This document shows, in pieces, positions 1-64,000 of a stretch of DNA of 64,000 nt. The notes beneath the pieces were generated by a model that was not told the origin of the DNA, did not search any database, and saw only the letters and a list, made by a program, of their open reading frames with translations. This DNA is from Shewanella dokdonensis (GTDB lineage: Bacteria > Pseudomonadota > Gammaproteobacteria > Enterobacterales > Shewanellaceae): the NCBI RefSeq assembly GCF_018394335.1, contig NZ_CP074572.1, positions 3,534,001-3,598,000 of the forward strand, given 5' to 3'. The position numbers were made by a program, and so were the translations under genes. Position 1 is the first letter of the stretch. Each line of letters begins with the position of its first letter.

Positions 1-369
1 AATGACCTTGATGTTGCCGAATATTTGGCCGAACAAGCGGAACTCTTGCAACAGGGTAAGCTAGATGACGAATTGGTGTTCACGAAACAGCTACGCCGTG
101 CAGTGAATGACTACCAGTCAAATGCTCCTCATGTAAAAGTTGCGCAGTTGTTAGTGAGCGCATTTAACGACGCATCCTATGGTAAGCGGGGACAAAGAGT
201 GGAGTACGTTATTACCGTCAATGGCCCAGAACCCATTGAACTAAGACGCTCTGCAATCGACTACCGTTACTATCTCGACAAGCAAATCAAACCCATTGCA
301 GAACCCGTCCTGTCGATACTGCAAACATCCTTTGAGTCATTAGTTCTGAAGCAGATGACGCTAATTTAG
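1..369 (+). CDS. polB: DNA polymerase II, C-terminal end (partial)
   Basis: The frame is open from the first base of the window, so this is the 3' end of a longer gene cut by the window edge. The last residues (DYRYYLDKQIKPIAEPVL, then a tail ending QMTLI) resemble the C-terminus I know from Escherichia coli Pol II, which has a DYxxYLxxQLxPxAE segment and ends in a short QLGLF-type clamp-binding peptide. Family knowledge: Pol II is the family B, damage-inducible repair polymerase with 3'-5' proofreading, and its terminal peptide docks on the sliding clamp. The exonuclease and polymerase motifs lie outside the window, so the call rests on the tail alone. Apparent start codons inside the window (for example TTG at 25) are probably internal. 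Confidence 0.8.
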   Translation, partial: NDLDVAEYLAEQAELLQQGKLDDELVFTKQLRRAVNDYQSNAPHVKVAQLLVSAFNDASYGKRGQRVEYVITVNGPEPIELRRSAIDYRYYLDKQIKPIAEPVLSILQTSFESLVLKQMTLI

Positions 370-767
370 TTTGTTTTAGTATCCCTTCCCAAAAAATACA
401 TACTCTTACACACACCTTGATAAGGTTAACTTTCTGTTTATATTTTGCTCTATTTAAGTTTTAGTATATAAATCTAATTTTTAACAAAGTATAGATTTAT
501 ATATTGTAGTATATCATTTCGTTAGTTTTTTATCTTATTTTTATATTTTATTCATAATAAATGTGCAAATTCTATGATGTGTATTCGCCATGCAGTGTAA
601 CTGTTTGTTGGTTTATGTTCTTATTACGTTGATAAAATGTTATTTATGTGATTTTATAGTGTGCGAAATACTACTAACAAACACATAAATGTTGATTTGT
701 TTATAAAAAGTGTATGGCGATGAACCAAATGCACTAAGCAAAAACAGTATAGTCAAGGGAGACTAGC
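370..767. other. AT-rich intergenic region between polB and the TonB receptor
   Basis: About 400 bases, very AT-rich, with no convincing reading frame. It contains a perfect 12-bp inverted repeat (465-476 and 492-503) and presumably the promoter of the downstream receptor. The receptor's ribosome binding site AGGGAG sits about 8 bases before its ATG. I see no clear rho-independent terminator after polB. Confidence 0.6.
465..503. repeat. Perfect 12-bp inverted repeat, possible operator
   Basis: Arms TATATAAATCTA (465-476) and TAGATTTATATA (492-503) are exact reverse complements separated by 15 bases, about 265 bases upstream of the receptor start. The arms could form a regulator site or a cruciform. 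There is no T-tract, so it does not look like a terminator. The surrounding DNA is strongly AT-rich, which raises the chance of coincidence. Confidence 0.5.
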
Positions 768-3635
768 ATGAATCATAAGAATATTTTAGCTAGAGCAGTC
801 AGTCTGGCATTGGCAGGAGGAACTTTAGCTGTTTCTTTTACTGGGTCGGTAGCTGTAGCTGCTGAGGAACAAAATGCGCAGAAAGTGGAGCGAATTGAAG
901 TCACAGGCTCCCGTATTAAACGGACAGATGTTGAAACTTCAAGTCCCGTTATGGTGATGGACGCTACTGAAATCAAACAATCGGGATATGATCGTGTAGA
1001 AGATATCCTGAACCAATTGCCTCAAATTGAAGCCGCTGAAACTTCATTTTTAGCAAACGGTGCTACGGGAACCGCAACGTTAGACTTACGTGGATTAGGT
1101 TCTAATCGTACATTGGTGTTGATTAACGGCCGTAGAATGCAAGCTGGTAGTATCTACTCGCAGTCAGCTGACGTAAACCAAATCCCCGCATCTTTAGTCA
1201 AACGAGTAGAGGTTCTTACCGGTGGTGCCGCAGCAGTTTATGGCGCGGATGCTGTTGCGGGGGTTGTGAATTTCGTAATGGATGATGACTTTGAAGGCTT
1301 TCAGTTTAACGCTGGTGCATCGGGGTACCAACATAAGAATGACAACAGCTATATTCAAGGCTTAATGGACGAACGGGGGTATGATTACCCAGACGGCTAT
1401 AACGGCATTGACGGCAAAGCTTACTCCATGGATATGACTATGGGAGGGAACTTCGATAACGGCAAAGGCCATGCTACTGTTTATGCTGTTTGGCGTCGCA
1501 ATGACGAGCTAAGACAAGGTAGCCGTGACTATTCTTCGTGTGCGTTGAATAATGCGGGTACAGTTTGTGGTGGTTCAGCAACGGCTCCTAATCCTTATTT
1601 CGATGTTTTCCCTGTTGTTGATGGTGAAATGGGAAAAGATGAATTTTTTGGTTTTCTTAACCCGAATGGGGCGGGGTTCATTGAAGATCCTGACGGCGTA
1701 ATGAACCTCTATAATTATGCCCCTGTTAACCATTTTATGCGTCCCAATGAGCGTTTTTCTACTGGTGCCTTTGTTAATTATGAAATTAATGAGCACTTCC
1801 GTCCTTATTTGGAAGTGTCATTTATGCATAACCGTACCGCTGGTCAGATTGCGGAATCAGGTACTTTCTTTAACAATGAACTATTGATGGATTACAACAA
1901 TCCATTAATGACTGATGCACAAAAAGCCCAGTTACAAGAATATTTTGGTCAGACCCCTGACGATCAATTCATCATGTACATTGGTAAGCGTAACGTTGAA
2001 GGTGGCCCTCGCTCCGATAATATGGAACATACTTCTTATCGTATTTTAACCGGTATGGAAGGCGATATTAATGGTACATGGAGTTATGATATTAGCTACA
2101 GCTATTCGGCAACATCTTCAAGTTCAATTTACAAGAATGACTTACTAGCTACACAAATTCCGCAACGTGTCGGCGCCGTTGGCACTGAATGTCTAGAGGC
2201 CGATGGGTGTTTGTATTACAACGTGTTTGAATTGGGTGGTGTAACAGCTGAGCAAGCAGCCCAATTAGCAGGTGTTGGTACATTAAACGGTATTGTTAAG
2301 CAGACAATTTACAACGGTTATATTTCAGGTGATTTGGGCTGGAGTTTACCTACTACAGAGAACACAATCGGCGTGGTGATCGGTGCTGAACGACGTGAAC
2401 TAGATTATGAAAGAACCGCTGATACCATTTATGCAGAAGGTTTGTTATTAGGACAAGGTGGCCCAACAGAAGATATTATCGGCGATATCAACGTAAATGA
2501 AGTATTTGCAGAGCTTGCTATTCCTGTATTAGATAATTTAAATGTTAATTTGGCCGGACGTTTATCTGACTATGATACAACTGGCACAGATTCAACCTAT
2601 TCAATTGGTGCCGACTATACGTTGGCAGACGCTTACAAATTCCGTGCAAGCTACGCAAGAGCTGTACGTGCACCAAATGTAAGTGAGTTATTCTCCTCTA
2701 CGGGAATCGGTTTGTGGTCCGGTGCCGACCCTTGTGCAGGGTCAGCAGAAGCCATTGAAAACCGAGGTTTAGATGCGGAAATGTGTGCCCGTACCGGTGT
2801 TACTAGTGATTTGTATGGGAATATCAGTTCTTCTCCTGCGAACCAATATAATGAGGTTTCTGGTGGTAATACAGAGTTGAAGCCCGAGACCGCTGACACC
2901 TACACTGTGGGTGTGGTCGGTAGCCCATTTGAGGGATTCAACTTCTCCATTGATTACTTTAAAATTAAAATGGAAAAAGTGATTGATAGTATCGGTGCTG
3001 AGACCATTTTAGAGAACTGCGCTCTAACTGGAGATGCTACTTTCTGTGATAACATCCACAGAAGCGTTTCGGGAAGTCTATGGTTAGGTCAAACTGGTTA
3101 TGTTGAAAACGCATTAGCGAATATCGGTAGTCGTACGTGGGAAGGTGTTGACTTAACAAGTGGTTATCAAATGGAGCTTGGTAGTGGTACGTTAGCTTTC
3201 TCATTGAATGGCTCATACAGTATCAAGAAAGAAATAGAACCAGTTGCTGGTGCGAGTAATCTGGCTTATGACTGTTCAGGTGTAATCAGTTCGCGTTGTG
3301 GCGTAGCGTCTCCTAAGTGGCGTCATACTATTAGAACAGAATATCTTGCTGACGATTATAGTATTGCTTTGAAATGGCGTTTCTACGGAAAAGTAGATTA
3401 CAACGATAGCACAGATGTTTTAGTCGGCGATGGCATCAGTTCATACAGTTTCTTTGATTTGTCTGGAAACTATGCGGTAAATGATTATATAACCATTACT
3501 GCAGGTGTGAATAACATTTTGGATAAAGAGCCTCCGATGGTTGGTGGAACGTTAGCGACAAATGCTAATACAATGTCTGGTTTTTATGATTCGCTCGGTC
3601 GTTTCCTATTTACCAGTGTAGGAGTTAAATTCTAA
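768..3635 (+). CDS. TonB-dependent outer-membrane receptor
   Basis: A 955-residue protein with an N-terminal signal peptide (hydrophobic ALAGGTLAVSFTGSVAVAA). A TonB-box-like stretch follows (VERIEVTGSRIKR, about residues 40-52), then a plug domain with the typical LRGLGSNRTLVLINGRR segment near residues 110-126 and GGAAAVYGADAVAGVVNF near 150-167. A long beta-barrel ends in phenylalanine (SVGVKF). Family knowledge: such receptors import siderophores, vitamin B12, glycans or peptides using TonB-ExbBD energy. The GSRIKR plug type is common in the Shewanella/Alteromonas receptors often linked to carbohydrate or peptide uptake; the substrate cannot be read from the sequence. It stands alone, with its own terminator behind it and insertion-sequence debris downstream. 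The start is supported by AGGGAG about 8 bases upstream of ATG. Confidence 0.93.
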   Translation: MNHKNILARAVSLALAGGTLAVSFTGSVAVAAEEQNAQKVERIEVTGSRIKRTDVETSSPVMVMDATEIKQSGYDRVEDILNQLPQIEAAETSFLANGATGTATLDLRGLGSNRTLVLINGRRMQAGSIYSQSADVNQIPASLVKRVEVLTGGAAAVYGADAVAGVVNFVMDDDFEGFQFNAGASGYQHKNDNSYIQGLMDERGYDYPDGYNGIDGKAYSMDMTMGGNFDNGKGHATVYAVWRRNDELRQGSRDYSSCALNNAGTVCGGSATAPNPYFDVFPVVDGEMGKDEFFGFLNPNGAGFIEDPDGVMNLYNYAPVNHFMRPNERFSTGAFVNYEINEHFRPYLEVSFMHNRTAGQIAESGTFFNNELLMDYNNPLMTDAQKAQLQEYFGQTPDDQFIMYIGKRNVEGGPRSDNMEHTSYRILTGMEGDINGTWSYDISYSYSATSSSSIYKNDLLATQIPQRVGAVGTECLEADGCLYYNVFELGGVTAEQAAQLAGVGTLNGIVKQTIYNGYISGDLGWSLPTTENTIGVVIGAERRELDYERTADTIYAEGLLLGQGGPTEDIIGDINVNEVFAELAIPVLDNLNVNLAGRLSDYDTTGTDSTYSIGADYTLADAYKFRASYARAVRAPNVSELFSSTGIGLWSGADPCAGSAEAIENRGLDAEMCARTGVTSDLYGNISSSPANQYNEVSGGNTELKPETADTYTVGVVGSPFEGFNFSIDYFKIKMEKVIDSIGAETILENCALTGDATFCDNIHRSVSGSLWLGQTGYVENALANIGSRTWEGVDLTSGYQMELGSGTLAFSLNGSYSIKKEIEPVAGASNLAYDCSGVISSRCGVASPKWRHTIRTEYLADDYSIALKWRFYGKVDYNDSTDVLVGDGISSYSFFDLSGNYAVNDYITITAGVNNILDKEPPMVGGTLATNANTMSGFYDSLGRFLFTSVGVKF

Positions 3636-3679
3636 ATTCTATTAGTTTGTTTCGTCCTCATATAGGTTGACAGTTTTCA

Positions 3680-3704
3680 GGCCAGCTCCAGTAGCTGGCC
3701 TTTT
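3680..3704 (+). terminator. Rho-independent terminator of the TonB receptor
   Basis: Perfect 8-bp stem GGCCAGCT / AGCTGGCC with a 5-base loop, followed by TTTTC, 45 bases after the receptor stop codon. Confidence 0.9.
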
Positions 3705-3708
3705 CTAT

Positions 3709-3861
3709 TATGATCTGCTCCGATACTTTTGGACATCTCGCTAAGTGAGTAAACTCGCTTATTGAGGTGAAGTATGGAGGGTGTTCAATATGGTAATCCC
3801 CCTTAAATTAACTGGCGTCAAAAGTAGAATTTTCTCGTACCATATGTGCAGGAGATTCTTT
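3709..3861 (+). other. Probable left-end sequences of degraded IS3-family elements
   Basis: The stretch starting TGATCTGCTCCGATACTTTTGG and continuing into a GTGAGTAAACTC-type phrase resembles the left terminal leader of IS3-family elements. At about 3780 it changes to a different leader that runs into the transposase OrfA start at 3862 (RBS AGGAG just before). Two element ends appear abutted, which suggests one insertion into another followed by deletion. The assignment is by resemblance only. Confidence 0.4.
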
Positions 3862-4934
3862 ATGAAAACATCAAAATTCACCGACAGCCAAATCATGTCG
3901 ATCCTTAAACAAGCTGAAGCCGGAGCGCCAGTTCCAGAACTGTGTCACGAACATGGCATGAGCTCTGCGACGTTTTACAAATGGCAGGCTAAATTCGGAG
4001 GCATGGATGCATCACTCATGCCCGGCTAAGAGAGCTTGAAGCTGAAAATGCTCATCTTAAAAAAATGTCCCCAAGGGGATAATAATATGCCGAAGAGCGT
4101 TTAAAGGTCGAAATCATTCAGGAAGCGATGGCAAAAAAGTGGTAAAGCCGTCGCAACGTAAAGCGATGGCGCAACATGCGGTTTCCAATCGGCAAGTGAC
4201 TATTCGCTTGGTCTGCGCTGCTTTTTTATCAGTGAAACCTGTTACCGATATCAACCCGTTAACGATGATGAAAATGTGCAGATCGCGGATTTACTTGTTG
4301 AGTTAACCGAGAAAGAAACCGATTGGGGCTTTGGGCAGTGCTTTCATTACCTCCGCAACGTCAAAAGTCTTGGTTGGGATCACAAGCGTGTATATCGCAT
4401 TTACTGCGATTTGGCGTTAAATCTGTGGATAAAGCTCCGCAGAAGATTAAAACTAAACGCACCAGAGCCGCTGAAAGAGCCAACTAAACCGAACCAAGTT
4501 TGGTCGATAGATTTTATGCATGACCAGTTTGCAGATGGTCGAAGCTATCGGTTATTTAATGTCATTGATGACTTTAAACGAGAAGGTCTTGCGATAGAAG
4601 CCGGGTTCTCTGCGGGTAATTCGGACACTCAACCAACTCCTTGAGTGGCGAACAACACCGAAGGCGATCCGTTGTGACAATGGGCCAGAGTTCATCAGCC
4701 ACGAATTTACAGAATGGGCGAGAAAGCATGGGATCCGAATTGATTACATTCAACCTGGCAAGCCTCAGCAAAATGCCTACATCGAACGACATAACAGAAC
4801 GATGAGATACAGTTGGGTCAGTAAACATTTATTTGATACGCTTGAAGAAGTTCAGGACTACGCCACTAAATGGCTATGGTTCTATAATCATGAACGGCCA
4901 CACAAAGCCAATGGCGGAAAGCCACCCTTAATCT
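3862..4934 (+). pseudogene. IS3-family (IS407-group-like) transposase remnant, OrfA+OrfB, multiply broken
   Basis: OrfA begins MKTSKFTDSQIM with the helix-turn-helix region PELCHEHGMSSATFYKWQAKFGGMD typical of IS407-group OrfA. The frame is lost at about 4020 (ATGCCCGG where ATGGCCCGG is expected). It resumes as RELEAENAHLKKM, is interrupted by an 18-base insert with stops (4069-4086), and resumes YAEERLKVEIIQEAMAKKW to a TAA. OrfB follows ([16 protein letters not shown]) with a break at about 4225 and another near 4610. Beyond that the DDE integrase core continues as RCDNGPEFIS, then NAYIERHNRTMR and FYNHERPHKANGGKPPL. The core is recognisable but cannot be translated as one protein. The similarity to a second fragment begins at about 4935. 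It is a dead copy. Confidence 0.85.
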
Positions 4935-5090
4935 CTACTTTTTACGCAATGTGAAACGCTTTGGTTGGAACCATAAGCGGGTGCTTAGGATTTACCGTGA
5001 GTTGGAACTTAATCTGCGGATAAAGCCGAAGAAGCGCTTAAAACGTGATACGCCTGACGCATTAGTGGTGCCGGAGTCGATAAATCAGTG
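4935..5090 (+). pseudogene. Second IS407-type OrfB fragment
   Basis: From about 4935 the frame reads YFLRNVKRFGWNHKRVLRIY and then ELNLRIKPKKRLKRD. This is a second, diverged version of the segment [20 protein letters not shown] found at about 4340 in the preceding remnant. It therefore comes from a different copy of the same IS group, joined head-to-tail to the first by deletion or recombination. It stops matching near residues VVPESINQ (about 5090). Confidence 0.75.
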
Positions 5091-5263
5091 GCGATTCAGT
5101 TTGGTTTTTGGCGAGCTGAGCAAACGAAATTCTATTTATGCCACGCTGCATTTATACAAAGCCAATGCTAAAGGCCGTAAAGACGTACGTTCACACATAG
5201 CAGGACGTAACCATACATCCCAAGAGAGTTATCGCCTAGGAGCTAAGGAACCTTGGCTATTAG
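5091..5263 (+). pseudogene. IS4-family transposase C-terminal fragment
   Basis: In the same reading frame the sequence changes character at about 5091 to FGELSKRNSIYATLHLYKA, then GRKDVRSHIAGRNHTS and YRLGAKEPWLLV. A basic region followed by (A)KEPWxLATNL is the hallmark of the region near the second catalytic aspartate in IS4/IS10-type transposases (family knowledge). The fragment is cut at 5263 by the inverted repeat of the next element. It is an accidental in-frame fusion with the preceding IS407 piece, not a gene. Confidence 0.65.
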
Positions 5264-6461
<1,198 letters not shown>

Positions 6462-6504
6462 TCACCTAACTTTGTTATGCTGCCATCATAGCAGCTCTAA
6501 TTAG

Positions 6505-6530
6505 GTGGCCAAATTCAATATGCCACTACA
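6505..6530. repeat. Terminal inverted repeat of the IS3 element (orfA side)
   Basis: Reverse complement reads TGTAGTGG, ten divergent bases, TTGGCCAC. It pairs with 5264-5289. Confidence 0.85.
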
Positions 6531-6659
6531 CCAGCCATTTTGAATGCTCTCATCGATCCTAACCCCATGTCTTTATTTCACTATTTGAAACTCATCGAAG
6601 ATTTACACTCTTATATCAATTTTGACGACAGTTATGTCGATATTATCTCTTTGTTTTAG
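6531..6659 (+). pseudogene. 3' remnant of an unidentified gene truncated by the IS element
   Basis: Immediately outside the IS end, a plus-strand frame of 42 codons is open to a TAG at 6657-6659 (ILNALIDPNPMSLFHYLKLI, then EDLHSYINFDDSYVDI). It has no start codon of its own near the IS border and its composition is protein-like. I infer it is the C-terminal end of a host gene whose 5' part was lost with the IS rearrangements. The family is not recognised. Confidence 0.4.
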
Positions 6660-6725
6660 CGACAATAGCTTCCAACTTAACAGCTGGCTTGGGTCATTGC
6701 GGTAACCGTTAAGGATTAACCGGCG

Positions 6726-7184
6726 CTATTCTGATTTTGCAAGGTTGGCTTTTTGATTGGTCAGCATGACAATTTGGCCGTTGATCATGCCGATCTGGGC
6801 CTGTAGTTGCTGGCGTTGGGTATCCGCCTGTTTGGAGTTATCGCCCCGTAGTTCTTGCAGTTGTTGTTGTAACTCTTTCAGTTGCTGTTTTAACTCTTTA
6901 ATCTGTTTTTCGATTTTTGCGGCTGGGTCAGCACTATCTTCACTACTGCTATCGGCTTTGGTTTGTGCCTGAGTGGCGTTGTTATGCATTGTGGCACCGT
7001 TATCGGATGATAGAGCTTTTAAGGCATCGGCAGAGATAGATACTGTGTCTTTTGTATCGCCATTACTGCTGCTGTCGTTGCTGATGGGGGTACTTGTAGC
7101 ATTGTCGTCAGTCGTAATGTTGACTGTCATCGATTTCAGAGAGCTACTCTGGCTACCAAGTTGGTTTAATCCATTAACGTTCAT
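6726..7184 (-). CDS. FlxA-like family protein
   Basis: A 152-residue protein with no signal peptide. The N-terminal half is rich in Ser, Asn and Asp with a KDTVSISADALKAL segment. The C-terminal half (about residues 88-150) is a Gln/Leu/Lys coiled coil (KIEKQIKELKQQLKELQQQL) followed by QAQIGMINGQIVMLTNQK. The coiled coil plus a Q(A)QIxxLxxQI tail is the pattern of the FlxA-like family. Family knowledge: FlxA is a flagellar-regulon member in E. coli with poorly defined function. A good ribosome binding site (GGGGGATA) precedes the ATG. No flagellar gene is nearby, so a flagellar link is inference only. It is co-oriented with the VF530 gene. Confidence 0.65.
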   Translation of the reverse strand: MNVNGLNQLGSQSSSLKSMTVNITTDDNATSTPISNDSSSNGDTKDTVSISADALKALSSDNGATMHNNATQAQTKADSSSEDSADPAAKIEKQIKELKQQLKELQQQLQELRGDNSKQADTQRQQLQAQIGMINGQIVMLTNQKANLAKSE

Positions 7185-7335
7185 CTGCTTATCCCCCGAG
7201 GACTATTCGTGACAGTGGTGCTAAATCATATCTGGCTAACGGCCACGGAGCCATAAACTTGATAACCCCACTGTTGCTTTACATTGAAATGTAAGATGGG
7301 TCACCTTTATAGCCGATTATAGACTGCAACTGCGA

Positions 7336-7695
7336 CTATTTGCCCCATATGTCAGCATTGAGTGGTTGGCTGGTTGTTGTGGTTTTTTCTGTGGTTTTTT
7401 CTGTGGTGTTTTTGGTTGCTGTTGCTGTTGGTTGCCGCAGGTAGTCAGGTACGGGGAGCCCTTGCATGGTCAGATACAGACGCTCGACTTTAGCTCTTGC
7501 CCACGGGGTTTTACGTAGAAATTTAAGGCTGGACTTGATACTGGGGTCGTGGCTAAAACAGCGAACCTTGATCTGTTGTGCTAAACCATCAAAACCATAA
7601 TGCTCCACTAGTGCTGTCAGTATATTTTCCAGCGTGATGCCATGCAGTGGATCTTTGTGATTAGCCTGTGGGCTGTGGTCTGCGGGCGTTACCAA
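7336..7695 (-). CDS. VF530 family (DUF2132) DNA-binding protein
   Basis: A 119-residue protein whose residues 15-80 match the conserved core of the VF530 family: [20 protein letters not shown], then [20 protein letters not shown] and [14 protein letters not shown]. Family knowledge: the Vibrio fischeri VF530 structure is a small helical fold with reported DNA-binding properties; the physiological role is unknown. The C-terminal extension (about residues 90-119) is low complexity, Thr/Lys/Glu-rich with [12 protein letters not shown], and is probably disordered. The start is a TTG with GAGG about 7 bases upstream; no in-frame ATG precedes it after the upstream stop. Confidence 0.85.
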
Positions 7696-7801
7696 AAGAA
7701 AACCTCATACTAATTGTTGGGAAGACTCGGACATTTTAGCACGAGTTCCGCATTAGCATGAGGCTTAACTATTTGCTACCAGTTACGATGAACCAAGTAG
7801 T

Positions 7802-8173
7802 CTAATGTTTTGCTTTATAAGCCTGTAATTGCTGCAAACCACCGGCATTGTAGACATCACTGTAACCCGCTTTTTCCAGTGCAGCTTTAGCAATCCCTGC
7901 ACGATGGCCGCTGCGGCAATACAGGAGCAGCGGTTGGTCTTTCGCGAGCCCTAATTGTTGCAGTGCTGGTACTATCTGCTCATAAGGAATATTGGTGGCG
8001 TCAGCTAAGTGTCCGGCCGCAAATTCTTCAGCGGTGCGGACATCTATGACCTTGGCACCTTTAGAGATTTTTGCAAAGGCAGTGGCTGGATCTTGTCCGC
8101 CGTTGTTACCAAAGGCACGCAGACTGACGAACAACACCACAGCCAGCAGCACAAAAAAACTAATTTTCAACAT
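7802..8173 (-). CDS. Rhodanese-like domain protein, membrane-anchored or periplasmic
   Basis: A 123-residue protein with an N-terminal hydrophobic segment (residues 4-20, signal peptide or anchor) and one rhodanese domain. Conserved signatures are VIDVRTAEEFAAGHL near residues 42-56 and the active loop YCRSGHRAG with the catalytic cysteine at about residue 86. Family knowledge: single-domain rhodaneses of the PspE type transfer sulfane sulfur from thiosulfate or persulfide to acceptors. It is the last gene of a four-gene minus-strand operon (adaptor, RND pump, DUF2892, rhodanese), 15 bases behind the DUF2892 gene. This context links sulfur chemistry to an efflux pump. Confidence 0.9.
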   Translation of the reverse strand: MLKISFFVLLAVVLFVSLRAFGNNGGQDPATAFAKISKGAKVIDVRTAEEFAAGHLADATNIPYEQIVPALQQLGLAKDQPLLLYCRSGHRAGIAKAALEKAGYSDVYNAGGLQQLQAYKAKH

Positions 8174-8188
8174 CTTGTAAAGTCCCGA

Positions 8189-8401
8189 TTATTTGCCCAG
8201 GGCGATTTCCGCTTCGGTTTTCATCCCTAACTTACGCATCAGCATACTGGCAGGGCAGACACGAGTGAAAGCACTCTGGAACAGGTTGGCACCCACAAAC
8301 AGTGTCAGCCAGATAAAACCATGATGAACGGTTGCGGTGAGCAGCATTGACAGCATCACCATAAAACCGGCAAACGCCATTGTGGCACGTTCTACAGACA
8401 T
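8189..8401 (-). CDS. DUF2892 (YgaP transmembrane-like) inner-membrane protein
   Basis: A 70-residue protein with two predicted membrane helices (about residues 8-24 and 28-45) and the family's Cys-Pro motif after the second helix (FTRVCPASMLMRKLGM). The N-terminal MSVERATMAFAGFMV matches the usual DUF2892 opening (NxxRxxRxxxG-type). Family knowledge: DUF2892 is found alone or fused to rhodanese domains, as in E. coli YgaP, where it anchors the sulfurtransferase. Here the two halves are adjacent separate genes. The ribosome binding site AAGGAG is well placed; the gene starts 1 base after the RND permease stop. Confidence 0.85.
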   Translation of the reverse strand: MSVERATMAFAGFMVMLSMLLTATVHHGFIWLTLFVGANLFQSAFTRVCPASMLMRKLGMKTEAEIALGK

Positions 8402-8402
8402 A

Positions 8403-11400
8403 TTAAGCTCCTTTGGCTTCTTCGGCCATTTCGGTTAAATGTGCAATACGGTTACGCATTGCTGCATAGTAAAGAACAGGGATAACCACCAGTGTCAGCA
8501 GGGTAGAGATAAAGATACCGAAGATCAGACTGATAGCTAAGCCATTGAAAATCGGGTCATCCAGAATAAACAGCGCACCGATCATCGCCGCTAAGGCGGT
8601 AAGAATAATGGGTTTGGCCCTCACTGCGCCAGAGTGGATCACCGCTTCTTCAAACGGTCGGCCTGCCGCGGTTTCCAGATTGATAAAGTCCACCAACAAG
8701 ATGGAGTTTCGCACTATGATGCCTGCCAGTGCGATCATGCCAATCATGGATGTTGCAGTGAACTGCGCTCCCAATAAGGCGTGCCCCGGCATTACCCCTA
8801 TGATGGTTAATGGAATTGGCGCCATGATGATCAACGGTACTAGGTAGGAGCGGAAATGCGCCACAACCAGCAGATAGATGGCAATCATGCCGACCGCATA
8901 GGCAATGCCCATATCGCGGAAGGTTTCATAAGTGATCTTCCACTCACCATCCCATTTCACGCTGACGGCATTGAGGCCATCCGGCTGATGGACATAGTAC
9001 TGGTCAAAGCCTAAGCCGTTAGGGCTGTTGATGTCAGACGCCATCTCAAACATACCGTAGAGCGGACTGTCCAGCGGCCCGGCCATGTCGGCCACCACCA
9101 TGATCATCGGGATCATGTTCTTGTGGATGATCGGCATATCGATAGTACCTTTGTTGATCTTCACCAACTCTGACAACGGTACTGTGCCGCCAAATTGGCT
9201 ATCGAGTTTCATCGACAGCAATTGGGTGAGATCTGGCTTATCGGCTTCATTAAGCTCCAGGCGGATCGGCACCGGAGATTTTTGCATACTCTTGTGCAGC
9301 ACATTCACATCTTTGCCGCCCACCGAGGTTGCCACTAAATCTACAATATTGGCGTAAGGTACGCCCAGCAGGCTGGCTTTGCTGCGATCAATACTCACTT
9401 GCCATTTCTGCTGCATGGCAGGCAGGTAGATATCGATGTCTACCACATCTTTAGTCTTGTGGAACAAGTCCATCAATTCATGCGCCGCTTGCTCGCGGAT
9501 GGATTCGCTAGGCCCATAAACTTCGGCAACAATGGGTGACCATACTGGCGGCCCCGGCGGCACTTCTACCACTTTGACATTGGCCTGATATTTTTCACCA
9601 ATAACCTGCAATGGCCCACGTACGGCCAGCGCAATATTGTGGCTATCGCGATGGCGGTGGTGTTTATCGGTCAGATTGACCTGAATATCACCAGCTTCCT
9701 GAGTGCTGCGTTGGAAATAATGCCGCACCAAGCCGTTAAAGTTTATTGGCGCGTGAGTTCCTGCATACAACTGCATATTGCGCACTTCGGGCACGGTAGC
9801 CAGATAACCAGAGAGCGCTTTCAGTACTTTTTCGGTCTGCTCAACGGGTGTGCCTTCCGGCATATCAACAATGACCTGAAACTCTGATTTATTGTCGAAA
9901 GGCATCATTTTCAGCAAAACTAGTTGTGTCACTGGTAGCGCAATTGCCATTATGATCAATGCGGCTACACCACCGGCCAAACCTAAACGTGCTTTACGGC
10001 TGTCAAGAAATGGCTTGATCAAACGGTTGAAGATACCAAGCATACGCGGATTGACCGGATCCGGAGTGTGTTGGTTATCTTCTTTATGGGCTTTCAGCAG
10101 ATGACGACTGAGCCAAGGTGTTACCACAAAGGCGACACACAAGGAAATTAGCATCCCCATACTGGCGTTGATGGGTATCGGGCTCATATACGGTCCCATC
10201 AGACCAGACACAAACGCCATGGGTAGCAATGCCGCAATAACAGTGAAGGTGGCCAGAATGGTTGGACCGCCCACTTCATCGACTGCGGCCGGGATCAGTT
10301 CCTTGAAGGAACGCTTGCCCATTGCCATATGGCGGTGGATGTTTTCTACCACCACAATGGCGTCATCCACCAGAATACCTATCGAGAATATTAGCGCAAA
10401 CAACGACACCCGGTTCAGCGTAAAGCCATAGGCCCAAGAGGCAAACAGGGTTATCGCCAGCGTGATACTAATGGCAATCCCCACCACTAAGGCTTCCCGT
10501 AGCCCCATAGTGAACAGCACCAGAATGACGACCGCAGTGGTGGCAAAGATCAGCTTGAAGATCAAGGTATTGGATTTATCTGCTGCGGTTACCCCGTAGT
10601 TACGGGAAACGGTGATGTTAACCTTTTCTGGGATCAGCACATTGCGGGTTTGGGCCACTTTGGCGAGTATCGCATCGGCCACATCAACGGCATTTTCTCC
10701 CGGTTTTTTGCCAATGGAAATGGTTACCGCCGGGAACAGGCCTTCTTGCAGCTTATTGCCATCACGCACAGTGTTGTAATGCCAGGCACTGGCGGTCGGA
10801 ATATCTGCCTTGAGGCTGATATCAGCTAAATCTTGCAGAAATACCGGAGCCGCATGGCCGTTGGCATCGGTATTCACTGCGACTACCAACTGTTTAACAT
10901 CATCGACTGATTGCAGGAACTGACCTGCCTGAACTTTAATTTCCTGATTGCCTTGCACCAGCGATACTGGCATTGATACGGCATTGTTAGCCGTCAGTGC
11001 CGTACGGATCTTGTCGTAACTGACGCCGTAATAGTTCATCCGTTGCGGGTCGATACGGACGTTCAACACCAGATCATGCGGTGCAACGGTACTTACCTCG
11101 CGGGTACCGGGAATGCGTTTGAGCTCGGTTTCCAAACCATGAGCCACATGGGTCAGTTGTTGTGCCGAAAGCTGTGGATCTTCTGACCACAGTGTCAGGC
11201 TGACAATCGGGACATCATCAATCCCCATAGGTTTGATTTGTGGTTGGCCAACCCCAGCACCAGACGGGAGCTTGTCCAGATTGGAATAGATCTGATTGTA
11301 AAGCTTGACGATAGCGTCATTGCGCGGCACGCCAACCTTAAAGATCACAATGATCAGCGCACCATCGGGCCGTGAAAACGAGTACAGGGTATCAATGCCC

Positions 11401-11651
11401 TTAATCTGTGAAATCACTTCTTCCGCGGGGAGAGTCACCAGTTGTTCTACTTCGGCAGGTTTGGCGCCGGGGAAGGGGATGTACACATCGGCGAAGGTCA
11501 CATCAATCTGTGGCTCTTCTTCTTTGGGGGTGACTATGAGGGCAAATAGCCCCATCAGCAGCCCTAACAAGGCCAGTAACGGTGTGATAGCGCTGTTCTG
11601 GAACATGGCCGCCACCCGGCCAGAAATACCAGTTCCTGTGGTTTTACTCAT
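8403..11651 (-). CDS. RND-family efflux permease
   Basis: A 1082-residue inner-membrane transporter of AcrB/MexB-like architecture: an N-terminal helix (residues 22-42), large periplasmic loops and two blocks of membrane helices. The TM4 proton-relay pair is visible as GILVDDAIVVVENIHRHM near residue 425. The C-terminal half repeats the pattern with MIGMIALAGIIVRNSILLVDF. Family knowledge: RND permeases form trimers and export drugs, metals or metabolites with an adaptor and an outer-membrane channel. No channel gene is adjacent, so a TolC-type protein from elsewhere is inferred. The gene starts 15 bases after the adaptor stop and runs into DUF2892 and rhodanese genes. The substrate cannot be deduced from sequence; linked sulfurtransferase functions suggest a reactive-sulfur or thiol compound. 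Confidence 0.93.
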   Translation of the reverse strand: MSKTTGTGISGRVAAMFQNSAITPLLALLGLLMGLFALIVTPKEEEPQIDVTFADVYIPFPGAKPAEVEQLVTLPAEEVISQIKGIDTLYSFSRPDGALIIVIFKVGVPRNDAIVKLYNQIYSNLDKLPSGAGVGQPQIKPMGIDDVPIVSLTLWSEDPQLSAQQLTHVAHGLETELKRIPGTREVSTVAPHDLVLNVRIDPQRMNYYGVSYDKIRTALTANNAVSMPVSLVQGNQEIKVQAGQFLQSVDDVKQLVVAVNTDANGHAAPVFLQDLADISLKADIPTASAWHYNTVRDGNKLQEGLFPAVTISIGKKPGENAVDVADAILAKVAQTRNVLIPEKVNITVSRNYGVTAADKSNTLIFKLIFATTAVVILVLFTMGLREALVVGIAISITLAITLFASWAYGFTLNRVSLFALIFSIGILVDDAIVVVENIHRHMAMGKRSFKELIPAAVDEVGGPTILATFTVIAALLPMAFVSGLMGPYMSPIPINASMGMLISLCVAFVVTPWLSRHLLKAHKEDNQHTPDPVNPRMLGIFNRLIKPFLDSRKARLGLAGGVAALIIMAIALPVTQLVLLKMMPFDNKSEFQVIVDMPEGTPVEQTEKVLKALSGYLATVPEVRNMQLYAGTHAPINFNGLVRHYFQRSTQEAGDIQVNLTDKHHRHRDSHNIALAVRGPLQVIGEKYQANVKVVEVPPGPPVWSPIVAEVYGPSESIREQAAHELMDLFHKTKDVVDIDIYLPAMQQKWQVSIDRSKASLLGVPYANIVDLVATSVGGKDVNVLHKSMQKSPVPIRLELNEADKPDLTQLLSMKLDSQFGGTVPLSELVKINKGTIDMPIIHKNMIPMIMVVADMAGPLDSPLYGMFEMASDINSPNGLGFDQYYVHQPDGLNAVSVKWDGEWKITYETFRDMGIAYAVGMIAIYLLVVAHFRSYLVPLIIMAPIPLTIIGVMPGHALLGAQFTATSMIGMIALAGIIVRNSILLVDFINLETAAGRPFEEAVIHSGAVRAKPIILTALAAMIGALFILDDPIFNGLAISLIFGIFISTLLTLVVIPVLYYAAMRNRIAHLTEMAEEAKGA

Positions 11652-11666
11652 AACCTTGACCCCCGC

Positions 11667-12710
11667 TTACTGCTGTACTGGATGGGTAAGCAGTATCTGA
11701 TAGGCGTTAGCGGCAATCACATCTCCCGCCTGCAATCCGGCCAGCACTTCCACATTATTACCGCGGGTTTCCCCCAGCCTTACCTGCTGCAACACGAATT
11801 TATCACCTTGTTGTAGGTACACGCCGGAAAGTTCGTTAACACTGTAGAGGGCACTTTGTGGAATTAACGTGATCTCCCGTTCATCTACCGGAAAACGGGC
11901 TTTAATCCAACTGCCAGGTAAGAGTGCTGGCGTATTTTCTGGTAGTGGTAGCCGGACTTTATAAGCATGGCTTTGGGTGTCGGTAAAACCAAAAATGACG
12001 GGGTTACTGACATGGAACTGCCGACCATCTGCCAGTACTACATCTACTGCCCCGGCGTTAATCAGGGCATCACGGTAACGCTGCGGCACTTGGATAACCG
12101 CCCGCATTTTGTCGGTGGCATAGCCTGAAAGTAGCGCTTGCCCAGGGCTAACGGTTTCCCCTTCTTCAACGTGACGCGCGGTCACTACACCTGAATAGGG
12201 CGCTGAAACCACGGTATATTTCAATGATTCACGGGCTTTGGTGATCTGGGCGCTGGCGGCACTGGCTGCTTGCTGGGTGGATTTGGCATTGGCAATCGCT
12301 TGATCCATCGCGCCTTTGGAAATGGCCCCCTGAGGAAACAGTTTTTGGTAACGCTCTAATGTTTTTTGCGCTTCTACATTTAACGCTTGTGCCCGGGCGT
12401 AGTCGGCTTCAGCGGCGGCCAGCGATGCGCCTTGCTCTTTGCTGGTGATCTCCAGCAGCGAGGCTCCCGCAGGCACCAGATCGTTCACGTCAAAATTGAG
12501 TTTTACAATGCGACCGTTGGTCTGTGCAGAAACTGTGGCTGATTTTACGGCTTCCAGCGTACCATCCAGCACCAGCATATGCGGCGCTTTTTGCGTTGCC
12601 ACCGTGATAGTGGCCACATCATTTGCTGCGTGCAGCGCCGGGCTGACAGCCAGTCCTAACCCCACCATCACAGTGGTTAACAACAGTCCTCGCATAGTTT
12701 TGCATCTCAT
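11667..12710 (-). CDS. RND efflux periplasmic adaptor (membrane fusion protein)
   Basis: A 347-residue protein with a Sec signal peptide (VGLGLAVSPALHA) and no lipobox. It has the HlyD/AcrA layout: barrel-sandwich half near residues 50-85 (VSAQTNGRIVKLNFDVNDLV), an alpha-hairpin with Ala/Gln-rich heptads (about 85-145), the second half motif (TVVSAPYSGVVTARHVEEGE) at 165-185, then beta-barrel and membrane-proximal domains. Family knowledge: the adaptor bridges the RND permease and the outer-membrane channel. It is first in the operon with the RND permease, DUF2892 and rhodanese genes. Two starts are possible, ATG at 12710 or the internal ATG at 12695 (MRGLL). The first overlaps a 9-bp inverted repeat and neither has a strong ribosome binding site. 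Confidence 0.9.
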   Translation of the reverse strand: MRCKTMRGLLLTTVMVGLGLAVSPALHAANDVATITVATQKAPHMLVLDGTLEAVKSATVSAQTNGRIVKLNFDVNDLVPAGASLLEITSKEQGASLAAAEADYARAQALNVEAQKTLERYQKLFPQGAISKGAMDQAIANAKSTQQAASAASAQITKARESLKYTVVSAPYSGVVTARHVEEGETVSPGQALLSGYATDKMRAVIQVPQRYRDALINAGAVDVVLADGRQFHVSNPVIFGFTDTQSHAYKVRLPLPENTPALLPGSWIKARFPVDEREITLIPQSALYSVNELSGVYLQQGDKFVLQQVRLGETRGNNVEVLAGLQAGDVIAANAYQILLTHPVQQ

Positions 12711-12728
12711 AAAAACCTATTTATGAGA
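12705..12728. repeat. 9-bp inverted repeat overlapping the adaptor start codon
   Basis: Arms TCTCATAAA (12705-12713) and TTTATGAGA (12720-12728) are exact complements with a 6-base spacer. They cover the start codon of the efflux operon. It could be an operator for a local repressor or an mRNA hairpin masking translation initiation. No regulator gene is adjacent. Confidence 0.45.
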
Positions 12729-12803
12729 AAATTCTAATGGATGATGCTTCAATACGCAACAGCGTACGTGAAAAAAGAAAAATTAAGTAAACCCTGAATT
12801 AAC

Positions 12804-12830
12804 AAGAAAAAAGCGGCCCTGATGGCCGCT
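12804..12830 (-). terminator. Rho-independent terminator of the SIMPL gene
   Basis: On the minus strand AGCGGCC, a short loop and GGCCGCT are followed by TTTTTTCTT, directly after the SIMPL-gene stop. It separates that gene from the efflux operon. Confidence 0.88.
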
Positions 12831-12837
12831 GTCAGTA

Positions 12838-13551
12838 TTAGTCTTTCAGGTAATAGGTGAGGGTAGAAACCACTCTAACACGCTTGATATAAGGCGTGTT
12901 GCTATCGCGATCGCTGATAGAAAAAGTCCCCTGGCTGGCATTCTTGATTTTGCCAAGTGAGGATTGCGAATCGCGGGCAAATTTCTCCGCCACTTCCCGA
13001 GCGTTTTCTGTGGCCTGCTGTACCATTTGTGGCTTGATGCTGTTTAAGTCGGTATAGATGAACTCAGTACGACTATCGTAATTCTGTGCTACGGCAATGC
13101 CGTCTTTCGCCAGTTCCAGTAATTTCTTGCGGCTTTGCAATACCTTATCTATCTGCTGGGTATAAACCGACAGCGTCACTTTGGCGTTATAGCGAAATTT
13201 AACATTAGGATCGGCATATCCTTGCGCTTGTCGGTCTTCGATGGACGGTTGCGACACGCTGATCTCTTCAGCAGTAAAACCTTGCTCCAGCAAAAATTTC
13301 ATCACTCTATCGGTCTTTTTCTGCACTGAGCTGTAGAGATTATTCAGGTCGTTGTCGACATCATTAAAGGCAACAGGCCAGATTGCCACATCGGCTTTCA
13401 CCTCCTGCTCCGCTAATCCTTTCACTGTGACCACTCGATCCATCGCTTTCATGGCAACCAAGCTGTTGCCTAAACCATTGCCCAGCAGATAAAGGCCGCC
13501 ACAGATAAATGCGCCTAACAGCGCTGCCGCTAATACTGATTGTTTGTTCAT
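12838..13551 (-). CDS. SIMPL domain (DUF541) periplasmic protein
   Basis: A 237-residue protein with an N-terminal hydrophobic segment (SVLAAALLGAFICGGLYLLG) and a SIMPL/DUF541 domain. Recognisable parts are RVVTVKGLAEQEVKADVAIW at the start, the mid-domain FSVSQPSIEDRQAQGYADPN-like stretch, and VVSTLTYYLKD at the end. Family knowledge: DUF541 proteins are envelope proteins (BP26/Omp28-like, E. coli YggE) tied to oxidative-stress tolerance; the mechanism is unknown. The start at 13551 is chosen because AAGGAG lies about 8 bases upstream. An ATG 18 codons further upstream would add a non-signal leader and lacks a ribosome binding site. It is a single gene with its own terminator. Confidence 0.88.
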   Translation of the reverse strand: MNKQSVLAAALLGAFICGGLYLLGNGLGNSLVAMKAMDRVVTVKGLAEQEVKADVAIWPVAFNDVDNDLNNLYSSVQKKTDRVMKFLLEQGFTAEEISVSQPSIEDRQAQGYADPNVKFRYNAKVTLSVYTQQIDKVLQSRKKLLELAKDGIAVAQNYDSRTEFIYTDLNSIKPQMVQQATENAREVAEKFARDSQSSLGKIKNASQGTFSISDRDSNTPYIKRVRVVSTLTYYLKD

Positions 13552-13613
13552 TCCGTGACTCCTTGTATGCGGAAAGAAATTAGAAATATCCGTAAGATGT
13601 GACACTAAGATAG

Positions 13614-13641
13614 CAAAAAGCGAGTGAACTGGTCACCCGCT
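13614..13641 (-). terminator. Terminator of the FadL gene
   Basis: On the minus strand AGCGGGTGA and TCACTCGCT form a stem with one G-T-type mismatch followed by TTTTTGC. It lies about 30 bases behind the FadL stop. Confidence 0.82.
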
Positions 13642-13670
13642 TTAATCCGTACGCAACGCGGTTTCTGCTA

Positions 13671-14969
13671 TCAGAAGCGATAGTTAAACTGCATTGAATA
13701 GTAGGTCGCGGTAGATTTGGTGTGTGCGTTAACATCACCGGCCAGCGCACTGGTTTCAATCAGTGATTCTTCAACACCACGCACCAGTGCCGCGCCCAGA
13801 TCGATAGTCATGCTATCCGACAGGCGATAGCTGGCACCAAGGGTATACCAATGGCGGTCTGAATCGGGGATAGACAGTGAACCAAGCTGATCCACCACAC
13901 CGTTATCAAACATGTAACCCGCTCGCAGTGTCAGCGTGTCGTTAACGGTGTATGTGCCGCCAACACTGAACAGCCAAGAGTTTTTCCAATGATATTCTTT
14001 CAGCGGTGCTTTCACATTGGTGGCCACTTCCATCCCTGCATAACTGCCGCTAGCAATAGTTGCGGTTCCTTGTTTGGTGGTGATCTGATCAAAATCGTCC
14101 CACAGGGTGTACTGCGCTGTGTAATGTACTGCAAATTGGTGAGTTAATTGATGGAAACCCGCGAATTGCAGAATATCGGCTAAGGGGACGTCCAGTTCGT
14201 TGTAGTCAATGGCAATCTGTTGTGCGCCCAGTCCCGGCAACTGCTGGCTGGTCATGACATTGATATCACCCGTTACCGTTACTGTTGGGCTGAAACGATA
14301 GCTCAGACCAAAGCGGTTATCTTTATTCAGCTCCAAGGTGGCGCCAAGGATACCGCCAAAACCTACCCCATCAGCATCTACATCCACGAGCGGGATGCTG
14401 CCAGCATAGCGGGTGAGATTACCTTTGCCGTAAACGGCATCAATGCCCGCGCCAATGCTGAGCATCTCATTGATACGATAAGAAAGACTGGCATTCAGTG
14501 TCACTGTGGTCACTTCTGTGTTACCGATCAGATCATAAGGGGCGGCGGTTGCTCCTTTGAGCAGTGAACTGGTGTCTGTACCTGTGCCAAAATTGGAAAA
14601 TGCCGCTACCCCAAATGCCCATTGATCATTTAACGGCTGCACATAATAGATATTCGGGATCAGTTTGCTGCTTCCCGCATCATCAATACCACCTAAATCA
14701 ACCTGACCACCTGCAAAATTCACATCTTTTACATCGACATCAATATCGACGTAAGTCAGCCCGGTTGACAGCGCCGCGCGGTCAAATAATGCCATAGCCG
14801 CTGGGTTACGTGACAATACCGACGCATTGTCGGCAATTACCGCATCACCCGCAAAAGCGCGGCCAATACCGGTGGCTGATTGGCTGTTGAGCTGAAATCC
14901 GGCAGCATAAGCCTGCGTAGCGCCCAGCATCATGCCACTCACCAGCAGTGATTTTCTGAAGTTAGTCAT
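13671..14969 (-). CDS. OmpP1/FadL-family outer-membrane long-chain fatty acid transporter
   Basis: A 432-residue protein with signal peptide ending TQAYAAGF; the mature N-terminus AGFQLNSQSATGIGRAFAG is the classic FadL/OmpP1 hatch motif, followed by NPAAMALF. The barrel ends MQFNYRF with a terminal aromatic residue. Family knowledge: FadL binds long-chain fatty acids and lets them diffuse laterally from the barrel wall. The product would feed beta-oxidation, and fadI-fadJ are encoded 12 kb away. The start at 14969 places the signal peptide right after Met (MTNFRKSLL). A further upstream ATG at 15002 would add 11 residues and is not better supported. Flanking terminators on both sides suggest a monocistronic gene. 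Confidence 0.92.
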   Translation of the reverse strand: MTNFRKSLLVSGMMLGATQAYAAGFQLNSQSATGIGRAFAGDAVIADNASVLSRNPAAMALFDRAALSTGLTYVDIDVDVKDVNFAGGQVDLGGIDDAGSSKLIPNIYYVQPLNDQWAFGVAAFSNFGTGTDTSSLLKGATAAPYDLIGNTEVTTVTLNASLSYRINEMLSIGAGIDAVYGKGNLTRYAGSIPLVDVDADGVGFGGILGATLELNKDNRFGLSYRFSPTVTVTGDINVMTSQQLPGLGAQQIAIDYNELDVPLADILQFAGFHQLTHQFAVHYTAQYTLWDDFDQITTKQGTATIASGSYAGMEVATNVKAPLKEYHWKNSWLFSVGGTYTVNDTLTLRAGYMFDNGVVDQLGSLSIPDSDRHWYTLGASYRLSDSMTIDLGAALVRGVEESLIETSALAGDVNAHTKSTATYYSMQFNYRF

Positions 14970-15316
14970 ATTGATTGTTGTTCTCTGAATAATATTGCGC
15001 ATATCCGTTAGCTAACGCCAACGTCCCCGTTAAATCAGCGGGCATGTTAGGGGGCGCTGGTAGGACTAACAAGTCCGACCAGCAGCTTACACTTGTTTCG
15101 CTTAATAGATGGCGGAATTATGTGCGCCAGATCGCTTAAAATTTAGGCTGGCGCTGCTGAAGAATGGTCGAAAGTTTAAGATTATTTGATTGATTTTTAT
15201 GATGTTAAATAACGAGAAATCATATTATAAAAGTTAAATGTAACGGTAAGTAACAGGCTGCTATAGCTCTCCAGCTAAGCTAACATCTGTACGCTTAGTT
15301 GGAGAGTTGGCTGTGG
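14970..15316. other. Intergenic region between fadL-like gene and putP
   Basis: About 350 bases holding the promoter region of the FadL gene (minus strand) and, next to putP, a hairpin at 15267-15306. I see no reading frame of note and could not assign promoter boxes with confidence. Confidence 0.5.
15267..15306 (-). terminator. Hairpin downstream of putP, probable transcription end
   Basis: Arms CTCTCCAGCTAAGC and GCTTAGTTGGAGAG pair over 14 bases with one G-T pair and a 12-base loop, 11 bases after the restored putP stop. It lacks a clear T-tract, so it may instead be a stabilising 3' hairpin. Confidence 0.55.
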
Positions 15317-16767
15317 TCATAACGCCTGTTTTATGGTGTGGTATTGCTTAACCGTCGTTGCTGCGGGTGGCAACAACAGACTAACCGCAATGCCTGTAAT
15401 CGACGCAAACACAAATCCGGGCAATAGTTCATATAAGGCAAAAATACCGCCATTTGCCTGTTTCCAAAAACAACGGTAACGGCACCGACTATGATGCTGG
15501 CAACGGCACCTTGACGGCTGTAGCCATGCCAGAACAGTGATAACAGCACCACAGGACCAAATGCCGCGCCAAAGCCTGCCCAAGCATAACTCACTAAGCC
15601 AAGAACGCTGCTTTTAGGATCCAGCGCAATAATGCCTGCCAGTATTGCAATTGCCAACACGGCTAAGCGTCCCACCAACATCAGTTCGCGATTGGACGCT
15701 TGGGGCCGTATCCAGCGGCGGTAGAAGTCTTCGGTGACCACACTGGAGCACACCAGCAACTGTGAATCTATGGTTGACATAATGGCTGACAAAATCGCCG
15801 CAATCAGGAGACCGCCAATCCATGGATTAAAGGCCACTTGAGTGAGATGAATAAACACGGTTTCTGGGTTATCCAGTGGCTTATCCGCAAAGTACAGCAT
15901 CCCGGCTATCCCGGTGGCTAACGCCCCAAGCAGAGACAACAGCATCCAGCTCATGGCGATGCGGCGTGATACCGGTAACTCTTTGGTACTGCGTATCGCC
16001 ATAAAGCGGCACAAAATATGAGGCTGACCAAAATAACCCAGGCCCCAAGCTAAGGCTGATAGCAAGCCAATAAATGTCAGCTTGTCGTTGAACAGTGACA
16101 ATAATGCGGGGTCTAGCGTATCAAGACTTTTGTGGCTTTCGGGATGGGTAAACATGCTCACAGGAACAATTAACAGCGCTAGCAACATGAGACAACCTTG
16201 AAAGAAATCGGTCCAGCTAACAGCAAAAAAACCGCCAACAAAGGTATAAGCCACAATGACAACCGAACCAACAACCAAGGCTAACCGGTAATCCATGCCG
16301 AATACTTTTTCAAATAAAATGGCGCCACCCACCATGCCGGAAGAAGCATAGAAGGTGAAAAACAGCAGAATTGTCAGCGCCGATACCAGTTTTAACAGGC
16401 CACTTTTATCGGCAAAACGTTTTTCAAAAAAGTCGGGGAGGGTGAGGGCGTTATCGGCCATTTGTGTGTATATCCGCAAGCGTTTGGCGACCAGTAACCA
16501 GTTAAGCCAAGCTCCCAACAACAGCCCAATACCAATCCAGGCTTCACCCATGCCCCCAAGATATACCGCGCCAGGAAGCCCAAGTAACAACCAGCCAGAC
16601 ATATCCGATGCGCCTACGCTAAGGGCGGTGACCGCCGGGCCCATCTTGCGGCCACCCAGAATATAGTCGTCGAGCGAATCTGTGGCGCGGTATGCCCAAT
16701 AACCGATTGCCAGCATGGCAGTAAGATAACCAATAAAGGTGATAATGATAGGCGTGTCAGTGACCAT
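15317..16767 (-). CDS. putP: Sodium/proline symporter PutP (C-terminal frameshift)
   Basis: A sodium:solute symporter of about 483 residues once the frame is restored. The N-terminus MVTDTPIIITFIGYLTAMLA and then DDYILGGRKMGPAVTALSVG align with PutP openings. The SSS-family landmark GLGYFGQPHILCRFMAIRS and the late segment STIDSQLLVCSSVVTEDFYR are present. Family knowledge: PutP imports proline with Na+ for osmoprotection or catabolism. The run of five A at 15466-15470 (T on the coding strand) is one base short. Without the correction the tail reads GNRQMAVFL instead of WKQANGGIFALYELLPG. Start at 16767 chosen by family length; a GTG at 16830 would add 21 unlikely residues. No proline dehydrogenase gene is adjacent. 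Confidence 0.87.
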
Positions 16768-17010
16768 AAAGATATTTGTAAAATTATTGTTATCAATGTC
16801 TTGCATGCTAACAGATGGGAATGTCAGCACACAACATCTGTACTGTAATTACACCATAATGGCAGTCGTTGCTGCTTGACCAGATAACGCTGTAGACTGT
16901 CGCTTGATTGACATGTGTGCGGTGAGCTTTACTGTTGCAATGAGCATATGGCGGATGCGTTCATTTTGGCTCATGAGCATAGAAATCTGACCATTCAATA
17001 AGTTGCATTA

Positions 17011-17052
17011 TTGCTTATTGCTTATTGCTTATTGCTTATTGTTTATTGCTTG
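17011..17052. repeat. 7-bp tandem repeat TTGCTTA, about six copies
   Basis: Four exact copies (17011-17038) are followed by two one-mismatch copies. The repeat overlaps the 3' end of the Sel1 gene and supplies its stop codon, so a change in copy number would alter the C-terminal residues and the stop position. Confidence 0.9.
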
Positions 17053-18393
17053 GTTGCTCAGTTAAGTGTGCCAGCTGTTGCTGCGCTGGTCGATACCCTT
17101 GATTGGCGGCCTGTTGATACCAATAAAGTGCTTGCTGGTGATCTTGAGAAATGCCTAATCCCAATTCGTAAGCTGCTGCGAGATTATTTTGTCCAACGGC
17201 GTCCCCTTGTTTAGCTGCTTTGGTAAACCACTCAACGGCTGTGCTATCGTTACGTTTTACACCTTCCCCGTAGTGATACAGCATGCCCAACGCGACTTGT
17301 GCATAAACGTGGCCTTGCTGTGCCGCTTGTTGATAGTAAGTCGCTGCCAGTTGGTCATTGTGTGCCACACCAGTGCCATTTCGATAGTAGTTGCCTAAGC
17401 GATATTGTGCGCTGGCCACACCATGTTCAGCCGCTTTTTTAAACCAAACAGCAGCTTGTTGGTAATCTTTTGTTACCCCGTGGCCCATACGATATAACTC
17501 ACCGATGGCATTTTCAGCCTGAGCATTTCCTTGAAGTGCTGATTTCATAAACCAATTCAAGGCTTTAATATCGTCTTTTGGGAACAGTTTGCCTGTTTGG
17601 TATTGCTTCCCGAGCATGTATTCGGCGTCAGCATCACCCAGGTTGGCCGAGGTTCTATACCAATTAAGGGCCACTAAACTACTATGTTCTAATGCTTTTT
17701 TATACCACTCGTGGGCTTTCGCTTCGTCTTGCTCAATCCCATCGCCGATTTCATAACGTTCAGCCAGCATCTCTTGGGCGGCCGTGAAGTTGTTGTTGGC
17801 TGCGGCAAAATACCAGTAAAACGCTTGCTGTTTGTTGGGCGCAATACCTTCACCAAGTTCATAAGCTAACCCTAGGTTATATTGGGCTTTGCCGTAACCT
17901 TGTGCTGCTGCCAGTTGTAACCATTTCACCCCTTGTTTTGGATCTGGCGCGACACCTCGACCTTCAAGATAAATCCATCCCAACAGATTTTGTGCATAGG
18001 CTGAGCCTTGCTCGGCGGCGTGCTGTAATGTGGCCAGCGTTTGCTGATGTTGGGTGGCTGGCACGTTTGAGAATTTGTACATTGAGCCAATACTTATCAA
18101 TGCATTGTCATCTCCTTGTGCCGCGGCCTTTAAAACCACTCCACGGCAGTTTCATCGTTACTGGTAACCCCATTACCCAGTTGATACATAGTTCCTAGCA
18201 ACTGCTGCGCATCAGCTAAGCCATTGTCGGCTAATGGTTTAAGTTGCTGTATGGCGGTTTGATAATCTGCATGTTGATAGGCTTGCAGTGCACGTTGGTA
18301 CGCTAGGTAGGGCGGCAGTGACGTTGTAGAGGTACAACTGGTGCAATAAAACAGGGTGAGAAGAACGCCAATGACAGATTGATAACGCAACAT
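17036..18393 (-). CDS. Sel1-repeat (SLR) lipoprotein, frameshifted
   Basis: About 452 residues when restored. The N-terminus MLRYQSVIGVLLTLFYCTSC is a signal peptide with a lipoprotein-type cysteine. The rest is roughly ten Sel1 repeats with the A-x-x-x-LG-x-x-Y-x-x-G-x-GV pattern (for example AQNLLGWIYLEGRGVAPDP, AQYRLGNYYRNGTGVAHND). Family knowledge: Sel1/TPR-like solenoids are protein-interaction scaffolds, often in envelope or signalling contexts. One base is missing in the A-run 18132-18135 (coding TGGTTTTAAAG where VEWFLKAAAQG needs one more T). Its end lies inside a 7-bp tandem repeat. Co-oriented with the Bat operon but separated by about 235 bases. Confidence 0.85.
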
Positions 18394-18551
18394 GGATTAT
18401 TCGAGTAAGGAGTAGTATTAGTGATATATATCATATGGTTATCTAGATGGAAATGAATATATCAAGACCTTCTTTTTTGAGGCATAGTGTTTACTGGCGG
18501 TGTTAAGTCATTGGCTGGTAGCGTTACACCAGTAAAAACGTGTAAACGAGC

Positions 18552-18574
18552 CTCGCCAGCATGATGCTGGCGAG
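18552..18574 (-). terminator. Strong hairpin after the Bat operon
   Basis: CTCGCCAGC, loop ATGAT, GCTGGCGAG: a perfect 9-bp GC-rich stem 55 bases behind the batD stop. It has no T-tract, so termination is inferred from position. Confidence 0.5.
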
Positions 18575-18628
18575 CAAGGTTGGTAAGGTTGGTGTTTTAA
18601 CCACAACGATTGATCATGAATGGCTTAG

Positions 18629-20249
18629 CTATGGGTTTAATGACATTAAGGCACTATCCCGCTGCTGTTTGGTGCCAGTGTTAAAGGCGGCCAACTGGGT
18701 CTTGAGGGTCTGGTATAACTCGGCAGTATCTGTTGGCTTGCGGCCATAGTGCGCGGCTTGAAGTGCCGTTACTGTTTGCGCTAATGCTGGCGAGATTTCT
18801 GCAAGATTCTGCAGTGTTACCTTATGTGAACTTCGGAGCGAAAGCTCATGCAGTAAGGCGTTGAGCACTTCGCCAATATTGTTAGCCTTAATCGCATCAT
18901 CAAGTGAATCTGCTTTCACCACCGGACGCTCTTTTTTACTTTCTACCGTTGTTACGCGCTTTGAGTTTTGTTGGCTTGTCCACCACCACAGCAGCAATGT
19001 TAACAGCCAGAGACCAGCAAACACCGCAGTAGCCAGCGGCCAGTAGCCATTGTTGTTTTGTGCCTGAGCCACAGGTGTGCTCAGATCCGGTGCTGGGGTA
19101 TTGCTGGCCGGTTTTACCTTAACCTGCCGTGCCGGTAGTGTGGCATATTCCTCTTGATTAAGATGCGGATTCCACCAAGCCACTTTGATTTCCGGTAAGG
19201 TGTAGTCACCCGCTTTGGCTGGGACGATAGCGATGGTTTGCGTCAGCTTGGCGACAGTTTGTCCATTACGGACATAGGTTTTTTGACGGGTTTATCGGGA
19301 TAACTGCGCATGTCGGCAGGCAGTGACAGATGCAGATCTGGCAAACTGGTTTCATCGGCGTTAGATGCCAGCAGCGTAATGTTTCGGGTAATGGGTTGCC
19401 CGGCCTCATAGCTTTGATTATCTTTCCAGTCTTCCTGAGTGCCACTAAATCGGCCACCAACCAGTCGCCCACATAGGATTTAGGAATGGGGTTGATGCTG
19501 ACCACTAGACTGTCGCCTTGCGCTTGTACCGGGCGGCTTTCCTGGAAGGAAAACATCCCGCTGCTGGGGCTGTTCATCAGCACATCGCCAGAAAAATTAA
19601 CGCCGTTTATCATTAACTTGCCGGGATTATCCGCAATAATGCTATAGGTGCGTTCAATCACGCGGTAACGGCGGCCATTGACGATTTCATTGCTGTCTTT
19701 ATCATCGCCAATCTGTTTGATTTGGGCGCCTTCAATATTGGGCGTCGACAGCACGCCGCGTTGTAAATCAACGGCTAGATATAACTTCACTTTGTAGGTG
19801 AGCAACTGGCCGACATAAGCCTCGTCACTGGAAATGCTGGTGCGTAAAAACAGGTTTTTCATCTGCTGTGGTTGGCTGCTGGAGTCCACTACTTGCAGTT
19901 GGATCGGATTGGATTTTACGCCGTTAATGTCAAATGCCGGGATGGTCACCTGTCCCAGTTGTTTGGGGGCTATCAGGATCTGCCAGCGGGTTTCCTTGCG
20001 AGTGTCAAAATTGATGATCTGGGTGCTGCGGCCAACGCTGGTGCGCCCCACGATAAAGTCTTTCAGTAGCGCGGAGGTATCCAACGCCTGACTTTGTAGA
20101 TCGTCATCAGCCGTTACTGTTAATGCAATGTACTCGCCTTGTGGCACTGGATTTTTATCAACAGAAGCCTGTAGTTCAGTCAATGCCAGTGCTTTGAGTG
20201 GCAACAGGGTTGCCAAGAGCAGCCATAACGGAAAGCGTAGTTTTACCAC
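18629..20249 (-). CDS. batD: BatD-family protein (aerotolerance operon), two frameshifts
   Basis: About 540 residues when restored. It has a signal peptide (LWLLLATLLPLKALALT), oxygen-tolerance (BatD) domains with VDKNPVPQGEYIALTV at the start and NLFLRTSISSDEAYVGQ in the middle, and a C-terminal membrane helix (about residues 410-430, WLLTLLLWWW) with a cytoplasmic tail. Family knowledge: BatD belongs to a membrane complex with VWA proteins BatA and BatB and a MoxR ATPase; its biochemical role is uncertain. Two single-base losses break the frame, one near 19436-19441 (VALQEDWKDNQ) and one in the T-run 19279-19284 (KPVKKTYVRNGQ). The gene overlaps the BatB/TPR stop by 7 bases. Confidence 0.85.
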
Positions 20250-22312
20250 TGTTGTTGTTCCTTGGGTACATCGCCGCGCTGGCGGCGTTTTTGATATTCC
20301 AATTGCATTTTGTTACGCAGCAGTGCGGCGGGATCGTCAACCACGGCTTTTAGCGCACGCTGCATATCTGCGGGCAGTTTATCCTGGTTATCCAGAGTAG
20401 ACGCGGCCACAGACCCATTTTGCGGGTTTGATGGCGGTTGCTCATCCGCTGCTTTGGCCGCGCTGGCCCGCTGTTGCGCCGAGTCAGCTGGGTTATCCTG
20501 CTTAGCATCCGCTTGCATTGCTGGCGCAGGTGGCGTTTGGGGCCTATCACTATCAGCAGCAGACTGTGCTTGTTGCTGGTTGTCTGCCGATGATTGATCT
20601 GCGGCCGGCTGCTCCTGCTGCTTATTATCGGTAGCGGCGGATTTAGCAGAAGAGCTCTTGTCCTTATCCTTAGCGGCCGAATCTTCCCCTGGGGACGCTT
20701 GCGATTGCTCCTGCTGCTGGTTTGCGGATTCATCACCTTGCTGCGGTTGTTGGCTGCCTTGATTGTCTTTGCCGCTATTCTTTTGCTTATCTTGCGACTG
20801 TTGCTGCTCAGACTTATTCTGTGCTTGGTCTTGCTGCTTATCAGCACTATTCTGTTGCTTGTCCTGCTTGTCCTGCTTGTCCTGCTTGTCCTGCTTGTCC
20901 TGCTTGTCCTGCTTGTCCTGCTTGTCCTGCTTGTCCTGCTTGTCCTGCTTGTTTTGTTGTTGTTTCAGCAGTTGCTGTGCCAGTTGTTTATTGGCTTTCG
21001 CATCATCAAATGCTGGTTGTAGCGTTAATGCTTCGTCGTAGCGCTTGATAGCTTCTTCATACTTACCAAGTTGCATTAGCGCATTACCTTGGTTGTAGTA
21101 GCCCTGCGCCGTTTTATCCTGTTCATAGGCGGCGAGGGCACCTTGATAATCACCGGCGCGATATAAGGCGCTGCCTTGCCAAGCGGGGTTGGCAAATTTA
21201 TCTGCGGCAGCTTTAAAGTCTTGCTGCTTAAATGCCTGCATCCCTTGCTGATCTCGAGTATGCCACAGGTTATCCCATGTACTGGCCTGTGCTTTGGGTG
21301 TTAGCAAGCTGCCACACAATGGCAGCACTAATAGCCAGACGGGGAGGCCATATCTGAACATTGCCAGCATAGGCAACAGCAGCAGTAATGTCAGGTAGGG
21401 GCCGAGATCTATCCAACTGTCACCTGCAAGGTGAGTGGCTTGCGCGTCTTCATCGGTACTCAGCCACTGCCGTAGTTTGGTTAGATCTGAACCATCATTG
21501 GCGAAGGGCAGTAGGCGACCATGACAGCTTTGTGCCAGTTCGTGTAGTTGACTGTAATTAGTGCTAGGTATGACGACCTGATTGCTGTTATCTCGCAGTA
21601 ACTGACCATCGGCCAACCGCACCGGCGCGCCTTGGGTAGAACCCAGTGCCAATATGCCAAGACGATATTGAGTATCTTGTAATACTGCTTTAGCGGCATT
21701 GAGCTGCGGCGTTGCCACCCCATCAGTGACTAAGATGATATCGCCATTAATATGCCCTCCCTGGGAGAGCAACTCTTTGGCTTTAGTGAGCGCCGCTGGC
21801 AGGTTAGAGCCCATAACGGGCATGATGTCCGGGCTCAGCGTTGGCAACAGATTTAATAAAGTGTTGCTGTCGCGCGTCAACGGACTGATGACAAAAGCAT
21901 CACCGGCGTAGGCGATCAATCCGGTTTCACCTTCTTTAAGCCCTTTCAATAAATCGGTGACTCGGAATCTGGCTTGCGTCAGGCGATTGGGTGTCAGGTC
22001 GGTGGCATACATCGACAGCGACATATCCATCACAATGACACGCCCTTGAGTGGCGGCAAACACCGGCAGCGGCTTTTTGAATAGTGCAGGGCCACTTAAT
22101 GCCAGCACCGCCAATAGCCAGCAACTGGCTACGATTGGCAGCCATTGACGCCGAGGCTGTTCACCCTGACTGATAAGTATGCCAGCAAGGTGTGGCGCAA
22201 TGTATTTATCCCACTGGGAGTGACCACCTTGATGCTTTAACTTTAACCACAATACCAGCAGCAAGGGCAGCAGTGCGATAAACCATTCTGGCCGCATAAA
22301 GTGCAGACTCAT
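20243..22312 (-). CDS. VWA-TPR protein (BatB/BatC fusion type)
   Basis: A 689-residue membrane protein. Residues 7-25 and 59-77 are membrane helices, followed by a von Willebrand A domain with the MIDAS motif DMSLS near 95 and VTDGVAT near 197. Helices recur around 310-340. Next come TPR units (AQGYYNQGNALMQLGKYEEA near 405). The C-terminal third is low-complexity Gln/Asp/Lys/Ser, including about ten QDK repeats. Family knowledge: BatB has the VWA domain and BatC the TPRs, and in gammaproteobacteria they are often fused. The complex is tied to stress tolerance and MoxR-type chaperoning. It overlaps batA by 4 bases and batD by 7, indicating translational coupling. Confidence 0.9.
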   Translation of the reverse strand: MSLHFMRPEWFIALLPLLLVLWLKLKHQGGHSQWDKYIAPHLAGILISQGEQPRRQWLPIVASCWLLAVLALSGPALFKKPLPVFAATQGRVIVMDMSLSMYATDLTPNRLTQARFRVTDLLKGLKEGETGLIAYAGDAFVISPLTRDSNTLLNLLPTLSPDIMPVMGSNLPAALTKAKELLSQGGHINGDIILVTDGVATPQLNAAKAVLQDTQYRLGILALGSTQGAPVRLADGQLLRDNSNQVVIPSTNYSQLHELAQSCHGRLLPFANDGSDLTKLRQWLSTDEDAQATHLAGDSWIDLGPYLTLLLLLPMLAMFRYGLPVWLLVLPLCGSLLTPKAQASTWDNLWHTRDQQGMQAFKQQDFKAAADKFANPAWQGSALYRAGDYQGALAAYEQDKTAQGYYNQGNALMQLGKYEEAIKRYDEALTLQPAFDDAKANKQLAQQLLKQQQNKQDKQDKQDKQDKQDKQDKQDKQDKQDKQDKQQNSADKQQDQAQNKSEQQQSQDKQKNSGKDNQGSQQPQQGDESANQQQEQSQASPGEDSAAKDKDKSSSAKSAATDNKQQEQPAADQSSADNQQQAQSAADSDRPQTPPAPAMQADAKQDNPADSAQQRASAAKAADEQPPSNPQNGSVAASTLDNQDKLPADMQRALKAVVDDPAALLRNKMQLEYQKRRQRGDVPKEQQQW
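20856..20951. repeat. 9-bp tandem repeat encoding (QDK)n in the BatB/TPR gene
   Basis: About ten head-to-tail copies of CTTGTCCTG (CAGGACAAG on the coding strand) give an uninterrupted QDK tract. Exact DNA identity between copies suggests recent slippage expansion; the unit keeps the frame whatever the copy number. Confidence 0.92.
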
Positions 22313-23292
22313 GATGACCTCCCGGCAGGTTTTATGGCGGGCAGGAACTGGCTGAGACTAAGTGCCAAACTGAGTAATAATGCCAGTCCTAGTGGCCAGT
22401 AAAACAGTTCCGATTGCGGCCGGTAAGTGAGCGGATCGCGGCTTATCGGTTGCAAACGGTCTATCTCCTGATAAATCTGTTGCAGTTCTTTAGGATCACG
22501 AGCGCGGAAATATTTACCATGGGTAACATCGGCAATCCGTTTTAACTGGTCTTCATCCAGATCCGCCGATGGATTGACCCGCTCGATACCAAACAAGGTC
22601 CGGCGTTCCATCACATCAGCGCCTACGCCTATGGTGTAAATAGTGACATGACGCTTGGCAGCAATGGCGGCAGCCTGATCCGGGTCAATATTGCCTGCAT
22701 TGTTGGAGCCATCGGTCAACAGCACTAATACCCGGTTACTCTTATCGAGATTATCAAACCGCTTCACCGCCAGCGCGATGGCATCACCAATCGCCGTTTG
22801 TTTGCCCACCAGACCAATCTGTGCTTCCTTGAGATATTGGGCAACCGAGCGGCGATCCTGTGTTAACGGCGCTTGCAGATATGCTGCATCGGCAAACAGG
22901 ATCAGGCCGATACGGTCACCGGCGCGGCGTTCGATAAAGTCACTGACGACTTTTTGGATCACACTGAAACGGTCTACGGTTTTGCCGTCCAGCACCATAT
23001 CTTCAATCTGCATACTGCCGGAGAGATCCACTGCAACCATCAAGTCGCGGCCCTGCGTTGGCAACTCAATGGGATCGCCCAACCACTGTGGCCGCGCCAC
23101 AGCCAGTAGCAACAGTGACCATAACAACCAGATAATCCACGGTCGACGTCGCTGACTGCTCACTTCGGTCAGCGCATATTGGCGGATGCCCGGCATTTGT
23201 AACTGACCACTGCCAACGCTTGTTGGGCGAAAACGGATGAATAGCGGCAATGGCAGTAATAGTAGCAACCACCACCAAGCGAGTGTCAGCAT
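22309..23292 (-). CDS. batA: VWA domain membrane protein BatA
   Basis: A 327-residue protein with an N-terminal helix (AWWWLLLLLPLPLFIRF), a second helix around residues 50-68 and a C-terminal one near 300-318. These enclose a VWA domain with an intact MIDAS: DLSGS near residue 90 and LTDGSNNAG near 193. Family knowledge: BatA pairs with BatB in the inner membrane and exposes the VWA domain to the periplasm. The upstream DUF4381 gene overlaps it by 7 bases and BatB overlaps its end, so the proteins are probably made in fixed ratio. Confidence 0.9.
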   Translation of the reverse strand: MLTLAWWWLLLLLPLPLFIRFRPTSVGSGQLQMPGIRQYALTEVSSQRRRPWIIWLLWSLLLLAVARPQWLGDPIELPTQGRDLMVAVDLSGSMQIEDMVLDGKTVDRFSVIQKVVSDFIERRAGDRIGLILFADAAYLQAPLTQDRRSVAQYLKEAQIGLVGKQTAIGDAIALAVKRFDNLDKSNRVLVLLTDGSNNAGNIDPDQAAAIAAKRHVTIYTIGVGADVMERRTLFGIERVNPSADLDEDQLKRIADVTHGKYFRARDPKELQQIYQEIDRLQPISRDPLTYRPQSELFYWPLGLALLLSLALSLSQFLPAIKPAGRSS

Positions 23293-23801
23293 GACTTGCC
23301 TCCTTTACTGGCGCGCCGATAATAGCTTGGTGCACAGAGTAACCATTGCTGACACAAGGTTTTGAGTTCTTCGCCGTCTTCGGCGGAAGGGCGCATCTGG
23401 TAACGCTGTTGTAGTAAACGCTGGAATTTTCCTTGCTGTTTCACCGGCAAAGCCTGATCCAGATACTGATACCAGCATTCGCCGGTAAGGCTAGCAACTT
23501 GCTCGCGGCCACCATAACTGATGGCGCAGCGCTTGAGTAGCGCACTGAGTTGCAGCATCAGTTGCGGATCTTCGCTGTCCAACTGTGACAAGAGTTGCAG
23601 CGCTGCTTTGGCACGCCTGTTGCCGCCGTTTTTGTTGGTGGCGCAAATATAGCCATACGCTCAAGGCGATGAGTGACAATAAGGCCAGAATGAACAGTGC
23701 CAATATGGCTGGCGCAGGCGGCCAGAAACCTATCTCAGGGGAAGCCGGATATCCTTCATGGCACTGAGCGCCGGATTGGCAGTAGCGGTAGTTGGCGTCA
23801 T
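23286..23801 (-). CDS. DUF4381 membrane protein of the Bat operon, two frameshifts
   Basis: About 171 residues when restored. It opens MTPTTATANPALSAMKDIRL, continues PPEIGFWPPAPAILALFILA into a membrane helix, then a basic stretch (YLRHQQKRRQQ), and ends KGGKSC. The position between DUF58 and BatA and the PEIGxWPPAP phrase identify the DUF4381 family, whose function is unknown. The frame breaks at the G-run 23738-23741 (one base missing) and near 23611-23620 (one extra or two missing). The ATG overlaps the DUF58 stop as ATGA. Confidence 0.78.
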
Positions 23802-24739
23802 CGTAACAAATTCAGTTGTTGGTTAAGGTTGCGTGCGGCATCCAGCTGGCGTACAGGAATGCGCAGCGACTGCATCATCTGTACAAATTGCATCAGGCTG
23901 TGCTGCTGTCGCTGTAGCCAGGCATCATAACTGCGGCGATCCAGCAGTAACGATTGCCCTTGTTCGCTTACGGGTAATGAAAAATGCTTGGGTAAAGCCA
24001 AGCTGCCAGTACGCAACGGATCTGTGATCACAAAGGCTGAAACTTCACTGTGGCGACGCAGGTCTGACAGTGGCTGCCGACACTCATCATCAAAGCCGTT
24101 ACCATCGGTAAGCAGCCACACTTGCGAGCCCGGTTTCGTTAAACGAGCGAGTTGCCGACAGCTTTGCGCCATCAATGCAGCGGGATCCGGGGATGGCTGT
24201 TGTAGTGTTTGCAACTGATGTTGGTGCACGGCGGTCAGCGCCGAAATTAATGCCAAAATGCCTTGTTCACGCGTACGTGGTTTCAGCTCGCGACGTTTGT
24301 TATCACTGACAATCAAGGCGCCTAACCGATCGCCTTGCTGAATGGCCTTCCAACCCAAGGTGGCCGCCAGATGGGCGACTTGCACCGCTTGCAACAGCAA
24401 GGTCGAGCCAAAATACAGGCTGTGTTTCAGGTCAACCAGCAGTAATACCGGGCGTTCACGCTCTTCCACAAACAGCTTGGTGTGAGCCTTGCCCGTACGT
24501 GCCGTAACGCGCCAATCTATGGTGCGCACATCGTCACCATGCTGATAATGGCGCACTTCGGCAAACTCCATGCCGCGGCCTTTGAGCAGACTGCTGCGAT
24601 TACCAGCCAGCGCGGCTCTGGCACGCACTGGATTGTCGGGCAATGCCCGCGCCAGATCCCGGCACGCCAGCAATTCCGCTTCGCTCAGATGTACGCCATC
24701 GGCAAATAACGGCAGCGTGTGTTCAGACTCGGACATCAT
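23798..24739 (-). CDS. DUF58 domain protein of the Bat/MoxR operon
   Basis: A 313-residue cytoplasmic protein containing the DUF58 signature: GRGMEFAEVRHYQHGDDVRT followed by IDWRVTARTGKAHTKLFVEE (about residues 52-92), then a VWA-like segment VLLLVDLKHSLYFGS and LLTDGNGFDDE. Family knowledge: DUF58 proteins are invariant partners of MoxR AAA+ ATPases and probably adaptors or VWA-like substrates. The start ATG abuts the moxR stop at 24739 and its own stop overlaps the DUF4381 start, which is typical of this operon. Confidence 0.9.
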   Translation of the reverse strand: MMSESEHTLPLFADGVHLSEAELLACRDLARALPDNPVRARAALAGNRSSLLKGRGMEFAEVRHYQHGDDVRTIDWRVTARTGKAHTKLFVEERERPVLLLVDLKHSLYFGSTLLLQAVQVAHLAATLGWKAIQQGDRLGALIVSDNKRRELKPRTREQGILALISALTAVHQHQLQTLQQPSPDPAALMAQSCRQLARLTKPGSQVWLLTDGNGFDDECRQPLSDLRRHSEVSAFVITDPLRTGSLALPKHFSLPVSEQGQSLLLDRRSYDAWLQRQQHSLMQFVQMMQSLRIPVRQLDAARNLNQQLNLLR

Positions 24740-25696
24740 TAGGGCACGGCCACCTGGCTGAGAATATGGTTGATCACTTCATCACGGCTAATGCCTTCTG
24801 CCTGTGCTTGGTAACTTAGCAGCAAGCGGTGGCGCAATACATTTGGCAACACTGCTTGAATATCTTCCGGTGCTACAAAATCTCGCTGGTACAACCAAGC
24901 GCGGGCGCGGGCACAACGTTCAATGGACTGGGTGGCGCGAGGGCTGACACCATATTCCAGCCATTTTGCCAGTTCGTCGCTGTAGCGTTGTGGTTGCCGG
25001 GTTGCCATCACCAAATCAACAATATAGCGCTCCAGTGGCTCAGCCAGATAAATTTCCAGCGCTTGCCCCCTGGCATTAAAGATGTCGTCCTGGGAAATTG
25101 GCGTCATCTTTTCCATGCTGCGAGTCTTGGCTTCATTGCGTGACAGCCGCAAAATTTCCAACTCTGTGTCTGCACTTGGATAATCCAGGTTCAGGTGCAT
25201 CAGAAACCGGTCGAGCTGCGCTTCCGGTAACGGGTAGGTACCTTCATTTTCTAACGGGTTCTGGGTGGCCATTACCAAAAACAGCTGCGGTAATTTGTAG
25301 GAATGTTTACCAACGGTCACCTGACCTTCGGCCATGGCTTCTAGCAGCGCCGACTGTACTTTGGCCAGGCGCGCGGTTAATCTCATCCGCTAAAATCAGA
25401 TTGTGAAATATCGGCCCAGCCTCAAACTCGAACGTGCCGGTTTGTGCGCGGTATATATCGGTTCCGGTCAAGTCTGCCGGGAGTAGATCTGGGGTAAACT
25501 GGATCCGGTGAAAATCCCCTTGAATACCGTCACACAGCGCTTTCACCGCGCGGGTTTTTGCCAGTCCTGGCGGGCCTTCTACCAGTAAATGACCATCGGC
25601 AATCAATGCCAGCAGCAGATTTTCGGTTAACGAGGGCTGACCGACGATGACGTGGTCAAGGTATGTTCTTAATGCGTGAAAACGACTTAACGGCAT
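24739..25696 (-). CDS. MoxR-family AAA+ ATPase (frameshifted)
   Basis: About 318 residues when restored. The Walker A motif GPPGLAKT is at about 42-49, FTPDLLPADLTGTDIY follows, then Walker B ILADEINRAP and the MoxR-specific KVQSALLEAMAEGQVTVG. Sensor-1 MATQNP and the lid region EYGVSPRATQ are also present. Family knowledge: MoxR ATPases act as chaperones that activate or assemble partner complexes with VWA proteins, here the Bat set. The frame is broken near 25365-25368 (coding CCTGGCC where INRAPAKVQ needs one base fewer), so this is a one-base gain. It is the first gene of the six-gene overlapping operon. Confidence 0.88.
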
Positions 25697-26061
25697 AGGG
25701 CTTCTCTTATCATGCTCGTGCAGCAGCGGCTGCAGGGTTTTCCTGTCATTGTGCGGAATATTACAGGGCGATTGAAGTACAAAATGCTATGAATTAAAAG
25801 TTAATTTTTCTTAAGGCAGGCACTTGGAGCCTTGTCTGTATTATGCCATGCGCTGTTGCTATAGACAGAACTGTTGGCCGATTTATCCTGCGATGATGGC
25901 AGTTGCCGATAATTTATCCAGTGGAAAATCCAAACAAGTGTTTAAAACTTAGAGAGAAGAAGTTAGAATCAGATCACATTTTAATGGTCAGACCTGTTGG
26001 GTGTATGTCTGGCTAGGGATTTCAGTCTGTGGTCATGGACCAAATATAACGAGGATAACAG
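25697..26061. other. Divergent promoter region between the MoxR operon and fadIJ
   Basis: About 365 bases of non-coding DNA feeding two divergent operons. It contains a PsrA-like palindrome at 25931-25944. The fadI ribosome binding site is AACGAGG, several bases before its ATG. Confidence 0.6.
25931..25944. promoter_or_regulatory. Putative PsrA-type fatty-acid regulator site upstream of fadI
   Basis: CAAAC AAGT GTTTA fits, with one mismatch, the G/CAAAC-N2-4-GTTTG/C pattern described for the TetR-family regulator PsrA in Pseudomonas; PsrA-type control of fad genes is also known in Shewanella. It lies about 120 bases before fadI. Assignment is by motif and context only. Confidence 0.4.
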
Positions 26062-27372
26062 ATGAGTGACAGACAGCAGGTAACCAATGCCAAGGGAGAA
26101 CGCATTGCCATTGTAGCGGGTTTGCGTACACCGTTTGCTCGTCAGGCGACAGCTTTTCATGGCATGCCCGCCGTAGATCTGGGCAAAATGGTGGTGGCTG
26201 AATTACTGCAGCGCACTGAGCTTGACCCGGCACTGGTTGAACAACTGGTATATGGTCAGGTAGTGCAGATGCCTGCCGCGCCTAACATTGCCCGGGAGAT
26301 TGTGCTGGGGACAGGCATGAAGGTGACCACCGATGCTTACAGCGTCACCCGCGCTTGTGCCACCAGTTTCCAAAGCACAGTGAATGTGGCGGAAGCCATT
26401 ATGACTGGCAATATCGATATTGGTATTGCCGGTGGCGCAGATTCCTCTTCTTTATTACCTATCGGTGTATCCAAGACATTAGCGGTTGCACTGGTAGACT
26501 TAGGTAAAGCACGCAGTCTGAAACAAAAATGGCAAGTGCTCAGCCGTTTGCGGCCAAAGGATCTGTTACCTGTTCCGCCTGCGGTTGCTGAGTATTCCAC
26601 CGGGTTATCGATGGGGCAAACCGCCGAGCAGATGGCCAAGAGCTATCATATCAGCCGCGCCGATCAGGACGCGTTGGCGCACCGCTCGCATACACTTGCC
26701 AGCAAGACCTGGGCGGAAGGCAAACTGAAAGATGAAGTAATGGTCACCCATGTACCACCATTCGACAGCTTTATCGAACGCGATAACAATATCCGCGACA
26801 ATTCTACTTTGGAATCCTATGCCAAATTGAAGCCAGTGTTTGATCGTAAGCATGGCACGGTCACGGCGGCGACCAGCACACCGCTGACCGACGGTGCCTC
26901 AGCGGTATTGCTGATGAGCGAAGGCCGAGCTAAAGCCCTAGGATATCAGCCTATTGGCTATATCAAGAGCTATGCTTTCAGCGCCATTGAAGTCTGGCAA
27001 GATATGCTGATGGGGCCGTCATATGCAACACCGCTGGCGCTGAAACGTGCGGGGATGCAACTGGAAGACTTGGATCTGATTGAGATGCACGAAGCTTTTG
27101 CAGCGCAGACCTTAGCCAATATCCAGATGTTTGCTTCAAAGACCTTTGCCGCAGAGAAACTGGGGCAGAGCCGCGCCATTGGCGAGATTGATATGAATAA
27201 GTTCAACGTCCTCGGTGGTTCACTGGCATATGGGCATCCTTTTGCGGCAACAGGTACTCGTTTGATCACTCAGGTGTGTAACGAGCTGAAACGTCGCGGT
27301 GGCGGAACTGCGTTGACCACCGCTTGTGCCGCCGGGGGCCTCGGTGCCGCCATGATCCTGGAAGTGGAGTAA
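26062..27372 (+). CDS. fadI: 3-ketoacyl-CoA thiolase FadI
   Basis: A 436-residue thiolase. The nucleophilic cysteine is in [12 protein letters not shown] (about residue 99). Other thiolase landmarks are the [15 protein letters not shown] stretch, the histidine loop [16 protein letters not shown] and the C-terminal [15 protein letters not shown]. The presence of fadJ 6 bases downstream and the 436-residue length identify FadI rather than FadA. Family knowledge: FadI cleaves 3-ketoacyl-CoA to acetyl-CoA in the complex with FadJ that works on a broad or anaerobic fatty-acid range. The start ATG has GAGG upstream. No frame defects are seen. Confidence 0.95.
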
Positions 27373-27378
27373 AAGGCC

Positions 27379-29507
27379 ATGGAAATGACAGAAAAAACCT
27401 TCAACCTCAGTGTGCGGGATGATGGCATCGCCTTGTTGACGATGGATGTTCCCGGCGAAACCATGAACACCTTGCGGGCCGAATTTGTCCCAGAAATGAC
27501 CGAACTGCTAGCACAGATCCGCGCCGATCAGCGCATCAAAGGTCTGGTGGTGATCTCTGGTAAAAAGACTCGTTTGTTGCGGGGGCGGACATTGCCATGT
27601 TGGATGCCTGTGATACCCGTGATAAAGCCAGCGAGTTATCGGCCGCCGGACATCAAGTGTTTGGCGAACTGGAAAAATTAGCAATCCCGGTAGTGGCGGC
27701 CATTCATGGTGCATGTCTCGGCGGCGGTCTGGAGTTGGCTCTGGCGTGCCATAAGCGTGTTTGTACTGACGATGGCAAAACTATGCTGGGGTTACCGGAA
27801 GTGCAATTAGGACTGTTGCCCGGCAGTGGCGGAACCCAACGTTTGCCAAGGCTGATAGGCATCGCCAAGGCGCTGGATATGATGTTAACCGGTAAACAAA
27901 TCCGGCCGAAACAGGCATTGAAAATGGGCTTGGTGGACGATGTTGTGCCACAGACCATTTTGTTGCAAGCGGCGATTGAATTAGCCCAAAACGGTAAAAA
28001 ACGCGCGAAACGCAAAGCAACCTTGATGGAACTAGCGTTGGAGCGCACCCACTTTGGCCGCAATATATTGTTCGATCAGGCATTAAAACAGGTGGAACGT
28101 AAGACTCAGGGCAATTATCCCGCGCCGCCTAAAATTATTGATTGTGTGCGCATCGGCGCTGATGAAGGCATGGCGGCAGGTTTGGCGACAGAATCCCGTT
28201 ATTTTGGCGAATTGGTGATGACAGCAGAATCCGCCGCGCTGCGTTCTATCTTCTTTGCGACCACCGAAATGAAAAAAGAGACCGGTGCTGACGGCGCCGA
28301 ACCGCGGCCGCTGAAAAAAGCGGTTGTGCTCGGCGGTGGTCTGATGGGCGGTGGTATTGCCTCGGTCACCATTAGCAAGGCCAAACTGCCGGTACGGGTA
28401 AAGGATATCAGCGAAAAAGGGCTGTCTAACGCCTTGTCCTACGCCTATAAACTGCTGGATAAAGGTGTTAAGCGGCGCCATATGAGTGCAGCGCAGCGGG
28501 ATAAACAGATGGCGCTGATGAGTACCACTACCGAGTACCGTGGCATACACGATGCGGATATCGTGGTGGAAGCGGTGTTTGAAGATCTAAAACTCAAGCA
28601 TCAGATGGTGCAGGATATTGAACGCGAATGTACTGCACATACGGTGTTTGCATCCAATACCTCTTCCTTGCCAATCGGTCAGATTGCCGCCGTGGCCAGC
28701 CGCCCAGAAAATGTCATTGGGCTGCACTATTTTTCACCGGTAGAGAAGATGCCGCTGGTGGAAGTTATTGCCCATGAGAAAACATCTTCTGAGACCATCG
28801 CCACTACGGTTGCTTTTGCCCGTAAACAGGGGAAAACCCCGATAGTGGTAAAAGATGGTGCCGGATTTTATGTTAACCGTATCCTGGCGCTTTATATGAA
28901 CGAAGCGGCGCAACTACTGCTGGAAGGCCAGAGTGTGGAACAGCTGGATCAGGCGCTGGTGAAATTTGGTTTCCCGGTGGGCCCGATGACATTGCTGGAT
29001 GAAGTCGGCATTGACGTCGGTGCCAAGATCTCACCCATTCTGGAACAAGCGCTGGGTGAACGTTTCCGCGCGCCAGCGGCGTTTGAAAAACTGCTGCAAG
29101 ATGAGCGTAAAGGGCGTAAGAACGGCAAGGGTTTCTATCTGTATGGTAAAAAGAAATCCAAGAAGAAACAGGTGGATAGTTCTGTCTATAAAGTGCTGGG
29201 GATCACCCCAGGCGTGGCCGCAGATAACGAACAACTGGCACAGCGCTGCGTAGTGCAGATGTTAAATGAGGCGGTGCGCTGTCTCGATGAAGGCATTATC
29301 CGCAATGCCCGTGATGGTGATATCGGTGCCATTTTTGGTATCGGTTTCCCACCGTTTCTGGGCGGGCCATTCCACTATATTGATACTTTGGGTACCGCTA
29401 AACTGGTGGAGATGCTGGAAGGTTATCAGTACCGTTTGGGTGAACGGTTTGCCCCTTGCGAACGGCTGAAAACAATGGCGGCAACTGGCCAGCGTTTCTT
29501 TGACTAA
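27379..29507 (+). CDS. fadJ: Multifunctional fatty-acid oxidation protein FadJ (frameshifted)
   Basis: About 709 residues when restored. The N-terminal enoyl-CoA hydratase domain includes the oxyanion-hole region [18 protein letters not shown] and then [19 protein letters not shown]. The 3-hydroxyacyl-CoA dehydrogenase domain starts [16 protein letters not shown] with the catalytic histidine in [20 protein letters not shown]-terminal HAD domain follows. Family knowledge: FadJ hydrates and oxidises the beta carbon and passes product to FadI. The A-run at 27562-27566 is one base short, turning [13 protein letters not shown] into KKTRLLRGR. The gene starts 6 bases after fadI ([10 protein letters not shown]) and ends at a strong terminator. 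Confidence 0.93.
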
Positions 29508-29530
29508 CGCCATAACTGATTGACCATAAA

Positions 29531-29553
29531 CGCCCGCCGCTGCGGGCGTTTTG
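29531..29553 (+). terminator. Terminator of the fadIJ operon
   Basis: CGCCCGC / GCGGGCG stem (29531-29548) followed by TTTTG, 24 bases after the fadJ stop. Confidence 0.92.
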
Positions 29554-29645
29554 TTTACTAAAACGATAGTCATTGTGCTCGGTGGTTTGCAGTTTGGCGT
29601 AAAGCGGGTTAAATTTACTGTAAATTTATACAGCACTATTGAGCT

Positions 29646-31654
29646 ATGATCCTATATATTGCTGAAAAACCAAGCCTTGGCCGCGCGATTGCTGACGTGT
29701 TACCTAAGCCACTGCGCAAGCACGAGGGTTATATTGAAGCGGCCAATGGCGATTGTGTCTCTTGGTGTGTAGGGCATCTGCTAGAGCAGGCGGCACCGGA
29801 TGCCTATGATCCGCAATATAAATCCTGGAAACCAGAGCATCTGCCGATTGTGCCACAGCAGTGGCAGTTACTGCCTAAAAAAGGTAGCCGAGGTCAGTTG
29901 GCGGTGCTGAAAAAACTGATCAAACAAGCCGATACACTGGTGCATGCTGGCGATCCTGATAGAGAAGGGCAGTTACTGGTGGATGAAGTGTTATCTTATC
30001 TGGGTACCAGCAGTGACAAACAGTCGGCGGCGCAGCGACTACTGATCAATGATTTAAACCCGCAGGCGGTCAGTCGTGCACTTGGCAATATGCGCAGTAA
30101 TCGTGAATTTGTGCCGTTATCCACCTCCGCGTTGGCGCGCAGTCGTGCTGACTGGCTGTATGGCATGAACCTGTCACGTGCGTACACTTTGCAGGGGCGT
30201 AAAGTCGGCTATCAGGGGTTTTGTCGGTAGGTCGAGTGCAAACCCCTTTGCTTGGTTTGGTGGTGCGCCGGGATGAAGAGATAGCCGCTTTTCAGCCAAA
30301 GCCGTTTTTTGAGGTGTTGGCACAGCTACAGTGTGACGATGGCGCCCGCTTTAGTGCGCGCTGGCAGCCAAGTGAAGCCTGCCAGCAGTGGCTGGATGCA
30401 GAAGGCCGCGTGTTGGCAAGAGGGCTGGCTGAAAACGTTATCCGCCGTATCAGTGGTCAGTCTGCCCATGTACAAACCGTGGAGAGCAAACCCAAAAGGC
30501 AGGCGCCACCGCTGCCTTATAGCTTGTCTGCATTGCAGATAGACTGTAATAAACGCTTTGGCATGAGTGCCAAAGAGGTGCTGGATACGGCGCAGGCGTT
30601 GTACGAACGCCACAAACTGCTGACGTACCCGCGCTCCGACAGTCGTCATCTGCCACAAGCGCAGTTTGCTGATGCCACCGAGATTATTGCTACCATCAGC
30701 CAAGGTGCGGCCGAACTGCTGCAAGGATGTGAACTTCCTGATCCTAAGCTTAAATCCAAAGCGTGGGATGACAGTAAAGTTGATGCCCACCACGCTATTA
30801 TTCCCACGCACAAAGTGGCTAATTTAGCAGGATTGTCGGCGCGTGAGCGGCAGGTTTATCTGCAGGTCGCTAGGCAATATTTGGCGCAGTTTTATCCCCA
30901 TTATCTGTATCTGGAAACACAGGTCCAGTTGCAGATTGCGGGTGGCCTTTTTGTCGCCAAGAGCAAGCAGCAACAGCAAGTCGGCTGGAAACAGCTATTT
31001 CGTCAGGAACAGAACCACGATGAAGAGGAGGCATTAACTGGAAGCTTGCCGCCACTCAAGGTGGGGCAACAACTGCAATGTCTTAAGGGCGAATTGCTGG
31101 AAAAAATGACTCAGCCGCCGAAGCATTTCACCGATGCCACCTTGTTAGCCGCCATGACGGGAATTAACCGCTTTGTCAGCGATCCGCAAATTCGTAAAGT
31201 GCTTAAAGATACCGATGGTCTCGGCACCGAAGCCACCCGCGCGGGTATTATCGAGTTGCTGTTTAAACGGGGATTTTTACAGCGGCAAGGCAAGAGTATT
31301 CAGGCCACTGCGGCTGGCACCGGGCTGATCCACAGCTTGCCAGATGTTGCCACAACACCGGATATGACGGCGCAATGGGAAAGCAGTCTAGATGCTATCA
31401 GTCGCCGTGACATGAAATATCAGGCATTTATGCAGCCACTGCTACAGCAACTGACAGCGCTAGTTACTCAGGCACAAAACAGCTTACCTACAGCGCTTAG
31501 TGGAGTTAAAACTCGACAACGGAATTATCGCAACACTACCGGGAAGCGCACCTCTAAAGCTGCAAGGGGCAAAGTTGGGCAAACTGGGAAAACAGTACGC
31601 CGGGCAGAACGTCAAACTAAAGCCGTAACGCACGGCAGCAAGTCTGCGGATTAA
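29646..31654 (+). CDS. topB: DNA topoisomerase III (frameshifted)
   Basis: About 669 residues when restored. The TOPRIM start [20 protein letters not shown] and the acidic [17 protein letters not shown] are present. The type IA core has [19 protein letters not shown], the catalytic tyrosine in [14 protein letters not shown], and the [13 protein letters not shown] helix. The basic C-terminal tail ([20 protein letters not shown]) suggests extra DNA contact. Family knowledge: TopB decatenates replication and recombination intermediates. The G-run 30215-30218 is one base short: [13 protein letters not shown] is expected but the raw frame reads QGFCR and stops. Its stop overlaps the stop of the convergent DUF4250 gene. 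Confidence 0.92.
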
Positions 31655-31848
31655 ACGTCACGGACTTTGCGATACTGGTTGGATACCATGTCATATTCAT
31701 AGCCAAACTGATGCAGTTTCTGCTCCAGCAGCTGTGGTGATAAGTCTAGGTCGTACAATAACGCCTGTTTGTCTGGGCAATGCAGACGTAGTTTTTCATT
31801 GACGATGCCGAGCAGGATCTCCGCGGGCAATTGTTGCAGATCTTGCAT
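31651..31848 (-). CDS. DUF4250 domain protein
   Basis: A 65-residue cytoplasmic protein. The core LPAEILLGIVNEKLRLHC and LDLSPQLLEQKLHQFGYEYD matches the small DUF4250 family, whose function is unknown. The start at 31848 (MQDLQQ) is chosen because GGAGG lies about 8 bases upstream; the longer frame to 31869 would place the ribosome binding site inside the gene. It converges on topB, with the two stop codons sharing bases. Confidence 0.78.
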   Translation of the reverse strand: MQDLQQLPAEILLGIVNEKLRLHCPDKQALLYDLDLSPQLLEQKLHQFGYEYDMVSNQYRKVRDV

Positions 31849-32056
31849 AGTGGAAGCCTCCCTGAACATGCTTTAAGCATAGTCATAGCGTGACAGAAAT
31901 TGCCATTACCATGAAAAAATTGTGGGATTTATTAACTGTAGGTTGCATCGTTTATGCTCTGTCATTGTTGCGAATATAAACGATGCAATGCCAATCGCCA
32001 TGTCGGTACAAACGCATGGGGCCACTATGCAGAACGCTAATTAAGTCGAACTGAAA

Positions 32057-33352
32057 TTAACGCAGTTGCGCGCCTTTATTTAGCGCTATCAGCCGGTCTA
32101 GGATATGTTCTCCATCCATGCGAATACCATTATGTTCGTATTCGGACGTCAACCAGTAACGGAGGTTAGCCACCTGCGCGGCAGTTTCCAGGCTGTATTC
32201 TCGCGCCACATACATATCTTCGCTATAGATAGCCGCGGCCACCGGCACTTTGTTAGCGGCAAGTTTTTGCAAATTGTAGAGTGTGGGCCAATCGGGTTTG
32301 CTAGCCAGTAATTCGGCACATGGTTGTAGTGGCCGCAAGTTGCTGATCTGGTGCAACATCCACGGATATACCATCTCACCTGTGAGCAGCAGCTCTGCGG
32401 CATCAGGGGCAAATTCGGGATATTCGGCGCGCACACGTTGGGCTGCCCAGTTAGATGATGTTTGCTGGCAATAGATGGCTTCGTGCAGCAGCACATATAA
32501 CGGGTTGGTGTGGTAACTCAGCATCTGGGTGAAATGCTCGGCAAATAACGGGTTGAGTATTTGACCGTCAGTGCCCTCTAGCAGCGCTTGCTCGAGCAGG
32601 TAGTAGACGGCCTCTGGCCCTTGCATCATGCCAAGATTAATCCCCAGTAGTTGCAGCATCTCTACCGTCAGTCGATCGCCGTTCGGCAGGTATTCTTGAT
32701 GTTGTCTCAAGTGTGCCGCCAGCGTGTTGAGTAACTGCTGAGCATCTGGGAAACGGCGCTGAAACTCTCGGTTTTTATCCAATACCCGCTGATAAGTGGC
32801 GCGATAAACTTCATCGGCACTGCGTGTCAGTGAGGGAATTCCGCCAGTAATAAAGGCTTGTTGCAGTCCCTCGGGGGCGGCGCTGAGATAATGCAGAATG
32901 CAGAATCCCCCAAAGCTTTGACCGAGTACACTCCAGGGCATTTGTGGGCTGAGTTGCTGACGAATGGCTTCGGCGTCTCGGACGATGTTGTCTGCACGAA
33001 AATGACGCAGATATTCGGCTTGCTGAGTGGCACTCAAGCCACTCAGCGTACGGTAGCTTACGGGGCTCGATAAACCGGTACCGCGTTGATCTAACAGCAG
33101 TACTCGAAATTCCTGCAATGCGCGTTTTAGCCAGCCGCTATTGGCTAATGGCCGCTGTGCCGCAAAGCCTGGCCCGCCTTGAAAATACAGCAATATTGGC
33201 AGGTTTTCTGCGTTCGTTTGTAATCCCTGCAATTCTCGGGCAAAAACCTTGAGGGTTGGCCCTTGGGGCTGAGCGTAATCTAACGGCAAAGTAAAGTAGT
33301 GCTTGCGGCACCGCATTCCTTCAAGTTGGGCGATATTGTTCATTAGTAGCAT
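32057..33352 (-). CDS. Alpha/beta hydrolase, proline iminopeptidase-like
   Basis: About 431 residues. It shows the prolyl aminopeptidase landmarks: YFQGGPGFAAQ (oxyanion GGPG), LLDQRGTGLSSPV, and the nucleophile elbow GQSFGGFCILHYLS. The C-terminal histidine is probably in RMDGEHILDRL. Family knowledge: S33 peptidases cut N-terminal proline from peptides, and the long cap domain here fits the larger subgroup. No signal peptide is evident, so it is presumably cytoplasmic. Several starts are possible: the frame opens at a TTG (33382) and ATGs at 33352 and 33343 lack a strong ribosome binding site. I chose 33352. It appears to be monocistronic. Confidence 0.85.
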   Translation of the reverse strand: MLLMNNIAQLEGMRCRKHYFTLPLDYAQPQGPTLKVFARELQGLQTNAENLPILLYFQGGPGFAAQRPLANSGWLKRALQEFRVLLLDQRGTGLSSPVSYRTLSGLSATQQAEYLRHFRADNIVRDAEAIRQQLSPQMPWSVLGQSFGGFCILHYLSAAPEGLQQAFITGGIPSLTRSADEVYRATYQRVLDKNREFQRRFPDAQQLLNTLAAHLRQHQEYLPNGDRLTVEMLQLLGINLGMMQGPEAVYYLLEQALLEGTDGQILNPLFAEHFTQMLSYHTNPLYVLLHEAIYCQQTSSNWAAQRVRAEYPEFAPDAAELLLTGEMVYPWMLHQISNLRPLQPCAELLASKPDWPTLYNLQKLAANKVPVAAAIYSEDMYVAREYSLETAAQVANLRYWLTSEYEHNGIRMDGEHILDRLIALNKGAQLR

Positions 33353-33561
33353 CTTGTGCAAAATTTTTAGCCGATTGTACAACGAAATGACGGCCCAAGA
33401 TGCCCATAATGTAATTTGCTCGGGCTTTCACTGACAGGAAAAGTTAAACTGGCATTTAACGCGAAGCTTTTACGGTTAAGATCAACTTTAATCGCTGATA
33501 ATTGATCGATGATGTTGCCGTTATCACGGATAGATAAAACCAGCCTGAGAGTAACAACTAA

Positions 33562-34206
33562 ATGAAATATCAAATAATTCCCGTAACCCCATTCCAACAG
33601 AACTGCAGCTTAGTTTGGTGTGAGCAGACGCTGCAAGCGGCGGTAATTGACCCAGGTGGCGACCTAGACAGGATCCTTGATGCCGTGCATGAACATGGCC
33701 TGAGTCTGGAAAAGATTTTACTGACACATGGACATATCGATCATGTCGGCGGCGCCGCCAAATTAGCAGAACAACAGCAGTTACCGATTATTGGGCCGCA
33801 TGAGGATGACAAAATGTGGCTAGAACAATTGCCGATACAGAGCCAAAAATTTGGTTTCCCTGCCAGTGTGGCGTTTGAACCCAGTCAATATTTGCAAGAT
33901 GGCGATGAAGTCACCGTTGGCAATAGCGTGCTGAAAGTGTTCCATTGCCCAGGGCATACGCCGGGACATGTGGTGTTTTGGTCCGCAGCAGACAAGCTAG
34001 CATTCGTTGGTGATGTGTTATTTCGCGGTTCTATCGGCCGTACGGATTTTCCTGGTTCCAGTTATCAGGCACTGATTGATTCGATCAGTAATAAGCTATG
34101 GCCTCTGGGCAATGATACCCGCTTTGTGCCGGGGCATGGACTGATGTCAACGTTTGCGGAAGAACGGCAAAATAATCCTTTTGTGGCCGATCAGTTACTG
34201 CAATAG
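33562..34206 (+). CDS. MBL-fold metallo-hydrolase, glyoxalase II-like (YcbL type)
   Basis: A 214-residue protein with the metallo-beta-lactamase signature THGHIDHVGG (residues 55-64, HxHxDH). Further metal ligands are in FHCPGHTPGHVVFW (His), AFVGDVLFRGSIGRTDFPG (Asp) and FVPGHGLMSTFAEE (His). Family knowledge: the YcbL/GloC group are single-domain type II glyoxalases that hydrolyse S-lactoylglutathione or related thioesters using zinc or iron. The short length, without the C-terminal helical domain of GloB, supports YcbL. A weak ribosome binding site lies before the ATG. A hairpin follows at 34225-34248. Confidence 0.9.
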   Translation: MKYQIIPVTPFQQNCSLVWCEQTLQAAVIDPGGDLDRILDAVHEHGLSLEKILLTHGHIDHVGGAAKLAEQQQLPIIGPHEDDKMWLEQLPIQSQKFGFPASVAFEPSQYLQDGDEVTVGNSVLKVFHCPGHTPGHVVFWSAADKLAFVGDVLFRGSIGRTDFPGSSYQALIDSISNKLWPLGNDTRFVPGHGLMSTFAEERQNNPFVADQLLQ

Positions 34207-34631
34207 CCTGTTGTGCTTTCGATGACGCCAGCAGCGATCGGCTGGCGTGATGCTTAGCCACTCTGGATGATGAGTATTGCACGTTTAGTGCCTTAACCTG
34301 CTGAATACGTTTACTAAGTTGCCTTCGTAGCAATCAGTCATCGCCCTTAGTCATAACGCTTTATAGTCTTTAGTTGCCTCTTCAATATGCTTAATCAATG
34401 CCGCCACTGCTGATAATTGTCTCACAGTTGCCCGTCTCCCCGTTTCTTCACCTGCGTTTTTTACGCGAATAGGGCGTTGTTATCGCCATATCGGTAATAA
34501 AAACCGCAATTAGATATAAGTTATACATATGATCATTTTTCCTTAATTTATCTGTCATTAAGCGTCAGTAAATTGGCCGACCAAGTTCAACAAAAATAAC
34601 CTCTTACCTACTTTTATGAGGATTTATCACT
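34207..34631. other. Intergenic region before the PAP2 phosphatase gene
   Basis: About 425 bases without a credible gene. Contents: a hairpin ACGCCAGC / GCTGGCGT (34225-34248) after the MBL gene, an AT-rich stretch, and CTGTCATTAAGCGTCAGTAA at 34552-34571 that resembles half a Pho box. The phosphatase ATG is preceded by GAGGA. Confidence 0.5.
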
Positions 34632-37013
34632 ATGGTCACCAAGTCATGTGCCAAGGTATTCGTGGTCAGTGCCGTTGCCTTAGCCCTTGCCGCCTGTAAC
34701 TCTTCTAACGATGACACTACCACGTACACAAACCCGGGATTACCCGCGGGAACATCGGCAACCCACAGTGTTGCTGAACCTGTGTTATCGGGCAATGACA
34801 TTGCCGTGGTGGATGGAAATCTCCCTACGACTAACAACAATGGCAATATTGTTGCTTTCGACCCTTCCGTTAGTCCTTTGATCCAAATCCTGAGTGGTTT
34901 TGATGATATTTGGTATGCAGGCGATGATACTTGGGCCATGACTGGCTCTTCTGAATCGAAGGCGATTGCGGCAGGTTATGAAGCTTATCCAGGCGTAGTT
35001 GGTGGTGGCACTAACAGCACGTCCTATGCCATTCCTTTCAATTTTAGCCATGAACAGATCCGCAACAAGAGTGTCTGGCAGGAAAACTTTAATTATGTAA
35101 AACAACTGGTTGAAAACTCAACTAAAGCAGAAAAGGTTGCTGCATATTTAGATGATCAACGAGATAAAGGCTTCAGCATCTCCTCTGGCTTAGGGCCGAT
35201 GACCGCCGATTATCAAAGCGGCGCGAATGCGACCTCTTCCTATAGTGTTAATGCTAATGGTGATGTGGTGCTGACTGACGCAGTTAGCGGTGAAACCCAT
35301 GTGATTGACATTGAAAATACCAAATACAATGGCAATCTCTATGAGAGCCTGGCGAATTCAACCCGAACTGGCTTTGGTTCGACATCCGTTGATGGTGAAG
35401 CAACGGCTTTAAGTGATGTCGTAGTTTTATTGCAAACCGTTGCGGCTTATGGTGCGTCTACGGAAGCGCCTAAATACCATTTTGAGTCTCCCCGTCCATG
35501 GCGTATCAATGCTGATGATTACAGTACCGTGAATGTTAATGATGCTTCTGCAAGCATCTACAGCACCATTACCGACATTAGTGCACTAGAAGAAGATGCG
35601 TGTTTGGGGCTTGATGGACAAGCGGTGGCTGCATACAAATATTATGAGCGTCCGGCCAATCCAATCGTGCTGCCTATTACCGGTTTATTGTGCGCAGCGC
35701 GTACTACGTATTACGGCAAAGATAGTGACAATGACGGTGTTCCTAATAGTTTCAGTGAATTTGAAGGGGATACTAAGACTGCCGTCAATAGTCTTCCTGC
35801 ATTGTATTCAAGCAGAGCGAAAGATGGTGCGTTTCCCAGTGGGCATACCGCTGAAGCATTTGACCGTGGCTTGATCTATGCCTACGCCATTCCTGAACGT
35901 TTTGCGGAAATGGTTGCACGGGCAGGCGATCTTGGCACTGATCGTATCGTTGCCGGGATGCATTCTCCGTTAGATGTAATTGGTGGCCGTATTATGGCCA
36001 CGGCTATTGCTGCGGCAATGTTATCTGATAATAACAATGCACTCGCAGCCGAAACTGCGGTAGAACAAGCTCAGAAGTATTTCCTCACCAAGGCGCAAAC
36101 CGCAGGATACGACACTGTTTATGATTACGCTCACTGTACCACTGATGTGACTAAGCCTTGTGATTTGACTGACCAGTATGCGGATAGAGCCGCGATGAAA
36201 ACGCGCTATCGCCAAAGTATGACTTACGGTTTTACACCGTTGGCAGAAGCAAGCGCCGCGCCCGAAGTGCCAAAAGGCGCCGAAGTACTGTTGAAAACGC
36301 GTTTCCCATATCTGGATGCAAACCAGCGTCGTCAAGTTTTGGCCACCACTGAAATAGATGCTAATTATCCGGTTATCAATAAGTCTCGTGGTTGGGGACG
36401 CCTCAATTTAGTTGATGCGGCAGATGGCTATGCGGCGTTTAACAGTAATGTGTCGATATACATGGACGCGAACCGCGGTGGCTTTAATGCGATTGACCGC
36501 TGGATGAATGATATTTCTGGTGATGGCCGTCTAGAAAAAAGTGGTAGTGGTACGCTTTATCTTACTGGCACCAATAGTTACCGCGGTGGCACAGTGTTGG
36601 AACAAGGAACGCTAGTGGCTAGCTCGGCTTCTGCCTTCGGTAACAATACCCTTTACCAAAAGGATGGTACGGTAAAAATATCGATAGGCGCTGGGGCTGA
36701 AACGGCGGCCGCAGGTGCCTTGACGGTTACCGATTTCGTTATGGATGGCGGTGTATTGGCGCTTGATCTTAACCGTAATGCACAGCTCAAGGCGACCACT
36801 GGTATCTACCTGACCGGAAACAATCTGTCACTGGATTTAAAGGTTCCGCCACTGACGGCGGCAACCCGTTATACCGTGCTGAATAGCCAACATCTGGAAG
36901 GTAAATTTACTGAAGCTAATATCAGGGCTACCGATGCGTCAGGCACCGTATATAAGGTGGCGATGGTTTATACCGATACCTCTGCGCAAGTGACCGTTAC
37001 ACCGAAAAACTAA
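34632..37013 (+). CDS. PAP2/class A acid phosphatase lipoprotein with autotransporter-associated repeat
   Basis: A 793-residue protein with a lipoprotein signal (LALAAC, Cys at 22). The middle carries the PAP2 motifs: FESPRPWRI near 283, PSGHTAEAFDRG near 402-413 and GTDRIVAGMHSPLDVIGGR near 434-452, so the phosphatase site looks complete. After about residue 600 the protein changes to beta-helix-like sequence with an autotransporter-associated repeat (GSGTLYLTGTNSYRGGTVLE), but no C-terminal autotransporter barrel follows before the stop (VTVTPKN). Family knowledge: PAP2 enzymes hydrolyse phosphomonoesters in the periplasm or at the surface. Inference: a surface or periplasmic lipoprotein phosphatase with a passenger-like stalk. 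Monocistronic with a strong terminator. Confidence 0.85.
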   Translation: MVTKSCAKVFVVSAVALALAACNSSNDDTTTYTNPGLPAGTSATHSVAEPVLSGNDIAVVDGNLPTTNNNGNIVAFDPSVSPLIQILSGFDDIWYAGDDTWAMTGSSESKAIAAGYEAYPGVVGGGTNSTSYAIPFNFSHEQIRNKSVWQENFNYVKQLVENSTKAEKVAAYLDDQRDKGFSISSGLGPMTADYQSGANATSSYSVNANGDVVLTDAVSGETHVIDIENTKYNGNLYESLANSTRTGFGSTSVDGEATALSDVVVLLQTVAAYGASTEAPKYHFESPRPWRINADDYSTVNVNDASASIYSTITDISALEEDACLGLDGQAVAAYKYYERPANPIVLPITGLLCAARTTYYGKDSDNDGVPNSFSEFEGDTKTAVNSLPALYSSRAKDGAFPSGHTAEAFDRGLIYAYAIPERFAEMVARAGDLGTDRIVAGMHSPLDVIGGRIMATAIAAAMLSDNNNALAAETAVEQAQKYFLTKAQTAGYDTVYDYAHCTTDVTKPCDLTDQYADRAAMKTRYRQSMTYGFTPLAEASAAPEVPKGAEVLLKTRFPYLDANQRRQVLATTEIDANYPVINKSRGWGRLNLVDAADGYAAFNSNVSIYMDANRGGFNAIDRWMNDISGDGRLEKSGSGTLYLTGTNSYRGGTVLEQGTLVASSASAFGNNTLYQKDGTVKISIGAGAETAAAGALTVTDFVMDGGVLALDLNRNAQLKATTGIYLTGNNLSLDLKVPPLTAATRYTVLNSQHLEGKFTEANIRATDASGTVYKVAMVYTDTSAQVTVTPKN

Positions 37014-37400
37014 CCGCACACAAGCGCTATCAAAAAGGTAACTTTAGTCGGTTACGTGTTTTTGAATAATGTCGAAAACAGACAAAAATCCCCACGCATT
37101 GCACCGTGGGGATTTTTCTGTCGTTCCTATCCTATGTCCATCGGGTTTACAGCCGTTATCCCCTATACGTGCTGACTGAAGATTCATCGAGATACTCAGT
37201 TGTTGGCTGTTTCTCGCCTAGCTCAGCCTTTGGCTGCCGCGTTACTATGCTCCACTCAATGGCTGCTTTCCTGTCGGAAGGAAAAATTCTCTATAATCTC
37301 TGCATGTTACTTGGTGAAATCCATAACGTTTAACATTAACATGGCGTTGATGACTTGTGCTGTCCCGCAGTGAAGGACGTTGTATACAAGGAGCTGTCGT
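37014..37400. other. Intergenic region between the PAP2 gene and the orphan gene
   Basis: It contains the bidirectional-looking terminator 37084-37117. A possible -10 box TATAAT at 37292-37297 has a poor -35. A small frame at 37106-37333 starts inside the terminator and looks spurious. No other feature is seen. Confidence 0.5.
37084..37117 (+). terminator. Terminator of the PAP2 phosphatase gene
   Basis: AAAAATCCCCACG / CGTGGGGATTTTT, a perfect 13-bp stem with T-rich tails on both strands, 70 bases after the stop. Confidence 0.93.
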
Positions 37401-38207
37401 ATGCTAGGCCAGTATTTTGCGTCACCAACAGAATTAACCATGAGTGGGCGGCAACAGTTAGTGCTGACGGTACCACCGCAATTTAGCGATTTTGTGCTAT
37501 TAGAGTTTTCCAGTTATCCCTTAGCTGAGTGGATAGTGTGCGAACGCAACCACTCCAACGTGCATCATCTTGTGCGCAAACAACCATTCTTAACGTTTGA
37601 CATGAGTAATGTGACTAACCCATTACCGCTGTCATCTGCTGTTTCTCGCAGTTTGGGGCAGGGTGTCAGGTTATATATAGCACCAGGTGTTAGCAGCGCT
37701 AAGGCCATCAGTGCCTTGCGCCGAGGGGTAACGGTCGATATCGATTGCGCGGCTGAGATCTGTTTTAGTTTAAATTCTACGGCATTTGAACTTTTGCCGC
37801 TTGAGTGCGATCGCCGTTTAATGTTGCAACCTCAAGTGTTGGAACATGCCCGTACCATATTGGCGCAGGTTCCCGATCCGCATGCAGAAGCGGTCACACT
37901 TGCAGTGCAACTATCTGAAATCCAACAGACAAGCCGCCAGCTAAAACGTTATCAGCAGCGCATGGCACTTGAGCTATCCCCCGAGGCCGCAGACGAGCTG
38001 TTGCAGTTGCATGCACAATTGGAGCAGAAACGACAGTGGTTGGGGCATTGTTATAATCAGGCGCTCAGTCGCCACAGCTATCGTTACAGTGCTAATCAGG
38101 TGGCCGACGAACGCTTGCAGCGCACTCTTGAGTGTTATGAATTGCTGGCACCCCCAGAATTGGTGGCAATGGTGGCCACACTTACGGGGGATGAGAATGA
38201 ACACTGA
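37401..38207 (+). CDS. Hypothetical protein of unknown family, upstream of rlmA
   Basis: A 268-residue protein that I do not recognise. It has no signal peptide or membrane helix. The N-terminal half has beta-strand-like hydrophobic patches (LVLTVPPQFSDFVLLEFSSY). The region around residues 175-225 is helical and Gln/Leu-rich (QLSEIQQTSRQLKRYQQRMA), probably a short coiled coil. The end is acidic (TGDENEH). Start at 37401 (MLGQYF) chosen because AAGGAG lies about 8 bases before it; an upstream TTG at 37380 is not supported. The gene ends 20 bases before rlmA and is probably co-transcribed with it. Coding potential is good: long, open, typical codon use. Confidence 0.75.
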   Translation: MLGQYFASPTELTMSGRQQLVLTVPPQFSDFVLLEFSSYPLAEWIVCERNHSNVHHLVRKQPFLTFDMSNVTNPLPLSSAVSRSLGQGVRLYIAPGVSSAKAISALRRGVTVDIDCAAEICFSLNSTAFELLPLECDRRLMLQPQVLEHARTILAQVPDPHAEAVTLAVQLSEIQQTSRQLKRYQQRMALELSPEAADELLQLHAQLEQKRQWLGHCYNQALSRHSYRYSANQVADERLQRTLECYELLAPPELVAMVATLTGDENEH

Positions 38208-38227
38208 TACAGTAAAGAGAAGATTAA

Positions 38228-39031
38228 ATGCATTATGAATGCCCGATATGTCGCGAGGCATTAGTGTTAGATGGTCGGCAATGGCGCTGTCAGCAGCGCC
38301 ATTGTTTTGATGTGGCAAAAGAAGGCTATGTGAATTTGTTACCGGTCAATAAAAAGCACTCATTGAGCCCCGGTGATAATCAACAGATGATGGCGGCCAG
38401 AAGAACATTTCTACAGGCAGGTTTGTATCAGCCGTTGAGCGACAGAATTAATACGTTAGCTGTTTCTCTTCACCAGCAAATGCCGGATATTCTGGATATT
38501 GGTTGTGGCGAAGGTTATTACAGCCAACGCTTGCAGCAAGCAACGGGTGGAATATTGCAGGGCATGGATATTTCTAAAACCGCTGTGCGTTACGCCGCCA
38601 AACGTTACCCTGATTTGCAGTTTTGTGTGGCTAGTGCTTTTGATATGCCCTTTGTCGCCAATAGTTTTGACTTGATGCTAAAGATTTTTGCCCCGGTAGC
38701 AGCGGCTGAGTTACAACGTGTCTGTCGTCCTGATGGTTACTATATCAGTGTCACCGCGGGGCCGATGCACCACTTTGCCCTCAAACAGCTCATCTATGCC
38801 GAGCCCAAAGAGCATCCGCTTAGTGCTGGACAACTGGATGGGTTTATCTTGCAACACCAGGAAAGGTTGCAGTGGCAGTTGCAAACCCCACTAGGAGAAC
38901 TCAGCAGCAGTTTTTTACAGATGACACCTTATGCCTGGAAATTTTCAACTGAACAGAAGCAACACTTAGCACAACAAGGGGTGAGTTGTGAGTTGGATTT
39001 CTGCATTGAACTGTTTCAACGACAGAAATAA
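38228..39031 (+). CDS. rlmA: 23S rRNA (guanine-745-N1)-methyltransferase RlmA
   Basis: A 267-residue protein. The N-terminal zinc finger has CPIC at residues 5-8 with C21 and H25 (RCQQRHCFDVAKEGYVNLLP), which is diagnostic for RlmA. The Rossmann SAM site reads ILDIGCGEGYYSQRL, and a DPVLLRVF-like region is represented by FDLMLKIFAPVAAAELQRV. Family knowledge: RlmA methylates N1 of G745 in helix 35 of 23S rRNA in Gram-negatives. It follows the orphan gene by 20 bases and has its own terminator. Confidence 0.92.
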   Translation: MHYECPICREALVLDGRQWRCQQRHCFDVAKEGYVNLLPVNKKHSLSPGDNQQMMAARRTFLQAGLYQPLSDRINTLAVSLHQQMPDILDIGCGEGYYSQRLQQATGGILQGMDISKTAVRYAAKRYPDLQFCVASAFDMPFVANSFDLMLKIFAPVAAAELQRVCRPDGYYISVTAGPMHHFALKQLIYAEPKEHPLSAGQLDGFILQHQERLQWQLQTPLGELSSSFLQMTPYAWKFSTEQKQHLAQQGVSCELDFCIELFQRQK

Positions 39032-39055
39032 GCAAAAAGTCGTATTGAGAAATTT

Positions 39056-39084
39056 AAAATCTGCCTAAATACGCAGATTTTAAA
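39056..39084 (+). terminator. Terminator of rlmA
   Basis: AAAATCTGC (39056-39064) and GCAGATTTT (39073-39081) form a 9-bp stem about 25 bases after the rlmA stop. Confidence 0.8.
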
Positions 39085-39103
39085 GCTGCTTCAGCGAAGT
39101 AAG

Positions 39104-39131
39104 TTGACTTATTTATGGAATGATTTATAGT
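39104..39131 (+). promoter_or_regulatory. Sigma-70 promoter of the cold-shock gene
   Basis: TTGACT (39104-39109), 16-base spacer, TATAGT (39126-39131). Transcription would start near 39138, leaving a leader of about 130 nt before the ATG, as in cspA-type thermosensing leaders. Confidence 0.7.
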
Positions 39132-39266
39132 CATGGAGGCTTGAAAGTTGGGCTTATTTTTATGTGTTCAAAACGACTTGTTCGTCCTGTTAGCATAAAT
39201 AATACCGGCATTTTCAGCTCCACCGCCGTAAAGGCTTAGTATTGTTTTTGTTACAGGATTAAGACT

Positions 39267-39476
39267 ATGTCTCAAGTAACTGGTGTTGTTAAATGGTTTA
39301 ACGCTGACAAAGGTTTCGGCTTCATCGCTCAGGAATCAGGTCCAGACGTATTCGTACACTTCCGTGCTATCAACTCTGAAGGGTTCAAAACTCTGGATGA
39401 AGGTCAGAAAGTTTCTTTCACCGTTACTCAGGGCCAGAAAGGTCCACAAGCTGAAAACGTAACTGTAATCAGCTAA
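39267..39476 (+). CDS. CspA-family cold-shock protein
   Basis: A 69-residue single cold-shock domain. RNP1 reads KGFGFI and RNP2 VFVHF; the start is [20 protein letters not shown]. Family knowledge: these proteins bind single-stranded RNA and DNA, melt RNA secondary structure in the cold and act as antiterminators. The sequence alone does not tell which csp paralogue this is. The long untranslated leader (about 130 nt) suggests mRNA-level regulation. A strong terminator follows. Confidence 0.95.
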
Positions 39477-39503
39477 TTTAATTTCTTATAAAGAAATTCG
39501 AAA

Positions 39504-39533
39504 AAAACGCGGCAATTAGCGCCGCGTTTTTTT
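39504..39533 (+). terminator. Terminator of the cold-shock gene
   Basis: AAAACGCGGC / GCCGCGTTTT stem followed by more T, about 28 bases after the stop. Confidence 0.93.
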
Positions 39534-39669
39534 ATATCTAAAAAGTCTCTTTATTACGGTTGTTCTAGAGTATTTAAGCATTTCATTCAGATAACTTGTT
39601 TGTTTTTTACAAAATAACGGTAGTTATCTGTCGCTAAATTCAATTAATGCTGTGCAATGACTGTATTAA

Positions 39670-40148
39670 TCATTGTTTCTGCTGCTCGGTATATTTGCCG
39701 TAACCAAAATGTTGAATATCTTGCTTACTGGCACCTTCATGGCATTCACCTCGTAACTCGGCTCGGTCTTGTAGTACCAAACGTTCCAGCTCATAGTAAC
39801 CATCACGGCAATATAGGTTGGCTTCGAGCGTTTTTTGCAGACCAATTTCCAGTTCTTGCGTCATCAGTTTATTTTCAGTGCTACCTCGACGCCCCATGCG
39901 TTGTGAACGCATGTCATCCTGAGGTTGGGGGCGAGAATGCTGGCGCTCAGGTGTTTCTGCTGACTTCTGCCGATGTCTATCAGCGGTCACTGCGGTAACA
40001 CTGTAGGTAAACAGTTTCATTCCATCACTTTTAATTTCTGTCTGGAAGCTATCGGTGACTTTGCTGCAAATTGCGCCGGATCTGGCGTGCCAGAGCCAGG
40101 CAGATAAGAGTAGCAATGTGATGGGGGCAGCAATAATGGTAAGCGCAT
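39670..40148 (-). CDS. Hypothetical membrane-anchored or secreted protein (frameshift in signal region)
   Basis: About 159 residues if one base is restored in the G-run 40123-40127. Then an ATG at 40148 with AAGGAA upstream gives MRLPLLLPPITLLLLSAWLW, a signal peptide or N-terminal anchor. Without correction only a TTG start at 40116 is available. The mature part has a region rich in Arg, Gln and Ser and a conserved-looking segment with two cysteines (EANLYCRDGYYELERLVLQD, RGECHEG). I do not recognise the family. It sits 3' of the RDD gene, 59 bases away and in the same direction. Confidence 0.65.
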
Positions 40149-40207
40149 GAGCAATATATTCCTTGGTGACGAGGATAGCGTTATGACTCTTGTAAGCTGT
40201 TATTAGT

Positions 40208-40651
40208 TCAGGATTTATCTTGCTTTATGACCAGCGTTCCCGCCAGTTTGTCATGCCATCCCTGTTTTCTGGCATCAAATGCAACCCACAGTAACCCTAA
40301 ACCTAAGGGCAGCGTCGCTGGGATATAGGCAAAATATCGGATAAGCCATTGGCGCATGCTGGGTTTACCACCACTGTTTGCGTCAACTATCTTGGCTTTT
40401 ATGAGAATTTTCCCCGGAGTCGCTGCACGGTAGCGCCAAAACACCAATACTAGCACTGGCGGGAGCAGATAGTTGATGATCACATCTGCTGGGCCGTGTA
40501 CCAGTGAATTGTCATAGAAAAGTCTGTCACCGTATATCCAAAAGGATAATGGCAGCGTCAGCAACAGGATAAGCAATACATCCAGCATGGTAGCTGCAAA
40601 GCGTTCCCAGAAGCCAACATACTGATAGTTTTCGGTAATTGCTGCCATCAT
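40208..40651 (-). CDS. RDD-family inner-membrane protein
   Basis: A 147-residue protein with three membrane helices (about residues 18-38, 50-72 and 105-125). The RDD-type opening GFWERFAATMLDVLLILLLT carries the conserved Arg and Asp in helix one. The following motif is RAATPGKILIKAKIVDA. Family knowledge: RDD proteins are small membrane proteins of mostly unknown function, some linked to ion transport. It lies 10 bases after the DUF748 stop, so it is probably in the same transcript. Confidence 0.88.
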   Translation of the reverse strand: MMAAITENYQYVGFWERFAATMLDVLLILLLTLPLSFWIYGDRLFYDNSLVHGPADVIINYLLPPVLVLVFWRYRAATPGKILIKAKIVDANSGGKPSMRQWLIRYFAYIPATLPLGLGLLWVAFDARKQGWHDKLAGTLVIKQDKS

Positions 40652-40661
40652 TAATCGATTC

Positions 40662-43600
40662 TTAGTTTGCGCTCAAGTTTAACTGAGCCTGAGCTTCAGT
40701 CTTATTGAGCTTGGTTTTACTGTCCAGCAAAAATACTCGTTCTGGGGCTACAGCGACGTTATCTACCAGAAAAGCTTTGACAGCTTGGCTGCGACGCTGA
40801 GCTAGGTTCCCTAGGTCGGCATCGCTGATGACTTCGGCATTTAACAGCTGGTTATACAAACCTATATGCCACAAAGTGGTCAATTTGGCCTGGTCGATGT
40901 TTCCTTTATCGTCAGTGGCCACCTTTTCAGCATTAGCTTTTTCAGCGTTGGGATCCGCATTAAATTGCTTTTGATATAGTGCTAGTAGCGCATCGGTGAG
41001 TTTGCCCGATGCTGGAATACGGCTGGCGCTGAAATCTGCGGGTAAACTGTCAAGTCCACTTTGCTGTAACAGTTGCCGTTGTAATTTATGTTCTGCCATC
41101 GCTTGGCTGTCTTGTTGTGGATTGACAGAGGCTTCGATACTCAATGTCAGTTTCGGGCGTTCACTGAGCGCTCCGGCAAGTTTTTGCAATTTGTCCTGCT
41201 CGGATGGCGAGAGCTTAGCGGAACCGGCATCAAATGCTACCAGATTGAGCTCTTCATCGCTGCCAAGTAAGCCCGCGAGGAATGAAAAGGGCGCCGTTAC
41301 AGCTTTGGTTATCACATTGGTTAATGCCGAGAGAATAATGCCACCAAAACTGAAGTCTGGATTGTCTAGATCGCCCGAAACGGGTAAACCAAGGTCAATC
41401 ACACCGTGTCTGTCCTGCAGTAATGCGATAGCCAAGGTGACAGGTAGGCTTGTTGCCAGTTTTGAATCAGTCGGTTTCCCAAGTTGCAACTGGTCGATGA
41501 CAACATGGTTATTGCCTTTAAGATGGTTATCTTGCAGTTGATAATTCAGTGCCAGCGTCAATTGGCCTTTATCGATGTAGTAGCCAGCGTAGGTTCCCGA
41601 ATAAGGGTTCACTGTGGTGAGTTCTACACTCTTGAATAATAGATCCAGATCCAAATAGGGTTGTGGCAATAGCGGATTGATTTCGCCCTTGAGAGACATA
41701 GGCGCATAACGGTCAATCTTACCGGCAATATCCACTGTGGCCTTGGTTCCTGGGACGGAAGACAAACTGCTGATTTTGCCATGTAGTTGCTCAATGCCGG
41801 TGGCAAAATTAGGCGTTAGTGAATTGTCGGCAAAATAGGCCGAACCATTGCTGAAGTTGATACTGGCAACGGTGATTTTCAATGGCTGTTCAGCTGGAGT
41901 CTTGGCTGGTGCGGTGGCACTTGCCACTGTCGGTTGGGCGGTGGCCGCCGCAGTGGTATCGCTAGCGGTTTGCTTGACCATCAGCTCACCAATATTGGTG
42001 GTCCGGTCTTCATTAATAGTCACTTTGGCGTATGGTTTTTCTAAAGTGACATTACCGAGCAACAGTTGTTTTTTGTCCGCATCAAAGTCCACGGAATCGA
42101 TCGCCAGTTGCTGCCATTTAAGTAACGGCCGTTTTTGCTGCAGATCTTTGATCTCCAGATCGCTGACAGCAATATCCCCTTTATAGCTGGCGTGTCCCGC
42201 AGTATCTGCGCTGAAATCCCCCGTACTGCTAATCTGGCCTTTTGGCAGCTCGATATTCAGATAGTGAGTCAGATACGGCTGGAACTGGTTCAGCAACAAT
42301 TTGCTTAATGTCAGTTTGCCACTAACTTGCTTGCTGGCAAGATCAATAGTGCCTTCACTGCTGAAATTGCCGCCACTGTCTGTTGCATGATTCTGTGATA
42401 CGTCCAGCGCTATTTGATAGCTCAGCGGTGTTGATAATTGGCTGTCAATGCCACCAGTGTTGACTGTCAGCGGGTATACTCGCCAATCAACGCCGTTGCT
42501 AAGTTGTTGTTCATGTACATTTATATCGGCAGCTTTTAGGTGAAAGGCTGCAAGTTTCACCAGCCATTGGGGTGTTGAAGAGGCTTGATCTGCACTCGCT
42601 GCTGCTGGCTGTGACTCGGTGGCGGTTGGGACAAATAGTGGCACTAACGCCAGTCCGTTTTTATCAAAACGGCTATGCAGCCATAACCCCTCAATCGTCA
42701 CATCTGCAATGTTCACTTGCTGTGGTTGGCTGCTTAACGCAATCTCACCAACGCGGAGGCTTGGCAGCTTGATGACGGGGGTACTGCCATCGGTAAGTTG
42801 CACATTGTTAACGGTGACAAAGGTGTTATCAAGGCGATAAGACAGCGGTTGCCCCGGTGTTTGAGCGATAACATAGTGGGTTTTTAATGAAACAGCACCA
42901 TCGGTCAACTGTGCTTTCAACATAGGTTGCACATAGCCCCAGAAGGGGGCAGGGTGATATTTTGCAGTTGCAGCTGACCGTTAATCTGTAATGGCTGTAG
43001 TAACAATTGCCCATCAGCCGCTAAAGTACCTTTGTCCTGTCCATGAAATGATAACTGATATTGATTCGACAGCGTTTTTTCGTTGTTGCTACTCACTGTA
43101 TTGCGGGTGCCGAAATTATGCAGGCTGAAATTGATATCGTGATAACTGAGGTGAGTATTGGCGCTGTTATCCTCAAATACCATGTTGCTATTTGACAGGG
43201 TTAGCGCATTAATACGGAAGTCTGGTAGCTGAGAATCCTCTGCCGGTTGCGCGGCTGCTGGTGCCGCTGGTGTTTGTAAGCGAGCCACAATATCGTCGAA
43301 GTTAAAGCCGATATTCCCTTTGGTATCAGCGGCTCGTATAACCTGGCCTTGTAATCCATCAAGTTGTAGATGATCAACACACCAAGCTCGGCTAAACAGA
43401 GATTGCCACAGGTTAAACTCAGTTTCTGCATGTGTCAGGGCCAACAGCGGTGTCGCGGATTTCCCGGAAATAACCAAATTGTCCAGCCGAACCCGGAGTA
43501 AAAAAGGATTGATCTGCACGTCCTGTATCGATACTTGGCGCCCCAACAGCTGGGTTAGCTTTTCGGGGGCAATTGCACGCACCACCGCGGGTGTGACCAA

Positions 43601-43714
43601 CCCGAGTAAAAAAGCGTAACCAAGATAAAAGGCTGATAGCCAACTGGCGATTCTTAAGATCCTCGGTGCTTTTTTATACGCCGCGACCATTCCTTTGAAT
43701 CTGGACAATATCAT
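40662..43714 (-). CDS. DUF748 (AsmA-like) envelope protein, frameshifted
   Basis: About 1017 residues when restored. It starts with a membrane helix (SAFYLGYAFLLGLVTPAVV), followed by AsmA/DUF748 repeats (VQINPFLLRVRLDNLVISG, then YAKVTINEDRTTNIGELMVK). The C-terminal part has an OmpA-like peptidoglycan-region feel (KLTLSIEASVNPQQDSQAMA; RRSQAVKAFLVDNVAVAPERVF). Family knowledge: AsmA-like proteins form periplasmic beta-rich bridges thought to move phospholipid between membranes. The frame breaks near 42943 where one base is missing (LPPFWGYVQPML expected; raw frame gives LPPSGAMCNLC and stops). The RDD gene follows closely. Confidence 0.85.
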
Positions 43715-43890
43715 GGAGGTTTCCTGAAACAGTAAAAACAGAAAAATGTTAACGTGATCATTGTACTGCGTTTACCCGAATAGTGGTATGTAACCGTGTG
43801 TAAAGGCTGCCGAAGTTAATAGGTAACGGTGCCATTAATCCAACAGTCAGGGACTTTTATCCGTCATGCGCTGTTGTTAACATTAGCCAT

Positions 43891-44649
43891 ATGAGTTATT
43901 TGGGAGAGTTGACGTTGAAGCAGACACATACAGAAACTGGCATCTGGAACATGAGTGTTACTACCAATATGCTGGCAGTGTTATTGGTCATTATTGGCTG
44001 GATCAGTGGTAATCATGTGGTTTGGAACATAGGTGTGTTTGCCTTGTCTGGCGCGATTACCAATTGGTTAGCGGTTTACATGTTGTTTGAAAAAGTCCCA
44101 GGTTTGTACGGTTCGGGCGTTATTCCGGCGCGTTTTGAGGCGATTAAGCAAGCTATTGCCAATCTGATCATGGAGCAGTTTTTTACCGAGGCCAACATTG
44201 ATAAATTCTTGTCTCGCAAAACCGACGCTCCCTTATTAGACGTCAAGGCATTGCTCGGAAAATTGGATCTTGCCCCGGCGTTTGATGCGTTGCTATCAAC
44301 GGTGGCGCAATCGTCCTTTGGTGGCATGTTGTCCATGTTTGGTGGTACAGAGGCCTTAATGCCGTTAAAGCAGCCGTTTATCGAGAAAATGCAGCTGTCA
44401 CTACAAGAGATTGCGGATAGTGATGAATTCAATGCGTTGCTACGACAGGAGCTGGAAAAACCCGGCGTGATGGCCGATATGCGTGAGCAAATCCAACAAA
44501 TAGTCGCGCAACGATTGCAGGAACTGACACCTATGATGGTCAAAGAGATGGTGCAGCGAATGATCCGTCGTCACCTCGGCTGGCTGGTTGTTTGGGGCGG
44601 TGTTTTTGGCGGGCTGATTGGCCTGTTGAATGCCTTGGTTTTGGGTTAA
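43891..44649 (+). CDS. DUF445 inner-membrane protein
   Basis: About 252 residues from the first ATG. Two N-terminal membrane segments (MLAVLLVIIGWISGN; GVFALSGAITNWLAVYMLFE) and a C-terminal one (WLVVWGGVFGGLIGLLNALV) enclose a cytoplasmic helical region. The family core is GAITNWLAVYMLFEKVPGLY with GSGVIPARFEAIK. Family knowledge: DUF445 (YheB/YjiN-like) proteins are of unknown function. The start is uncertain: a TTG at 43915 has GGGAGAG upstream, and an ATG at 43951 (MSVTTNML) is the position most like family members. The next gene begins 11 bases after its stop. Confidence 0.83.
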   Translation: MSYLGELTLKQTHTETGIWNMSVTTNMLAVLLVIIGWISGNHVVWNIGVFALSGAITNWLAVYMLFEKVPGLYGSGVIPARFEAIKQAIANLIMEQFFTEANIDKFLSRKTDAPLLDVKALLGKLDLAPAFDALLSTVAQSSFGGMLSMFGGTEALMPLKQPFIEKMQLSLQEIADSDEFNALLRQELEKPGVMADMREQIQQIVAQRLQELTPMMVKEMVQRMIRRHLGWLVVWGGVFGGLIGLLNALVLG

Positions 44650-44660
44650 TAGGAGTTAAT

Positions 44661-45005
44661 ATGCCACACATTGTGATTGAATATGCCGCAGTATTGCGCC
44701 AACAACTGGATATCGGTGAGCTAGTTAGCAAGGTTCATAAAGGTGCAATCGCCAGTGGGTTATTTAACCCTGATGCTGTAAAAACCAGGGCTTACGCGTG
44801 CGATGATTATCTGCTCGGACAAGGTGATGCCAATGACTTTATTCATATCCGCATGAGTATTATGCCGGGGCGTAGTGACTCGCAGAAGCAGCAACTGACA
44901 CAAAGTGTCTGGCAGGCAATGAGCGCGCTGGCCGCAGATGTGAGTTGTGTGTCAGTGGAAGTGGCCGAATTGCATCAACCGAGCTATCTTAAGCAGGAAC
45001 ATTAG
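44661..45005 (+). CDS. 5-carboxymethyl-2-hydroxymuconate isomerase (CHMI) family protein
   Basis: A 114-residue tautomerase-superfamily protein beginning MPHIVIEYAAVL, so removal of Met would expose the catalytic Pro. Later segments HIRMSIMPGRSDSQKQQL and SVEVAELHQPSYLK fit the CHMI/HpaF family. Family knowledge: HpaF isomerises CHM during homoprotocatechuate breakdown, but no other hpa genes are here, so a different small-molecule role is possible. AGGAG is well placed before the ATG. It lies between DUF445 and DUF1289 genes and is probably co-transcribed. Confidence 0.85.
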   Translation: MPHIVIEYAAVLRQQLDIGELVSKVHKGAIASGLFNPDAVKTRAYACDDYLLGQGDANDFIHIRMSIMPGRSDSQKQQLTQSVWQAMSALAADVSCVSVEVAELHQPSYLKQEH

Positions 45006-45025
45006 TATTCTTGACAGGGAAGCAT

Positions 45026-45244
45026 GTGAATAGTGAAACTGTAGTCGATAAGCTAAAAGTGGTGACATCACCGAGTTCCCCCTGTGTTCGTAACTGCTGT
45101 CTTGATCATCAGGATGTATGCCTTGGTTGCGGACGTACTTTAGATGAAATCCTCGCTTGGCATGATGCCAGTGATGTGCGCAAGACTCAGATCCTTAACA
45201 ATTGCCAAAAACGGCAACAGCTAAGACCCAAGCGGTATCGATAA
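45026..45244 (+). CDS. DUF1289 domain small cysteine-rich protein
   Basis: A 72-residue protein with the DUF1289 pattern SPCVRNCCLDHQDVCLGCGR followed by TLDEILAWHD: four cysteines in CxxxC...CxxC arrangement and an EIxxW motif. Family knowledge: DUF1289 proteins probably bind a metal and are poorly characterised. The start is ambiguous; a GTG at 45026 with AGGGA upstream is preferred over the TTG at 45011. It begins 20 bases after the CHMI gene. Confidence 0.83.
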   Translation: MNSETVVDKLKVVTSPSSPCVRNCCLDHQDVCLGCGRTLDEILAWHDASDVRKTQILNNCQKRQQLRPKRYR

Positions 45245-45250
45245 CAAAAA

Positions 45251-45276
45251 GGCACTCAAAGTCGAGTGCCTTACTT
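45251..45276. terminator. Bidirectional terminator between DUF1289 and asnB
   Basis: GGCACTC / GAGTGCC stem (45251-45270) with T-rich tails on both strands, between convergent genes. Confidence 0.85.
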
Positions 45277-45293
45277 TTTGCGCAAGCAAACTA

Positions 45294-46950
45294 TCAATAG
45301 GCTGCCGTATGTACCGAACGTACCGCGCGGCCAGATGGATCGATAACCCCTTGCAGACTGGCATCCCAAGCCAATGCTTCGGGAGTAGAGCAGGCAACAG
45401 ATTTGCCACCAGGAACGGTTTTAGCGGCGGATTCCAAGGGAAAGCTTTCTTCAAAAAAGCAGCGATAGAAATAGGCTTCTTTCGTCTCCGGAGTGTTGTA
45501 TGGAAAACGGAAGTGAGCATTTGCCAATTCTTTATCATCGACTAACACCGCGGCATGCGCTTTTAAACCATCAATCCACGAGTAACCTACACCATCACTG
45601 AACTGTTCTTTCTGGCGCCAAGCCACCTCAGCTGGCAGCATATCTTCAAAGGCTTCACGCAGAATGTGTTTCTCAATACGGCCATTTTTCGACATTTTGG
45701 CTTCTGGATTGAGGCGCATTGCCACGTCCATAAACTCCTTGTCGAGGAAGGGGACGCGAGCTTCCAGTCCCCAGGCCGCCATTGCTTTGTTAGCGCGCAG
45801 GCAATCATAGAGATGCAGTTTATCTAACTTACGGATCAATTCTTCGTGGAATGCTTGTGCATTGGGGGCCTTGTGAAAATATAGATACCCGCCAAACAAT
45901 TCATCAGAACCTTCACCAGACAGTACCATTTTGATCCCCATCGCCTTGATTTTTCGTGCCATCAGATACATGGGGGTGGCCGCACGAATGGTGGTAACAT
46001 CGTACGTTTCTAGGTGGTAGATCACGTCTTTAATCGCATCCAGACCTTCCTGGAAGGTAAAGTTGATCTCATGATGGATAGTGCCAATGGCATCGGCTAC
46101 TTTTTGGGCCGCAATCAGATCTGGGGCACCTTTCAAGCCTACGGCAAAAGAACTGGGGCCACCAGGCGCCTGATTCATCATTGTCTTCAATGCGACGTTT
46201 TGCATAAGTTTGGGTGATGGCGGACACTACTGATGAATCTAAACCGCCAGATAGTAGTACACCGTAGGGTACATCAGACATTAACTGGCGTTTAACTGCG
46301 GCTTCCAGCGCTGCTTTTAGTTCCTCTTTGCTAGCGGGATTGTCTTTTACCGCATCGTAATCACGCCATTCCCGTTGATAATATTTCACTGGCTCGCCAC
46401 CACTGAGCAGGTATTGCCCAGGGGCAAATACGTCAACGGTTTTGCATACTGGCATCAGCGCTTTCATTTCCGATGCCACGTAAAAGTTGCCAGCAGCATC
46501 GCGGCCGGTGTACAGCGGAATAATGCCAATATGATCCCGACCGATGAGGTAGCGGTTCAATTTCTGGTCATACAACACAAAGGCGAAGATACCGTTGAGC
46601 ATATCGAGAAACTCACAGCCGTACTCCTGATACAGCGCTAGGATCACTTCACAGTCAGAGTTTGTCTGATAAGTGTATTTGTCACCCAGTTTGGCTTTCA
46701 GTTCCTTGTGGTTATAGATTTCACCATTAACGGCCAGCGCCAGAGTGCCATCTTGGCTGAAAAGTGGCTGTGCGCCGTGTTCGATATCGACAATTGCCAA
46801 CCGTTCATGAACCAAAATGGCATTGTCGGAGGTAAAAATGCCAGACCAGTCGGGGCCACGATGGCGCATCAGTTTAGACATCTCCAGGGCGACCGGGCGC
46901 AACGACGCAGCATCGGACTGGATATCAAGAATAGCGAAAATTGAACACAT
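45294..46950 (-). CDS. asnB: Asparagine synthetase B, glutamine-hydrolysing (5-nt deletion)
   Basis: A class II glutamine amidotransferase starting with the catalytic cysteine ([11 protein letters not shown]), with RHRGPDWSG in the glutaminase domain and the synthetase PP-loop [15 protein letters not shown], then [16 protein letters not shown]. The length is 553 residues when restored, close to E. coli AsnB. Family knowledge: AsnB makes asparagine from aspartate, glutamine and ATP. The frame is lost near 46149-46153. The expected text is AWWPQ(L/F)HSFAVGL but the sequence has CAGTTCTTTTGCC, best explained by loss of about 5 bases between short TTC repeats. This is not a simple homopolymer error. 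Start chosen with GGAG 9 bases upstream. Confidence 0.9.
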
Positions 46951-47310
46951 ACAATATGACTCCGAGAAAACCACCATTACTGCGGGTCACTTTGCCATTG
47001 TTAGCGCTAAAAGCCAAGTTTCATTTTTATTAAAAATTCCACAAAATGGCTAAAAATATAAATATAGATAAGATTTAAAACTGATAAAAATAAATATTAT
47101 CCAATATAAATTAAAAATTAATGAATAAATGATAATTAGTTTTGCTGTGAGGTGGATTCGATTGGGGAAACTACACTCAGCGCGAAGAAAATATCATGGT
47201 TTAGCAATAAACTAACTGGCTGATGAATATACAACTTCCGGTTTATTTCGGCGGGTGGGGAAGAACGGGCTACCGTGTTTAAAAAAGCGCCCGTAGGCGC
47301 TTTCTGAAAA
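46951..47310. other. AT-rich asnB promoter region and M28 peptidase 3' flank
   Basis: About 360 bases. The half next to asnB is extremely AT-rich and presumably holds its promoter. The half next to the peptidase gene contains its terminator (47281-47303). No reading frame is credible; a small frame at 47136-47381 overlaps the terminator and is rejected. Confidence 0.55.
47281..47303 (-). terminator. Terminator of the M28 peptidase gene
   Basis: On the minus strand AAAGCGCC, a 4-base loop and GGCGCTTTTTT. It lies about 8 bases after the gene's stop. Confidence 0.88.
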
Positions 47311-48945
47311 TTATAGTTTGATGTGGGTGGCAGGGCGTAGTGCGTGGAATTCTGTGCCTTCGTAGTAACCTGGATAAGCATTACTATCCCCTAACATGGT
47401 GGCTGCGCGGTAATAAACCGCCAGATCTTGCAAGGCCCCGGAAAGATCCCAATCGGCTTGATATTCATCACAGGTGTTGTGATAACAGCTCTTCATGCGT
47501 TGTTGCATCTGTGCTTTGTACTTGGCTGTGGCTGCGTCAATCGGCTCGTTGCCACTGCCGGCAAACACTGCTGGAACACCATATTTGGCAAAACTGAAAT
47601 GATCGGAGCGGAAGTAACCGCCGGATTCTGGGTGCAACTCACTTTTTACTTGGCGTTGTTGCTGGTTAACGGCGGCAGCAAGATAGAGTTCCAACTCCGA
47701 CTTGCCTTTCCCAACGATAGTAAAGTCCTTGGTTCGGCCATAGATGTTGGTACTGTCGAGATTAAACACCCCAATCGTATGTTTGAGCGGATACAAGGGG
47801 TGTTCTGCATAATAACGGGAGCCTAACAACCCCTGTTCTTCACCGGTGGTGACCACAAACGTCACGGAGCGTTTAAGGCCGTGTCCCGCCTTGGCGGCAG
47901 CGATAAACTGCCGGGCAATCGCCAGCATGCCAGCAACGCCAGAGGCATTATCCATCGCACCATTGAAAATCTTATCACCTTCCAGTGAGTTGTCTTTACC
48001 TAAGTGATCCCAGTGTCCGGTAAACAGGATATGTTCATCAGCGCTCATCGTTCCGGGCAGATTAGCGATAACGTTATAACTTTCACCATAACTGGCACTG
48101 TTGGTAAATTTTATACTGGCGGTTTGGGCCAAGGGTAACTGCATCGGCTCATGTGCTGCGCGGCTGAGTTCAGTGTCTAATGTCAGCCCCGCCTTAGCAA
48201 ACACGGCTTTGGCACTCTCTAACGTCATCCAGCCTTCTACGGCAATTCGAGACTGCTCATTCGCAACGGCCAAGTCTTGCTGCGGCCCAGTCCAACTGTG
48301 TTCCACGACTGACCAAGGGTAGGACGCAGCTGCTGTTTGATGAATGATAATGGCACCAAGTGCTCCCTGACGACTGGCTTCTTCATACTTATAAGTCCAG
48401 CGGCCATAGTAGGTCATGGCTTTACCGTCGAATTTTCCAGATTCAGGGTTTGCAAATCCTGGGTCGTTCACCAAGATCAGTGCAATTTTGCCATGCATGT
48501 CTAGCCCTTGGTAATCATTCCAGCCATATTCCGGGGCGTTGATACCATAGCCCACAAAAACCAGTGGTGCATTTTTAATATCCACTTGTTTAACATCGTG
48601 ATGGCTGTTGAGAATAATGTCCTTACGGTATTGCAACGGCATCCCGGCCAGCGTGATCTGTTGCTGCTCGCTGGCGCTGTAACTGACCATGGGGACTTTT
48701 TGTAAATAGCTACCATCGGGGCCTGGCTGCATGCCGATAGATTTAAAAGCCGCCACCAGATAATCCAGTGTCATCTGCTCGCCGTGGGTGGTGGGGGCTC
48801 GGCCTTCAAACGCGTCAGAAGACAGTGTTTTTATGTCGTTGCGATATCGCTGTTCATCAAAATGAAAACCGACAGCCGCGTCACCACTGTCGTGCGTGCA
48901 GCCAGCAACGAGTGCCAGCATACAGAGTGGAACCAATAAACGCAT
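47311..48945 (-). CDS. M28-family zinc aminopeptidase, lipoprotein
   Basis: A 544-residue protein with a lipoprotein signal (LCMLALVAGC, Cys 16). Residues 120-240 form a PA-like insert (APLVFVGYGINAPEYGWND, GALGAIIIHQT). The di-zinc motifs are FTGHWDHLGKD, NGAMDNASGVAGMLAI, VTTGEEQGLLGSRYYAEHP, NLDSTN and YFRSDHFSFAKYGVPAVF. Family knowledge: such peptidases cleave N-terminal residues from peptides outside the cytoplasm. All metal and catalytic positions look intact. Monocistronic with a terminator. Confidence 0.92.
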   Translation of the reverse strand: MRLLVPLCMLALVAGCTHDSGDAAVGFHFDEQRYRNDIKTLSSDAFEGRAPTTHGEQMTLDYLVAAFKSIGMQPGPDGSYLQKVPMVSYSASEQQQITLAGMPLQYRKDIILNSHHDVKQVDIKNAPLVFVGYGINAPEYGWNDYQGLDMHGKIALILVNDPGFANPESGKFDGKAMTYYGRWTYKYEEASRQGALGAIIIHQTAAASYPWSVVEHSWTGPQQDLAVANEQSRIAVEGWMTLESAKAVFAKAGLTLDTELSRAAHEPMQLPLAQTASIKFTNSASYGESYNVIANLPGTMSADEHILFTGHWDHLGKDNSLEGDKIFNGAMDNASGVAGMLAIARQFIAAAKAGHGLKRSVTFVVTTGEEQGLLGSRYYAEHPLYPLKHTIGVFNLDSTNIYGRTKDFTIVGKGKSELELYLAAAVNQQQRQVKSELHPESGGYFRSDHFSFAKYGVPAVFAGSGNEPIDAATAKYKAQMQQRMKSCYHNTCDEYQADWDLSGALQDLAVYYRAATMLGDSNAYPGYYEGTEFHALRPATHIKL

Positions 48946-49085
48946 AAAGGAACCTGTTGATAGTTGAAGTGATTAAGTGCCCAATGCACCTGATGTTGTC
49001 GCTATGATGGCGGAAAAACTTTGGTTTCGACAACCTCAGGCGGTAACCCTAATGTTACATAATGTGTCAACAGTCAACTGCGCGT

Positions 49086-49844
49086 TTACACCACATCAAT
49101 ATCGACAGCGCTGTCAAATACGTGATTAGGGCGGAAGGGTTCCAGCTCGATATCTTCACGGCGCGTGACACCGGTCAGTACCAGAATCGTCTCAAGGCCG
49201 GATTGAAGCCCGCAAGTATATCGGTGCGCATGTTGTCACCGATGATCACGGTATTTTCTGAGTGTGCCCCCATATGATTCAGCGCCGAGCGAATGATCAG
49301 CGGGCTGGGTTTGCCTACATAAAATGGTTTACGACCAGAAATCACCTCAATTGGAGCACATAAGGCACCACAACCCGGGCTGAAGCTGGGGCCGTGGGTA
49401 TCGGGGTTGGTGGCAATGAAACGGGCGCCTTTGGCAATAAAGGCGGCGGCTTTACGGATCATATCCCAGTGATAAGTGCGGGTTTCACCCACAATCACAA
49501 AATCTGGGTTGATATCTGTGATAGTAAAGCCGGCATTGTAGAGCTCATGAATTAACGCGCCTTCCCCCAATCACATAGGCTTTGGCATTGTTTTCGCCAT
49601 TCTGATGTTTAAGAAAATTGGCGGTCGCCATGGCAGAGGTATAAAAACATTGCTCGGGAATTTCCGGGATCCCGGCAGCCGCTAGGCGGTTTTGCAGATC
49701 TTTACCAGTTTGTGCAGGATTATTGGTGAGCACAACCAAGGGATTTCCTTGTTGCAGTATTTTGGCAATAAATTTGTCGCTACCGGGCACCAGCTTGTTG
49801 TCGTGCATCAGTACGCCATCGATATCACAGATAATGTTTTTCAT
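49086..49844 (-). CDS. nagD: Ribonucleotide monophosphatase NagD (HAD-IIA), two frameshifts
   Basis: About 252 residues when restored. HAD motif I is DIDGVLMHDN, motif II VVLTNNPAQTGKDLQNRL, a C2a cap follows (VGETRTYHWDMIRKAAAFI), and the last motifs are YVGKPSPLIIRSALNH and IIGDNMRTDILAG. Family knowledge: NagD dephosphorylates UMP and GMP. The run of five C at 49564-49568 has one base too many (AYVIGEGALIHELYNAG expected). One base is missing near 49208-49211 (DILAGLQSGLETILVLTGVT expected). With both fixed the tail ends DIDVV. It is separate from the nag operon in this window. Confidence 0.88.
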
Positions 49845-49896
49845 TGCCTTCCTATGCGAAGTGTTACGGCTAGTTCTGCTAACTTAGCAAGTTATA

Positions 49897-49924
49897 GAAA
49901 AACAGGGAACCCGAAGGTTCCCTG
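49897..49924 (-). terminator. Terminator of the purMN operon
   Basis: CAGGGAACC / GGTTCCCTG stem with four-base loop and T-run (minus strand), 8 bases after purN. Confidence 0.92.
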
Positions 49925-49931
49925 TCAATGT

Positions 49932-50572
49932 TCAATCGGCGGCATAACCACCAGCATCTAGTGGCTGATCATCCAGCCAGGCTTTGCCGTCAGTCATCTT
50001 GAGTCGTCCTTCGGCAAACCATTTGATGACCAGCGGGTAGATGGCATGTTCCTGTTCATGCACTCGCTCGGCCAGTAACTCGGCGGTATCATCCTCAAAT
50101 ACGGGCACTTTGGCTTGCAGGATAACCGGGCCGGCATCCAGCGTTGGCGTGACAAAATGTATGCTGGCGCCGTGTTCTTGCTCTCCCGCATCGATGGCGC
50201 GCTGATGCGTGTGCAGGCCGGTATATTTAGGCAGTAGTGAAGGATGCACGTTAATCATCCGGCCTTGAAAGGCGGTGACCAGTTCATCGCTAAGAATGCG
50301 CATAAAACCAGCGAGCACCAACAGATCTGGCTGGCACTGTTCAATCGCTGCATGCAGTCGTACATCATAGTCTGCACGGGATTCTCCAGGACTAGCCACT
50401 ATGCAGTGAGTGTCGATCCCGGCGTCACGAGCCCTGACTAAACCATAGGCATCTGTTCGGTTACTGATCACCCCAACCACCTGATAGGGGCTTTCGGTAA
50501 AGCGTGATCAATAATGGCCTGCAAATTACTACCGTTGCCGGAAATCAGTACCAAGACGCGACACACCGGCAT
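49932..50572 (-). CDS. purN: Phosphoribosylglycinamide formyltransferase PurN (frameshifted)
   Basis: About 213 residues when restored. The N-terminus [20 protein letters not shown] has the phosphate-binding loop SGNGSNLQ; the active site HPSLLPKYTGLHTHQRAI and ASIHFVTPTLDAGPVI are intact. Family knowledge: PurN uses 10-formyl-THF to formylate GAR in purine synthesis. One base is missing in the G-run 50487-50490 (LPKAPYQVVGVISN expected). Its ATG overlaps the purM stop by one base (TAATG), indicating translational coupling. Confidence 0.93.
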
Positions 50573-51609
50573 TAAATAATCTCCACCTGCTCACTGGCAT
50601 CACCTAATGCGGCTATTTCACCAATATGCCAAGCATTTTCACCATTGGCGTTGAGCAAGGCTAATGCTGAGTCGAGTTGAGCTGCGGGTAACGCTATCAC
50701 CATGCCAACACCACAGTTAAAGGTGCGGTACATTTCGTGCGTGTCGATATTGCCATTATCCTGCAACCAATGGAAAATCGTTGGCCATTGCCAAGAAGCG
50801 CCTTTGATGACGGCCTTGCAGTCAGCGGGTAATACGCGCGGAATATTTTCCCAGAAACCACCGCCAGTAATATGTGCCATCGCGTGTACCGTATGCTGTT
50901 CCAGTAACTTCAAGCAGGATTTGACATAAATTTTGGTCGGTTCCAGCAAATGGTCAATAAGAGGTTTACCTTGCAGCAGCTGTGCCGGATCTGCTTGGCT
51001 GACTTGCAGCACTTTGCGGATCAGCGAATAACCATTTGAATGTGGGCCACTTGAGCCAAGTGCGATCAGTGCATCGCCAGGTTTGACCAGGCTGCCATCG
51101 ATGATGGCTTCTTTTTCCACTACGCCAACACAAAAACCGGCCAAGTCGTAATCTGCACCTTCGTACATCCCGGGCATTTCCGCAGTTTCACCACCAATCA
51201 ATGCGCAACCTGACTGAAAACAGCCTTCGCCAATGCCGCTGACGACCGCAGTGGCCGCGGTGACGTCCAGCTTACCTGTCGCATAATAATCGAGGAAAAA
51301 CAGTGGCTCAGCCCCTTGTACAATCAGGTCGTTGACACACATAGCCACCAGATCAATACCAACGCTATCGTGTTTTTTGTAATCAATGGCCAGACGCAAT
51401 TTGGTGCCGACACCATCAGTGCCTGATACCAGCACCGGATGTTTGTATTTTGAAGGCAGTTCACACAAGGCACCGAAACCGCCGAGGTTGCCCATCACTT
51501 CTGGGCGCCGCGTGCGTTTAACGACAGATTTAATGTTATTGACCAGAGCGTTGCCTGCATCGATATCAACACCGGCATCTTTATAACTCAGTGGGGTAGG
51601 ATTACTCAC
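50572..51609 (-). CDS. purM: Phosphoribosylformylglycinamidine cyclo-ligase PurM
   Basis: A 345-residue AIR synthetase. The N-terminal segment [19 protein letters not shown], the [15 protein letters not shown] loop, [34 protein letters not shown] and [16 protein letters not shown] are typical. Family knowledge: PurM closes the imidazole ring to give AIR. It is first in the purM-purN operon and divergent from upp, an arrangement common in gammaproteobacteria. No PurR-type box could be recognised in the spacer. Confidence 0.95.
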
Positions 51610-51858
51610 TTGATCCTCTCGGGTACGTGGTTATGGGTTTTAATGCGGCAATATTCTAACAGTTTGGTCTTAGGGTCGAAAGCCAAAGATGGCGCAGGAA
51701 TGGGCTGATACTGTTCACGAATCGGCGTAAAACAGAAACTTTATGTTTTCCCCTTCAGGTAAATCTACTAAAATCCCAAGGATTTGCCTGGCTCGTGCAG
51801 GCCCTGCAATACCTGCCCTGACTGGCTACCTGCCCGCAAAAAACTCAGGAGAAACACA

Positions 51859-52485
51859 ATGAAAGTTGTCGAGGTTAAACACCCACTGGTCCGTCACAAA
51901 ATTGGTCTGATGCGCGAAGGCGACATCAGCACCAAGCGTTTTCGTGAGCTGGCCTCAGAGGTGGGCAGTTTATTAACCTACGAAGCAACAGCCGATTTTG
52001 AAACCGAAACTGTCACTATTCAGGGTTGGAATGGTCCGGTCGAAGTGGAACAGATCAAAGGCAAAAAAGTAACTGTAGTGCCCATTTTGCGCGCTGGTCT
52101 CGGAATGATGGACGGGGTTCTGGAAAATATTCCCAGTGCCCGAATTTCCGTTGTCGGCATGTATCGCGATGAAAAGACACTGGAACCAGTACCTTACTTT
52201 GAAAAACTCGCCAGCGATCTGAATGAACGCTTGGCATTAGTGGTCGACCCCATGTTGGCAACCGGTGGTTCAATGATTGCAACTATCGATTTGCTGAAAC
52301 AACGGGGCTGTACCTCTATCAAAGCCTTGGTGCTGGTGGCGGCGCCAGAAGGTTTGAAAGCATTGGAAAAAGCCCATCCTGATGTAGAGCTTTACTGTGC
52401 GTCAATCGATCGTTGTCTCAATGAAAACGGTTATATTCTGCCGGGTCTCGGGGATGCCGGTGACAAAATCTTCGGTACCAAATAA
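51859..52485 (+). CDS. upp: Uracil phosphoribosyltransferase
   Basis: A 208-residue type I PRTase. It begins [19 protein letters not shown], has [15 protein letters not shown], the PRPP loop [20 protein letters not shown] and the uracil-binding end [20 protein letters not shown]. Family knowledge: Upp makes UMP from uracil and PRPP for pyrimidine salvage. Start chosen at the ATG after AGGAG. Divergent from purM; terminator directly behind. Confidence 0.96.
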
Positions 52486-52503
52486 GTTTGATAAGTAATG
52501 AAG

Positions 52504-52528
52504 AAGCCCGCATTTGTGCGGGCTTTTT
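52504..52528 (+). terminator. Terminator of upp
   Basis: AAGCCCGCA / TGCGGGCTT stem plus T-run, 20 bases after the stop. Confidence 0.93.
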
Positions 52529-52536
52529 ACGCTCGG

Positions 52537-53853
52537 TTACAGCACCATGGCCGCAATCCAGCCAAATATCAGCAACGGGATGTTGTAGTGAATAAAGGTT
52601 GGAATGACGCTATCACGGATATGATCATGTTGCCCGTCAGCATTGAGCCCGGAGGTTGGCCCTAATGTTGAGTCAGAGGCTGGGGAGCCCGCATCCCCGA
52701 GTGCCGCCGCCGTGCCCACTAACGCAATCACCGCGGGTGCAGAAAATCCAAAGTGCAGTGCCAGTGGCACATAGATGGTGGCAATAATTGGGATGGTGGA
52801 AAAGAGGAGCCAATCCCCATAGTGATCAGCAATCCCACCAATAGCATCAGGAATGCTGCCAGTGATTTGTTATTGCCGATCAAGTCGCCAATGGTGTTGA
52901 CCAATGTGGCTACCTCACCGGTCTGATTGACGACGGCCGCAAAACCCGAGGCGGCAATCATAATAAAGCCGATATTGGCCATCATGCGTACGCCACGGTT
53001 AAAAATATCCTCATTGTCACTGCGTTTTAGTACGCCAGTAACACTGAAGATCATAAAGCCGGCCAATGCCCCGAAGATCATTGACTCGGTTGTCAGTTGT
53101 ACCACTAGCGTGGTCAGCACTGCGACGATGGCGATCCCGATATTGCGCTTGCATGGCGCTACGGTTTGTATGCCAGCAGCGGGTTCTGGCATGTGGTAAT
53201 GCCGTGGTTTTCGATAAGAGATGAATACCGCTACGAGCAAGCCCAGCAACATGCCGGCTCCAGGGATTAACATGGCGCTGGGAATATCACCAGCGCTGAC
53301 AGCCAGACCATTATGGTTGAGGTTTGCCAGCAAAATATCGTTGAGAAAGATGCCGCCAAAGCCGATGGGTAACACCATATAGGTGGTGACGAGGCCAAAT
53401 GTCAGTACACAGGCTACCAAGCGACGATCCAGTTGCAGACGAGTCATCAACTGTAATAAGGGTGGGATTAAAATCGGGATAAATGCAATGTGGATCGGCA
53501 GCAGGTTCTGCGAACTGATTGACATTGCCAGCAGCGTAACCAGTAGCGTTGCTTTCACCAAGCGTTCATTGCGGTTGTTTTGTTCCTGACCGAGCAATTT
53601 AATGACTGAACCAGAAATCAGACTGGTGAGTCCTGAATGGGATAAGGCAACAGCAAAAGCGCCTAATAAGGCGTAGCTCAAGGCGATCTGGGCACCACCA
53701 CCGAGGCCGGTATTAAACGCCGCAATGGTTGCATTCAGTCCTACCCCCCAACAACCCGGCAACCAACGCACTGATGGTCAGTGCAATCACAACATTGACC
53801 CGCAAGATGCTCAATAGCAGCATCAGGCACACGGCAATAACAACAGCGTTCAT
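52537..53853 (-). CDS. Na+/H+ antiporter family protein (NhaC/ArsB-like fold), two frameshifts
   Basis: About 439 residues when restored, with 11-12 hydrophobic segments. It starts [20 protein letters not shown] and includes [40 protein letters not shown], and near the C-terminus [20 protein letters not shown]. These are typical of the Na+/H+ antiporter_2/NhaC-like family. Family knowledge: members exchange Na+ or organic ions for protons; the exact substrate is unclear. Frame breaks lie at the C-run 53744-53749 (one extra or two missing) and at the A-run 52800-52803 (one missing; [20 protein letters not shown] expected). ATG at 53853. Confidence 0.82.
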
Positions 53854-54044
53854 AAGCGAATTTATCGTTTTTGTTAAAAGGATATTCTCAGTAACTGCTA
53901 CGGTGCTGTAAAGCTTCTGATCATAAAATGCTTAAAAATCTTGAACTACGGCAGTTGCGGTGACAATCACTAAGCTAAAATGGGTGATATTTAGGCAAGT
54001 TGACGTGCTGCCCCTTGAAAAAGGTGATATCGATCATAAATAGG

Positions 54045-54072
54045 TTGTGAGTTAACCCGCAGGTTTTATAAT
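54045..54072 (+). promoter_or_regulatory. Sigma-70 promoter of the peroxiredoxin gene
   Basis: TTGTGA (54045-54050), 16-base spacer, TATAAT (54067-54072), 60 bases before the ATG. No clear OxyR site seen next to it. Confidence 0.65.
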
Positions 54073-54131
54073 GCCTGTTAGTTAAGCAGGATTTGCAAGT
54101 CACTACTCAATCCATAGATGGAGGAAATATA

Positions 54132-54737
54132 ATGGGCGTATTAGTTAGCCGTCCGGCCCCTGATTTTACTGCTGCCGCAGTACTCGGAACCGGTGAAATT
54201 GTTGATAGCTTCAACCTGACTGCCGCAATCAAAGGAAAACCCGCAGTAGTGTTTTTCTACCCAATGGACTTCACTTTTGTATGTCCTTCCGAATTGATTG
54301 CTTTTGATCACCGTCTGGAAGAGTTCAAGAAACGTGGCGTTGAAGTCATCGGCGTATCCATCGACTCTCAGTTTACTCACAACGCTTGGCGTAACACTCC
54401 GGTTAATCAAGGCGGTATTGGCCCAGTGAAATACACTCTGGTTGCCGACGTTCGTCATGACATCTGCAAAGCTTACGATGTAGAACATCCAGAAGCAGGT
54501 GTGGCTTTCCGTGGTTCATTCCTGATTGATAAAGATGGTATTGTGCGTCATCAGGTGGTAAATGATCTGCCTCTGGGCCGTAACGTAGACGAAATGTTGC
54601 GTATGATTGATGCGCTGCAATTCCACGAAGAATACGGTGAAGTTTGCCCAGCCGGTTGGCAGAAAGGCGAAAAAGGTATGAAAGACAGCCCAGATGGTGT
54701 TGCCGCATATCTGGCCGAAAATGCCGATAAGCTGTAA
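54132..54737 (+). CDS. Typical 2-Cys peroxiredoxin (AhpC/Prx1 type)
   Basis: A 201-residue thiol peroxidase. The peroxidatic cysteine is Cys51 in FYPMDFTFVCPSELIAF and the resolving cysteine Cys172 in EVCPAGWQKG. A C-terminal YLAENADKL tail resembles the YF-containing tail of sensitive Prx. Family knowledge: reduces hydrogen peroxide, alkyl hydroperoxides and peroxynitrite as a dimer or decamer, recycled by AhpF or thioredoxin. No ahpF is next to it. Start at 54132 with GGAGG about 7 bases upstream. Confidence 0.94.
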   Translation: MGVLVSRPAPDFTAAAVLGTGEIVDSFNLTAAIKGKPAVVFFYPMDFTFVCPSELIAFDHRLEEFKKRGVEVIGVSIDSQFTHNAWRNTPVNQGGIGPVKYTLVADVRHDICKAYDVEHPEAGVAFRGSFLIDKDGIVRHQVVNDLPLGRNVDEMLRMIDALQFHEEYGEVCPAGWQKGEKGMKDSPDGVAAYLAENADKL

Positions 54738-54750
54738 TCGTTATTGAGCT

Positions 54751-54780
54751 AAAAAAAGCTGCCGTATGGCAGCTTTTTTA
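54751..54780. terminator. Bidirectional terminator between peroxiredoxin and roxA
   Basis: AAAAAAAGCTGCC / GGCAGCTTTTTT with a 4-base loop, serving the two convergent genes. Confidence 0.92.
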
Positions 54781-54807
54781 TTGGTAACAGATTGATTAAA
54801 TTCTGAT

Positions 54808-55947
54808 TTACTCGGCGTCTGCCAAATAATAGTAACCCAGCTCAATCAATTTTAGTAGCAGTGGCTGGATGCTTTCGCGTTGCAGCATCAGCAGGGCTTG
54901 CTCACTGGCAACACTGGTTTGGTTTGCTAGCATTTCGGCATAATCGCGGTCGGTTGCGGCAAATTCAAAACTGTCGCCATTAATAAACAGCCGGTTTTCG
55001 CTATCGTTTTCTAACAGCAGCACTTTCAGACCACCAATCCGGCTGAGCACCGCACCATCCTGTAACGCTTGTTGTAGTTCCGCGGCATCAAGACGCTCGG
55101 CTTCACAGATATCCAGCTCAAAACGATTCTGACTCAGCAGTTTGCCTAACATTGCCTGATAAGCTGCGGGTTGTTTTGCCAATGAAACCAGCAAATCCAT
55201 CAGCCCTTGTTGTTGTGCGGCGGGAACCAAGCCGGGCTGTGTGGGTTCAGATGTGGAAGTAAAACGTTGCTGACCTTGATTGCTGTCAATCAGGTAATCG
55301 GCCATCGACGACAGCAATTCTTGCTGGCTGGGTGCACGGAAGCCAATGGAGTAGGACATTGCTAGCGTCAAGGTAAAGCCTTGATGGGGAAATCCTGGTG
55401 GAATGTAGAGCATGTCGCCAGCTTCAAGGATATCGTCAATAATCGGCTCGAAGTTTTCAATCAGCGGAGAAGTTGTCACACCACCCCGTTGTTGATACTG
55501 GCCAATATCACCTACGGTCCAGCGGCGACGGCCTTCACCTTGAATAATAAACACATCATATTGATCTATGTGGGGGCCAACGCCACCGCCTGGGGTGGCA
55601 AAGGATGCCATCAGGTCGTCAAAGCGCCAGTCCGGCAGAAAGCGAAAAGCTTCAACTAACGGCTGTGAGTCTGGATACCAGTGATTGATGGCTTGTACCA
55701 GCAGTTGCCAGTTTTCTTCGCCATATTGATCGTAATCTTCAAATGGGCCATTGATCACCTGCCAGTTGTTACCTTGCGCCTGGGTAACAACCACACGGGA
55801 GGCAACTTCTTCTTCACAGGCCAAGCCAGCAAGTTCATCAGCGGCAATGGGGTCCGTAAAATCTTTAAATGCCTGGCGGAAAATCACCGGCTTTTTCTGC
55901 CAGATCTCTTTCAGGAATTTTTCTTTATCAATGGTGAGCTGATACAT
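54808..55947 (-). CDS. roxA: 50S ribosomal protein L16 arginine hydroxylase RoxA (YcfD)
   Basis: A 379-residue cupin-like JmjC oxygenase. Iron ligands are His126 and Asp128 in GPHIDQYDVFIIQGEGRRRW and a later histidine in IPPGFPHQGFTL. The start MYQLTIDKEKFLKEIWQKKP includes the WxKKP phrase common to this family, and the C-terminal half has the winged-helix dimerisation domain. Family knowledge: YcfD hydroxylates an arginine of ribosomal protein L16 using 2-oxoglutarate. It lies just downstream of purB in opposite-side order (both minus strand) with a terminator between purB and it. Confidence 0.88.
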   Translation of the reverse strand: MYQLTIDKEKFLKEIWQKKPVIFRQAFKDFTDPIAADELAGLACEEEVASRVVVTQAQGNNWQVINGPFEDYDQYGEENWQLLVQAINHWYPDSQPLVEAFRFLPDWRFDDLMASFATPGGGVGPHIDQYDVFIIQGEGRRRWTVGDIGQYQQRGGVTTSPLIENFEPIIDDILEAGDMLYIPPGFPHQGFTLTLAMSYSIGFRAPSQQELLSSMADYLIDSNQGQQRFTSTSEPTQPGLVPAAQQQGLMDLLVSLAKQPAAYQAMLGKLLSQNRFELDICEAERLDAAELQQALQDGAVLSRIGGLKVLLLENDSENRLFINGDSFEFAATDRDYAEMLANQTSVASEQALLMLQRESIQPLLLKLIELGYYYLADAE

Positions 55948-55964
55948 AATTCACTCGTGTGGTT

Positions 55965-55994
55965 TAAAAAAGGCGGTACCTGATGGCACCGCCT
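55965..55994 (-). terminator. Terminator near roxA start
   Basis: AGGCGGTACC / GGCACCGCCT pair with one mismatch and T-run on the minus strand. It lies 20 bases after the purB stop and before roxA, so purB transcripts end here. Confidence 0.85.
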
Positions 55995-56013
55995 GTTACA
56001 ATTCTGCGACCAG

Positions 56014-57382
<1,369 letters not shown>

Positions 57383-57408
57383 TGTAAGCTCCTTGATGAA
57401 CTTGGCTT

Positions 57409-58025
57409 TTAATATAGGGAGAGGCTGTTATTGGCCGTATCGACGATAGCTTTGCGGGAGAACACCAGTTGGCGGCGTTTCCCCCTAGTTGACGCCAAAG
57501 CACGGCACTGCGCATCGCTGCTAACAGCAGTGCGCGTATTTTATTCTGTACCTGTTTTTGTTGCAGGATATTGGGATTGCCGGAAATCTGAATTTTTGGC
57601 CCCAGATTACTGATGATATCGCTGTAGATATCGGCAAGATTGGCAATCACTTGTTCATCGGTGACAGCAAAATGCTGTAACTGGCGACGAACTTGTTGGA
57701 TGCGCTCAGACATCATTGCCAAGGCGGCATTGTTACGGCTGAGCTTACGCTCCAATGCCAGCAGTCCCACCAGATAACGGGTGATTTCCACGTCTTTCTG
57801 ATGATTGTCGCCAAGCTGGTTGATCACCCAGCGGTAACCGTTAGCCAACACTTTTTTGTCGGGATAAATATCATCGATGCTGTCTGGGTCTGTCACCAAA
57901 ATGGTATTTAGCGCCGCAGCCAGTTGCTCATCATCGGTTTCACCGTGACGGGCAATGTACTGAACCTGAGCCACGGCTTGCAGTGTTGCCGCCAGTGCCA
58001 TGGTTCTGTCATGCAGTGTGTTCAC
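57409..58025 (-). CDS. hflD: High frequency lysogenization protein HflD (frameshifted)
   Basis: About 205 residues when restored, all helical. It begins [20 protein letters not shown] and has the family stretch [20 protein letters not shown] near the C-terminus. Family knowledge: HflD (YcfC) was found through its effect on lambda CII and is always encoded between mnmA and purB. One base is missing in the C-run 57481-57485; the expected tail is [20 protein letters not shown] and a stop at 57409, while the uncorrected frame runs on into purB. It starts 3 bases after mnmA. Confidence 0.9.
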
Positions 58026-58028
58026 TGA

Positions 58029-59143
58029 TCACTCTCTTATCAAACTGTCTATGATGCCGCCGCCAAGGCAGATATCACCATCATAGAATACCGCGGACTG
58101 CCCTGGTGTGACAGCTGCGACCGGGTTGTCAAAGCTCACTTTGATCTCATCATCGCCATTATAGTGAACCTGACAGGCAACGTCAGATTGACGATAACGG
58201 GTTTTAACGGTTAAGCGTTGGCCATCAGCCGGGCCTTGATGATCAACCCAATGCAATTGGTGGGCGATCAAACCTTGTGACATCAAGCGTGGGTGATTAT
58301 GCCCTTGAGCGACTACCAGCACATTGCGTTTGAGGTCTTTGTCGACTGTGTACCAAGGTTCTTCGCTACCTTCTTTGGTGCCACCAATACCCAGCCCCTT
58401 GCGTTGACCCAGGGTATGATACATCAAGCCTTGATGCGTACCGATCACTTCACCTGCTACGGTTTCAATATTACCCGGTTGTGCTGGCAGATAACGGCTA
58501 AGGAATTCACTGAATTTACGTTCACCAATAAAACAGATACCTGTGCTGTCTTTCTTATCGGCGGTGACCAGCCCTAATTCTTTGGCAATTTCCCTGACCC
58601 GCGGCTTTTCAATATCGCCTACCGGGAACAGACTGCGGGACAACTGCTCATGGCCAAGCGTGTAGAGGAAATAGCTCTGGTCTTTATTGGCATCGGCACC
58701 ACGTAGCATGGTGGTTTTGCCATTGAGTTCGCCGCGGCGCACATAATGGCCCATGGCAATATAATCCGCGTCCAGAATGTCGTCCGCAAAATCTAGGAAT
58801 GCTTTAAATTTGATCTCTTTATTGCACATGATATCTGGATTTGGGGTGCGACCAGCCTTGTATTCCGCCAGAAAATATTCGAATACATTGTCCCAATATT
58901 CTGCGGCAAAATTGACGGTATGCAGCTTGATGCCTAATTTGTCACATACCGCTTGCGCGTCCTGCAGATCGGCTGCGGCTGAGCAATACTCGGTGCCATC
59001 GTCCTCTTCCCAGTTTTTCATAAACAATCCCTCAACTTGGTATCCCTGCTGTTTTAGCAGATAAGCCGATACCGAGGAGTCGACGCCGCCGGACATGCCA
59101 ACGATAACTTTTTTGTAGAAGGATGAGAGTCGATAAAAGTCAT
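58029..59143 (-). CDS. mnmA: tRNA-specific 2-thiouridylase MnmA (frameshift near the start)
   Basis: About 371 residues when restored. The ATP PP-loop is [18 protein letters not shown]; catalytic cysteines are in [12 protein letters not shown] and [12 protein letters not shown]. Other parts are [14 protein letters not shown] and [16 protein letters not shown]. Family knowledge: MnmA thiolates U34 of tRNA Lys, Glu and Gln using sulfur relayed from IscS-TusE. The T-run 59109-59114 (A on the coding strand) is one base short, splitting [12 protein letters not shown] from VIVGMSGG. The true ATG is at 59143. It leads the mnmA-hflD-purB operon. Confidence 0.93.
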
Positions 59144-59640
59144 AAAAGCTGATTCACCGTTAAACACAGACTGGGTTGCTTCTCCCGTTAGCTTGCATAT
59201 GAGTAACGCTACAATGAAAAGCCACTTGCCGCGCAAGGGTTTGGCGACAATCAGAGAAAAGTTAACCCGGATAATTGGTCGCGTATTCTAGCACGGCTTG
59301 GCGTTAGCTGCTAATGCCTGAAATGGTTCATTGCCAAACAGGTTGGCATTTATTGGTGATGATTGCTGTCTGATTTTGGGCCGGTAGCGCCCAGCCTGAT
59401 AGCGGCAGTGTTTGCTACCGCTTGTTATTGCCCGTATCGACTCGATAGGCGGGGGGGATGATGAGCTGAGAATAGCTGTCGCCTAGCACTTTTCCGTTGC
59501 TGGCAAACGCCAGTTGGGCGAGTAATAAACGATGTAATTGCTATCTGTCAGGCGCTGGAGTGGGGCATTTTTGCCATGGCAAAATGCCCCTCTGGCTCCT
59601 TAAACAGATGTGATCTGCTGCTGTGACAACCAGTAACGAC
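59144..59640. other. Non-coding stretch between mnmA and the VOC gene, with possible gene remnant
   Basis: About 500 bases. In E. coli this place is occupied by nudJ; I find no intact NUDIX gene. A 41-codon minus-strand frame (59415-59540, LLLAQLAFASNGKVLGDSYS then QLIIPPAYRVDTG) looks protein-like but has no start codon and may be a remnant. A near-perfect palindrome GGGGCATTTT...AAAATGCCCC is at 59562-59590. Confidence 0.45.
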
Positions 59641-60017
59641 TCATTTCGCAGCGGTGACAGCGTAACGAATGCGATAACCATCAGGATCGGCGATAGTAAA
59701 TGCAGTAGCAAAGTCCATAGCTGTCGGTGGTTGGAGCAGCGGTACTGCCAGCGCCAAACAGTGCTGATACTGTGCCTGAAACGCCAATTGATCGTCAGCA
59801 TATAGACAGAGTTCCCCTGGCGTACCCTGGGTTATTGTGAGTGGTGGAATAACGGCTGCTTGCTGCCAAATGCCCAAAGATAGGGATTCGTTCAGCATGT
59901 ACAACGCAAATTCACTGGAAGTGTGTACGGGGGCTGCCCGAACAATGCGGTATAAAATGCCTGACTCTTGGGCACATCTGCGACATAAAACACCACGGTA
60001 GCTCTTGCAACTGACAT
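59641..60017 (-). CDS. VOC-family (glyoxalase/bleomycin-resistance fold) protein, frameshifted
   Basis: About 125 residues when restored. It starts MSVARATVVFYVADVPKSQA and continues FYTALFGQPP, a typical VOC N-terminal strand-helix. The C-terminal ADPDGYRIRYAVTAAK matches the DPDGN-type last strand. Family knowledge: VOC proteins include metal-dependent lyases, dioxygenases and antibiotic-sequestering proteins; no specific substrate is evident. One base is missing in the G-run 59929-59933 (GQPPVHTSSEFALYMLNES expected). It lies directly downstream of the YafY-type regulator and is probably its target. Confidence 0.8.
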
Positions 60018-60080
60018 GATATGACTCCTGTTGTTGTTAATGACGATAAGGAGCCTATCCTGAGTAGCTGTCAGTTTTTG

Positions 60081-60782
60081 TCAGTAGGCGATGGGGTTAT
60101 CCGGTATCCCTTGTATCGCCTGCCACGCACGCAACAACTGTTGCTGACTCTGCGGGTAACGCTGGTCTGTTTCATGGTATTGCTTAAGTCGATCCACCCG
60201 GAAATGGCGGAATGCCTGACGGGTTTCACACCAAGCGACCAGCATGTAGCAAGATTCCATAAATCCCAGTAATACGGGCCAGATGCGCCGGGTTGTCAGC
60301 TGTGCCTGCGCATCGATATAACAGATATCGACCACGACTCCGCGGCGGATTGACTGGCGGATCTGTGATAGCGGTACGGCAACGGCCGCTTTTTCGGCAC
60401 TCGGGCCAACCCTAACGGTTTCCCGCTCCATCTGTAACTTCAAGCTATCAGGCAAAATGGCCGCGATTTTTGCGAGCGCATTTTGGGCCGCGAGTGTCAT
60501 CTGTTGATCGTCCTGTTTGCTAACCCAGTTAGCCCCCAACCGCAAGGCTTGCAGTTCCTCATAACTGAACATTAGTGGTGGCAACATGAAATTGGGCTTT
60601 AAGAGATAACCGAGCCCAGCTTCACCTGCAATCTCTGCTCCTTGTGACTGCAACGTGGCAATATCGCGGTAGACGGTTCGGACACTTACTCCCAACTGTT
60701 CCGCTAGGGTTGTGGCCGCTACTGGATATTTATGGCAGCGGAGCAATTGCAGTAAATCGAACAAGCGTTGCGTTCGCGACAT
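60081..60782 (-). CDS. YafY-family transcriptional regulator (HTH-11 + WYL)
   Basis: A 233-residue protein. The N-terminal DeoR-like HTH reads RLFDLLQLLRCHKYPVAATT and LAEQLGVSVRTVYRDIATLQ. The WYL domain follows with RRGVVVDICYIDAQAQLTTR and ends with the CETRQAFRHFRVDRLKQY region. Family knowledge: WYL regulators sense ligands or nucleic acids and often control an adjacent VOC or metabolic gene. The VOC gene starts 64 bases after its stop, in the same direction, supporting a regulator-target pair. Confidence 0.88.
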   Translation of the reverse strand: MSRTQRLFDLLQLLRCHKYPVAATTLAEQLGVSVRTVYRDIATLQSQGAEIAGEAGLGYLLKPNFMLPPLMFSYEELQALRLGANWVSKQDDQQMTLAAQNALAKIAAILPDSLKLQMERETVRVGPSAEKAAVAVPLSQIRQSIRRGVVVDICYIDAQAQLTTRRIWPVLLGFMESCYMLVAWCETRQAFRHFRVDRLKQYHETDQRYPQSQQQLLRAWQAIQGIPDNPIAY

Positions 60783-60922
60783 GGTTAAACCATCTGTTTG
60801 CGGCGGAGGCGTTGTGGCATTTTAGCGTGTTCCCGTGGGAAGTGGCAGCCTTGACGCAATACTCCGTCATAAGTGATTGTGTCAATATTGGCTTATCTCT
60901 GGGCTATCTCGCGGCCATCACA

Positions 60923-61609
60923 TTACGCATTCCATAGCGCCTCAATCTGTGCCGCTGTTAATGAGCAATATTCACCATTGGGCAAACGCTCGCCATTGAT
61001 ATCGAGCGAGCAGGTGCCGATGGCGTAGCGGATCAACCGCAGCGTAGGAAAACCTACCAGGGCGGTCATACGCCGCACCTGTCGGTTGCGTCCTTCGCGG
61101 ATCTGCAGCTCCAGCCAACAGTCGGGAACAGATTTGCGTTCACGTACGGGAGGAAACCGCGGCCAAATGTCGGGGGCGTCTATCCGCTGCACTCGTGCTG
61201 GCAGTGTCATGCCATCTTTGAGGCGTACACCGCAGCGTAATTGTTCAAGCGCTGCCTCGGTGATCTCTCCTTCCACCTGAACCCAGTAAGTTTTATAGGT
61301 GTGGCGAGTCGGTGCCGTCAGTTTTGCTTGTAACTTGCCGTTGTTGGTTAGGAGTAACAGACCTTCGCTGTCACGATCCAAACGTCCCGCTGCGTACACT
61401 TGCGGTTCATCAATAAAATCTTTCAGCGTCTTGCGGCCCGCTTCATCGGTAAATTGGCACAGCACATCGAAGGGTTTATTGAACACTATCACTTTGGTGT
61501 CTGGTGGTGTTACCAGCGGCTTGCGGCGCAATGCGTTACCCGAAATGGGGCGGGATGTGGTGAAGCCTCGACGGCTGTCATGCGGCGGGCGTTTGACTCT
61601 GGCGTGCAT
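60923..61609 (-). CDS. rluE: 23S rRNA pseudouridine(2457) synthase RluE
   Basis: A 228-residue RsuA-family enzyme without an S4 domain. Catalytic motif [19 protein letters not shown] with Asp; other motifs [19 protein letters not shown] and [20 protein letters not shown]. Family knowledge: RluE makes pseudouridine 2457 in 23S rRNA. A basic N-terminal extension of about 35 residues precedes the core. The gene order mnmA...rluE-icd agrees with enteric and Shewanella chromosomes, although an extra regulator/VOC pair lies between mnmA and rluE. It is divergent from icd. Confidence 0.93.
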
Positions 61610-61790
61610 GGCGTAAGTGGGTGATGACTAAAAGATAAGGTGGGAGAGATCCTAACATATCTGCGACATTCGTCTAAGGGGCGTGGCCCTCTGTGGGAAT
61701 TTGAATCTTGGGCAGAATGCTCTATGATGTTCGCCAAAATGTGATCTGAAACCCGTTTTGTAACCATGGATTATTTTGTCGAACCGATAG

Positions 61791-64000
<2,210 letters not shown>

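What the first reader, a model, noticed from the sequence alone, without database searches (positions are those of the whole stretch)
15317..60017. About 22 frame breaks in 17 conserved genes: a homopolymer-indel signature rather than gene decay
Breaks lie at 15466 (putP), 18132 (Sel1), 19279 and about 19438 (batD), 23612 and 23738 (DUF4381), 25366 (moxR), 27562 (fadJ), 30215 (topB), 40123 (hypothetical), 42943 (DUF748), 46150 (asnB), 49208 and 49564 (nagD), 50487 (purN), 52800 and 53744 (antiporter), 57212 and 57309 (purB), 57481 (hflD), 59109 (mnmA) and 59929 (VOC). Seventeen are one missing base, nearly all in runs of four or more identical bases, and the flanking frames join perfectly. Housekeeping genes are hit, so sequencing or assembly error is the likeliest cause. 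Anyone predicting genes naively would report false pseudogenes and short proteins.
Basis: partly seen in the sequence, partly recalled or inferred. Interest (0 to 1): 0.72.

Follow-up and report, generated by a model that had tools for sequence, protein, structure and literature searches.

The report
Sequencing errors posing as broken genes
The apparently broken genes in this Shewanella genome are most likely sequencing and assembly mistakes, because the same kind of lost letters also appears in copies of its ribosomal RNA genes and in the only lysyl-tRNA synthetase gene found in it, so they should not be read as dead genes.

Summary
Twenty-one of the 22 listed frame breaks are supported by intact relatives, an intact near-identical protein or a repeat pattern; the one at 40123 is weak. 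The window is typical of its 4.13-Mb single-contig Shewanella genome: 34 of 89 genes judged by the closest relative and 54 of 177 judged by the second are frame-broken (3.8 and 3.6 breaks per 10 kb), against 0 or 1 in each of four control sets. One-base losses outnumber gains 33 to 5 and cluster at short homopolymers. The rate does not fall with gene conservation, and pN/pS is unchanged. The seven 16S copies are six different sequences, all shorter than in relatives, with 17 copy-discordant deletions and no insertion in 16S+23S. The only LysRS gene found is split. Near-identical intact DUF748 and VOC proteins exist. About 1,300 breaks would be expected genome-wide (extrapolation). This is a known artefact class of long-read consensus sequences. 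Reads and platform were not available, so the cause remains inferred.

The parts
   Evidence: two HSPs in different frames against G057, G005, G015 and G013
17036..18393 (-). Sel1-repeat gene: frame changes near 18132; 5' limit inferred
   Evidence: Pfam Sel1; repeat pattern continues in another frame upstream
   Evidence: three HSPs in three frames, gaps in DNA alignment
23289..23801 (-).
   Evidence: 172-aa homologues in G057 and G005, stop inside the own alignment; two non-triplet gaps against G005
24742..25735 (-). moxR-type AAA ATPase: frame changes near 25366
   Evidence: Pfam AAA_3
27379..29504 (+). fadJ: frame changes near 27562
   Evidence: the later 636 residues are in one frame in 16 of 17 same-genus relatives, G001 being split
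39676..40143 (-). hypothetical gene: possible break near 40123, weak
   Evidence: HSP runs from residue 4 in one frame
40665..43714 (-). DUF748 gene: frame changes near 42945
   Evidence: 1017-aa protein P0123 is 99% and 98% identical to the two parts
49089..49847 (-). nagD-type HAD hydrolase: frame changes near 49567 and 49206
49935..50572 (-). purN (formyl transferase): frame changes near 50488
52540..53853 (-). Na+/H+ antiporter: frame changes near 53745 and 52801
56017..57382 (-). purB: frame changes near 57310 and 57213
   Evidence: three HSPs in three frames; NCBIfam PurB
58032..59170 (-). mnmA: frame changes near 59110
   Evidence: main 355 residues in one piece in 127 of 128 other genus genomes
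59644..60017 (-). VOC/glyoxalase gene: frame changes near 59929
   Evidence: P0121 (125 aa, PF00903) matches both frames

Best explanation
The frame breaks are most likely consensus-sequence errors of a genome assembly that was probably built from long reads without adequate short-read polishing, not damage in the living bacterium's genes. Shown: short deletions, mostly of one base and mostly by runs of four or more identical bases, occur at about 3.6 to 3.8 per 10 kb of compared genes, in the window and in each other stretch compared. They do not spare conserved genes, and deletions of the same kind occur in copies of the rRNA genes. Inferred: at such runs the consensus caller settled on a length one base too short, which moves the reading frame and makes a gene look split. 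Untested: the platform and polishing history, because no reads or assembly metadata were available.
For: rRNA: the seven 16S copies are six different sequences of 1520-1534 nt between fixed anchors, while the three copies of G005 and the seven of G040 are one sequence each, all 1536 nt; 17 copy-discordant deletion events at 12 sites in 16S and 23S, no insertion; 10 of 17 at runs of 5 or more; 5 of 7 copies carry at least one. The best lysyl-tRNA synthetase match is split over two frames and the other three matches are at most 31% identical. Census: 34/89, 54/177 and 9/25 genes broken against controls 1/67, 0/68, 1/34, 0/34. Rate by rising protein-identity band 2.3, 4.4, 3.7, 3.2 per 10 kb. pN/pS of broken and intact genes indistinguishable (p 0.92 and 0.87). 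33 one-base losses against 5 gains (p 4e-6). Rate over 16 bins compatible with uniformity (chi2 p 0.32). Near-identical intact proteins for VOC and DUF748. G+C runs of 6 or more rarer than in six relatives pooled (2.2 against 7.3 per 100 kb, p 0.003; counts worked back). Completeness 96.6% for a single contig, while only 2 of 128 other genus genomes score lower. Literature passages describe the same signature (PMC8011154; PMC12007338).
Against: No reads were seen. Ten of 33 one-base losses are not by runs of 4+, and asnB loses five bases outside a homopolymer. The control pair is not silent: G057 against G005 has 6 one-base losses and 3 gains in 79 kb of coding alignment. A+T runs of 6+ are not depleted (98.6 per 100 kb against 90.5-128.8 in six relatives), and relative G076 has as few long G+C runs (2.0 per 100 kb) as this genome. 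One-base gaps in non-coding alignment are balanced (19 losses, 22 gains), where natural indels are frequent. Nine of the 17 discordant rRNA events are in one copy, two 16S copies have none, and six gaps (16S columns 659, 1446; 23S 95, 869, 2627, 2782) are shared by all seven copies and may be true differences. The stretch L025 has 1 break where 4.2 are expected. The intact proteins P0121 and P0123 differ from the window by 1-3%, so they are not from the identical sequence.
Confidence: 0.97

Rival explanations
1. Real, recent gene decay: the strain carries true frameshift mutations, for instance after a mutator phase with relaxed selection.
For: Unchanged pN/pS argues against old decay but not very recent decay; homopolymer slippage is also a real mutation mechanism (recalled); stretch L025, by gene order a ribosomal-protein region, has fewer breaks than expected (1 against 4.2).
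Against: The breaks also hit the only LysRS gene found, purB and mnmA, do not spare strongly conserved genes, and short deletions differ between 16S copies, which in G005 and G040 are identical. Near-identical public proteins are intact.
Confidence: 0.02
2. The organism tolerates the breaks by recoding: ribosomes slip at short homopolymers and restore the frame.
For: Breaks mostly lie at short homopolymers and both flanks stay under purifying selection.
Against: rRNA is not translated yet shows copy-discordant deletions. Relatives have unbroken frames at the same places, so no conserved shift site exists. Break sites are diverse in base, size and sign.
Confidence: 0.005
3. A mixture: most breaks are errors, but a few in the window are true lesions, the likeliest being those outside homopolymers (asnB, DUF4381, moxR).
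For: These differ in size or sign from the main class; a control relative also has 1 broken gene in 67.
Against: The worst 16S copy (at 2.98 Mb) has four-base and non-homopolymer losses too, so such events also belong to the error spectrum.
Confidence: 0.1

Closest known systems
Residual homopolymer-length errors in long-read-only bacterial assemblies (nanopore systematic errors, Homopolish, PMC8011154; gene-fragmenting errors, Kastor, PMC12007338)
   Same: Mainly indels in homopolymers that shift reading frames; inflated pseudogene counts (151-5298 per genome in one R9.4 pipeline; 1234 in one draft), the range of the roughly 1,300 breaks extrapolated here; deletions peaking after runs of four to five (passages)
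   Different: Platform of this assembly not known; some losses here lie outside runs, and no read evidence was available
Assemblies noted for 'many frameshifted proteins' (PMC10228379, PMC13348387)
   Same: Many split genes from problematic sequencing or assembly; one such assembly was suppressed from RefSeq (passages)
   Different: The flag status of this record could not be looked up, since its name is withheld
Pseudogene accumulation in host-restricted bacteria (recalled, no call)
   Same: Many frame-broken genes in one genome
   Different: Here rRNA copies and a LysRS gene are hit, selection is unchanged and the rate does not fall with gene conservation

Membership tests
Homopolymer-indel consensus artefact of an assembly | Short indels dominate, with a strong deletion bias | tested here: met
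   33 one-base losses against 5 gains in coding alignment; rRNA deletions and no insertion
Homopolymer-indel consensus artefact of an assembly | Association with homopolymer runs | tested here: met
   23 of 33 by runs of 4+ against 13% expected
Homopolymer-indel consensus artefact of an assembly | Genome-wide and blind to gene conservation | tested here: met
   chi2 p 0.32 over 16 bins of four stretches, many with few expected; no fall with identity band
Homopolymer-indel consensus artefact of an assembly | Also hits untranslated conserved RNA genes | tested here: met
   17 copy-discordant deletion events in seven rRNA operons, nine of them in one copy
Homopolymer-indel consensus artefact of an assembly | Same excess of one-base losses in intergenic DNA | tested here: inconclusive
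   19 losses, 22 gains in 9.5 kb, where natural indels are frequent
Homopolymer-indel consensus artefact of an assembly | Accurate reads contradict the assembly | not testable with these tools
   no reads held
Genuine pseudogene decay | Relaxed selection in broken genes | tested here: not met
   median dN/dS 0.032 and 0.034 broken against 0.037 and 0.037 intact (dS near saturation, very recent decay not excluded)
Genuine pseudogene decay | Essential genes spared | tested here: not met
   LysRS split, no other match above 31%; one gene tested this way, essentiality recalled
Programmed frameshifting or recoding | Shift site conserved in relatives | tested here: not met
   relatives' genes are in one frame at these places

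The most novel reading that the evidence does not exclude
A free-living bacterium whose chromosome really carries over a thousand homopolymer frame breaks, including in LysRS and MnmA, and which expresses these genes by general ribosomal slippage, with heterogeneous rRNA operons as part of the same condition.
Probability: 0.004. Interest if true: 0.95.

Novelty: not a real feature. Interest (0 to 1): 0.1.

Why it matters
Gene calls from this genome would contain on the order of a thousand false pseudogenes and short proteins, and several of its 16S copies are probably wrong. Absence or pseudogene calls, pan-genome counts and claims of decay drawn from it should be discounted until it is re-polished. 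The tests used here (16S copy agreement, break rate against conservation, control genomes) could flag such assemblies without reads.

Tried and rejected
Intergenic indel asymmetry was uninformative. Long A+T runs are not depleted, so a simple 'all long runs shortened' model fails. dN/dS rests on nearly saturated dS (pooled pS 0.55-0.66 in the own comparisons) and cannot exclude very recent decay. A regional cause (breaks only from 15.3 kb onward) was not supported: only 5.7 kb of genes comparable with G005 lie before 15.3 kb, with 2.0 breaks expected and 0 seen, p 0.13. The reverse runs 'G057 judged by own' and 'G005 judged by own' give 12 of 107 and 16 of 205 broken genes; I read these as a by-product of using the own genome's broken ORFs as queries and left them out of the controls. 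Stops inside a single HSP were not counted as breaks: 9/89, 16/177 and 2/25 here, 3/67, 5/68, 3/34 and 1/34 in the controls. G040 and G076 DNA alignments at about 70% identity gave many noise gaps, so G057 was used for the indel counts. One search compared 16S copies without turning the minus-strand ones, so its alignments and its count of seven distinct copies are wrong; replace it (six distinct). Two searches on Shewanella and nitrogen fixation listed 12 of 96 and 8 of 45 papers, none titled on a Shewanella nif cluster (listings only).

Full report
What and where. The window is bases 3,534,001-3,598,000 of a single-contig genome of 4,127,406 bases with 96.6% completeness and 2.01% contamination. 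In a census of the genus (129 genomes including this one) two others have lower completeness (G086, G124).

The observation. Proteins of the closest relatives, G057 (about 84% DNA identity) and G005, were searched against the window frame by frame, DNA alignments were scanned for non-triplet gaps, and the local context was read. Nineteen of the 22 breaks appear directly. The VOC break is shown by a 125-aa protein whose two parts match two frames at 100% and 97%. The Sel1 break is seen only from the repeat pattern. The break at 40123 is weak. So 21 of 22 stand.

It is not local. In a gene census, 34 of 89 own genes judged by G057 are frame-broken (39 changes, 3.79 per 10 kb), 54 of 177 judged by G005 (64 changes, 3.56 per 10 kb) and 9 of 25 judged by G040 (10 changes, 3.33 per 10 kb). 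Controls between relatives give 1 of 67, 0 of 68, 1 of 34 and 0 of 34. Genes covered below 70% were left out (3, 4 and 1 for the own genome; 3, 0, 0 and 0 for the controls). Two reverse runs with own proteins as queries (12 of 107, 16 of 205) were left out of the controls because the own ORFs are themselves broken. Split into 16 bins from four own stretches, the G005-based rate is compatible with uniformity (chi2 17.0, 15 df, p 0.32), though many bins have few expected breaks. At 0.356 per kb and an assumed 88% coding, about 1,300 breaks would be expected in the genome.

The signature. Among isolated one-base gaps in coding alignment to G057 there are 33 losses and 5 gains in 104 kb (p 4e-6); the control pair G057-G005 has 6 and 3 in 79 kb. 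Of the 33 losses, 23 lie by a run of four or more, against 13% of random positions. G+C runs of six or more are 5 in 224 kb here against 56 in 765 kb of six relatives (p 0.003, counts worked back), but relative G076 is as low, and A+T runs are not depleted. Intergenic gaps were uninformative (19 losses, 22 gains).

Why error rather than decay. First, the rRNA genes: the seven 16S copies are six different sequences of 1520-1534 nt between fixed anchors, while the three copies of G005 and the seven of G040 are one sequence each, 1536 nt. There are 17 copy-discordant deletion events at 12 sites in 16S and 23S, with no insertion; 10 of 17 are at runs of five or more. Nine of the 17 lie in the copy at 2.98 Mb, and two copies have none. 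Six gaps shared by all seven copies were not counted, since they may be true differences. Second, an essential function: the LysRS gene is split over two frames, and the other three matches in the genome reach at most 31% identity; its essentiality is general knowledge, and an unrelated LysRS class was not searched. Third, the rate does not fall with conservation: 2.3, 4.4, 3.7 and 3.2 per 10 kb in rising identity bands. Fourth, pN/pS does not differ between broken and intact genes (p 0.92 against G057, 0.87 against G005; no broken gene above 0.5). Fifth, near-identical intact proteins exist: DUF748 in P0123 (1017 aa, 99% and 98% to the two parts, source tag 'lgn', which I take, from recall, to be assemblies of public reads) and VOC in P0121 (source not shown). 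Sixth, MnmA's main 355 residues are in one piece in 127 of 128 other genus genomes; the exception, G135, is in three pieces.

Recoding is not a general account: rRNA is affected, relatives' genes are in one frame at these places, and the sites share no fixed sequence.

Known context. Passages of the Homopolish paper say that residual nanopore errors are mainly homopolymer indels that shift frames, with 151-5298 pseudogenes in one R9.4 pipeline (PMC8011154). Passages of the Kastor paper report 1234 pseudogenes (23.3%) in a draft, with deletion errors peaking after runs of four to five (PMC12007338). Passages of two papers mention assemblies with many frameshifted proteins (PMC10228379, PMC13348387). 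The present case fits that class. What stays open is the platform, and whether a few of the breaks outside homopolymers are true.

Noticed in passing
G000:C1 2632179-2633086 and 2637693-2639125 (in L178); G005 homologues in L197: NifH-type and NifE-type nitrogenase genes (NCBIfam equivalogs on the G005 proteins) lie in this Shewanella and in G005; both are among the frame-broken genes here. Two paper searches (partial listings) showed no paper titled on a Shewanella nif cluster.
   Followed up: partly
G000:C1 2982131-2983657 (L143, L160): The rRNA operon at 2.98 Mb carries nine of the 17 copy-discordant deletion events, four-base losses included.
   Followed up: partly
G135:C1 776327-777393; G001:C52 6625-8534: Other Shewanella genomes with a split gene: mnmA in three pieces in single-contig G135, fadJ in two pieces in G001. 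They may be further error-rich assemblies.
   Followed up: no
   Followed up: partly
window 34632-37013: A 793-aa ORF with weak PhoC-type acid phosphatase and autotransporter-repeat matches in one protein; in one frame here and in G057 at 85% identity.
   Followed up: no
L025 (own 1600001-1620000): This stretch, by gene order (recalled, not family-searched) a ribosomal-protein region, shows 1 break in 11.8 kb where 4.2 are expected; may be chance or lower run content.
   Followed up: partly
window 34.2-37.4 kb against G005: The homologues of the genes on either side lie about 55 kb apart in G005 (stretches), which points to an insertion or rearrangement.
   Followed up: no
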